From Bacteroidetes bacterium UBA2234 (lineage in GTDB: Bacteria; Bacteroidota; Bacteroidia; NS11-12g; UBA955): a stretch of DNA of 38,492 nucleotides. Shown in pieces: positions 1-38,492 of the stretch (position 1 is the first letter of the stretch; each line of letters starts with the position of its first letter). The notes under the pieces are model-generated. The model made no database searches and had not been told where the DNA came from. It worked only from the letters and a program-made list of their open reading frames with translations. The DNA lies in the NCBI GenBank assembly GCA_002347985.1, contig DDYM01000023.1:19148-57639 (forward strand). The letters are read 5' to 3'. The translations under genes and the position numbers were made by a program.

Positions 1-1660
1 ATGCCTCAATGGGTTCTTTTGTTTCAATTTGAAATACCCAGCCGTTTTTTGTGGTATTTATGAATTTCGACCGGATGGAATCGCCGTCTGCTGAGATTAA
101 AGTTAGTTGCGGCAATGGACCTGATTTGGAATGAGAAGAATTATCAATTTCCGGCGATGAATTGGATAGTATTTCAAGTATCTGATTGGTCTGCCATTGA
201 TGATTTACGATCCGAGATTGTGGTGGTTCTATTTTGGATATTGTTCCTCGGGGCGATGGCCAATTCAAGGGCAGAGAGTTTTTTGTTCCGGGCGTTCCAC
301 CATCGTCGTGATTGCTATGCCAGTTAAAATTGTTGATGCAACCACATTGTAGATTCGTTTTTTCGAGCGAGTATCCACCTCCACTGTATTGGGGATGATA
401 CCATTTATCGTTGTAATTTAATTGATGAATGGTGTCGTTGAAGTATTTCAGTAGAAGCTCATCCCCATCTATATTGAAATGTGGCAAGTTGGCCATTCGG
501 ATGGCTTTGTTTTTTAGAAAATTAAAGCCAGTGTCGGGGTCGTTATGCAAAATCAGAAACGACTTAGCTGGGAGTAAGTATTTGGGTAGTATACAGTAGG
601 ATTGGGGGTCGGAGAGTGTCAATGTTTGAAGCCATTTGGCGGTATCCGTGGTGTTATAAATTTCCAAATATTGTGCATCGGGCAAATGTCCAAGGCTTGG
701 CGTGGGATCAACCATGATTTCAGTAAAAATAATTTGATTGGCGTAGATGGGAGTGGGACATTCTGCGAGGCTTGAATCGAGGAGGTGTGGTGCGACATTG
801 TTGGCGGTGTCGAGGAAATTTTGACAATGCACAATGTTGATTTCATTGCATCGGATGACAGGGAATTTTACGGTAATTGTTCTTGACGTGATTTCAAGAA
901 GGGTATCTGCGGCATTGAAGTTGCAAATCAGTTGATTGCGCTCTGGAATTTGGATGGGTTCCGAGAAATACAGTTTAGCAATTTGGGGTTGGAGCCAATC
1001 AATTTTTAATAGTTGGGGCGGATTTTTGTCTGGTCGCGGCGGCCCGATATACCATTGCTCCACCTTGTGTTTTCCCGCCGCGCTGCTGCCGGATTGTGTG
1101 ATGCTCCAGCCATGGAAGGATTGTTTGTTCCACATGGTATCGATTCCGGCACCCAAACATTGGAATTGATCCCAAGCACTGTCTTTATAGAGCAGGATGA
1201 TTTGCTCGGGCTGTTTTATAATACGGAGTGTAATATTCGATTTGCTTCGGTTGAAATAACCTTTTGCGCCTTTCAAAATGGTTTGGGATTGGCCATTTTT
1301 TCTGAGTATTAATTGAATGTCGTCATCGGCATCACCCATTCTGATCACCCAACCATTTTGTCTGAGTGAATCGCAGTGAAAAAAGGCTTCAATGTAGTTG
1401 GCACTTGAGGGGTTTATTGAGAGAGAGAATTTAGCTTCCAACCAAGTATTGCTATCCATTTGACATTTTTGGAGGATGGTGGCCGTTTGTTTTGCGGTTG
1501 CCGCGGGAATCGCAGAGGTTAAAGAGTTATTGGAAAATGTAAATAAATTGGTATTTCCATAGAATTGTTTCGGAAAAGTTTGACTGTTTAGTTCGCATTG
1601 AGCTTGAGCGACATTGCTGACAATTAAGACAGAAATGAGCGATAAAAGAAACTTGATAAT
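1..1660 (-). CDS. Exported lamin-tail-domain protein, C-terminus beyond left edge
   Basis: One open frame on the minus strand runs uninterrupted from about 1660 to the left edge, roughly 550 codons, so the C-terminus is missing. It begins with a signal peptide (SIIKFLLSLISVLIVSNVAQA, then QCEL). The next 200 residues look like an all-beta, concanavalin-like module. After that comes a lamin tail domain: IIFTEIMVDPTPSLGHLPDA, then YLEIYN, and later GGGYSLEKTN and HDDGGTPGTKNS, the usual end of LTD modules. Bacteroidota proteins of this kind are normally exported and often carry a C-terminal type IX sorting domain, which would lie outside the window. The start is a problem: no ATG, GTG or TTG lies in frame between the signal peptide and the upstream glycosyltransferase. 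ATT (1658-1660) or an ATA further upstream are the only candidates, unless there is a sequence error. Function unknown; family call fairly sure. Confidence 0.8.
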   Translation of the reverse strand, partial: MIKFLLSLISVLIVSNVAQAQCELNSQTFPKQFYGNTNLFTFSNNSLTSAIPAATAKQTATILQKCQMDSNTWLEAKFSLSINPSSANYIEAFFHCDSLRQNGWVIRMGDADDDIQLILRKNGQSQTILKGAKGYFNRSKSNITLRIIKQPEQIILLYKDSAWDQFQCLGAGIDTMWNKQSFHGWSITQSGSSAAGKHKVEQWYIGPPRPDKNPPQLLKIDWLQPQIAKLYFSEPIQIPERNQLICNFNAADTLLEITSRTITVKFPVIRCNEINIVHCQNFLDTANNVAPHLLDSSLAECPTPIYANQIIFTEIMVDPTPSLGHLPDAQYLEIYNTTDTAKWLQTLTLSDPQSYCILPKYLLPAKSFLILHNDPDTGFNFLKNKAIRMANLPHFNIDGDELLLKYFNDTIHQLNYNDKWYHPQYSGGGYSLEKTNLQCGCINNFNWHSNHDDGGTPGTKNSLPLNWPSPRGTISKIEPPQSRIVNHQWQTNQILEILSNSSPEIDNSSHSKSGPLPQLTLISADGDSIRSKFINTTKNGWVFQIETKEPIEA

Positions 1661-1742
1661 GGATTTTGGACGCGAGGATTTAGGTATTGAGAACCCCTTG
1701 GTTATTCGGTGTATTCGCCGAGGAGGTTGTTGGTTTTGTAAA

Positions 1743-3017
1743 TCAAGCGCTATGCGCTCGGCCTTTCCATTGGAATTGTTTGTTTGCCGCCAGTACCCCG
1801 AGGGTGGGTAGCCAAAGTATTTGGAAAATCGAGCAAACGAAAATATCGAGTAGACAGGGTTTTTGCGGGTGATTCCGCAAAAGAAGAGATACGCAGGCTG
1901 CATCCACACACAGTTTCCCCAGCCACAGCAAAGCCATTGTTTCATAGTGGGCAGATAACACGGCTTCAATGGCAATCACCCAAAAGGAGAGGAGGAAAAG
2001 GCCCATGAAAACCTGTTTTAGGGCTGTTTTTTGTGTTTTTTGCAAAAATGTTTTTTTCATCCATCGAATTCTCTGGTTTTTGAAGTCGTTGAACGTTGTT
2101 TCAACTTCGCTCACCACCGAGGCGTGAGGATGAGTACAAAAAGCAACGGATTCTGGATTATTGAGAATGAATTTTTCGAGGGTAAAAACATCATCGCCGC
2201 TGGCGAATTGGTTATTTCCTTGATATCCGCCCAATGAGAGGAATGCAGATTTTCTAAAAACCAGATTGGCTCCATTGGCGGCGGCGGGGTTCTTTTTTAA
2301 AAATTCCGTGTAGCCAAGTGCGATGAGTGCAGAATTTTCGATCAGCTGGTATTGTTGAAGGTGTCGATTCTTATTTTCCCCTAAAACTACCCTTGAATTT
2401 TCCGGATTTTCTTTTGTCAAACCTGTTTTATTTTCGAGATCGATGAGGAATTCTACTCTACCCAAGACGAGGTCAATGTTGGGCTGTTGAATGCTGCGAA
2501 TGAGATGCCAATAGATGTTTGGATGAAGCGCGCAATCGGCATCGGTGGTGTGAATGATATCGAATTGTGCGACGTTTATTCCGGCGGTTAGTGCGGATTT
2601 TTTTCCTTTTTCTGATTCTGAGAGTTGGATGATTTTGGCATCGAGTTGAGGATTGTTGTTGATGAATTTTTGAATGATATCGATACTTAAATCATGACTA
2701 TGGTCGTCGCAAAAAATGATTTCCCAATTCACCGGAACTTCGATTTTTTTGAGGCTGTTTAACAGGGAGTGGATTCTATGGGCTTCATTTCTGAATGGAA
2801 TCAGGGTTGTTATTCCATTTTGGGTGAAAGTGTGATTTTTTCTTTGAATGGAGTGGTTGCTGTGGATTTCAGTGATTTTTTCATCCGTTTTCATGGATGA
2901 GTCAGTTGAAATGGGCAACCAGTGTTTAAGGATGGACCACCACCATTGGGCATAGGCTAGGACCCCGAGCGAAGCGAGGGGTAATAACAGAGAATGGGTG
3001 GTCAGATGAGTTAGCAT
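1743..3017 (-). CDS. Membrane-anchored family 2 glycosyltransferase
   Basis: A 424-residue GT2 enzyme of the processive or cellulose-synthase-like type. An N-terminal hydrophobic segment (residues 9-30) precedes the GT-A domain. Visible motifs are IIFCDDHSHD (about 100-109), the DAD sugar-nucleotide/metal motif (159-161), NGANLVFRKSAF (248-260), SGDD (273-276) and QRIRW (315-319), the Q/RxxRW signature. Two or three C-terminal membrane segments follow (about 335-415). The ATG at 3017 is used; a TTG one codon upstream is less likely. It follows rfaE2 by 44 bases and probably belongs to the panD-flippase-rfaE2 transcription unit. It most likely adds sugars to a lipid-linked or surface glycan at the inner membrane; donor and acceptor cannot be told. 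The coding sequence contains two short GC-rich palindromes (about 2963-2981 and 1746-1758). Confidence 0.9.
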   Translation of the reverse strand: MLTHLTTHSLLLPLASLGVLAYAQWWWSILKHWLPISTDSSMKTDEKITEIHSNHSIQRKNHTFTQNGITTLIPFRNEAHRIHSLLNSLKKIEVPVNWEIIFCDDHSHDLSIDIIQKFINNNPQLDAKIIQLSESEKGKKSALTAGINVAQFDIIHTTDADCALHPNIYWHLIRSIQQPNIDLVLGRVEFLIDLENKTGLTKENPENSRVVLGENKNRHLQQYQLIENSALIALGYTEFLKKNPAAANGANLVFRKSAFLSLGGYQGNNQFASGDDVFTLEKFILNNPESVAFCTHPHASVVSEVETTFNDFKNQRIRWMKKTFLQKTQKTALKQVFMGLFLLSFWVIAIEAVLSAHYETMALLWLGKLCVDAACVSLLLRNHPQKPCLLDIFVCSIFQILWLPTLGVLAANKQFQWKGRAHSA

Positions 3018-3061
3018 CAAATGGAATTGCCTACAGCGGATTATCCGCGAGGAAAATTAAC

Positions 3062-3550
3062 TCAATTTTCGTGGCTTTTCAGAATTTTCTGTTCGATCTT
3101 ACTGGTAGAATAGCCAGGCAGGAATTCCAAGGTCTTCACTTCTCCGCCGTTGCCAATCACATGACTTCCACCTACAATTTGATCGATTTGATAATCGGCC
3201 CCTTTTACCAAAATGTTTGGATTTAGTGTTTCGATAAGTTCTTTCGGTGTGTCTTCATCAAACAGAACAACCAAGGAAACAGATTCCAAGGCTGCCAATA
3301 CCATGGCCCTCGAGTCTTGTGATTGTATGGGTCTTGCCGGCGATTTATCCAAACGCTGAACGCTTTGGTCTGTATTTAAGCCAACAACGAGTTTATTCCC
3401 GAGCTGTTTGGCTTCTTCCAAATAATGCACATGCCCTGCATGAAGAATGTCGAAACAGCCATTGGTGAAAACCACTTTTTCCCCCTGTATTTGCCAGTTT
3501 TTTACAATGGCTTGGGCGATATCCATCGTTACGATTTTATCCTTCAGCAT
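3062..3550 (-). CDS. rfaE2: D-glycero-beta-D-manno-heptose 1-phosphate adenylyltransferase (RfaE domain II)
   Basis: A 162-residue nucleotidyltransferase equal to the C-terminal half of HldE/RfaE. It activates heptose-1-phosphate with ATP to ADP-heptose for LPS core assembly. The cytidylyltransferase-like fold shows as [15 protein letters not shown] (residues 26-40, with HxGH at 37-40), VGLNTDQSV, the [12 protein letters not shown] segment, LVKGADY and a C-terminal [11 protein letters not shown]. The sugar-kinase half is absent, so RfaE1 must be encoded elsewhere. I chose ATG 3550 because [13 protein letters not shown] matches how such proteins usually begin. It overlaps the end of the flippase-like gene by 14 bases; an ATG at 3526 would avoid the overlap, and a TTG at 3613 would add residues foreign to the family. 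Assignment is strong; the heptose substrate is inferred from the family. Confidence 0.92.
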
Positions 3551-4547
3551 TCTGTTTGCCAACTTTTTGTATTTCCAAATATAAGAGAAGGTATGAAAGG
3601 CTACCAAAGACAATCATCAAGAGGTTACTCACGGCTACCGAATAAATGCCAAAGGTATTGGCTTGGTCTTGCGGTAATCCATAAATTAGGGTTAATCCAT
3701 AGGCCAAGGTTCCCCAAACGCCGGCACCTCCGGGCAATGGTACGATGACACCCAGCGTAGAAAAAATCAAAACGCCCAAGGCATTTGCCAAGGTGAAATC
3801 AACCGTAACGTCTAAACTCTTAAGCATAAAATAGGTATTCAGCCAATAGCCAATCCATATTCCCAGCGATGCTAAAATGAACGCCACGGGCTTGTCGAGT
3901 TGAAATACCGATTTAAGTCCGTCTAAAAACTTCGTGAATAACTTCTCTTTGGCGGGAACAGCATTCTCATTTTCTAGAGGATTTAATTTTTTCCGTTTCT
4001 CTTTGTTTTTTAACCAAAGCAACACAAACAAACTACAGGCCATTCCAATGATGATTGGAACGATGTGGTTTAGAGCCGGCTGAAGTAAATATTGGTCAAA
4101 GAATCCCCAAAACTGTTCAAACTGAAGCAAAAGGCAAAGCATCGCCAATAAACCCATGACCAATAAATCGATGATTCTCTCGGTAATCACACTACCCACA
4201 AGTGTGGGTACGGGGGCTTTTTCACTTTTTGAGGCCATTGCGCATCGCACAAATTCACCCCCTCGGCTCGTGGCAACATTGATCAAATAGCCAACCATCA
4301 CCGCATAAAAGGCTCTGATTGGATTGAGCGGATAGCCCGCAGGTTTGAGCAATAGGTTCCAACGCCAACCCCTTAGGAAGTGCGACAATAGCATCACAAC
4401 AATTCCAGCGGTAAACCATCCCATGTGGGCGTTTTTTACCGATTTCCATGTCGCTACCCAGTCGATTTTTAAGCCAATGAGAATGAAAACCCCAACGGCC
4501 AGAAGGATCAGCAGGGATTGGGAGATTATTTTCTTATTGAATTTCAA
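3537..4547 (-). CDS. YbhN/UPF0104-type polytopic membrane protein (flippase-like)
   Basis: A 336-residue inner-membrane protein with about eight hydrophobic helices, of the lysylphosphatidylglycerol-synthase transmembrane-region superfamily (AglD/YbhN/UPF0104). Visible family features include [15 protein letters not shown] near residue 60, [19 protein letters not shown] (about 90-108, the conserved R-x-GE region) and the C-terminal [16 protein letters not shown]. It lacks the soluble C-terminal domain of MprF. Members are thought to move or modify lipids or lipid-linked sugars, but this one's substrate is unknown. The start appears to be TTG at 4547, overlapping the panD stop as TTGA; the next residues KFNKKIISQ give a normal positive-inside N-terminus and no ATG lies nearby. 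Translation is probably coupled to panD. Confidence 0.85.
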
Positions 4548-4891
4548 ACTAGACGATTGTTTCTGTCGGGAAACAGGTTGTTCGGTTGATGCGTTTTTGC
4601 TTCTTCTGGGGTCAGATAAGTGAAGGTCATGATAATGAGTTCATCCCCAACTTGGCCTTTTCTAGCGGCAGCGCCATTCAATCCGATAATGCCGGTATTT
4701 CTTTCACCTTTAATGATATAGGTTTCGAAGCGCTCTCCGTTGTTGTTGTTCACAATCATAACTTTTTGATTGGGCAACATGCCGGCGGCATCGATTAGAT
4801 TTTCGTCAATGGTGATGCTCCCAGTGTAGTTCAATTCCGTCTGTGTGAGGCGGACGTTATGGATTTTGGCTTGCAATACTTCTATAAACAT
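4544..4891 (-). CDS. panD: Aspartate 1-decarboxylase
   Basis: A 115-residue pyruvoyl-dependent enzyme converting L-aspartate to beta-alanine for pantothenate and CoA synthesis. The proenzyme cleaves itself between Gly24 and Ser25 (LNYTGSITID), Ser25 becoming the pyruvoyl group. Other conserved stretches are MFIEVLQAKIH at the start, VNNNNGERFETY and GIIGLNGAAARKGQVGD. Length is normal for the family. ATG 4891 is preferred over a TTG three codons upstream because family members begin at this MFIEVL motif and because a promoter-like TACCTTTG box covers that TTG. It heads a minus-strand unit with the flippase-like gene and rfaE2, divergent from recR. No other pantothenate gene is in the window. 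Confident. Confidence 0.97.
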   Translation of the reverse strand: MFIEVLQAKIHNVRLTQTELNYTGSITIDENLIDAAGMLPNQKVMIVNNNNGERFETYIIKGERNTGIIGLNGAAARKGQVGDELIIMTFTYLTPEEAKTHQPNNLFPDRNNRLV

Positions 4892-4897
4892 GCTATG

Positions 4898-4905
4898 CAA
4901 AGGTA
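4898..4905 (-). promoter_or_regulatory. Promoter -7 box upstream of panD
   Basis: TACCTTTG matches the Bacteroidota -7 consensus TAnnTTTG exactly. It ends 6 bases before the panD ATG, so the transcript would be essentially leaderless. A TTTG lies 16 bases upstream and another TTG 22 bases upstream as possible -33 elements. Confidence 0.6.
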
Positions 4906-4957
4906 GGATGATTTTTTATACCAAATGCAAGTTCGTGATTACCTAAAAACTATGATG

Positions 4958-4965
4958 TAATTTCG
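4958..4965 (+). promoter_or_regulatory. Possible promoter -7 box upstream of recR
   Basis: TAATTTCG, one base from TAnnTTTG, ends 6 bases before the recR ATG. The same octamer lies upstream of yicC (21205-21212). No convincing -33 TTG at the usual spacing, so support is mostly the recurrent position. Confidence 0.4.
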
Positions 4966-4971
4966 CGCAGT

Positions 4972-5577
4972 ATGCAATTTACATCGGGTATAGTGGAGCA
5001 GGCGGTGGAAGCGCTATCGTCGTTTCCGGGAATTGGAAAGCGCACCGCTTTGCGATTGGTGATGTATTTGCTCAAACGGCCTGAAATGGAGGTTGCAAAT
5101 TTGGCCGATGCGCTCTTGAAGCTAAAGACAGAATTGCATTTGTGCGAGGTATGCGGCAATGTGAGTGATCATAAACGATGCGATGTATGTAACAATTCTC
5201 GAAGATCGGAAAGTGTGATTTGTGTGGTTGAAGATTTTAGCGATTTGATGGCCATAGAATCTACGGCGCAATTCAAGGGTAAGTATCATGTTTTGGGTGG
5301 TTTGATTTCTCCAATGGATGGTATTGGTCCGGATGATTTGAATATTCCATCCTTGATTTCACGGGTTGAAAATGGAATGGTAGAAGAGGTGATGATGGCC
5401 CTAAGCGCTACCGTTGAGGGGGATACAACCATGTTCTATTTGGCAAAAAAATTGAAGCCTTTTGGTGTTACCGTCACTTGTATCGCACGCGGTATTGCCG
5501 TGGGAGGCGAAATTGAATACGCCGATGAGGTCACCTTGGGTAGGTCCATCGCACAGAGAACCGAATATTTATTGTAA
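4972..5577 (+). CDS. recR: Recombination mediator RecR
   Basis: A 201-residue RecR, which works with RecF and RecO to load RecA onto SSB-coated single-stranded DNA. In order: an N-terminal helix-hairpin-helix (FPGIGKRTA, residues 18-26), a four-cysteine zinc finger (CEVC at 58-61 and CDVC at 70-73), and a Toprim domain starting VICVVEDFSDLMAIE (from about 82). The C-terminal GIAVGGEIEYADEVTLGRSI is strongly conserved. Length is normal. The ATG is 80 bases from the divergent panD start. The GT2 fusion gene follows after 17 bases, suggesting cotranscription. Confident. Confidence 0.97.
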   Translation: MQFTSGIVEQAVEALSSFPGIGKRTALRLVMYLLKRPEMEVANLADALLKLKTELHLCEVCGNVSDHKRCDVCNNSRRSESVICVVEDFSDLMAIESTAQFKGKYHVLGGLISPMDGIGPDDLNIPSLISRVENGMVEEVMMALSATVEGDTTMFYLAKKLKPFGVTVTCIARGIAVGGEIEYADEVTLGRSIAQRTEYLL

Positions 5578-5594
5578 TTTGCTACGCCCAAAAC

Positions 5595-7547
5595 ATGCAG
5601 CATACGCTTTCTATTGTTATAGTCAATTACAATGTCAAGTATTTTCTTGAACAGGCTTTGCGCTCTGTTGAGAAGGCGATTGATGGAATGGATGCGGAGG
5701 TATGGGTTGTTGATAATAACAGTGTAGACGGCAGTGTGAGTATGGTCCAAGAGAAGTTTCCTTGGGTCCAACTGATTGCAAATACAGAAAATTTGGGCTT
5801 CTCTCAGGCCAACAATCAAGCGATGCGATTGAGCAACAGCAAGTATGTTTTGTTATTAAATCCTGATACTGTTGTTCAAGAAGATAGTTTGAAATTGTGT
5901 GTGGAACACATGGATGCCAATCCCGAAATTGGGGGTTTGGGTGTTCGAATGATCGACGGAAAAGGGAAGTTTTTGCCTGAAAGTAAACGCGGTTTACCAA
6001 CACCACAAGTGGCATTTTTTAAAATGACAGGATTGAGTTCTCTGTTTCCCAAGTCTCGATTGTTTGGTCGATATCATTTGAAGTATTTAAGTGAATATGA
6101 AACCAATGAGGTAGAGGTTTTAAGCGGTGCTTTTATGATGATGAGATCTTCGGCGTTGGACGAGGTTGGGTTGCTCGATGAAGATTATTTTATGTACGGT
6201 GAGGATGTGGATTTGAGCTATCGCATCACCTTGGGTGGATATAAAAATGTATATTTTGCCGGAACCACCATCATTCATTACAAAGGAGAAAGTACGAAAC
6301 GAAAAACCGCCAATTATGTAAAAGTATTTTACAACGCGATGGTATTGTTTGCGAAAAAGCATTACAGCAGTTCTGTTGCCGGAAGATTTGCTTTTTTTAT
6401 TCAGTTGGCGATCTATTTGAGGGCCGCAATGGCGTTTTGTGCCCGTTTGGCTGAAAAAATCTGGTTGCCGATTTTTGATTTTTTACTGATTTTCATTGGT
6501 TACCTTGGAATTGCGAAATATTGGGAATTGTATCACAAGTTTGTGAGAGGTTACTACCCTGCTGAGTTTTTTACGCTGCATATTCCAGTTTATATCGGTG
6601 TTGTATTGGGTACGGTTTATTTGTGGGGCGGATACGACAAACCTTTTGTAGCCAGGCGATTGTTTAGAGGGACCTTGGTTGGTTCGTTTATGTTGTTTGC
6701 GATGTATGCCTTTTTGCCGAAGGATTTACAATTCTCAAGGGCGATTTTGGCATTGGGTTCGGCTTGGGCTGTGGGTGCAGTTTTTTTGACCCGTGGCGTA
6801 GCCCAATCTTTGCGCATCGGCGATGTTCGATTTGATCATGGGGGTAGACGAAGAGTAATTTTGGTGGGCGGTGAGTCTGAGAATCATCGCATAGAAAATT
6901 TGTTGAAAAGAGGGAGAGTAAATCACGAAGTGCTGGGATGGGTTTCGGCGACTGAAGTAAGGCAGCCAGGGTTCGTGGGGCACTTGGAACAAATGTCTGA
7001 GGTGTTGGAAATTTATCGACCTGATTTGGTGATTTTTAGTGGTAAGGATGTTTCATCTTCGCGGATTATGTCGCACATGAACGACTTTCAATCCAAGCCC
7101 GTTCAGGTAAAGATCGCTCCTGAAAAAGGAGAGACGATTATTGGATCTGATTCGAAAAATTTACCGGGCGAACTCTTTACGTTGGAGGTTAACTATCATT
7201 TGGCACAGGTACATCATCTGCGCAATAAGAGGGTGTTTGATGTGTTTATTTCGCTGATTATGTTGCCATTAATTCCGATTCTCATTTGGTTTTCCGGGGG
7301 AATTACTTGTTTAAGGGCCTTATTTTCAGTTTTGCTCGGCAGTCGAACTTGGGTGGGTTACCAGCGCACGGGAGCAACAGCCAGTTTACCCAAATTGGCA
7401 TCGCCAGTTTTCGAGGTGGCTAGGCAGTTTAAGGGGACGGAATTCGAGCTGGATGCCGTGATGAACTATGCCCGAGATTATTCGGTAATAGACGATTTGC
7501 GAATTTTGATATCGAACGTTTTTCAAAAATCAGGCGCCGATAAATGA
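5595..7547 (+). CDS. Family 2 glycosyltransferase fused to a degenerate sugar-transferase-like domain
   Basis: A 650-residue multi-domain membrane protein. Residues 1-240 are a rhamnosyltransferase-like GT2 domain: SIVIVNYNVKYFLEQALRSV, LLNPDT (88-92), LSGAFMMMR, GEDVDLSYRI (202-211) and IIHYKGES. Residues about 262-400 contain five to six hydrophobic helices. Residues 418-490 resemble the nucleotide-binding-like middle region of polyprenyl glycosylphosphotransferases (RRRVILVGG, LVIFSG). The tail has the opening and closing pieces of a bacterial sugar transferase: KRVFDVFISLIMLPLIPIL (545-563), TWVGY (585-589) and YARDYSVIDDLRIL (625-638). The catalytic middle of that family, with its WR-G and FRSM-like motifs, is missing. 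The GT2 half probably transfers a sugar to an envelope glycan; the tail may only anchor or recruit. Its stop overlaps the histidine kinase start by ATGA. Confidence 0.85.
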   Translation: MQHTLSIVIVNYNVKYFLEQALRSVEKAIDGMDAEVWVVDNNSVDGSVSMVQEKFPWVQLIANTENLGFSQANNQAMRLSNSKYVLLLNPDTVVQEDSLKLCVEHMDANPEIGGLGVRMIDGKGKFLPESKRGLPTPQVAFFKMTGLSSLFPKSRLFGRYHLKYLSEYETNEVEVLSGAFMMMRSSALDEVGLLDEDYFMYGEDVDLSYRITLGGYKNVYFAGTTIIHYKGESTKRKTANYVKVFYNAMVLFAKKHYSSSVAGRFAFFIQLAIYLRAAMAFCARLAEKIWLPIFDFLLIFIGYLGIAKYWELYHKFVRGYYPAEFFTLHIPVYIGVVLGTVYLWGGYDKPFVARRLFRGTLVGSFMLFAMYAFLPKDLQFSRAILALGSAWAVGAVFLTRGVAQSLRIGDVRFDHGGRRRVILVGGESENHRIENLLKRGRVNHEVLGWVSATEVRQPGFVGHLEQMSEVLEIYRPDLVIFSGKDVSSSRIMSHMNDFQSKPVQVKIAPEKGETIIGSDSKNLPGELFTLEVNYHLAQVHHLRNKRVFDVFISLIMLPLIPILIWFSGGITCLRALFSVLLGSRTWVGYQRTGATASLPKLASPVFEVARQFKGTEFELDAVMNYARDYSVIDDLRILISNVFQKSGADK

Positions 7548-8713
7548 AGAAACAAGGGATAGTGAATATTTACGAATCAAGGCGATTCATCAAAATTATT
7601 TTGATGCTGTTGGCATTGATTATCAGTATTATCACCTTGTATTTGAGTCAGTTGTTGGTGGTGAAAATTGCGGGTGAGGAAAAGAAAAAGATGGAAATGT
7701 GGGCTGAGGCGGAGAGTATTCTTACTGACCCAAACAGCGATGGGGATTTGGGTTTTCAGTTGAGGGTGGTGCAATCGAATACTACCATTCCTGCGATTTT
7801 GGTAGACGATAAAGGCGAGATTTTAGAATTTGTAAATATCGATACGAGTGGTAGGAAGCGGGCCGATAAATACTTACAGGAAAAGTTAGAATCGTTCAAA
7901 ATGGAGAATGATCCTATCTTGGTTCCGGTGGATAAGAACATCGACTATCGCGTGTATTATGGCAGCAGTACGGTACTGACTCAGTTGCAGTATTATCCTT
8001 ATGTGGTATTGGGAATTGTAGCCCTTTTTATGTTCGTTTCTTATGTCGCATTTTCCTATTCCACACGATCGGAGCAGGATAAAGTTTGGGTGGGTTTGGC
8101 GAAGGAAACAGCGCATCAACTTGGAACACCGATATCTAGTTTGATGGGTTGGGTTCAGGTGATGGAATTAGGGGAGATGCCGGAGGGTGCGCCCATGGAA
8201 ATGCGAAAGGACATTGATCGATTGAATATCATTACGGAACGCTTTTCAAAGATTGGATCAGACCCGGTTCTTGAAACCTTGAATCTAAATGAGGTCATGT
8301 TTGAGTCGATTGAATACATGAAAAACCGGTCGGGAAAGGGCGTAGTATTTGAATCGGAGTTTTGGAAATCGGATGTGTTATGCAGAATCAATCGGAACTT
8401 ATTTCACTGGGTGATTGAGAATTTGATTAAGAATAGCATCGACGCGATGGAGGGAGAGGGTGTTTTGAAATGCAGCGTTAAGTTGATTAAAAACAAGGCG
8501 GTAGTGGATATTACGGACAACGGAAAGGGCGTTTCGAGGGATCAAATCAAATCGATATTCAAGCCAGGTTTTACGACCAAAAAGCGTGGATGGGGATTGG
8601 GTTTGTCATTGGCCAAGCGAATCATTACAGATTATCATCGCGGTGATATCTACGTTAAATCGAGTGTGCCTTTTGAACAGACCACGATGCGGATTGTGAT
8701 TTCTGCGGTTTAA
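7544..8713 (+). CDS. Membrane sensor histidine kinase
   Basis: A 389-residue two-component sensor kinase. TM1 is about residues 17-41 and TM2 about 152-170, flanking a periplasmic sensor loop of some 110 residues with no recognised fold. The phosphoacceptor region is LAKETAHQLGTPISSLMGW, His191 being the likely site; it carries HQLGTP rather than the classical HExxNP form, a variant seen in Bacteroidota kinases. The ATPase domain has the N box NLIKNSIDAM (N297), DITDNGKG (322-329) and a glycine-rich RGWGLGLSLAKRI (348-360). No response regulator gene is in the window, so it is an orphan. It starts inside the GT2 fusion stop (ATGA overlap), which implies cotranscription and perhaps a link to envelope sensing. 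Kinase identity is certain; signal and partner unknown. Confidence 0.96.
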   Translation: MKKQGIVNIYESRRFIKIILMLLALIISIITLYLSQLLVVKIAGEEKKKMEMWAEAESILTDPNSDGDLGFQLRVVQSNTTIPAILVDDKGEILEFVNIDTSGRKRADKYLQEKLESFKMENDPILVPVDKNIDYRVYYGSSTVLTQLQYYPYVVLGIVALFMFVSYVAFSYSTRSEQDKVWVGLAKETAHQLGTPISSLMGWVQVMELGEMPEGAPMEMRKDIDRLNIITERFSKIGSDPVLETLNLNEVMFESIEYMKNRSGKGVVFESEFWKSDVLCRINRNLFHWVIENLIKNSIDAMEGEGVLKCSVKLIKNKAVVDITDNGKGVSRDQIKSIFKPGFTTKKRGWGLGLSLAKRIITDYHRGDIYVKSSVPFEQTTMRIVISAV

Positions 8714-8774
8714 TTGCGGGGAAACTTGTGAAATAATAGGTGTATTTAGCGATTGAAGAATGCCAAATTTTTGG

Positions 8775-8782
8775 TAGGTTTG
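8775..8782 (+). promoter_or_regulatory. Promoter for the DUF4293 gene
   Basis: TAGGTTTG matches TAnnTTTG, with TTG (8753-8755) exactly 19 bases upstream as the -33 element. This is the best two-part match in the window. It ends 5 bases before the ATG at 8788, so the transcript would be leaderless. Confidence 0.65.
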
Positions 8783-8787
8783 AATTC

Positions 8788-9267
8788 ATGATTCAACGCA
8801 TTCAAACAATCTTTTTAATTTTCGTCATCGTAGTGGCATATGTGAATCTTTGGCAGGATCCGGTGTATGCTTGGTTTACGGCGAACGACAACAGCAACTC
8901 CAATGTATTGATGTTTTGGCACAGCTATGCGGGTGTGGTAAGGGATGGAAACACGATGTATACGCCAGATTTAATGACGGCTTTTTTTACGATAATCATG
9001 ATGATATCGGGTTTGATTACTGTTTTTCTTTTTAAAAATCGCAGGCTTCAATTGAAGACCGCTTGGATTACTCTGTTCGCGGCTATTTTGGCGGTAGGTG
9101 TTTTATACTTACGTTACTTTTTATTGTCGTTGTCCAATGACAATTACACGGGTCAGTTCAGTATTCATTTTCTATGGCCTCATTTTTTTGTCATTTTTGC
9201 TGCGTTATCTGTTTACAATATTCGGAAGGACGAGCGTTTGGTGAGGAGTATGAATCGTATTCGTTGA
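8788..9267 (+). CDS. DUF4293 family membrane protein
   Basis: A 159-residue protein with four hydrophobic helices, typical of DUF4293, a Bacteroidota family of unknown function. The opening MIQRIQTIFLIFVIVVAY is characteristic, as is the end PHFFVIFAALSVYNIRKDERLVRSMNRIR. I chose ATG 8788; a GTG at 8740 would add 16 residues not typical of the family, and a promoter lies between them. It sits 74 bases after the kinase and 5 bases before the peptidase gene. Family call confident, function unknown. Confidence 0.93.
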   Translation: MIQRIQTIFLIFVIVVAYVNLWQDPVYAWFTANDNSNSNVLMFWHSYAGVVRDGNTMYTPDLMTAFFTIIMMISGLITVFLFKNRRLQLKTAWITLFAAILAVGVLYLRYFLLSLSNDNYTGQFSIHFLWPHFFVIFAALSVYNIRKDERLVRSMNRIR

Positions 9268-9272
9268 GGGAG

Positions 9273-11240
9273 ATGGGAAAAAGGGGTTGGATTTATTTGT
9301 TGTGTTTGTGTTTGGGGTCGGATTTGTTTGGTCAGGCCAAGAAATCTAAGCAGTCGCAAGCACCGGGAAAGGTATTGGTGGCGGGTGAATATGAGTTTAT
9401 TGCTAGGGATGAATTTGGGACGTTGGGATTGAGTGGGGCGATGATGCGCGCCGAAGGCGCGCGCAAGGCTCAGGGCAAAGCCCTGAGCCCCGAAATGCAA
9501 AAATCTTTCGATTCTCTTCTCACGCCATTTGAGAAATCGAAAGGGTTGGGTACAGCAAACTATTTTGAATGCGTGGCTTGGTATAAGCAACTGGCCGCTA
9601 CTTTCCCTGCCTACTGCTCCTTGCAATCTATCGGACTGGGCGATGCCGGAAAAGATATCTATGTGCTCAAGCTCAATGGCCCTGCCATGGAAACGATGGA
9701 TCGATTTGGCAATGGCGACATCGGAGTTGAAGCCGGACCCAAGGTAGAGGTTAAGCCCATCGTAAAAGTTTTAATTAACAACAACATACACCCTGGGGAA
9801 CCAGAAGGAACAGACGCATCGATGATTTTACTGCGCGATATGCTCTTCTTTGGTCAGTATTGGCAACAAGTTCTGCCCTACCTGCAACTCCATGTGATTT
9901 GCCAATACAATGTAGATGGCACCTTAATTCGAAGTGGAACATCTCGAGCCAATCAAAACGGACCGGTGGAATATGGTTTTAGGGGCAACGCACAAAACCT
10001 TGATTTGAATCGTGACTTTATCAAATTGGATTCGAGAAATGCCAGATCCTTGGTGGGGTTAATGGCCACGGAACAATATGATTTATTCATCGACAATCAC
10101 ACCAGCAACGGCGCTGATTATCAGTATGTATTAACGTATTTTCATACACGTCCTGAAAAATTACAACCGGGTTTAACGGATGTTTTATTGCCTTTCGAGA
10201 AATCGTTAAAAGAGCGATTGACTGCCAATCAATGGCCTACGGCTCCCTATGTTGAAACCATGAAAACAGTGCCGGATAGCGGATTGTTCGCATTCTGGGA
10301 AAGCGGCAGATATGCTACGGGATTTGCAGCTTTGCATCATACTTTGGGCTACACCGTAGAAACCCATATGCTCAAGCCCTTCTCCCAACGCATGCTTGGA
10401 ACATTGGCGTTCATGGAGCAGTTTTTGATTTGCGCCACCGCGCCATCTCTGAGAGGCGAGTTTGCCAGTACCCGCAGAAAATTCGTTGATTTTGCCCCCA
10501 AACCCATCGGAAAGTGGATGCCAATTCAGTTTCAGCTGGACCCATCCAAATTTGCGGAGATTGATTTCTTGGGTTTTGAATCAGGATACCGTCCGAGTGA
10601 AATTTCAGGCGCAGATCGGTTGGTGTACGATAGGTCCAAACCGTGGTCGAAAAAAGTGAAATACTACGATTCGTACCGTTGCACAGATAGCATTTTGGTA
10701 CCCAACGCTTACATCGTTCCCTTTGCCTACGGCGATGTGATTCAAAAGTTGAAATTAAACAAAGTGGTTTGCAAGCCGATTCCGTTTGATACAGTGGCAA
10801 TGTTGCGTGTGAGTTATATCACACAATTCAATACGGTGAGTCATCCTTATGAAAAACACTATCTACATCACAGTGTTAAAACCAGAGACACGCTATTGGC
10901 CGTTCAACTCAGGGCGGGCGATATGGTTGTTCCCATCACCTCGGCAAATGCGAAATTTGTGGTTTCTGTCTTAGAACCTCGGGCTGCAGATTCGTATTTT
11001 GCTTGGAATTCATTTGATGGTATTTTGATGCAGAAAGAGGGTTACAGCGATTACGTTTTTGAGGATTTGGCTTGGGAATGGTTACAGGAACACCCCGAAA
11101 TAAGGGCTCAGTTTTTACGCAAAAAGGCCAGCGACAGTGCCTTCGCAAAAGATTCATGGGGTCAATTGAATTGGGTGTACAAGCAATCCGTTTATTACGA
11201 AAAAACGCACAATCTCTATCCGGTATATCGACTAGATTGA
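9273..11240 (+). CDS. Secreted M14-family zinc carboxypeptidase-like protein
   Basis: A 655-residue exported metallopeptidase. The signal peptide is MGKRGWIYLLCLCLGSDLFG, cut near residue 20. The M14 domain spans about residues 95-400: zinc ligands HPGE (H173, E176), NLDLNRDF with the substrate Arg/Asn pair (about 242-249), third ligand in DNHTSNGADY (H276), and catalytic Glu probably in GYTVETHM (E363). The C-terminal 250 residues are an extra domain without a recognised family. ATG 9273 is used; the open frame extends to 9174 but that part overlaps DUF4293 and lacks signal-peptide character. Residues 58-72, between the signal peptide and the catalytic domain, are encoded by two adjacent perfect GC-rich palindromes. 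The stop overlaps the convergent membrane-protein gene by 9 bases. Likely digests peptides in the periplasm or outside the cell. Confidence 0.92.
   Translation: MGKRGWIYLLCLCLGSDLFGQAKKSKQSQAPGKVLVAGEYEFIARDEFGTLGLSGAMMRAEGARKAQGKALSPEMQKSFDSLLTPFEKSKGLGTANYFECVAWYKQLAATFPAYCSLQSIGLGDAGKDIYVLKLNGPAMETMDRFGNGDIGVEAGPKVEVKPIVKVLINNNIHPGEPEGTDASMILLRDMLFFGQYWQQVLPYLQLHVICQYNVDGTLIRSGTSRANQNGPVEYGFRGNAQNLDLNRDFIKLDSRNARSLVGLMATEQYDLFIDNHTSNGADYQYVLTYFHTRPEKLQPGLTDVLLPFEKSLKERLTANQWPTAPYVETMKTVPDSGLFAFWESGRYATGFAALHHTLGYTVETHMLKPFSQRMLGTLAFMEQFLICATAPSLRGEFASTRRKFVDFAPKPIGKWMPIQFQLDPSKFAEIDFLGFESGYRPSEISGADRLVYDRSKPWSKKVKYYDSYRCTDSILVPNAYIVPFAYGDVIQKLKLNKVVCKPIPFDTVAMLRVSYITQFNTVSHPYEKHYLHHSVKTRDTLLAVQLRAGDMVVPITSANAKFVVSVLEPRAADSYFAWNSFDGILMQKEGYSDYVFEDLAWEWLQEHPEIRAQFLRKKASDSAFAKDSWGQLNWVYKQSVYYEKTHNLYPVYRLD
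9446..9462. repeat. Perfect palindrome with 3-nt loop inside the M14 gene
   Basis: GCGCGCC and GGCGCGC flank the loop GAA: 7-bp arms, very GC-rich compared with the surrounding gene. Only 4 bases separate it from the next palindrome. Confidence 0.7.
9467..9489. repeat. Perfect palindrome with 3-nt loop inside the M14 gene
   Basis: GGCTCAGGGC and GCCCTGAGCC flank the loop AAA: 10-bp arms with no mismatch. It encodes part of the linker after the signal peptide. Confidence 0.85.
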
Positions 11241-12665
11241 ATCGGAGGATGAACCAATTTCGCTGTTTTTGCCGTCGTAAAGTGAAAACAGATACTCTAA
11301 AATAATACCGGCACAAAGCATCGGTAAGATCCAAAAATCCCTCGCATTGAGTCGCGCGAGCACATTGGCAAAACAGGCCGTTGAAAAGGCATTGCACAGA
11401 ATAAATAATCCTGCAATGCATAGGAATGCTATTAATAGTGGTTGGGGTCGTCGATAAAGGCAGAAAATCGCAGCAACAATCAAAATGAGGGATGCCCAGT
11501 CATAAATGTGATTGTAAAATTCAAAGTTGATGGTTCCTTGCTGCTGCTGGGAGTCGTGCAGAAACGCTTGATATTCCGATGGATAGTGCAGTTTTAATTC
11601 CTGAGCCAATGTTGCATTGGTATCGAGCGGCGTAAGTCCGTCTCCCCCATGGGTTAAAATCACTTGTTGCGCCGTGGCTGAAACAGCGGCTTGAATGTGA
11701 AGTGCAATGTACTTCGGCTTACTTAGGGTGCCTAAAATGATCTCGTTGTAGAGTTCTTTGCTGTGATGCCATCCACCGGTCTTTTCTAGAATGCCGTGGC
11801 TGTTCCAAACAAAGTCCCAAGTATGTTCTGGTAGACTGTCTTTATAGGCACAAAATGGATTGGGTTTTGAAGCACATTCGTTGTCTAAATAGGTTTTTAG
11901 AATGCCATTTTCGCACAGCTTACCCATGAAAAACACATGAGACCCCTTGCCAACGGTAGGTCCATTGCCACCCCATACATTGCTTGCAATCAGCAGGATC
12001 CATGGGAGTACAGAGAGGCCAACCAACGCGGCAGATTTTGCTATCGTAATATACTTTTTTAGGAATTGTGGTTTTCTGCCCAAATAACCTTTGAGCGAGA
12101 TCCAAATGGCGATGGAGAAGGTGGTGAGTGTGATCAAGTTGGCATTGTGCATAACGGCTGTGAACAAGATAACCGAAGCACAGACAATCGAGTTGCGAAG
12201 AGATTGTGTTTGGAGAAAGAGTAACACATAGATGCACAAAATGGCGGTGAAAATATCAGGCATCGCTTGGAATAAGAACCAAGGCATGGATGTGAGAAAG
12301 CAGGCGCATAGCCACATCAACAAGAATATCCATCGTTGTTTCAATTTGGACAGTGTAGGAAACAGCTTTTGTACCCATTGAAATATGCCAACAAAGAGTA
12401 AAATAAGCGGGGGTAGAACTACTATTTCGCCGAGGATTGGTTGTGTGAAGAGCGACATCAAATCGGTCAATCCGCGTAAATAAAGGCTGTAGAATACGGA
12501 TCGATCTAGGGGTATAGAGAGACTTTGGGCGGTCATTAAATAGGCGCCGCTGTCTGATGTATACAGTAGGCATCCGCCGGTTGCGAAGAGAAATGGCAGT
12601 AAACCGAGGAAGGCTAAGTTAATCGGCCAGTTGCTGTCTTGGAACCAACGCTGAAGCGCTTTCAT
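11232..12665 (-). CDS. Polytopic membrane protein of unknown function
   Basis: A 477-residue inner-membrane protein with about ten hydrophobic helices. Between the two halves (about residues 235-345) is a soluble loop with GNGPTVGKGSHVFFMGKL, ENGILKTYLDNECA, NPFCAYKDSLP and DFVWNSHGILEKTGGW. From memory, similar loop patterns occur in uncharacterised membrane proteins of several phyla, but I know no function. The first loop has YTSDSGAYL, loosely like the acidic first loop of GT39/GT83-type glycosyltransferases, which is one possibility but weak. ATG 12665 lies 8 bases after the PTPS stop, so it is probably the last gene of the efp-to-PTPS unit. It converges on and overlaps the M14 gene by 9 bases, with no terminator between them. 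Confidence 0.8.
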   Translation of the reverse strand: MKALQRWFQDSNWPINLAFLGLLPFLFATGGCLLYTSDSGAYLMTAQSLSIPLDRSVFYSLYLRGLTDLMSLFTQPILGEIVVLPPLILLFVGIFQWVQKLFPTLSKLKQRWIFLLMWLCACFLTSMPWFLFQAMPDIFTAILCIYVLLFLQTQSLRNSIVCASVILFTAVMHNANLITLTTFSIAIWISLKGYLGRKPQFLKKYITIAKSAALVGLSVLPWILLIASNVWGGNGPTVGKGSHVFFMGKLCENGILKTYLDNECASKPNPFCAYKDSLPEHTWDFVWNSHGILEKTGGWHHSKELYNEIILGTLSKPKYIALHIQAAVSATAQQVILTHGGDGLTPLDTNATLAQELKLHYPSEYQAFLHDSQQQQGTINFEFYNHIYDWASLILIVAAIFCLYRRPQPLLIAFLCIAGLFILCNAFSTACFANVLARLNARDFWILPMLCAGIILEYLFSLYDGKNSEIGSSSDSI

Positions 12666-12673
12666 GGGATGGA

Positions 12674-13090
12674 TTATTCCCCGAAGTACTCCACAAAATT
12701 GTTTTGTGTTTCCCAGAGTGTGATTTTATGCAAAGAAACGCCCTCTGGCAATTTGGGAGTTAATCGCTGCCAAATGGCAACAGCAACCGTCTCAATGCTA
12801 GGCATAGTGTCCTTTAACCAAGGTACATCGAGGTTTAAATTTTGATGATCCAGGTGGTCAATTACCTCTTCTCGAATGATAACTTTGAGTACTTTCAGGT
12901 CGATCACGCAACCTGTATCTGGATTGGGTTGTCCTTTTACACAAACGTATAAATCGAAATTGTGCCCATGAAAATGGGGGTTTGCGCATTTACCAAAGAC
13001 CTCATTATTTTTTTCATCGCTCCAAGTTGGATTCCACAACCGATGGGCGGCGTTAAAATGTTCTTTTCGGGTTAGGTAAAGCGTTGGCAT
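12674..13090 (-). CDS. 6-pyruvoyl-tetrahydropterin synthase / QueD family enzyme
   Basis: A 138-residue T-fold enzyme. Zinc ligands are H16 (FNAAH) and H41 and H43 (HFHGHN), with the catalytic cysteine in FGKCANP (C35). The DHQNLN and SIETVAVAIW segments are also conserved, and the Glu in LWETQNN probably binds the pterin. The family converts dihydroneopterin triphosphate either to 6-pyruvoyl-tetrahydropterin or, in QueD, to 6-carboxytetrahydropterin for queuosine. The GKCANPHFHGHN stretch looks closer to the eukaryotic-type PTPS than to E. coli QueD, but sequence alone does not settle the product. No queC, queE or folE neighbours are present. It has its own promoter-like box over the end of the lipoprotein gene. 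Confidence 0.93.
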   Translation of the reverse strand: MPTLYLTRKEHFNAAHRLWNPTWSDEKNNEVFGKCANPHFHGHNFDLYVCVKGQPNPDTGCVIDLKVLKVIIREEVIDHLDHQNLNLDVPWLKDTMPSIETVAVAIWQRLTPKLPEGVSLHKITLWETQNNFVEYFGE

Positions 13091-13103
13091 TGTCTTGCGG
13101 GTG

Positions 13104-13111
13104 CAAAATTA
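13104..13111 (-). promoter_or_regulatory. Promoter -7 box upstream of the PTPS/QueD gene
   Basis: TAATTTTG matches TAnnTTTG, ends 13 bases before the ATG and overlaps the stop codon of the upstream lipoprotein gene. It suggests an internal promoter in the efp unit. Confidence 0.45.
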
Positions 13112-13582
13112 CTGCGTTTTTTTGATTTCTTTCAGCACAAAAGTGTCTGGTAGAGAATATCGCATCAAACTACCTGTCATCGCATCAATCATCCAATTCC
13201 ATGGGATGATAAAATTGAGTCCGGCCGATTCGTTAAATCGGGGTTTAAGTACTTGACTGTTAGGTTGGTAATCGGGGTGGATTAGGGTAATTTTCAAACT
13301 GTCTTTGAGCGGTCTACGTACCTGAATAAAGCAAGGGGTGATGCCTGAAATTGTTGAATCAAGGACAATTTTCTTACTGATTTGGGTGTGAGCCATCAAA
13401 GAATCGTTCTCTGATTCTACAGGGATTTTGTTTACGATGATTCTCTCGGCTTGAATTTTTGCCCCCGGGGGATTGGAAACAATGTACAGCGATTGTTTTT
13501 TGCCGGTAATGATTGTTGCACAGCCGTATAATAATAGGCCGACCGTTAATCCAAAGAATATTATGCTTTGTTTCCGTACCAA
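13109..13582 (-). CDS. Small PEGA-like lipoprotein
   Basis: A 157-residue protein with a short hydrophobic N-terminus ending in LLLYGC, a plausible though imperfect lipobox, so probably a lipid-anchored envelope protein. The mature part has TGKKQSLYIVSNPPGAKI, ISGITPCFIQVRR and HPDYQPN, the pattern of PEGA-like beta domains, and ends with WNWMIDAMTGSLMRYSLPD, common in small Bacteroidota lipoproteins. Function unknown. The start is apparently TTG at 13582, overlapping the end of the cysteine desulfurase gene by 22 bases; I see no ATG or GTG before the hydrophobic segment. Existence is well supported by the signal and family pattern; the exact start is not. Confidence 0.75.
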   Translation of the reverse strand: MVRKQSIIFFGLTVGLLLYGCATIITGKKQSLYIVSNPPGAKIQAERIIVNKIPVESENDSLMAHTQISKKIVLDSTISGITPCFIQVRRPLKDSLKITLIHPDYQPNSQVLKPRFNESAGLNFIIPWNWMIDAMTGSLMRYSLPDTFVLKEIKKTQ

Positions 13583-14706
13583 TTGGCGAGTTGATTTACA
13601 GTAAATCGAATATCGTCTTCGGTATTTTGTTTTCCAAAACTAAATCGAACAGTGGTTCTGTTGCTTCCGGGGCTTAAGCAGTTGATGACATGGCTGCCAC
13701 CTGTTGCGCCGCTAGAACATGCACTTCCACCACTTGCCGATATTCCTGCGAGGTCGAGATTGAAAAGAATCATACTGCTAATATCATTTGGGGGAAGAGA
13801 TACGCTCAATACTGTGTAAAGAGAATTTCCCTCGGGGTCGCCATTGAATGATACGCCGGGAATGGATTCTCTTAGGAGTTGGATCATCAATCCTTTGATA
13901 TGTTCCAAATGGGCTTTTTTTGCATCCATTTCGCGGTATGCGATTTCCAATGCTTTCGCCAATCCAACAATTCCAATCACGTTTTCGGTTCCGCCGCGCA
14001 TTTCTCGTTCTTGGGCACCTCCGGTGATTTGCGGATGGATTTTATTTTTCTTGTTGATGTAAATAAAGCCTACACCTTTGGGTCCGTTGAATTTATGTGC
14101 GGCACCTGCAAGGAAATCGATGTGTCCTTGACTCAGATCAAAACGATATTGACCCATGGTTTGCACCGTATCGCAATGGAAAATACCACCGGCATTATGC
14201 ACCATCTGACCCACAGTCTCGATATCGATGATATTTCCTATTTCATTGTTTGCATGCATCAAACTTACCAGGGGTTTGGTAGTTGAATTCAAAAGGGTTT
14301 GCAGGTGTTGCAAATCGATATGGCCATTGGGTAAGATGTTAACCATGTGAAGTCCAACCCCATTTTTATGATGCATTTCTTCCACGGTATGCAAAACAGC
14401 ATGGTGTTCAATGGGAGATGAAATGATATTTTCGATACCTAGATTGGCTACACTGCCTCTGATGGCAAGGTTGTCTGCTTCGGTTCCGCCACTGGTGAAG
14501 AAAATTTCACCGGGTGTACAACCCAATAATTTTGCAATGCTACCTCTTGCTTCTTCGATGATGCCTCTTACTTTTCTTCCGTGGGCATGCGTAGAACTGG
14601 GATTGCCATAATGTTCACGCATGATTGGGATCATGGCTTCCACTACCTCTTCTGCGATTGGCGTGGTTGCGGCATTATCTAAATAAATTCTTTGGGCAGT
14701 TGTCAT
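13561..14706 (-). CDS. Cysteine desulfurase (IscS/NifS type)
   Basis: A 381-residue PLP enzyme that takes sulfur from cysteine as a persulfide for Fe-S clusters and tRNA thiolation. Class V aminotransferase motifs in order: IYLDNAATTP, GNPSSTHAHGR, FTSGGTEADNLAI, SPIEHHAVLH, HANNEIGNI, HCDTVQTMGQ, the PLP lysine in AAHKFNGPKG, MRGGTENV, and the catalytic-cysteine loop SGGSACSSGATGGSHV. The loop is of the mobile IscS/NifS (group I) type. ATG 14706 overlaps the agmatinase stop as ATGA. No iscU, sufB or other partner is nearby, so the exact role (isc, nif-like or tRNA modification) is unclear. Enzyme call confident. Confidence 0.96.
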   Translation of the reverse strand: MTTAQRIYLDNAATTPIAEEVVEAMIPIMREHYGNPSSTHAHGRKVRGIIEEARGSIAKLLGCTPGEIFFTSGGTEADNLAIRGSVANLGIENIISSPIEHHAVLHTVEEMHHKNGVGLHMVNILPNGHIDLQHLQTLLNSTTKPLVSLMHANNEIGNIIDIETVGQMVHNAGGIFHCDTVQTMGQYRFDLSQGHIDFLAGAAHKFNGPKGVGFIYINKKNKIHPQITGGAQEREMRGGTENVIGIVGLAKALEIAYREMDAKKAHLEHIKGLMIQLLRESIPGVSFNGDPEGNSLYTVLSVSLPPNDISSMILFNLDLAGISASGGSACSSGATGGSHVINCLSPGSNRTTVRFSFGKQNTEDDIRFTVNQLANWYGNKA

Positions 14707-15599
14707 ATCCGTTCGTTTAAATCAAGGTAACCCAAGAATTTATAGCACAATTTGGCCATCGTAAACTCGGTAAGTATATCGTTTTCACGGGGTGCAATTT
14801 CTACAATGTCGAAACCCACCACTTTTTTGCGTTCTGCAACTCTGCGGAGCAATTTGCAACCTTGGATCCAAGTCAATCCTCCAGGTTCAGCGGTACCTAC
14901 AGCTGGCGCAACCGAGGGGTCGAATCCATCGGCATCAATGGTTACATAAACCACATCGCCCAGTTTATCGATACAGTCATCGATCCAAACATCGTTATCC
15001 CACAAATCGTGGGCATACCAAGTGTGGATGTTGTTGGCTGATTTGATTAATTGACTCTCTTCGATGCATTGGGCACGAATTCCTACTTGTACCAAATTGA
15101 GTCCCATGTCGTGAATTCTGTGCATCACACTGGCATGAGAGTAGGGGTTGCCGTTATAAGCTGCTCTAAGGTCGCTGTGTGCATCGATTTGAAGTACGCT
15201 GATACTTGGGTATTTCTCGGCGTAGGCCTGCATGAAACCGTAGGTAACGGTATGTTCAGAGCCCAATGAAACTACAAACTTGTTTTGGTTGAGTAATTCG
15301 CGGGTTTGGTTGGCGATCAATTCCACGGCTGCCGCATCGATGGCACCTGTAAAATCGATGGGTTGCAATGTGGCGATTCCGAAGTTTTTATATGCTTCGC
15401 GATCAATTTCTTCATCGTAGAATTCCACGAAATGACTGGCTTCCACCATCGCGGCAGGTCCTTTGTCGGATCCCATCAAATAGGAGCTTGAGTATTCGTA
15501 AGGAATTTGTTGAATGACTACTTTGGCTTTTTCCAGGGTGGCCAATTCTTTTTCTGGGAAGGCCAAAAAACCTTCTTCGGCCGACATCAAAGGTTGCAT
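14703..15599 (-). CDS. Agmatinase-family ureohydrolase
   Basis: A 298-residue manganese enzyme of the arginase/agmatinase family, probably hydrolysing agmatine to putrescine and urea. Metal-binding motifs are visible: GSEHTVTYG, DAHSDLR followed by SHASVMHRI, and DADGFDPSVAP, with GFDIVEIAPREN near the end. N-terminal GSDKGPAAMVEAS is also typical. The SpeB-like form GTAEPGGL fits agmatinase better than arginase, but substrate specificity in this family is hard to read. ATG 15599 lies 6 bases after the efp stop and the stop overlaps the cysteine desulfurase start, so the three are surely cotranscribed. Placing a polyamine enzyme next to EF-P is notable since eIF5A, the eukaryotic EF-P homologue, is modified from spermidine; that link is only suggestive here. 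Confidence 0.92.
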   Translation of the reverse strand: MQPLMSAEEGFLAFPEKELATLEKAKVVIQQIPYEYSSSYLMGSDKGPAAMVEASHFVEFYDEEIDREAYKNFGIATLQPIDFTGAIDAAAVELIANQTRELLNQNKFVVSLGSEHTVTYGFMQAYAEKYPSISVLQIDAHSDLRAAYNGNPYSHASVMHRIHDMGLNLVQVGIRAQCIEESQLIKSANNIHTWYAHDLWDNDVWIDDCIDKLGDVVYVTIDADGFDPSVAPAVGTAEPGGLTWIQGCKLLRRVAERKKVVGFDIVEIAPRENDILTEFTMAKLCYKFLGYLDLNERI

Positions 15600-15605
15600 C
15601 CGTGT

Positions 15606-16166
15606 TTATTTTACACGTTCAACATAGGATCCCGTTTTGGTATCCACTTTGATTTTTTCGCCGATATTCACAAATAGAGGCACCATAACTACGGCACCCG
15701 TTTCGGTGGTTGCGGATTTAAGTGTGTTTGTTGCGGTATCGCCTTTTACGCCGGGTTCGGTGTAGGTGATTTCCACGATGGCATGTGACGGAGCTTCTGC
15801 TGAGATAGGGGTATCTCCTTCAAACGAAATCATCACAGTATCTCCTTCTTTCATAAATTTGGCACCTTCGCCGAACATGAATTTGGCAACAGTTATTTGG
15901 TCGTAGGTTTCATTGTCCATGCAAACAAAAGAGTCACCATCTTCATACAAATAGGCCAATTCTTTTACTTCAACACGAACGATTTCTACAGCTTCACCAC
16001 TGCGAAAACGGTTTTCTGCTGATTTGCCATCCTTTACGCGGCGCATTTTACCTTGATAGAAAGCGCGCAAATTGCCTGGGGTACGGTGTTGCCATTCGAT
16101 GACTTGAACGAGTTCGCCGTTGTAGCGAATGAAATTGCCTACAGATACGTCTTGTGTGGTTGCCAT
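15606..16166 (-). CDS. efp: Translation elongation factor P
   Basis: A 186-residue EF-P, which binds between the ribosomal P and E sites and relieves stalling at polyproline stretches. Three beta-barrel domains of normal length; the C-terminal VDTKTGSYVERVK and GDTATNTLK are diagnostic. The domain I loop that reaches the peptidyl-tRNA reads HRTPGNLRAF (residues 27-36). The tip that carries the modified Lys34 in E. coli (KPGKG) or rhamnosylated Arg in Pseudomonas is Asn32 here, with Arg34 nearby. To my knowledge this version occurs in other Bacteroidota. It heads an operon with the agmatinase and cysteine desulfurase genes, behind a TATTTTTG box. Confidence 0.97.
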   Translation of the reverse strand: MATTQDVSVGNFIRYNGELVQVIEWQHRTPGNLRAFYQGKMRRVKDGKSAENRFRSGEAVEIVRVEVKELAYLYEDGDSFVCMDNETYDQITVAKFMFGEGAKFMKEGDTVMISFEGDTPISAEAPSHAIVEITYTEPGVKGDTATNTLKSATTETGAVVMVPLFVNIGEKIKVDTKTGSYVERVK

Positions 16167-16180
16167 AAATTTAATTTATG

Positions 16181-16188
16181 CAAAAATA
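16181..16188 (-). promoter_or_regulatory. Promoter -7 box upstream of efp
   Basis: TATTTTTG matches TAnnTTTG and ends 14 bases before the efp ATG. The surrounding sequence is AT-rich; no clear -33 TTG is seen. Confidence 0.5.
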
Positions 16189-16219
16189 CGACAATTTTTT
16201 TGAATGGTTAAATTGGGCC

Positions 16220-16978
16220 TTAGAGCATGATTTTTTTGCCCCAACGACGCATGCATCGCAATACAAAAGCGCGGTGGTGGATGGCAAATGCACTATTCAT
16301 TCCACAGCTTCTAGGACAAGGTAAAATGCTTGCCAGTTTTGCGGATTGTGTTTTGTTTAATGTGCTCGCAGATTTATTAAAGTAATACTGAGCGGCGGCT
16401 TCAACCCCAAATATGGGTTGGATTTTCTCGGATTCTTCGGCGTTTTCATTGACGGATGTTCGGTCGGTTTGATTGTATTTGTAAAAACTGTCCTCCGTTG
16501 GTCCCAATTCAATGATATTGAGATAGACTTCCAAAATTCGCTCTTTGCTCCAGAGTGCTTCAATCAAAATTGTAAACCACACTTCTAGGCCTTTTCTAAC
16601 CCAGGAGCGACCTTCCCAAAGGAATACGTTTTTTGCGGTTTGCTGACTAATTGTACTTGCTCCTCGTTTTTTGTCGCTTTTGATATTGTGTTCGATGGCT
16701 TTCTCGATGGCTTTGAAGTCGAACCCCATATGGTCTTTAAACCGTTGATCTTCACCACAAATAACAGCAAGTTTCATGTTGTCTGAAATCTGGTCATAGT
16801 CCACCCATTCTTGTTTCGCGGCGGTCCCGTATTCACTGGCTCTTGATTGGATGAGTAAGGTGGTGGGGGGATTCAAAAATCGATAGGCCACAACCCAAAG
16901 TAAAGAGAGTGAGACGAAAGCAAGGATAATTCGAAATATCCATTTAAAAACCGAGCGAAAAAGGAAAAAAGTAAGCAT
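16220..16978 (-). CDS. mtgA: Monofunctional peptidoglycan glycosyltransferase with an inserted loop
   Basis: A 252-residue GT51 enzyme that polymerises lipid II into glycan strands. One N-terminal membrane helix (about 13-33) anchors the periplasmic domain. Catalytic motifs: GEDQRFKDHMGFD (E76 the likely base), RGASTISQQTAKNVFLWEGR (105-124), ERILEVYLNIIELG (146-159) and GVEAAAQYYFNKSA (191-204). No transpeptidase domain follows, so it is monofunctional. Odd point: the short GxGIYG turn expected after ELG is replaced by about 28 polar residues (161-188, rich in Asn, Glu and Ser). Its ATG overlaps the ferredoxin-NADP reductase stop by one base (TGATG), so it is probably the last gene of the M28-bshB1-vWA-FNR-mtgA unit. 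Confident. Confidence 0.96.
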   Translation of the reverse strand: MLTFFLFRSVFKWIFRIILAFVSLSLLWVVAYRFLNPPTTLLIQSRASEYGTAAKQEWVDYDQISDNMKLAVICGEDQRFKDHMGFDFKAIEKAIEHNIKSDKKRGASTISQQTAKNVFLWEGRSWVRKGLEVWFTILIEALWSKERILEVYLNIIELGPTEDSFYKYNQTDRTSVNENAEESEKIQPIFGVEAAAQYYFNKSASTLNKTQSAKLASILPCPRSCGMNSAFAIHHRAFVLRCMRRWGKKIML

Positions 16979-18009
16979 CAGAAACCTTGGACTCCGTTTA
17001 CGGTTGTGTATTTGAGGACATTGTTTTTTTCCGGATAAATGCGTTTAAATGCGCTTTGCACCATCAAAGTGGCCTCATGAAAACCACATAGGATTAATTT
17101 GAGCTTGCCGGGGTAGGTGTTGACATCGCCGATGGCGTATATACCAGGTATGTTTGTGCTGTAATCGAATGTATTGACTTCGATGGCGGATTTGTTGATG
17201 TTGAGTCCCCAGTCCGCGATGGGGCCAAGTTTGGGAGATAGACCAAATAAGGGCAGGAAATAATCACAATCCACCCAAGTGATCTCATCCTTCTCATCGG
17301 TACTAATTCCAACGCGTTGCAACCCTTTTTGAGTGTCCGACCCTTCCAAATGTGTAACCTCGCTGTTCACAAGCAAATTGATTTCGTTGTTGGCAGCCAT
17401 ATCCATCACTTTTTGAACAGAGTCCAAATGACCGCGGAATTGGGTTCTTCGATGGATCATGGTGATTTCGCTCGCTACGTCTTTCAAGAAAATTGTCCAG
17501 TCCAATGCAGAATCACCGCCACCTGCAATTACGATGCGTTTGTTTCTAAATTTCTCTGGGTCTTTGACGATGTATTCAACGCCTTGATTTTCAAAATCTG
17601 TTAAATTTTCAATGGGAGGTTTACGCGGTTCAAAACAGCCCAAGCCTCCTGCGATGGCAATGTTTGGCGCCTTGTGCTTTGTGCCTGCATTGGTGGTTAC
17701 AATAAACTGTCCATCTTCGGTTTGTTCGATGATTTCTGCTCTTTCGCCGAGTGTAAATCCGGGTTTAAAAGGGGCCGCTTGCTCCATTAAATTGGCAATT
17801 AAATCTCCTGCCAAAACACTTGGAAAGCCCGGGATATCGTAAATGGGTTTTTTGGGGTAGATTTCGGTGAGTTGACCCCCTGGCTCTGCCAAAACATCAA
17901 TTAAATGACAACGGAGTTTTAATAATCCGGCTTCAAAAATGGCGAATAAACCCACGGGTCCGGCGCCTATGACGATGATATCTGTCTCGATGATGTTTTT
18001 CTCTGTCAT
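16978..18009 (-). CDS. Ferredoxin-NADP+ reductase, thioredoxin-reductase-like
   Basis: A 343-residue FAD flavoenzyme of the bacterial type 2 FNR family, transferring electrons between ferredoxin or flavodoxin and NADP(H). The FAD-binding Rossmann motif is VIGAGPVGLFAIFEAG (about 13-28), then GGQLTEIYPKKPIYDIPGFP, typical of this family. The NADPH motif is IAGGGDSALDW, and the C-terminal FAD motif is GIYAIGDVNTYPGKLKLI. The CxxC redox pair of true thioredoxin reductases is absent, which supports FNR over TrxB. It lies 12 bases after the vWA gene and overlaps mtgA by one base, so it is in the same transcript. Confident. Confidence 0.95.
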   Translation of the reverse strand: MTEKNIIETDIIVIGAGPVGLFAIFEAGLLKLRCHLIDVLAEPGGQLTEIYPKKPIYDIPGFPSVLAGDLIANLMEQAAPFKPGFTLGERAEIIEQTEDGQFIVTTNAGTKHKAPNIAIAGGLGCFEPRKPPIENLTDFENQGVEYIVKDPEKFRNKRIVIAGGGDSALDWTIFLKDVASEITMIHRRTQFRGHLDSVQKVMDMAANNEINLLVNSEVTHLEGSDTQKGLQRVGISTDEKDEITWVDCDYFLPLFGLSPKLGPIADWGLNINKSAIEVNTFDYSTNIPGIYAIGDVNTYPGKLKLILCGFHEATLMVQSAFKRIYPEKNNVLKYTTVNGVQGF

Positions 18010-18021
18010 TTCAATTCGTAA

Positions 18022-19401
18022 TTAATAATCAAAAACGCGGATGAGGCCTTCCTTTCGGTATTCAAAAACGGAGCGACCCACGTCTATCCGACTTCCTATT
18101 TTGAGTTTGTTTAGGCCGCTGATTTCAGCATCAATTGTATAAATATTGCCCCCCGTTTTGGCTGCGAGCTCCACATAATGAGGGTGAATTTTATCTGTTA
18201 CCCCGCACAAAATAATATTCACGGGTTTTGTTACTTGTTTGATTAGGGTGATGTCTTTGATTGGAGCATTGTTATCGGCAATCATAATAAAACTATCAAT
18301 CATGGGCCATTTTTTTTGGGTTGCAATCAATGCTTCAATATTATTTTCAGGCAAATCCCCGCCATTTCCTCTACGCATTGCCGTTTTCATCAACGCATAT
18401 GCGGTGTCAAAAACATGGGTTTCCGCCATATGTATTCCTCCTGTAAACCCGATGCGCTTTAACATGTCGGGTGCTTCGTTTCCATCGTTAAAGAAGACAA
18501 TTCGGCCATTGTCCAAACAGGATTTTGAATGTTTCATCCACAGCATTACCTGGGCCGTGTAGGGTGTCATACTGCCCGTTACATCCACCAAAACTGCATA
18601 TTTACCGCCCCAATTTTTCCGAGTGAGAATCTTAAACTCGTCTGTTTTTCTTAGCCCAAAGGTGTCGAAAAAGCCAGTTCTTTCATAATGGCCGGGAACC
18701 CTTTTTAAAGGGATTGAGTCTTTAACAATCCGGTATTCTTTCTGACGAAACCAAATGCCGCCGCTGCTGAATTTGATATTTTTTTTTCGTTTATCTCGGT
18801 TGTTTGGGAGATAATAACCCGTTTCTTCCTGCCTTCTTCGAACGCGGTAGGTGACCGTTTCTGGAATCCATACTTGTGAATCTTTGTAGCTTTTTATCAC
18901 CCGATCTATTTTGGCAATTTCTTTTTCTGTCTCGGCTTTTGGCGGATGATTTTTCAAATAAATCACAAAACCATGGTAGCAATTTTCTGCCGCTTCCAGT
19001 GTTTTTGGCGATTTCTGCTCAAACACCCTCCAAGCGATATCGTTTTGTTTGAACAAATCTGGCCATAGCGTTTTGAGATTGTTTAACCGTCGTTGATTTA
19101 GCTTCGGTTGGTTAAAAGTATCTACCTGTTTGTATCGGGTATAAACCAAGTGAATGGCATGTACTTCAGAGGCTGGTGGAAGCTTAACCTTGTAGGCTTC
19201 TGGTTTGAATTGGGAACTTGCAAATGGCATTGGCAACAACAAAACCAATTTTCCGGTGTCTGTTGGATGCAGGTTTATCACATAGGGCTTGTTTGCAATT
19301 ATGTCGGCAATTTTGACTTGTGACTTTGCCTGACTCAATGCGCCTAGAGTAATTGCAATTGAAATGCAGTATTTCCAAGCGGATGAAATCCCCAGATTCA
19401 A
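18022..19401 (-). CDS. Exported protein with a vWA-like domain
   Basis: About 459 residues. A signal peptide ends near LGALSQAKS. The middle is basic and tyrosine-rich (VTYRVRRRQEETGYYLPNN and a KRKK stretch). From about residue 255 on there is a von Willebrand A-like domain with a MIDAS motif, DVTGSM (D-x-T-x-S), followed by GRIVFFND, a conserved GGDLPENNIEAL and FIMIADNNAP. It probably binds a divalent metal and a protein partner in the periplasm or at the surface; partner unknown. Start uncertain: no ATG precedes the signal peptide. TTG 19401 gives a compact signal peptide, 22 bases after the bshB1 stop; TTG 19437 would overlap bshB1 by 14 bases. It sits between bshB1 and the FNR gene in one transcript. 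Confidence 0.8.
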   Translation of the reverse strand: MNLGISSAWKYCISIAITLGALSQAKSQVKIADIIANKPYVINLHPTDTGKLVLLLPMPFASSQFKPEAYKVKLPPASEVHAIHLVYTRYKQVDTFNQPKLNQRRLNNLKTLWPDLFKQNDIAWRVFEQKSPKTLEAAENCYHGFVIYLKNHPPKAETEKEIAKIDRVIKSYKDSQVWIPETVTYRVRRRQEETGYYLPNNRDKRKKNIKFSSGGIWFRQKEYRIVKDSIPLKRVPGHYERTGFFDTFGLRKTDEFKILTRKNWGGKYAVLVDVTGSMTPYTAQVMLWMKHSKSCLDNGRIVFFNDGNEAPDMLKRIGFTGGIHMAETHVFDTAYALMKTAMRRGNGGDLPENNIEALIATQKKWPMIDSFIMIADNNAPIKDITLIKQVTKPVNIILCGVTDKIHPHYVELAAKTGGNIYTIDAEISGLNKLKIGSRIDVGRSVFEYRKEGLIRVFDY

Positions 19402-19423
19402 GAACCTCGAAGCGATATTTGTT

Positions 19424-20152
19424 TTAAAGAATATCAAGTAAGTTATTCGTTCCGATGCATCTTTCTGTGGTGAACCCCTCGCCGTATTGACAGCCAATTA
19501 GACGACCAAATTCTTGGGCACGAGCATCCAAAAATGACAAGAAATCCTGTCCGCTAATTGGCGTTTGGGGCTCTTGGTTATTGGGGTCGTAAAATTGACT
19601 CTTAAATGCCATGATGGCTTTCTTTTTTTGATTGTATTCCGCGGAAATGTCAACAATTAAATTGGGGCCAATGTTCCGATCTTGGATATAATGGTATACT
19701 GTTTTCGGTCTGTGTGCGGGCAGATTTTCCCCCTCAAAATCACATACAATTTTTGGAAGGCCGGACAAAAAGCAAGCGCGGGAAATGAGGGAAGCGGCGC
19801 GTCCATGGTCTGGGTGCCTGTCTGAAGTGGCGTTCGCAAGGACGATTTGGGGTTGATATTTTCGAATTTCAGCAATCACTTTCAATAAGGTTGCCTCGTT
19901 TTCTTCAAAGAATCCATCGCCAAGATTTAGATTGTCGCGAATGGTAAGCCCCATGATTTCAGCACTGGATTCAGCTTCTTGGTCGCGCAGTTCTGCTGAA
20001 CCACGGGTACCCAATTCTCCTCGGGTTAGATCTATGATTCCGCAGGCATGACCCATATTGATGTGCTTGATCAAAGTGCCAGATGCCGCCAATTCTACAT
20101 CATCGGGATGTGCCGCAAAAGCCAGTATTTTTAGGGTTGGGAATCGACTCAT
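19424..20152 (-). CDS. bshB1: Bacillithiol biosynthesis deacetylase BshB1
   Basis: A 242-residue PIG-L/LmbE-type zinc deacetylase. BshB1 removes the acetyl group from N-acetylglucosaminyl-malate, the second step of bacillithiol synthesis. The zinc motif AHPDDVE is at residues 14-20 and the second zinc/active-site motif SDRHPDHGRAA lies mid-protein. IIDLTRGELGTRGSAELRDQEAE is typical of the BshB1 group rather than generic LmbE. ATG 20152 overlaps the M28 gene stop as ATGA. The glycosyltransferase bshA and the cysteine ligase bshC are not in the window. Assignment good. Confidence 0.94.
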   Translation of the reverse strand: MSRFPTLKILAFAAHPDDVELAASGTLIKHINMGHACGIIDLTRGELGTRGSAELRDQEAESSAEIMGLTIRDNLNLGDGFFEENEATLLKVIAEIRKYQPQIVLANATSDRHPDHGRAASLISRACFLSGLPKIVCDFEGENLPAHRPKTVYHYIQDRNIGPNLIVDISAEYNQKKKAIMAFKSQFYDPNNQEPQTPISGQDFLSFLDARAQEFGRLIGCQYGEGFTTERCIGTNNLLDIL

Positions 20153-21141
20153 AGGGTGGCGGGAGGGTTGAAAATTAAGTGAAGCATCGTATTTCCCACA
20201 GCGTTCAGCGTGCGTTTGTCTACCGCATCCATGTTATCGTCGTGTGTATGCCAAAAAGGAGCAAATCCATTGTTGGGATCGTACTGAATAATATCGATCA
20301 TGGGAATTTTAGTTGCTTCATACACATATTTGTGATCATCTGTGATTGCACCAATAAGTTTGAGGGGAAAATGATTTTCATAGCCCAATTCTTGGGCAAT
20401 CTGCCAGGTATGAACAAGGATCCAATTGGCGTAGTTGTTGGAATTTTCTTCCCACATAAATTGAGCGTTGTGGCCACCAACCATATCCAGAAGCACGCCA
20501 AAATTGGCCTTATAATTTGGGATATGCGGGTGTTTTCCCCAGTATTGACTGCCAAGGCAGAAGGAATTTTCAATTTCAGATATTCCCAAATCTTCGGCAT
20601 CAAAAAGGATAAAATCGATGCCCCAATCGGGTTTTTGCGTTTTTAGATTTTTGGCCAATTCAAGGATGATGCCCACACCACTTGCTCCATCATTGGCTGC
20701 AAGAATGGGTTCGGTTTGTTGTTTGTTGTCCTGATCTGCATAAGGCCTACTGTCCCAATGCGATGCAATGATCATTCGATTTTTCGCTTGTGGGTTGATA
20801 CTTCCGATGAGGTTGTAAATGGGTATTTTTTTTCCGTCTTTGGGTGCTTTTCCTTCTCCCGATTGGAAATAGGCCGTATCACATGTGTTTTGAAGTTCTT
20901 GAAATAGCCAGTCAGCACATTTTTTGTGCGCAGGAGTTCCGGGGATTCTGAATCCAAAGTCTAATTGTTTTTTGATGTTTTGGTAGGCATTGTCTGCTGA
21001 AAATCCGGAAACTTTCCTGGTAACGATGCCGGATTCTGAGGCAGTAGAATCGCTAGGGGCACTGGTTTCAGAATTGCCACCACAACGCCATAATAGGATG
21101 GTTGAGGCAGACAGGAGGAGTAAAAATGCGCGTAATTTCAT
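20149..21141 (-). CDS. M28-family peptidase / glutaminyl cyclase-like lipoprotein
   Basis: A 330-residue exported zinc hydrolase. The N-terminus is a signal sequence with a cysteine at residue 20 (LLWRCGG); the lipobox is not canonical but a lipoprotein is plausible. Motifs: IIASHWDSRPYADQD, LAANDGASGVGIILELAKN, FDAEDLG, GVLLDMVGG and FWHTHDDNMDAVDKRTL. The HWDSRPYAD and TNDGASG-like pattern is that of bacterial glutaminyl-peptide cyclotransferases within the M28 superfamily, which turn N-terminal Gln into pyroglutamate; an aminopeptidase role is the alternative. In Bacteroidota many secreted proteins start with Gln after signal cleavage, which fits. ATG 21141 follows a TTG start candidate immediately upstream. 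First gene of the bshB1-vWA-FNR-mtgA unit. Confidence 0.9.
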   Translation of the reverse strand: MKLRAFLLLLSASTILLWRCGGNSETSAPSDSTASESGIVTRKVSGFSADNAYQNIKKQLDFGFRIPGTPAHKKCADWLFQELQNTCDTAYFQSGEGKAPKDGKKIPIYNLIGSINPQAKNRMIIASHWDSRPYADQDNKQQTEPILAANDGASGVGIILELAKNLKTQKPDWGIDFILFDAEDLGISEIENSFCLGSQYWGKHPHIPNYKANFGVLLDMVGGHNAQFMWEENSNNYANWILVHTWQIAQELGYENHFPLKLIGAITDDHKYVYEATKIPMIDIIQYDPNNGFAPFWHTHDDNMDAVDKRTLNAVGNTMLHLIFNPPATL

Positions 21142-21151
21142 CAAAGTTGTA

Positions 21152-21159
21152 CAAAGTTA
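21152..21159 (-). promoter_or_regulatory. Promoter -7 box upstream of the M28 gene
   Basis: TAACTTTG matches TAnnTTTG and ends 10 bases before the ATG at 21141. No -33 TTG lies at the usual distance; a TTTG is 25 bases upstream. Confidence 0.55.
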
Positions 21160-21204
21160 ATTAATTGTTGGCGGATGGGTGGTTCAAAATTGTTGATTAA
21201 GGGT

Positions 21205-21212
21205 TAATTTCG
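21205..21212 (+). promoter_or_regulatory. Possible promoter -7 box upstream of yicC
   Basis: TAATTTCG, the same octamer as before recR, ends 11 bases before the yicC ATG. It probably drives the yicC-to-DUF3109 unit. The -33 element is not clear. Confidence 0.4.
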
Positions 21213-21223
21213 CTTGAATTAGC

Positions 21224-22111
21224 ATGGATAATTCAATTCAAAGTATGACGGGTTTCGGAAGAGCCCAAATGGAAACCCCTTCTTTGCGAGCAGTTTGTGA
21301 GATTAAGGCGTTAAATGGACGGTATTTTGAGGCGGATTTGCGTTTGCCCAAATTTTTGTATGAGATTGACCCTCAAATACGTAGGTTGTTAAATGAGAAA
21401 TTGGAAAGAGGAACAATTACTTGTACCTATTCGATTACTTTCCCCAATGTAAAGGCCGAGGATCAAGAGATTCACGTGAACGTGGGTTTGGCAAAAGCGT
21501 ATTTGGATAAGTATCAGGAATTGAGTGGGGCCTTGGGAATTGAATTTCGTGATCCCTTTCGCGATATCATTCGGATCCCAGAGGTAATTCAAACGGGGGA
21601 GCGCGGTGTTGAGGATGAGGTGAAAAAGGCAATCGTAGCATTGACGTTGCAAGCGGCGGACATGTTATTGCAATTTAGAAAGGAAGAGGGAAAGGCCACG
21701 GGTGTGAAATTGCTTTCTTTGATCGAGTCAATCCAGTTGGATTTGAATGAAGTTTCGATTCACGAAGAACCTCGCAAGCAAGGCTTGCGCGATCGTATTT
21801 ACGGTCAACTTTCCGAACATGTGACGTCTGAACTCAGGGATAACAATCGATTTGAACAGGAAATATTGATGTACTTGGACAAATGGGACATCGCGGAGGA
21901 AAAACAGCGTTTGCAGCAGCATTTGGATTACTTCAGAACTTGCCTACAGAAAGAGCCGTTGGGAAGAAAATTGAATTTTATCGCCCAAGAAATGGGTAGG
22001 GAAATGAACACAATGGGAGTGAAGAGCAACTATTTTCCTATGCAACAGGCTGTAGTTCAGATGAAAGAAAAATTGGAACAAATCAAAGAACAAGTACTTA
22101 ATCTCGTTTGA
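21224..22111 (+). CDS. yicC: YicC/YloC family endoribonuclease
   Basis: A 295-residue member of the YicC family; E. coli YicC takes part in degrading small RNAs such as RyhB, and related proteins are endoribonucleases. The N-terminus SMTGFGRAQ and EIKALNGRYFEADLRLP are family signatures, as is the C-terminal DUF1732 region with EEKQRLQQHLDYFRTCL, GRKLNFIAQEMGREMNTMGVKSN and VQMKEKLEQIKEQVLN. Length is normal. First gene of a plus-strand unit; the next gene starts 5 bases after its stop. Residues about 184-189 are encoded by a perfect 7-bp palindrome. Confident on family; RNA targets here unknown. Confidence 0.96.
   Translation: MDNSIQSMTGFGRAQMETPSLRAVCEIKALNGRYFEADLRLPKFLYEIDPQIRRLLNEKLERGTITCTYSITFPNVKAEDQEIHVNVGLAKAYLDKYQELSGALGIEFRDPFRDIIRIPEVIQTGERGVEDEVKKAIVALTLQAADMLLQFRKEEGKATGVKLLSLIESIQLDLNEVSIHEEPRKQGLRDRIYGQLSEHVTSELRDNNRFEQEILMYLDKWDIAEEKQRLQQHLDYFRTCLQKEPLGRKLNFIAQEMGREMNTMGVKSNYFPMQQAVVQMKEKLEQIKEQVLNLV
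21773..21789. repeat. Perfect palindrome with 3-nt loop inside yicC
   Basis: CGCAAGC and GCTTGCG flank the loop AAG: 7-bp arms. On its own this is weak evidence; it is listed because loop length and coding location match the others. Confidence 0.5.
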
Positions 22112-22116
22112 TAATA

Positions 22117-24480
22117 ATGGTAAAGCAAAACTCGCAAATCGGCCGGAGGCAATGGCAACTGGCGATTTGTTTAACGCTCCTAAAAATTGGTTCAATTGCA
22201 ACGTTGAATGCGCAGTGGTCAACCCCTGAGCCGCAAGTGGATTCAATCAGCAAATCCGTTGTTGAGGATACCACCTCCGCCCAAGAACCAATTTATCAAG
22301 ACCCGTTATTCCGCGACAGTCTTCGTAGGCAACTCACTTTGTTGGATTACAGCAATTCGTTGTCAACTATACAGGCATCGGAAATATTGGAGACGTTGAT
22401 GAAAACAAAGGATTTAACGCAATTTGATGTTGTATACTTGCCTTGGCATAGGATTCAAATCGTGTTGATGCAACAGTACCTAAAGCATCCCGATTCGCTT
22501 CACATGGATTATTTGCGCGTAGGTTGGAAGGACGATGTTGAATTTCCGGAGTCCTTGTTTTTGTTCATGCGTGATTTACAGAAAAAACAGCCTGGCGTAT
22601 GGGATAAGATTCGATTTGAGCCATTGACGTACGCTGAGGATTTTTTAGATAATCGCAATGAGCTCCGTGAGCGAGACAATGTTGAGTTGCTCAGTTATCC
22701 CGATCAAGAATACGAATGGGCTTTGGCGGCTGCTTTGAATTCGCTTTTCCCCGCCGATCAAACCGTTGGATTGCAAACTGATTCTCTCGGTGGGACTGCT
22801 ATGCCTGCATCAATTAGGACGCAAGTAGAAGCGATAAAGGCCATGGTTTCTTCTGCTTTATGGGACAGGGTTTGGAAAGATAGATTTGAATTAAAAGCAG
22901 CAGAAAGCAAATCGGAATCCTCAGATGAAAGTTCGGATGAAGAATTTGTAATAGATCCAGCATTTGGTAGCGTGCCCACGATTACGGCTCTGAGAGATAG
23001 TATGCCATTTATAATGAATGACTTAGAGGGGTGGATGCCTGCAGAGAACCGCGCTATGTTTCGTCAGCTTTTGCCATACACGGAGAGAACAATGGAACTG
23101 GAAGTGGAATTGACAGATTTCGCGAATTCTGCTTTTAACAAGAACAAGAAAGTGATGCATACCATCCCAACCACGGGTCAAGTGATTCAGAGCGTAATGA
23201 ATCGGACGGCGAGAAACGGGTATGAGGCAATGGTTTATAGGGACTACCAAATTCGTTGCATTGCCAAAGAAAAGGCGAGGGTGTTGGTGCTCCTTAACGA
23301 TTATAGAGAATGTATTGATCGATCTAAATATTTGCCTACTGCGATGCCAAGTCTATTGAGTGTTTTGCTCCAGGCGGGTTTGAAAACAGATTCGATACTG
23401 AGGGTTTTCATGGTTCCAGAGGATCGATTTGATTTTAATTCGGAGTTGATTTCCAATAAAAATGATTCAGTAAGTATGCTGGATGTTCATCAAGTGAGAA
23501 ATTTGAAAACGAACCCAACGATTTTTCAATTTTTAATCGATACAACAGGGTACTCGGTTGATACAGCTGTAAGCGATCAGCCCTTTGGGATGGATGAAAA
23601 TTTGGGCTCAGATTCTATGCATCCATTGGTGCTTTTGGATGTTTTCCATCAGTATGAGATTTCCGACAAGGTAGGTGTGAAAACGGTGTTTATTGGACAG
23701 AAAAATGCGGAAAGTGAGACTTTATATGATACAGCAGCCATGGCGGCTTATTGGGAGGGGGATTCTGAGTACTCATCCAACGGGATTTTTTTACGTGGCT
23801 ATAATGCTGCATTTGAAATGAACTATGTGTATTGTGCCAATCAATTGAAAGTGGGTGCATTAAATTCCGTTTTGCGCTCCGAAGGTTTATCCGAAATTGG
23901 TATGATCAACGCCCAAGGAATGGCATTTGGTATTTCTTACAGGGCAGGTGATTGGGAAGACGGCGGACGGATTGTTAAAAATGATCGATTCGTCTTCGCT
24001 CAATCATCGCCATTGGTAAACGCGAATCTGCGTAGCACTTACATGATTTGGTACGATGAAAACCAGATATCGTTTGGAAGGCATTTTGTGCTGGGAGTAG
24101 GCGGTTACACAGGGTATGTTCAACATGTTCTAAAGAACTTTTCTGCTGCCTCGGGTACATTTATCAATCAAGATCAGCCCAGTTTTACTGTGGTAAATCC
24201 AGCTTATGTGTATGGCTTTTCTGTTTCACCGGCGGTGAATGTTGGAAATTTCTATGCCCGTGGTTCTTTGGGTTATGGGTGGGATTTTGGAAAAAAGACA
24301 TGGAATTATCAAGGTTCGCCAATGAATAATTCGGGTGGATTAAAGAGCACTGGTGTAATGATAACTGGTGAAATAGGTTACCGATATCTATTTGATTTTA
24401 AGGCAAAAACCGCCTACGCTCCCATCCGATTTGATGGTGATTCAGCTCAGAAATCTAACAAAAGGAGGGTAGTACGATGA
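22117..24480 (+). CDS. Large exported protein of unknown function
   Basis: A 787-residue protein not recognised from any family. A signal peptide (about residues 10-35, ending ATLNAQW) shows it is exported. After it come a helical, charged region, an acidic Ser/Asp/Glu-rich linker (about 265-290, SKSESSDESSDEEF), more helix-rich sequence, and a C-terminal 180 residues with alternating Gly and aromatic residues (LGVGGYTGYVQHVL, GSLGYGWDFGKKTW, GEIGYRYLF) like outer-membrane beta strands. The last residues are strongly basic (SNKRRVVR). ATG 22117 is preferred to a TTG at 22108. It starts 5 bases after yicC and its stop overlaps the next gene by ATGA, so it should be made with the erythromycin-esterase-like protein. 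A two-protein envelope system is possible; no function is claimed. Confidence 0.8.
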   Translation: MVKQNSQIGRRQWQLAICLTLLKIGSIATLNAQWSTPEPQVDSISKSVVEDTTSAQEPIYQDPLFRDSLRRQLTLLDYSNSLSTIQASEILETLMKTKDLTQFDVVYLPWHRIQIVLMQQYLKHPDSLHMDYLRVGWKDDVEFPESLFLFMRDLQKKQPGVWDKIRFEPLTYAEDFLDNRNELRERDNVELLSYPDQEYEWALAAALNSLFPADQTVGLQTDSLGGTAMPASIRTQVEAIKAMVSSALWDRVWKDRFELKAAESKSESSDESSDEEFVIDPAFGSVPTITALRDSMPFIMNDLEGWMPAENRAMFRQLLPYTERTMELEVELTDFANSAFNKNKKVMHTIPTTGQVIQSVMNRTARNGYEAMVYRDYQIRCIAKEKARVLVLLNDYRECIDRSKYLPTAMPSLLSVLLQAGLKTDSILRVFMVPEDRFDFNSELISNKNDSVSMLDVHQVRNLKTNPTIFQFLIDTTGYSVDTAVSDQPFGMDENLGSDSMHPLVLLDVFHQYEISDKVGVKTVFIGQKNAESETLYDTAAMAAYWEGDSEYSSNGIFLRGYNAAFEMNYVYCANQLKVGALNSVLRSEGLSEIGMINAQGMAFGISYRAGDWEDGGRIVKNDRFVFAQSSPLVNANLRSTYMIWYDENQISFGRHFVLGVGGYTGYVQHVLKNFSAASGTFINQDQPSFTVVNPAYVYGFSVSPAVNVGNFYARGSLGYGWDFGKKTWNYQGSPMNNSGGLKSTGVMITGEIGYRYLFDFKAKTAYAPIRFDGDSAQKSNKRRVVR
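24461..24468 (+). promoter_or_regulatory. Strong Shine-Dalgarno sequence, unusual for this genome
   Basis: AAAGGAGG lies 8 bases before ATG 24477, inside the last codons of the previous gene. It is a near-perfect anti-16S match. I see no comparable site before the other genes here, and Bacteroidota generally do not rely on Shine-Dalgarno pairing. Confidence 0.55.
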
Positions 24481-26531
24481 AAAAAATAATTGGAGTCATT
24501 GCTGCTATGATGGCAGGTTCATTGATGGCACAGGAGCAACCCATTTTACCATTGGGTTTTGATTTCGATTTTAAATCGAATCATTTCAATGATCAAGAGG
24601 CGGTGAAGTTGATGGCCAAGCGAGCAAAAAGTGCCCGTGTAATTTTGTCTGGGGAGAATCATTATTATTCCAAGTTCAATTCTTTGGCGGAATACAGATT
24701 TTTGCGCATGATGCATGAGAATGCGGGTGTAAGGAACTTTGTGATTGAGTTAAGTCCAACCCGCGCTTATTTTATGGAGCGCTATTTTACCAAGGAAGAT
24801 TCCATTGCAAAAATGTTTTTGATGGCAACCAGCTCAAAGCATTACATGAATCTATTCGACAGTATTGCCAACTGGAATCGCAAATTGCCAGCGTCGGAGC
24901 AAATTAAAGTGCAGGGATTGGATGTAGAACGATTTAGTGATATGTCGGTCCTTTGGTTGTACGATATTTTAAAGCGCCGCGGTACGCCGCCAGCGGAGCT
25001 GGCGGCCGGCATCTATCTTGCCAGAAATGCTGCCAACGGTATTCTCACAGACGGACTGATGAATTTTTATAACGATGAAGAAGATTTCGTAGTCGAAACC
25101 GATGCAACCACAGAGGAATCATCGGAATCAATTGCCGATACTGCAGTTCTTGTCGCCACTTTCGACAGTGCAGGGGTAGAGCACCCCGTGGTAAAAATTC
25201 CAACTATCGAGGATTGGCAAGCGAGAGAATTTAATTCTATCATAGAACCTAGGCCCTCCGGTACAGGAGATGGCGAAGATGTGTTTTATTTGGTGGATTG
25301 GTTAAAAGAATACGGGGCAGCAGATGGACCTTTTGCGGATTCATGCAAAGCATGGAAAAATTGGCTTGGCTCCGATTATGCGGAATACGTAAAAGTATAT
25401 CGTCAATTGAAAGAATGGCAGCAATGGGAAAACCTCGACAATACAGCTCAGCAATACACTTGGCGGGAAGAACATATGTACCGAAATATGGTTGCATTGC
25501 TCAGCAACAACCCCAATGAGAAATATTACGGCCAATTCGGTAGATGTCACACTTCCCTGGTAAAGCAACAACAAGATTGTGGTTGGTTTGAATACAATAG
25601 TTTGCTAACCCGATTGAGGACGCGTTATTTCCAAAACGATACCTCTGTGATGTCGATTGGAATCTTCTACGTAAAAGACAAAGACAGCGATGGAGATATT
25701 TGCGCGGAAAATCTGAGTAATAACCCAACCATTAATGCCGAAGTTAAGGCCTTATATGAAACAGTGGATAATAACATGCTGCTGTTCGATCTTAGGGCGA
25801 GCGATTCGCAATTGAAAGAGTTGCCAAAGAAATTTAACTTTGTCTTGGTCCATGATTATACAGATCAGGCCGATGACGAAGAATCAAACTGGGGTGAATC
25901 GGATGAAAATTTCTCCACGCGGTATTTTTCTTTGGGTGCGAGTAGAATGATCATTCCTCAAATGATGACATCGTCTATGGTGCAGCATTTTGCCGATAAC
26001 CAATACGCTGTTTCCAATCCCAAATTGTTTTCGTATCAATTGTATCAAATGGGTGCCCATAGTTCCAACGCGAATTTATTGATCGGTGCAGGTGGCAAGA
26101 ACAAAGATATTTTCTCTGGTGAAAATGGGGAAAGGCTGAATTATGGATCTAGAACTTACACGGCGGATTTATTATTCCATACCAACAGTGGCCATCACAA
26201 GTGGGTGCTTGGAATAGGTGGAAGAGCTTGGTATCAAATCCAGCGTATTAAATATACACCTCCAACGTTAAATATTCTCAATCCAAGACCAGACGGTAGC
26301 AAAACGATTCAAAGTCGTGAATGGTTGCCGGCGGCTTATTTAAGTGTTGAAAGACGATTTGTAAGTCAATTCTCTCTGACATTCAATGTGGGTTATCGAA
26401 AAGATATGTCCACTGGAAAATGGTATTTTCAAAATAGCGGACTGCCCTACTATGAAGGAAAGTCAATTGGTGGCGATATGAGTTCGTTATTTGCTGAATT
26501 GGGTCTGCGAATCGGAATTATTAAATTATGA
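24477..26531 (+). CDS. Exported erythromycin-esterase-like protein with C-terminal barrel-like region
   Basis: A 684-residue exported protein with signal peptide MKKIIGVIAAMMAGSLMA. Residues about 40-400 carry the spaced motifs of the erythromycin esterase (EreA)/ChaN-like fold: VILSGENHYYSKFNSLAEYRF (E60, H62), FVIELSPTRAY (E91), VQGLDVERF (145-153), RxxxMxxN-like WREEHMYRNM (R330, M334, N337) and YYGQFGRCHTS (H358, where Ere proteins usually have HNxH). Residues about 195-265 are an acidic insertion. The last 150 residues look like outer-membrane beta strands, as in the previous gene. Some members hydrolyse ester substrates, but here a substrate cannot be named and resistance should not be assumed. 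Residues 170-177 are encoded by a perfect palindrome. It overlaps both neighbours by ATGA, between the unknown exported protein and pssA. Confidence 0.75.
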   Translation: MKKIIGVIAAMMAGSLMAQEQPILPLGFDFDFKSNHFNDQEAVKLMAKRAKSARVILSGENHYYSKFNSLAEYRFLRMMHENAGVRNFVIELSPTRAYFMERYFTKEDSIAKMFLMATSSKHYMNLFDSIANWNRKLPASEQIKVQGLDVERFSDMSVLWLYDILKRRGTPPAELAAGIYLARNAANGILTDGLMNFYNDEEDFVVETDATTEESSESIADTAVLVATFDSAGVEHPVVKIPTIEDWQAREFNSIIEPRPSGTGDGEDVFYLVDWLKEYGAADGPFADSCKAWKNWLGSDYAEYVKVYRQLKEWQQWENLDNTAQQYTWREEHMYRNMVALLSNNPNEKYYGQFGRCHTSLVKQQQDCGWFEYNSLLTRLRTRYFQNDTSVMSIGIFYVKDKDSDGDICAENLSNNPTINAEVKALYETVDNNMLLFDLRASDSQLKELPKKFNFVLVHDYTDQADDEESNWGESDENFSTRYFSLGASRMIIPQMMTSSMVQHFADNQYAVSNPKLFSYQLYQMGAHSSNANLLIGAGGKNKDIFSGENGERLNYGSRTYTADLLFHTNSGHHKWVLGIGGRAWYQIQRIKYTPPTLNILNPRPDGSKTIQSREWLPAAYLSVERRFVSQFSLTFNVGYRKDMSTGKWYFQNSGLPYYEGKSIGGDMSSLFAELGLRIGIIKL
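24986..25006. repeat. Perfect palindrome with 3-nt loop inside the esterase-like gene
   Basis: GCCGCCAGC and GCTGGCGGC flank the loop GGA: 9-bp arms. Locally very GC-rich in an AT-leaning gene; encodes about TPPAELAA. Confidence 0.75.
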
Positions 26532-27292
26532 AAAATAGCATTAAGTCGTTTGTTTTAGAGATTCCTAATCTCATTACTCTCAGCAATTTGGCTTGCGGGT
26601 TGCTGGGTATTGGCTTTGTGATACAGGGCATGGAATGGATGGGCTTTGTTTGCCTTTTGTCGGGTGCTTTTTTGGATTTTTTTGATGGCTTGGCCGCTAG
26701 GAAATTGGGCGTTGCCGGTGAAATGGGTAAACAACTCGATTCCTTGGCGGATGTTGTTACATTTGGCGTTTTGCCAGGTCTTATTTGGAAGTCGCTCATG
26801 GAGTTCAATGGATATTGTCCTACCGGTGTGTTTTGCATCAATCAATACATTTGGATGCTGATACCCTTGGCGGCCGCGTATCGTTTGGCAAAATTTAACA
26901 TTGATACCAGGCAAACGACGGGCTTTATAGGGATTCCAACGCCGATGACGGGTATGGCGCTAGGCAGTTTTGCATGGATGAGTTATACCCTCAGTTATAC
27001 CGGAAATATCTGGATTCTGGAAAAACCCCTAATTGATTTGTCGGGTTTGTTTTCCAACTATTATGTTTGGTTGTACATGCCTTTGCTGGCGTCTTATATG
27101 ATGATAAGTGAAATCCCAATGCTTTCGTTAAAGAGAGTTCAGAATGATCCTTTGGGTAAGTACAAGATGATTTTGCTAGGAATGACCATTCCGTGTTTGT
27201 TGTTTGGAAGCACCGGAGTTATCGTCTATTATTTTGGTTATATTCTTGTTTCCATTTTGTCGAACTTTGCAACAAAATCAGTCAATCAATGA
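26528..27292 (+). CDS. pssA: CDP-diacylglycerol-serine O-phosphatidyltransferase
   Basis: A 254-residue CDP-alcohol phosphatidyltransferase with about six to seven membrane helices. The signature DGxxAR-x8-Gxxx-D-xxx-D is complete: D53 G54, A57 R58, G67, D71, D75. [17 protein letters not shown] at the start is typical of bacterial type II PssA, making phosphatidylserine from CDP-diacylglycerol and serine, the precursor of phosphatidylethanolamine. The family also includes phosphatidylglycerophosphate and other synthases; the N-terminal pattern favours PssA. No phosphatidylserine decarboxylase gene is in the window. Start overlaps the esterase-like stop by ATGA, and its own stop overlaps purE by ATGA. 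Confidence 0.94.
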
Positions 27293-27798
27293 AGAAAATA
27301 GGTATCATCATGGGGAGCGACAGCGACCTCCCAGTTATGAAAGAAGCCGCAAGCATCTTGGATGCCTTAGGGGTTGAATATGAATTAACGGTTGTTAGCG
27401 CACATCGAACACCAAAGCGTTTGATGGAATATTCTGAATCTGCGGCAGGAAGAGGCTTAGAAGTAATAATTGCGGGTGCCGGTGGTGCCGCCCATTTGCC
27501 GGGGATGGTGGCGTCTTTCACGCATTTGCCTGTTATTGGAGTTCCGGTTCATACCAAAAGTATGAGTGGCGTAGATAGCTTGTATAGCATCGTTCAGATG
27601 CCTCCAGGAGTGCCGGTGGCCACAGTTGCAATCAACGGTGCCAAGAATGCAGGAATATTGGCTGCGCAAATCTTGAGCGTGGCAGATAAAGAACTTGCAA
27701 AACGCGTAGCTGATTTTAAGGAATCAATGAAGTCTGAAGTTTTGGGTAAGGCAGATCGATTGGAGATAGAGGGATGGAAAAAATATTTGGGTGAGTAA
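27289..27798 (+). CDS. purE: N5-carboxyaminoimidazole ribonucleotide mutase
   Basis: A 169-residue class I PurE, converting N5-CAIR to CAIR in purine synthesis. Motifs: [12 protein letters not shown] at the N-terminus, SAHRTPKRL, the loop [15 protein letters not shown], and [33 protein letters not shown] 27289 overlaps the pssA stop (ATGA); the frame stays open to 27193 inside pssA but lacks family sequence there. PurE usually pairs with PurK, which is not in this window. Confident. Confidence 0.98.
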
Positions 27799-27810
27799 AC
27801 GGAGAGCCCT

Positions 27811-28386
27811 GTGATAATTGTAGGAAATGCCTTGGTGTCTGAAGACATTTTGGAAAAGAAATTCGAATGCCAAATTTCACTGTGCAAAGGAGCATGTTGT
27901 GTTCATGGCGATGCGGGTGCACCTTTGGAAGCGAGTGAATTGGAGATTATAGAAAAGGAATTGGAACATGTGAGGCCTTTTATGGGTGAGGAAGGGCTGG
28001 CTTTGCTTGATGCCCAAGGCTTTCATGAAAAAGATAGAGATGGCGACTTGGTAACCGTTTGTCGTCCTACCGGCGAATGTCTATTTGTTGTCTATGATGC
28101 ATCGGGGATTGCCGGCTGTGCCATCGAGAAGGCATATTTCGATAACAAAACATGGTTTAGAAAACCCATGAGTTGTCATTTGTATCCCATTCGCGCCAAG
28201 CAATACGGGGACTATATGGCCCTGAATTATCATCATTGGAATTTGTGTAACGATGCCTGCAAGGTAGGCGAAGAAAAAAAAGTGCCTGTTTACCGTTTTT
28301 TGAAGGAGGCCCTCACCCGGAAAATGGGTCCGGTCTGGTACGAAGAATTTGAGGCGATTGCAGAGGCCTGGGCCGAGAGGGAGTAA
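27811..28386 (+). CDS. DUF3109 cysteine-rich protein
   Basis: A 191-residue soluble protein of the DUF3109 family, common in Bacteroidota. Cysteines cluster as C20, C25, C29 and C30 in FECQISLCKGACCVHGDAG, then CRPTGEC, GCAIE, KPMSCHLYPIR and CNDAC. The C-x-CC and HLYP patterns resemble YkgJ-type zinc or iron binding, so a metal or Fe-S site is likely. No function is established. The start is GTG 27811 (M I I V G N A L V S), where family members begin; 12 bases separate it from purE, so it is probably the last gene of the yicC unit. It converges with the UbiA-family gene, 9 bases apart. Confidence 0.93.
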   Translation: MIIVGNALVSEDILEKKFECQISLCKGACCVHGDAGAPLEASELEIIEKELEHVRPFMGEEGLALLDAQGFHEKDRDGDLVTVCRPTGECLFVVYDASGIAGCAIEKAYFDNKTWFRKPMSCHLYPIRAKQYGDYMALNYHHWNLCNDACKVGEEKKVPVYRFLKEALTRKMGPVWYEEFEAIAEAWAERE

Positions 28387-28395
28387 TCGTTGGTT

Positions 28396-29295
28396 TTAAG
28401 GCGCTGAAAATAAGACGCTAATCAACCCAACCAGCATTGTGAGTTTGAGCCATTTGCTGATTTTCTTGTAATCACGTTTGTTTTGTGCCTTGCCTATCAT
28501 CCACATAGATTTGAATATCATGGGTACGAGGCCAAGAACCAAAAAGGCGGGGAAAATGAACTTATGGGATTCAATGGGTGATTTGACGTTCAATAGAGTT
28601 TGGATCGAAAGCAAATAGGCGGATGTAACCAAGAATATGATAATCAGGGCCAAAATAACATTGCTTAGAATATTGGTTTTTCGTGTGCCATGGACAATTG
28701 GGAATGTTTCGCACCCCTGTTCTTTGTCGCCTTCAATATCTTCGGCATCTTTCACTAACTCCCTTGCCATTGTGAGCAGAAAAGCCAAAAACGCGTATTC
28801 GGCAAAATAGGCGGAGTGAATTTCATGAATGCCACGGGAGGCGATATAAATGACCGAGCCCGACATAAAAGCGATGAGCGAATTTCCTGGCAATCCCATC
28901 GCCTTGAGATCGGATGAATAAAAATAGAGAAGTATCGCAATGGCAGAGGAAAATAAACCAATGCCAAGCCCAGCATAATACCCGCATATTTGGCCTAACA
29001 CAGTTAGAACGATATAATAAACGATGGCGGCTTTGTGCGAGATGTCACGCTTAAGAATTCGTTTGTTGGGACGATTGATGTGGTCTGTTTCTACATCGAA
29101 AAGATCATTGATGATATATCCGCCTGCTGCTGTCAAACAACATGTGAGGATGATTAATACAGATTCAGGCCAGACAATATTGGACCAATCAACGTTGAAA
29201 TAACTCGTTCTAGAGGCAGCAATCATGAAAACCCCTTGGGTGAAAAGGGTGAGCAGAATGTTGTTTGGCCTCAGAATGGCGAGATAGGGTCGCAT
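28396..29295 (-). CDS. UbiA-family prenyltransferase
   Basis: A 299-residue integral membrane enzyme with about eight to nine helices. Both Asp-rich prenyl-diphosphate/Mg motifs are seen: NDLFDVETDHINRPNKR and DAEDIEGDKEQGCETFPI. The second fits the geranylgeranylglycerol-phosphate-synthase-like subgroup often annotated in Bacteroidota simply as geranylgeranylglycerol-phosphate geranylgeranyltransferase. The acceptor could be a quinone ring, a heme or another lipid; the sequence does not decide. ATG 29295 gives MRPYLAILRPNNILL, the usual opening; a TTG at 29313 is less likely. It lies 24 bases after def, probably in the ruvX-def-UbiA unit. Confidence 0.93.
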   Translation of the reverse strand: MRPYLAILRPNNILLTLFTQGVFMIAASRTSYFNVDWSNIVWPESVLIILTCCLTAAGGYIINDLFDVETDHINRPNKRILKRDISHKAAIVYYIVLTVLGQICGYYAGLGIGLFSSAIAILLYFYSSDLKAMGLPGNSLIAFMSGSVIYIASRGIHEIHSAYFAEYAFLAFLLTMARELVKDAEDIEGDKEQGCETFPIVHGTRKTNILSNVILALIIIFLVTSAYLLSIQTLLNVKSPIESHKFIFPAFLVLGLVPMIFKSMWMIGKAQNKRDYKKISKWLKLTMLVGLISVLFSAP

Positions 29296-29319
29296 AGCTA
29301 CAAGTGGTAGCAAGCTACA

Positions 29320-29874
29320 TTATTTTTTTGGAAATTTCATCTTGTAGGGGGCGTTGACCATCCCTTGAGATATGTTTTGTAATTTCTTTTTCAGCATGTT
29401 GCGTTTGAGTGGATGTATGCGGTCCGTAAACAATATGCCTTCGATATGGTCGTACTCGTGTTGAATGATTCGGGCCGCCATGCCTTCATAAGTCTCTGTT
29501 TTCTCCTGGAAATTTTCATCCAAATATTGAATGGTGACTTTGGCGTTTCGTTTCACATTGGCTCTCACAAAAGGGATGGAAAGGCAACCTTCCTCATATT
29601 CCCATGGTGTGTCGAACTCCTCCAGAATTTTCGCATTGATAAATACCTGTTTGAAATCTTTGGTGCTCGGGTCATCTTCAATGTCGGTTCCGTCCACAAT
29701 AAATAACCGAATCGGCAAGCCAATTTGGGGGGCCGCCAAACCAATTCCACTGCTATCGTACATGGTTTCAAACATGTTTTCCAATAGGGTATTTAGTCCT
29801 TCGTATTCTGGCGTGATGTCTTCGGCTTTTTTGCGGAGTACGGGCATTCCGTAGGCGTAAATGGGCAGTATCAT
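29320..29874 (-). CDS. def: Peptide deformylase
   Basis: A 184-residue metalloenzyme that removes formyl from the N-terminal Met of new proteins. Motif I GIGLAAPQIG (43-52), motif II EEGCLSIP (C97 is a metal ligand) and motif III QHEYDHIEG (H139, E140, H143) are complete, so it should be active. Length and ILPIYAYGMPVLRKKAEDI start are usual for Bacteroidota. ATG 29874 overlaps the ruvX stop by ATGA. Confident. Confidence 0.98.
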   Translation of the reverse strand: MILPIYAYGMPVLRKKAEDITPEYEGLNTLLENMFETMYDSSGIGLAAPQIGLPIRLFIVDGTDIEDDPSTKDFKQVFINAKILEEFDTPWEYEEGCLSIPFVRANVKRNAKVTIQYLDENFQEKTETYEGMAARIIQHEYDHIEGILFTDRIHPLKRNMLKKKLQNISQGMVNAPYKMKFPKK

Positions 29875-30284
29875 GAAATTTTCTGTAGGTAAGTTTGGAG
29901 GATAATGGCGGCGCTTACGGCATCGATGAGACCTTTGTTCGCCCTTTGGGATTTCTTTGCCCCGGAGGCGATGATAGACTGCTGTGCTTCGTGACTTGTG
30001 AGACGCTCATCAATAGTAAAAACGGGTATTTCTGGATAGGTTGATTTGAGCGCTTCGATGAATTGCTTTACCGGCTGGGTGGCATCGGTATCGGTTCCAT
30101 TCAGGTTCGTAGGCAGACCCACAACAAAGGATTCCACGTCTTCATCGTACAGATAGGAGTCGAGATACATTTTCAAGTCCACTGTATATACCATTTCAAG
30201 GGGTTGGGCGATCATTTTTAGGGGGTCTGTTACGGCGAGGCCAGTGCGCTTACTACCATAATCGATGCCCATGATTCTTCCCAT
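29871..30284 (-). CDS. ruvX: YqgF/RuvX family RNase H-like nuclease
   Basis: A 137-residue RNase H-fold protein of the YqgF/RuvX family, implicated in 16S rRNA 5' end processing and proposed as a Holliday-junction resolvase. MGIDYGSKRTGLAVTDP carries the first catalytic Asp; FVVGLPTNLNGTD, FTIDERLTSHEAQ and GLIDAVSAAIILQ carry the rest. ATG 30284 (MGRIMGIDYG) matches homologues, which usually begin with GRI or similar. A TATCTTTG box ends only 4 bases upstream, so the message would be leaderless. It precedes def. Confident on family. Confidence 0.96.
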   Translation of the reverse strand: MGRIMGIDYGSKRTGLAVTDPLKMIAQPLEMVYTVDLKMYLDSYLYDEDVESFVVGLPTNLNGTDTDATQPVKQFIEALKSTYPEIPVFTIDERLTSHEAQQSIIASGAKKSQRANKGLIDAVSAAIILQTYLQKIS

Positions 30285-30288
30285 TTTA

Positions 30289-30296
30289 CAAAGATA
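30289..30296 (-). promoter_or_regulatory. Promoter -7 box upstream of ruvX
   Basis: TATCTTTG matches TAnnTTTG and ends 4 bases before ATG 30284. The same octamer lies upstream of alanine dehydrogenase. No clear -33 element. Confidence 0.55.
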
Positions 30297-30375
30297 CGGA
30301 AATGCTAGAATTGGGCGGTGGGATTCTATATGGGATGTATAGGGGTTGTTTTTTATATCGGGAGTTGTTGTAAAT

Positions 30376-30406
30376 AAAAGGGCCCCGTCGTAGACGGGGC
30401 CCTTTT
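30376..30406 (-). terminator. Terminator of the groESL operon
   Basis: A perfect 14-bp stem (AAAAGGGCCCCGTC on the plus strand) with a GTA loop lies 65 bases after the groEL stop. T-runs follow on both strands, so it could also stop plus-strand transcription. It separates groEL from ruvX; the other 150 or so bases of that gap show only the ruvX promoter box. Confidence 0.88.
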
Positions 30407-30471
30407 TAATCCCTGCAAAGAGAAATTTCCTTGCAGCGCATTGAATACTTATTAGAATCTGAAAGAATGAA

Positions 30472-32398
<1,927 letters not shown>

Positions 32399-32430
32399 AG
32401 TATTATTGTTTTTGATTTTGCTTTCACTTG

Positions 32431-32445
32431 GCGAATTGTGTGCCA
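32431..32445 (-). promoter_or_regulatory. Sigma-54-like -24/-12 sequence upstream of groES
   Basis: TGGCAC-N5-TCGC against consensus TGGCAC-N5-TTGC: one mismatch, with GG and GC at the required spacing. The inferred transcript start would fall about 20 bases before the groES ATG. No TAnnTTTG box is found in this 118-base gap. Only the match supports it. Confidence 0.4.
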
Positions 32446-32511
32446 ATGGCGAAAAGGAGGTTTTGGGGGGTAGGGACGACGAAAATTTGTCAGTTTAACC
32501 CCTGGCGGGTA

Positions 32512-32524
32512 TGTCATTATGACA
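32512..32524. repeat. Short palindrome between waaA and groES
   Basis: TGTCATTATGACA is a perfect inverted repeat covering the waaA stop codon, about 114 bases upstream of groES. It could be an operator, but at this length it could be chance. Confidence 0.3.
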
Positions 32525-33779
32525 ACCTTTCACAAAACGCGATGATATTGGCTTGTTGGTTTTGCGCCACATTTTTGGCAATTTGGCCAATGGGATGAGG
32601 TTGATTGGGGGAAAAGGATTGAAAAAGTTGAAGCAATGCGTTATCAAATTCGGATTGATTTTTCACTGAAAATCCGCAACCGGCTTGAATGAATTGATCT
32701 GCTTCGGGAAATTTATTGTGTTTGGGTCCAAAGATGATAGGGAGTCCAAACGCTGCCGCTTCGATGGTATTGTGTAGGCCTTTTCCAAAGGCACCGCCGA
32801 TTACGGCAATGGTACCAAAACGATAGGATTCGGCGAGGAGACCAATGCTATCAAGGATAAGGATGTGGGTATTTGTTGGGATGTTTTTGGAGCATTCGCT
32901 AAATCGAAGGGCTTGGGTATTGATTGTTTCAAGACATTGATTTTGAATGGCTTCACAGAAATTGTTGTTGATATTGTGGGGTGCAATGAGGATTTGGCCG
33001 TGGGGGAGAATTTCTGGATTTTTTTGAAAGAAATGCAGAATTAGATTGATTTCGGGTTGCCAAGCACTGCCGAGGACAAGGGTAGGTTTTTGGGTGAGCC
33101 AGTTTTGTAATTCTATGGGCAGGGCGGAGGGTTGCAGGGTTCTTTGAACGGCGCGATTGAATTTTGTATCGCCGAAAACGAAGGTGTTGTTGAGGTTATT
33201 TTCGACGGCAATTTGATGCATTTTGGCGTTGATGACTCCGATGGCATTGAGTTTTTGAAGTAGCTGTAACCAGGGTTTCCCAAGGGGTTTGAAGAGCCAG
33301 TGTTGGGGGGTTATAGAAACGCCGAGGGCGTAGCAGGGTATATTACGTAGTAGGGTTTGTTGGATGAAATGGTACCAAAAATCGTAGCGGATGAAAATGA
33401 CTGTGGAGGGGTTCCATTGCTCGAGGCAGCGCTGCGCGCTGCCTCGACTATCCAACGGCAAATATGCTTTGGACTGATTCAATTCTAACTTGGAATGTTC
33501 ATACCCGGAAGGAGAAAAAAACGTGAACAAAATATGCCGTTGGCTAGAGGCCGCCTGCAAGGCGGCCGCAATGGGCTTAGCCATTTCAAACTCCCCTAAC
33601 GATGCACAATGAATCCAAATCAATTCCTTCGGAACAACCCCGTCCTTCCACCAACCTTCTTTCAATCGAGCTCTGGATTCGCGCTGACCGTCTCTCAAAC
33701 GCTTTGCCTTGGCATTCCACAGCGAAAGCAATCGTATGCCCATCGCATAACATCGCATCGCTACATCGTAAACCCTCAT
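32517..33779 (-). CDS. waaA: 3-deoxy-D-manno-octulosonic acid transferase
   Basis: A 420-residue GT30 enzyme adding Kdo from CMP-Kdo to lipid A precursor at the inner membrane. One N-terminal membrane segment (VYDVAMRCYAMGIRLLSLW) anchors it. The N-terminal domain has WIHCASLGEFEMAKP, with the likely catalytic Glu in GEFE, and FTFFSPSGYEHSKL. The C-terminal domain has LVLGSAWQPE and IGGAFGKGLHNTIEAAAFGLPIIFGPKHNKFPEA. Length normal. ATG 33779 follows the outer-membrane-like protein gene by 3 bases, so the two are coupled. Two perfect GC-rich palindromes (33421-33447 and 33549-33567) lie in the coding sequence without changing the expected spacing between motifs. Confident. Confidence 0.96.
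   Translation of the reverse strand: MRVYDVAMRCYAMGIRLLSLWNAKAKRLRDGQRESRARLKEGWWKDGVVPKELIWIHCASLGEFEMAKPIAAALQAASSQRHILFTFFSPSGYEHSKLELNQSKAYLPLDSRGSAQRCLEQWNPSTVIFIRYDFWYHFIQQTLLRNIPCYALGVSITPQHWLFKPLGKPWLQLLQKLNAIGVINAKMHQIAVENNLNNTFVFGDTKFNRAVQRTLQPSALPIELQNWLTQKPTLVLGSAWQPEINLILHFFQKNPEILPHGQILIAPHNINNNFCEAIQNQCLETINTQALRFSECSKNIPTNTHILILDSIGLLAESYRFGTIAVIGGAFGKGLHNTIEAAAFGLPIIFGPKHNKFPEADQFIQAGCGFSVKNQSEFDNALLQLFQSFSPNQPHPIGQIAKNVAQNQQANIIAFCERLS
33421..33447. repeat. Perfect palindrome with 3-nt loop inside waaA
   Basis: TCGAGGCAGCGC and its exact reverse complement flank the loop TGC: 12-bp arms, the longest of the set. It encodes about SRGSAQRCLE, a stretch of normal length for the family. 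Confidence 0.88.
33549..33567. repeat. Perfect palindrome with 3-nt loop inside waaA
   Basis: GGCCGCCT and AGGCGGCC flank the loop GCA: 8-bp arms. It encodes about AAALQAAS, just after the GEFE motif. Confidence 0.7.
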
Positions 33780-33782
33780 GAA

Positions 33783-34604
33783 TTAAAAGTATTCGGCGTC
33801 CTTGATTACCCCAGACTTGCGGATGATAATCGGAATAATTAACCCGCCACTGATATTGAAACCTAAGTCTAACTGCTTCGCATTCGGTGCCCTGAAGGTG
33901 CCGAAATCCCAATCTCTTGTGGTTTTTGTGATCCCCTGATTGCTTCCCAATCCTACATAGAAACTCAGTACTTCTGGATTGATATATTGAAGGCGAAACT
34001 GCTCAGAAAAACACATTCCCCTCCGATACGCATCATATCCCTGTGTGAAATCATTCTCTAATTGAGGCAACCTTCCCTTGTCGAACTGAAACTTTGTATA
34101 ATGCTCGTCCCGACCAATCCCCCCAACTACACTCATGGTCCAAGTTCTAGGATTGCTCAATGTGCTTTCACGCAGTGCCCACATTCTACCCATCACGATG
34201 CAAGCATTGTAACCCCGCAAATAGGTTCTGATCACCGCTGGATTTCCATTGATGTCGAACAAATTCTGCGAAGGCCCCACAATTCCGCCATACAAACTGT
34301 CCGTGTTGATCGTTCTACCTGTATAGGGCATGTAATTAAAGCCAATCAACCATTTTTCCTTGTGTTGGTATTCCGCACCAAGATCAAAAATGGCTGTGCC
34401 CGCGTATCTATTCGACCAAGCGCCTGCGTTGACTTGATAGCCAGAGCCCAAGTGTAAACTGACCCAATTGGGACGAATTAATGGTTTTTTCAGGTTTGTT
34501 GGTGCCGGTAATAAGGTGCCATTGCCTGGGGATTGAGCAAAAATGCTCCCGATACATCCACAAAGCATCGCGAAGAAAAAACTATGAAGTGTTGGAAATC
34601 GCAT
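33783..34604 (-). CDS. Exported outer-membrane beta-barrel-like protein
   Basis: A 273-residue protein with signal peptide MRFPTLHSFFFAMLCGCIGSIFAQ. The mature part is rich in Gly and aromatic residues with alternating patterns (WVSLHLGSGYQVNAGAW, TAIFDLGAEYQHKEKWLIGFNYMP, FSEQFRLQYINPEVLSFYVGLG, LDLGFNISGGLIIPI), like a small Bacteroidota outer-membrane barrel. It ends GVIKDAEYF. Function unknown. ATG 34604 is chosen over an upstream GTG because it fits the signal peptide and follows a promoter box by 10 bases. It sits 3 bases before waaA, so it is coexpressed with a lipid A enzyme; a role in the outer membrane is likely but not shown. Confidence 0.75.
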   Translation of the reverse strand: MRFPTLHSFFFAMLCGCIGSIFAQSPGNGTLLPAPTNLKKPLIRPNWVSLHLGSGYQVNAGAWSNRYAGTAIFDLGAEYQHKEKWLIGFNYMPYTGRTINTDSLYGGIVGPSQNLFDINGNPAVIRTYLRGYNACIVMGRMWALRESTLSNPRTWTMSVVGGIGRDEHYTKFQFDKGRLPQLENDFTQGYDAYRRGMCFSEQFRLQYINPEVLSFYVGLGSNQGITKTTRDWDFGTFRAPNAKQLDLGFNISGGLIIPIIIRKSGVIKDAEYF

Positions 34605-34614
34605 TGACACATAG

Positions 34615-34622
34615 CGAAGGTA
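34615..34622 (-). promoter_or_regulatory. Promoter upstream of the barrel-like gene and waaA
   Basis: TACCTTCG (TAnnTTCG variant) with TTG 20 bases upstream as -33 element. It ends 10 bases before ATG 34604. The two-part match makes it the best of the TTCG variants. Confidence 0.5.
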
Positions 34623-34672
34623 CAACAGCAGACGTAAAATCCCAATGTACACTCAAAAAATGGACGCCAGCT

Positions 34673-35449
34673 TTACCGAGGTAAAATCTGCATCAAACAG
34701 TCTAAGAACCCAGAAGGATTTTCTGCATGAACCCAATGACCTGCATTGTCCACCACATGGAATTGAGCGGTTGGGAAATGCTGTAAAATTGCGTCTTTGT
34801 CTGATTCTTTGATATAACCGCTTTTGCTACCACCGATGAAATCAACTTGCTTTAGAAATACTTGTTGGAAATCAAGTTCACCAATGATCTCATCATAATG
34901 ATTTTCGATGGCTTCCAAGTTGCTTTTCGTAGCATAGCCGCCGCCTGCGATGGGTTCGATGTTTTTTAATAGGAACTGCCTTACGCTCATTTCTGGCGCA
35001 TACGGCAAAAATGCTTCTTCCGCTTCTTTTCGGGAATTTAGAGAGTGGAGAGGAACTTCTTTGAACGCCTTGAAATAACCCAAATGTCCCGGAACATAGC
35101 GCTTTGGCGCGATATCAACCACAATTAATTGATCAACCATTTCAGGAAATTGGTCGGCAAATGCCATCGCTGTTTTGCCACCCATTGAATGTCCCATGAT
35201 GATCCCTGAAGCATCGCCCAGATGAATCATTAACTCCCGCAGATCCTGAACCATAGCGGAGTAACTCGCATCGCTATCGTGAAAACTCTTGCCATGATTT
35301 CGGGCATCAAAAGTGATTACCCGATAATTTTCGGACAGTTTCTGTGCGGCCAAATGCCAATTGTCGAGCATGCCAAAAATGCCATGCAAAATGTAAATGG
35401 GATGGGAGTGGTTCTCCCCATAAATGCGATAATTGACCAAGTTGGTCAT
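34673..35449 (-). CDS. YbfF-like alpha/beta hydrolase
   Basis: A 258-residue cytoplasmic esterase-type hydrolase. Oxyanion region ILHGIFGMLDNW (20-31), VITFDARNHGKS (44-55), nucleophile elbow GHSMGG (Ser88) and catalytic His in DNAGHWVHAENP near the C-terminus. The DARNHG and HGIFG-DNW pattern is that of the YbfF/ABHD11 group, acyl-ester hydrolases. Substrate unknown. ATG 35449 lies 7 bases after the alanine dehydrogenase stop, so it is probably the second gene of that transcript. Family call confident. Confidence 0.94.
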   Translation of the reverse strand: MTNLVNYRIYGENHSHPIYILHGIFGMLDNWHLAAQKLSENYRVITFDARNHGKSFHDSDASYSAMVQDLRELMIHLGDASGIIMGHSMGGKTAMAFADQFPEMVDQLIVVDIAPKRYVPGHLGYFKAFKEVPLHSLNSRKEAEEAFLPYAPEMSVRQFLLKNIEPIAGGGYATKSNLEAIENHYDEIIGELDFQQVFLKQVDFIGGSKSGYIKESDKDAILQHFPTAQFHVVDNAGHWVHAENPSGFLDCLMQILPR

Positions 35450-35456
35450 GGTGAGA

Positions 35457-36572
35457 TTAGTTCAAGAAAGAATCAACCTCAGTGTATTCCAAATTGAAGG
35501 CCTCAGCCACTCCTTTGTAAACCACTTTTCCGTTGATTACGTTCAATCCCAATTTCAACTCATTGCTATCAGCACAAGCTTTTTTCCAACCTTTGTTTGC
35601 CAACTGAACGGCATAAGGCAAGGTAGCATTGGTTAAAGCAAGGGTTGAAGTATAAGGAACAGCACCAGGCATGTTGGCTACGCAATAGTGAACAACACCG
35701 TCAACCTCATAACATGGCTCTGCATGCGTTGTAGGTTTTGATGTTTCGAAACAACCACCTTGGTCGATTGCAACATCCACAATGACAGCGCCTTTTTTCA
35801 TAGAAGGCAACATATCGCGGGTGATCAATTTGGGTGCTTTTGCACCAGGGATCAAAACACCACCAATCACTAAATCTGCAGTTTTAATGGCGTTGCGCAC
35901 GTTGTATTCGTTAGAAATCATGGTTTCTACGTTGGCAGGCATGATATCGTCGAGCTGACGTAAACGAGGCAAGCTAATGTCCATCATCGTAACACGAGCG
36001 CCCAATCCTGCTGCCATTTTAGCGGCTTGAGTTCCAACGATTCCACCGCCCAAAACCAACACTTCTGCTGGCTTCACACCGGGTACGCCGCCCAACAAAA
36101 CACCTCTTCCGCCCATTGGCTTTTCTAGGTATTTTGCACCTTCTTGAATACTCATTCTACCAGCAACTTCGCTCATTGGAACCAACAAGGGCAAGCTGCG
36201 ATCGGCTTTTTCTACGGTTTCGTAGGCCAAGCAAACTGCACCGCGCTCAATCATTGCGTGCGTTAATGGCTCATAGGATGCAAAGTGGAAATACGTAAAC
36301 AACAACTGATCTTTTTTGATCAAGCTGTATTCGCTTTCGATGGGTTCTTTTACCTTAATGATCATCTCGGCGATGGCATACACTTCCTCGATTGTTTTGA
36401 GGATGGTAGCACCAGCGGCTTGATATTCAGAGTCAGCAAATCCACTGCCTTCACCGGCTGTTTTTTGTACATAAAGTGTGTGACCGTGTTTGATCAATTC
36501 ACTTGCACCTGCGGGCGTCAATGCCACGCGGTTTTCGTTGTTTTTGATTTCTTTTGGAACGCCTATGATCAT
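35457..36572 (-). CDS. ald: Alanine dehydrogenase
   Basis: A 371-residue NAD-dependent enzyme that interconverts L-alanine and pyruvate plus ammonia. N-terminal MIIGVPKEIKNNENRVALTP with the substrate Arg and Lys, KVKEPIESEY, FTYFHFAS, the NAD motif VLGGGIVGTQAAKMAAGLGA, VIVDVAIDQGGCFETS and NMPGAVPYTSTLALTNATLPY are all present. ATG 36572 is the family start; an earlier TTG at 36626 would add 18 unrelated residues. It leads a short unit with the hydrolase gene. Confident. Confidence 0.98.
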   Translation of the reverse strand: MIIGVPKEIKNNENRVALTPAGASELIKHGHTLYVQKTAGEGSGFADSEYQAAGATILKTIEEVYAIAEMIIKVKEPIESEYSLIKKDQLLFTYFHFASYEPLTHAMIERGAVCLAYETVEKADRSLPLLVPMSEVAGRMSIQEGAKYLEKPMGGRGVLLGGVPGVKPAEVLVLGGGIVGTQAAKMAAGLGARVTMMDISLPRLRQLDDIMPANVETMISNEYNVRNAIKTADLVIGGVLIPGAKAPKLITRDMLPSMKKGAVIVDVAIDQGGCFETSKPTTHAEPCYEVDGVVHYCVANMPGAVPYTSTLALTNATLPYAVQLANKGWKKACADSNELKLGLNVINGKVVYKGVAEAFNLEYTEVDSFLN

Positions 36573-36587
36573 GGTTGAAAAGTGCCG

Positions 36588-36595
36588 CAAAGATA
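36588..36595 (-). promoter_or_regulatory. Promoter -7 box upstream of ald
   Basis: TATCTTTG matches TAnnTTTG and ends 15 bases before ATG 36572, the longest leader of the set. No -33 TTG is evident. Confidence 0.55.
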
Positions 36596-36615
36596 CGTGA
36601 TTTGTTTGATATTCG

Positions 36616-37836
36616 TTATAACCCAAGCTTCTTGCTCGTTGCTTTGTCGATGGCGTCTTTGTGTAACATCACCGAAATTGTTTTGTATTTGAAATATTGC
36701 TCACTGAGATAGAAATATCCGCCCAATGAATTGCCCGTCCCCCATGAGTTTTTGACCAAAAAGTAGGTGCTGCCATTTTTCTCTGTGGACATTCCCACAA
36801 TGTGCATTCCATGGTCGTCTGTGGTGGTTTGTTTATCAAAAGCCGCTTGCCTCAATTCAGGTGTGATGTTGAGTTCGGCCACGGGTTGAGAAAAGGCATT
36901 GCCTTCTTTTTTTGCCCCGGCATCGTTAAACCCTGCATTGTCGTTTCCAATTTTCTTGATCGTTGATTCATCGGCTGGAACAATAGCCAATCCATCGCGG
37001 AAAGAAAAACCTTTTTCGCTCACATCCGCAGCCCAAGCCACAGTATATCCTTTGTTTAAGGCCGATTTTACTGCGTTTGTAAACTCATCCAACGGCAAAT
37101 TGTAAACCCTGTCCATGGACCAGTTGTCTGGAATTTCGATAACAAAATTGCTGTAGTCTGGGTGGTGGGTAAAACTGGTTAATGCAACATAATCTTTCAT
37201 GTTTAAGCCCAGAAAGTTGGCGAAAGATTGTGGCGTGTATGTTTTGCCTTCGTAGCTAAATTCTTTGGGGATGGGACCGAGGTAAGCGTCCAAAATGCCT
37301 TCAAATCCGGGTAGCCAATTTTCGGAATAGGTTCCGGGTTCCCTTTTTACCAGGGCCGACATATAACCTTTGAGTACCGCGATCATTTCGCTGTGATCAT
37401 GACGTGTTACGCCATTTTTTAGACCTGTGTAAACGGATTCAGGTACAATTCCATACTTGGCCACAATGTTGGGGATATCCCAGCCCTCACCGCCTTGGTC
37501 AAAGCTGTGATTGCCGTTCATGCGCAAGTAGGTTTTGGCTTTTTCGGTGTATGCGCATCGAGCTACATACATTTGACTTAAGTTGTACTGTCCTTTTCCC
37601 AAACGAATCAATTCGCTTTCAAGGAGAGACAGTGTGCTATAACTCCAGCAGGTACTTGTTTTGCACTGATCTTCAACAGGTGCGGCCTGTAAGATTTTAC
37701 TTGGGGTAAAGAAATAACTGCTACCTGGTTTGTTGATTGAGTAATCAATGGTTTTGGTATCGGGCTTTACTGCGTCTTGTGCCCACAATGGGAATGATCC
37801 AAGCGCAACTACAATGGCAAGAAGATTTGATTTCAT
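36616..37836 (-). CDS. Secreted C1-family cysteine peptidase (bleomycin-hydrolase-like)
   Basis: A 406-residue papain-superfamily protein, closest in pattern to the C1B/PepC group. Signal peptide MKSNLLAIVVALGSFPLWAQ. Catalytic motifs: QCKTSTCWSYSTLSLLESEL (C63), LSQMYVARCAYTEKA and the GGEGWD segment, His in DDHGMHIVGM, and Asn in YFLVKNSWGTGNSLGGYFYLSEQYF. Cytoplasmic aminopeptidase C enzymes have no signal, so this is an exported version that probably digests peptides in the periplasm. I use the second ATG (37836): a promoter-like TATTTTCG ends one base before the first ATG (37842), which would then precede the transcript start. It is read on its own. Confidence 0.93.
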   Translation of the reverse strand: MKSNLLAIVVALGSFPLWAQDAVKPDTKTIDYSINKPGSSYFFTPSKILQAAPVEDQCKTSTCWSYSTLSLLESELIRLGKGQYNLSQMYVARCAYTEKAKTYLRMNGNHSFDQGGEGWDIPNIVAKYGIVPESVYTGLKNGVTRHDHSEMIAVLKGYMSALVKREPGTYSENWLPGFEGILDAYLGPIPKEFSYEGKTYTPQSFANFLGLNMKDYVALTSFTHHPDYSNFVIEIPDNWSMDRVYNLPLDEFTNAVKSALNKGYTVAWAADVSEKGFSFRDGLAIVPADESTIKKIGNDNAGFNDAGAKKEGNAFSQPVAELNITPELRQAAFDKQTTTDDHGMHIVGMSTEKNGSTYFLVKNSWGTGNSLGGYFYLSEQYFKYKTISVMLHKDAIDKATSKKLGL

Positions 37837-37843
37837 AGCCATG

Positions 37844-37851
37844 CGAAAATA
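37844..37851 (-). promoter_or_regulatory. Promoter -7 box upstream of the C1 peptidase gene
   Basis: TATTTTCG (TAnnTTCG variant) ends 1 base before ATG 37842 and 7 bases before ATG 37836, so it favours the second ATG. No -33 TTG seen. Confidence 0.4.
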
Positions 37852-37897
37852 CAGATTTTATGGTAGGCCTGTACTTTTGAAAATCCCTGATCTGTTT

Positions 37898-38492
37898 TTA
37901 GTCCTTGAATGGGCTTCTGATCTGATAACTTTTTGTTCGATGAAAGAACTTCTTGTAACCCTTGATGAGTCCCATTAGAACTTTTCCTTTGGTAAAGAAA
38001 AGGTAACTATTTTCAACGGGTACGGCGCCCATCGTACTTTTTATTTCTGTTGCCGTTCTGCCCAAACAAACGAATTCTGATCCATTTTCGATGCCATGTC
38101 GAATCACATCGTACATCATTCTTTGGTAAAGGGAATCCTCTGCTGCTTCATCGGTAAGTCCTAGATGCATCGCATAGGTTCCGTGATGGCTGTCGATCGC
38201 GCTAATAAAACCACAAAGTACCTCATTCTTGTAATATCCCCAGACATTGAACTCTTCTTTTAGGGTCCTTACGAAAGTGTGAAGCATGGCCGAGATGTTT
38301 GGTGAAATGGCCAATGTTTTGTCTTTGAGCGTGTGTCCAAGCATTTGAGCGCATTGGGGTATCCATTCGTTTGCTTGCTGTACAGACAGGGGTTTGGCGA
38401 TATAATTTTCTGTGGTTTTGAGAACTTTGTTTGTCCGCACTCGATACTTTGAACTCATATTGGAAATGTAATCCTCGAAGGATTTCCATGTC
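37898..38492 (-). CDS. GNAT-like acyltransferase, N-terminus beyond right edge
   Basis: The frame continues past ATG 38458 to the right edge as WKSFEDYISNMSSKYRVR, and members of this group have this F-x-Y-SSKYR segment well inside the protein, so the gene is truncated by the window; about 198 codons are present. The visible part has the GNAT-type core (VWGYYKNEVLCGFISAI, MHLGLTDEAAEDSLYQRMMYDVIRHGIENGSEFVCLGRTATEIKSTMG) and a basic C-terminus. It resembles GNAT/FemAB-like proteins annotated as possible peptidoglycan or lipid acyltransferases in Bacteroidota. Acetyl-CoA use and acceptor are unproved. The stop lies 61 bases before the C1 peptidase start, with that gene's promoter between. Confidence 0.75.
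   Translation of the reverse strand, partial: TWKSFEDYISNMSSKYRVRTNKVLKTTENYIAKPLSVQQANEWIPQCAQMLGHTLKDKTLAISPNISAMLHTFVRTLKEEFNVWGYYKNEVLCGFISAIDSHHGTYAMHLGLTDEAAEDSLYQRMMYDVIRHGIENGSEFVCLGRTATEIKSTMGAVPVENSYLFFTKGKVLMGLIKGYKKFFHRTKSYQIRSPFKD

Follow-up and report, generated by a model that had tools for sequence, protein, structure and literature searches.

Perfect palindromes with three-nucleotide loops in protein genes of a freshwater Flavobacteriales lineage, probable footprints of template switching

Perfect palindromes with loops of exactly 3 nt are found in strong excess inside protein genes of some members of an uncultured Flavobacteriales genus from fresh water, and these palindromes are probably footprints of template switching (quasipalindrome correction) at tight turns of DNA hairpins. 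We started from a stretch of 38,492 nucleotides (the window) in which the initial annotation had listed six such inverted repeats in four genes. An exact re-check found all six at the same places, with the same arms and with 3-nt loops throughout (Table 1). Their arms are GC-rich as described, although elsewhere in the genome (G000) this is not always so. The list was selective, since it left out palindromes with other loops and one stronger case with a 3-nt loop. With arms of at least 8 bp the window holds five palindromes of loop 3, three of loop 1, two of loop 15 and one each of loops 2, 6, 7, 10 and 14; with arms of at least 9 bp and loops of 0 to 15 nt, only four of loop 3 and one of loop 1 are left. 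The omitted case, at 30376, shows the same 3-nt GNA turn outside genes and is stronger than any of the six. It is also terminator-like, whereas no T run of an intrinsic terminator was seen in the shown flanks of the six in-gene sites.

Table 1. Palindromes in the window and the genes that carry them
Feature	Position	Strand	Arms (bp)	Loop	Remarks
Gene, M14 zinc carboxypeptidase family	9174..11240	+			PF00246, E 3.6e-10; start putative, may lie downstream
Palindrome	9446..9462		7	GAA	in M14 peptidase gene
Palindrome	9467..9489		10	AAA (coding strand)	in M14 peptidase gene
Gene, yicC-like	21224-22111				
Palindrome	21773..21789		7	AAG	in yicC-like gene
Gene of 684-aa protein	24477-26531				no Pfam match
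Palindrome	24986..25006		9	GGA	in gene of 684-aa protein
waaA, KDO transferase gene	32517..33779	-			PF04413, E 6.8e-30
Palindrome	33421..33447		12	GCA (coding strand, -)	in waaA
Palindrome	33549..33567		8	3 nt	in waaA; codons for AAALQAA
Palindrome, intergenic	30376..30406		14	GTA	A-run before, T-run after; terminator-like on both strands
Palindrome, in gene	7588..7606		9	T (1 nt)	

Excess and sequence of the three-nucleotide loops

To measure the excess, 671,233 letters sampled from the genome, with 558 predicted genes, were compared with 12 synonymous-codon shuffles. In-gene palindromes of loop 3 numbered 14 with arms of at least 10 bp against 0.8 ± 0.7 in the shuffles, 17 against 3.1 ± 1.3 at 9 bp or more, 26 against 10.1 ± 1.7 at 8 bp or more, and 63 against 34.1 ± 4.1 at 7 bp or more. 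Loops of 4 to 20 nt pooled from the same sample gave 5 palindromes with arms of at least 10 bp against about 9 expected (summed from the table), and loop 2 was slightly raised (3 against 0.9 ± 1.1). The 3-nt loop is a feature of the wider genome and the excess is confined mainly to it; a lack of such excess, named in the initial annotation as a refuting result, was not seen in this sample. A count that is independent of gene prediction, because it uses only coding sequence aligned to a homologue (193,635 bp of G000), gave eight palindromes of loop 3 with arms of at least 10 bp, one each of loops 0 and 14, and none of the other loops up to 20. In the relative G010, loop 3 was seen 8 times at this arm length against 0.1 ± 0.3 in shuffles, and loop 1 was raised too (3 against 0.2 ± 0.4). 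Seven control genomes (596 kb) held two such in-gene palindromes. The excess is present in part of the genus only; G008 and G013 are the two sampled members that do not have it.

Chance, base composition, protein motifs or assembly error may well account for some members with 7- or 8-bp arms (9446, 21773 and 33549), which individually are not beyond chance, as had been allowed for the 7-bp cases. The palindromes at 33549 and 9446 consist of nearly invariant codons and are weak evidence when taken alone: the former hardly varies in the genus outside G008 and G013, and the 7-bp arms and GAA loop of the latter are common to 10 of the 13 genus genomes that cover the site, our own included. As an explanation of the whole set, however, chance or error is hardly credible given the synonymous shuffles and the control genomes, and given that, at these same sites, the arms vary among many independent assemblies that come from different waters.

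With long arms the loops nearly always belong to one class. Among in-gene palindromes of loop 3 with arms of at least 10 bp, the loop is GNA or its complement TNC in 14 of 15 cases in G000 and in 15 of 19 in G010; in the control genomes the counts are 0 of 2 at this length and 2 of 15 at 8 to 9 bp. The share among in-gene loops of G000 rises with the arms, from 15% at 5 bp (n = 381) through 26% at 6 bp and 41% at 7 bp to 75% at 8 to 9 bp (n = 12). Between genes, 18 of 23 palindromes with arms of at least 10 bp in G000 and G010 have GNA or TNC loops. GNA or GNNA loops with G-C stems form extraordinarily stable DNA mini-hairpins (Hirao, Yoshizawa, as stated in PMC4686876). That is the same loop class, described there as a property of oligonucleotides in vitro, whereas its role here is suggested by the genomes; our stability argument rests on this literature because the ViennaRNA DNA parameters give an identical energy to all 64 triloops closed by C-G and no bonus to GNA. 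A GNA turn presumably sets the 3-nt rule. We found no paper among those under open licence that links GNA loops with template switching or with inverted repeats in genomes.

On the coding strand GNA and TNC are about equally frequent in the full in-gene sample (21 and 24). The homologue-supported sites lean to TNC, with 6 against 1 GNA among the eight with arms of at least 10 bp (p 0.125) and 9 against 2 at 8 bp or more (p 0.065). This lean hints at a strand effect, which a pure replication process need not give. The centre base falls at the first codon position in 32 of 62 palindromes with arms of at least 8 bp, against 132 of 458 for odd loops of 5 to 19 nt, in a phase numbering that may differ from that of the Nematomorpha study discussed below.

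Concerted change of the arms in related genomes

Across the genus the sites keep their position and length while the arms change in concert. Length is equal at eight sites in the aligned relatives, except that G008 and G013 have a gap of one codon at the site in a WD40 gene, and the sites in dprA, in a second dnaE, in waaA and at 9467 (14 of 14 aligned genomes) and 24986 (12 of 12) are ungapped in every aligned genome. Alignment of the host genes showed that palindromes appear and vanish without change of length, as the initial annotation had proposed to check. G005 and G007 share the one at 24986, in G011 it is broken, and the remaining 8 aligned relatives lack it with no difference in length; a 19-bp palindrome in dprA is missing from 8 relatives, again at equal length. 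At 21773 the arms reach 9 bp in G010 (loop AGG) and G014 (loop AAG), and at 9467 they have lengthened from 10 to 13 bp in G007. Some long palindromes lie within or next to indels, a point against template switching.

The waaA site at 33421 had been read as rewritten into a palindrome rather than inserted, and the alignments bear this out: it is ungapped in every aligned genome, and relatives have arms of other sequence, at equal length, around loops GAA, TTC or GCA. Pairing holds at 10 to 12 of the 12 positions in 11 relatives and at 5 of 12 in G008. Amino acids have been replaced there. Compared with G005, G007 and G011, only 6 of the 10 palindrome residues are kept against 57 to 58 of 60 in the flanks, with pairing at 12 of 12. 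Since the arms also vary in concert between relatives at equal length in dprA and the second polymerase gene, the codons of these long palindromes are not conserved for protein reasons; conservation of that kind, named beforehand as a possible refutation, is approached by the sites at 33549 and 9446, which hardly vary in most of the genus.

Many short palindromes scattered across a genome might also be mobile elements (REP-like or of the Rickettsia type) inserted into genes. Such insertion is contradicted by the equal length of genes with and without the palindrome, and no element sequence is shared, so that we consider this origin extremely improbable. The arms have no sequence in common, in agreement with the earlier reading that this is not one repeat copied around.

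The concerted change can be counted between G000 and G010. At eight sites of loop 3 with arms of at least 10 bp, comprising 112 stem pairs, 4 pairs had changed on both sides and still paired and 1 had changed on one side or become unpaired, compared with 24 compensated and 495 not for loops of 4 to 20 nt (Fisher p 3e-5, with small numbers for loop 3). In short palindromes of loop 3 (7 to 9 bp), by contrast, pairing is not maintained, with 1 change compensated and 37 uncompensated, which counts against template switching. The loops themselves are often inverted. Of the 8 sites where the loop has changed in six genes selected for having palindromes, 5 have a reverse-complement pair of loops, where 1.6 are expected (P 0.004); the 9467 loop, for instance, is TTT in G005. 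Also counting against switching, no inversion was found among 17 changed-loop comparisons of loop 3 between G000 and G010, both directions counted. The 1-nt loop at 7588 is A in G010, the complement of our T. Among 1,234 stem cells at 12 sites, the unpaired ones comprise 21 G-T, 42 A-C and 70 others, hence no excess of G-U.

Selection for mRNA hairpins, through stability, translation pausing or protection from nucleases, with compensatory changes following, would fit the concerted arms and the low one-sided change, and the TNC lean of the homologue-supported sites goes in its direction. We nevertheless regard it as unlikely, and less likely than template switching. It would not predict the loop inversions, the mismatches show no G-U excess, RNA parameters prefer loops of at least 4 nt over 3 nt, and GNA triloops are not singled out by RNA; moreover, the hosts are unrelated genes with palindromes all along them, and the same loops occur between genes. 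A second form of selection, for DNA hairpins or cruciforms as sites of a protein that binds or cleaves DNA (in chromosome organisation, uptake or recombination), agrees with a loop class that is a DNA class in and between genes and with positions that persist in the genus. It is nonetheless very improbable: sites whose arms lack a common sequence come and go and are rewritten, protein sequence is altered so that the palindromes persist, and no candidate protein was identified. Of the two explanations offered in the initial annotation, correction templated by a polymerase that switches strands at a 3-nt turn is therefore the better fit compared with hairpin selection, since loops change into their reverse complement, G-U is not in excess and protein sequence is sacrificed; the switch itself is what comparison of the genomes points to.

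Proposed mechanism and search for a cause

Template switching would start at a short inverted repeat with mismatches, provided that its centre can form a tight hairpin turn in DNA with a 3-nt loop, best GNA closed by C-G. The growing strand would fold back or move to the other strand, and one arm would then direct the synthesis of its partner, which would perfect the arms without changing the length of the gene and extend them outward. Later mutations would be carried from one arm into the other, and a switch that crosses the loop between strands would leave it inverted. In dprA the left arm is closer to palindrome-less relatives in five genomes (left/right matches: G012 11/7, G002 9/6, G014 9/6, G001 8/6, G009 9/4), equal in G006 (8/8) and worse in G008 (6/9), and at site 1 of the second polymerase gene the right arm matches better in five relatives, which suggests, from too few sites, that either arm may act as donor.

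The rate of switching is presumably higher in this clade than in the sister lineage. A second gene for the DNA polymerase III alpha subunit (L032:187-3456) is matched in full or in part in 13 of 15 genus genomes, G008 and G013 being those that lack it. It is nevertheless not a sufficient cause, as a relative is also present in G020, G040 and G044 (67, 52 and 50% identity), which show no GNA excess. Loss of a nuclease or of mismatch repair was also rejected, the distributions not tracking the trait well enough: SbcD had any match in 20 of 58 genomes (1 over the cut-off), XseA was found in 17 of 58 (3 of 15 in the genus) and MutS in all 58 (53 over the cut-off). In 11 of 15 genus genomes, though not in the palindrome-bearing G006 and G010, a metallophosphatase that scores below the cut-off is encoded next to an SMC-like ATPase (G000:C54). 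A lineage-specific cause was thus not found among the distributions of second DnaE, SbcD-like proteins, XseA and MutS in 58 genomes, 15 of them of the genus. Replication-strand bias was set aside too, after several cuts, since the two genomes are inconsistent: with arms of at least 10 bp, GNA lies on the G-rich strand in 12 cases against 10 in G000 and in 21 against 4 in G010 (p 0.002 against the triplet ratio), and the pooled count of 45 against 20 double-counts orthologues.

Comparison with known systems and implications

Quasipalindrome correction by template switching is known in bacteria such as E. coli, where imperfect inverted repeats are perfected by copying one arm. The palindromes described here resemble it in that respect and differ in their large excess at arms of at least 10 bp, in their single 3-nt loop class and in being limited, among the genomes sampled, to part of one genus.

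Prokaryote coding sequence is reported to have a small excess of short inverted repeats, attributed to template switching (Ladoukakis and Eyre-Walker 2008, as cited in PMC4060949, PMC8794818), coding regions are generally normal for inverted repeats (PMC4060949) and bacteria prefer 4-bp spacers (PMC13155455). For coding genes of S. cerevisiae, template switching was inferred from strain phylogenies, with ten spacer inversions at spacers of 2 to 5 bp (Abraham and Hazkani-Covo 2021, PMC8604942). Arm homogenisation, spacer inversion, amino-acid replacement and short spacers are shared with our sites; yeast is, however, a eukaryote, and no GNA rule is stated in the sections consulted, although by our own count all four inverted 3-bp spacers in its Table 2 are GNA or TNC. 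In mitochondria of Nematomorpha, perfect inverted repeats in protein genes, with arms up to 284 bp, show a favoured codon phase, and template switching was likewise proposed for them (PMC6649704). They too are gained and lost without length cost, but those are long repeats of mtDNA, whereas ours have 8 to 20 bp and a set loop. Template switching also creates and maintains RNA hairpins and is recognised there, too, by double changes that compensate each other and by inverted loops (PMC8794818); in that case the hairpin is under selection in an RNA gene, whereas our sites lie in protein genes with no known use for one. What appears new is the strength of template switching, its link to a 3-nt GNA turn and its confinement to some members of one genus.

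Template switching at short inverted repeats has so far been followed mainly in reporter assays and scattered cases. A lineage with a dense footprint, dated by relatives and tied to one turn sequence, would open to comparative study which turn, which donor arm and which strand are involved, and the GNA turn would be a rule that can be tested in laboratory strains. Although compensatory change in stems is usually taken to prove that a structure is selected, it can also arise in protein genes without known structural need. We tentatively raise the further possibility, which we hold at somewhat less than even, that GNA-triloop DNA in this clade is a self-propagating mark which, once seeded, grows outward, keeps its arms identical by self-copying, passes new mutations between them and imposes its pairing on the encoded protein. 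Multi-residue protein change would then have a constant, sequence-guided source, behind which would stand a replication or repair trait that the clade acquired or lost once it had separated from the lineage of G008 and G013, and the yeast GNA spacers would make the turn a general rule for the start of fold-back copying. In these lake bacteria, the encoded proteins of ordinary genes appear to have been changed by the rewriting of one arm.

Three-nucleotide loops in the window, the genome and its relatives

The window comes from G000, the genome (2.19 Mb, 74 contigs) of an uncultured Flavobacteriales bacterium from fresh water; G001-G014 denote other genomes of its genus. By waaA, the closest named records are metagenome-assembled genomes under Flavobacteriales or Bacteroidetes titles, and the isolate name of one points to Lake Baikal. 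All six perfect inverted repeats of the initial annotation are exact and their four host genes were confirmed. The statement that loops are always 3 nt holds for the six listed, but the list was selective and other loop lengths occur at 7-8-bp arms; with arms of at least 9 bp, the window has four palindromes with loop 3 and one with loop 1.

A loop-length count against codon-preserving shuffles, proposed in that annotation, centred the in-gene excess on loop 3 in the samples of G000 and its congener G010. With arms of at least 10 bp, 14 such palindromes were seen in 671,233 letters of G000 against 0.8 +/- 0.7 in 12 synonymous-codon shuffles, and 8 against 0.1 +/- 0.3 in G010. Loop 2 was slightly raised in G000 (3, 0.9 expected) and loop 1 in G010 (3, 0.2 expected). 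In a strict set, 193,635 bp of coding alignment between the two, each genome had eight loop-3 sites at arms of at least 10 bp; the other loops were one at 0 and one at 14 in G000, and one each at 0, 14 and 16 in G010. The samples amount to roughly one third of the G000 genome and one half of that of G010, and the genomes are metagenome assemblies. Genes were called simply by taking the longest ORF; several palindromes counted as in-gene fall within the first 5% of their ORF and may precede the true start codon. In the two samples together, loop-3 palindromes with 7-bp arms are centred on the second codon position in 43/84, and those with arms of at least 8 bp on the first in 32/62.

The excess was present in the samples of G000, G010 and G014, and no excess was found in those of the congeners G008 and G013, of G020, G022 and G026 (family) or of G040 and G044 (order). 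The control set comprised seven genomes, all of the same order as G000. Contig C8 of G010 (L166) probably derives from a G008-like organism, because its MutS copy, one of two full matches in G010, has the same contig coordinates and score as the copy on G008 contig C11.

In-gene loop-3 palindromes by sample (GNA/TNC, loop class and its reverse complement)
Sample	Letters	Arms >=10 bp	of which GNA/TNC	Arms 8-9 bp	of which GNA/TNC
G000	689,233 (5,334 N)	15	14	12	9
G010 minus C8	793,221	19	15	16	7
G014	100,000	2	2	3	2
Controls pooled	596,455	2	0	15	2

Candidate repair and polymerase genes were considered as the cause of the excess in this clade and rejected, as their distribution fails to track the trait. 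A second DNA polymerase III alpha subunit gene (L032:187-3456) itself contains several such palindromes; its product, possibly an error-prone polymerase, matches NCBIfam PRK05672 with a score under the cut-off, and its relatives in G012 and G014 have an in-frame stop inside the matched stretch. A metallophosphatase (385 aa) adjoining an SMC-like ATPase (813 aa) at L205:6395-9990, which we take to resemble a Mre11/Rad50-type pair, is present in most genus members and absent from G008 and G013.

Evolution of individual sites

The waaA arms are TCGAGGCAGCGC/GCGCTGCCTCGA in G000, GCCAGGCAGCGC/GCGCTGCCTGGC in G005, G007, G010 and G011, and GCATCCAGCGC/GCGCTGGATGC in G003 and G006, with GCA, GAA or TTC as the loop; the palindrome is absent from this site in G008 and G013. 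Against G005, G007 and G011, DNA identity in the flanks is 91-93% and 57-58/60 flanking residues match; the palindrome keeps only 6/10 residues, yet 12/12 pairs are intact. Aligning relatives for gain or loss without length change, also suggested initially, gave a case in dprA: the arms of its palindrome measure 19 bp (18 bp in four relatives, with an interruption in G005), and it is missing at equal length in eight genomes (G001, G002, G006, G008, G009, G012, G013 and G014). The palindrome of the second dnaE has an 8-bp core that is extended outward in two unrelated ways, to 18 bp (G000, G004, G010) or 16 bp (G003, G006). Arms of 19-20 bp occur in a WD40 gene of five genomes, and a relative of this gene in G012 has 18/19 pairs. 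Site 9467 has TTT as its loop in G005 versus AAA, and its arms extend to 13 bp in G007.

In the WD40 gene L149:10980-11978, a palindrome with 15-bp arms and a 2-nt loop sits within or next to extra codons missing from G010, so length-neutrality is not universal among palindromes. Loopless in-gene palindromes with 24-bp arms occur in G000 and G010 (L146:14726-15301 and L224:6026-6736), with three compensated pair changes between them. In G010, the stretch LSGGRSAAAAQT of a rhodanese-thioredoxin protein (Pfam) is specified by a 17-bp-arm palindrome in L176:5748-6479; this peptide stretch presumably resembles the rhodanese active-site loop.

Between G000 and G010, stem pairs at arms of at least 10 bp were compensated in 4 cases and not in 1; the counts were 1 and 37 at arms of 7-9 bp, and 24 and 495 for loops of 4-20 nt. 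Palindromes of about 10 bp or longer are therefore maintained or corrected, unlike shorter ones. This threshold agrees with the yeast template-switching study, where spacer inversions are reported solely with arms above 9 bp (PMC8604942). The scarcity of one-sided change is equally compatible with correction and with selection.

Loop sequence, loop inversion and the proposed cause

The GNA/TNC share of in-gene loop-3 repeats in G000 rises from 15% at 5-bp arms (12.5% by chance) to 14/15 at arms of at least 10 bp (binomial p 4e-11 against 15%). Palindromes with 4-nt loops are scarce, and 17/33 at arms of at least 8 bp are GNNA/TNNC (G000 and G010, genes and spacers). GNA and GNNA loops with G-C stems form the DNA mini-hairpins of Hirao and colleagues, which are described as extraordinarily stable (PMC4686876), and RNA energy parameters favour loops of at least 4 nt; the turn therefore looks like the DNA rather than the RNA hairpin type. 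By our own reading of Table 2 of the yeast study, four of four inverted 3-bp spacers are GNA/TNC (PMC8604942), with a chance of 2e-4 at 1/8 each. The G-rich strand carries GNA in 21/25 G010 palindromes with arms of at least 10 bp (p 0.002) and in just 12/22 in G000.

Among 18 loop-3 sites common to at least two genomes, in six genes chosen for palindromes and with arms from 6 bp allowed, the loop varies at 8; five of these contain a loop and its reverse complement, against 1.6 expected when loop states are redealt (P 0.004). No inversion was found among the 17 loop differences of the G000/G010 pair.

Maintenance of the palindromes by selection on mRNA hairpins seems to us rather improbable. 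Loop inversions count against it, as do loops of just 3 nt, intergenic palindromes with the same loops (18/23) and the absence of a G-U excess, the 133 unpaired among 1,234 stem cells being 21 G-T, 42 A-C and 70 other. Homologue-supported sites do lean to TNC over GNA on the coding strand, as it would favour (9:2 at arms of at least 8 bp, p 0.065; 6:1 at arms of at least 10 bp, p 0.125), but the lean vanishes across all in-gene palindromes (21 GNA vs 24 TNC, p 0.77).

Equal length, copied arms, flipped loops, altered proteins, unrelated hosts and a DNA-type turn, seen together here, are what template switching predicts. A switch between strands, to which the yeast paper attributes loop inversion (PMC8604942), would invert the loop, and copying within a strand could extend the arms. 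What these genomes show is an excess, a loop rule, arms that change in concert and loop inversions; a polymerase switch is their probable cause, and the turn would play a role in it.
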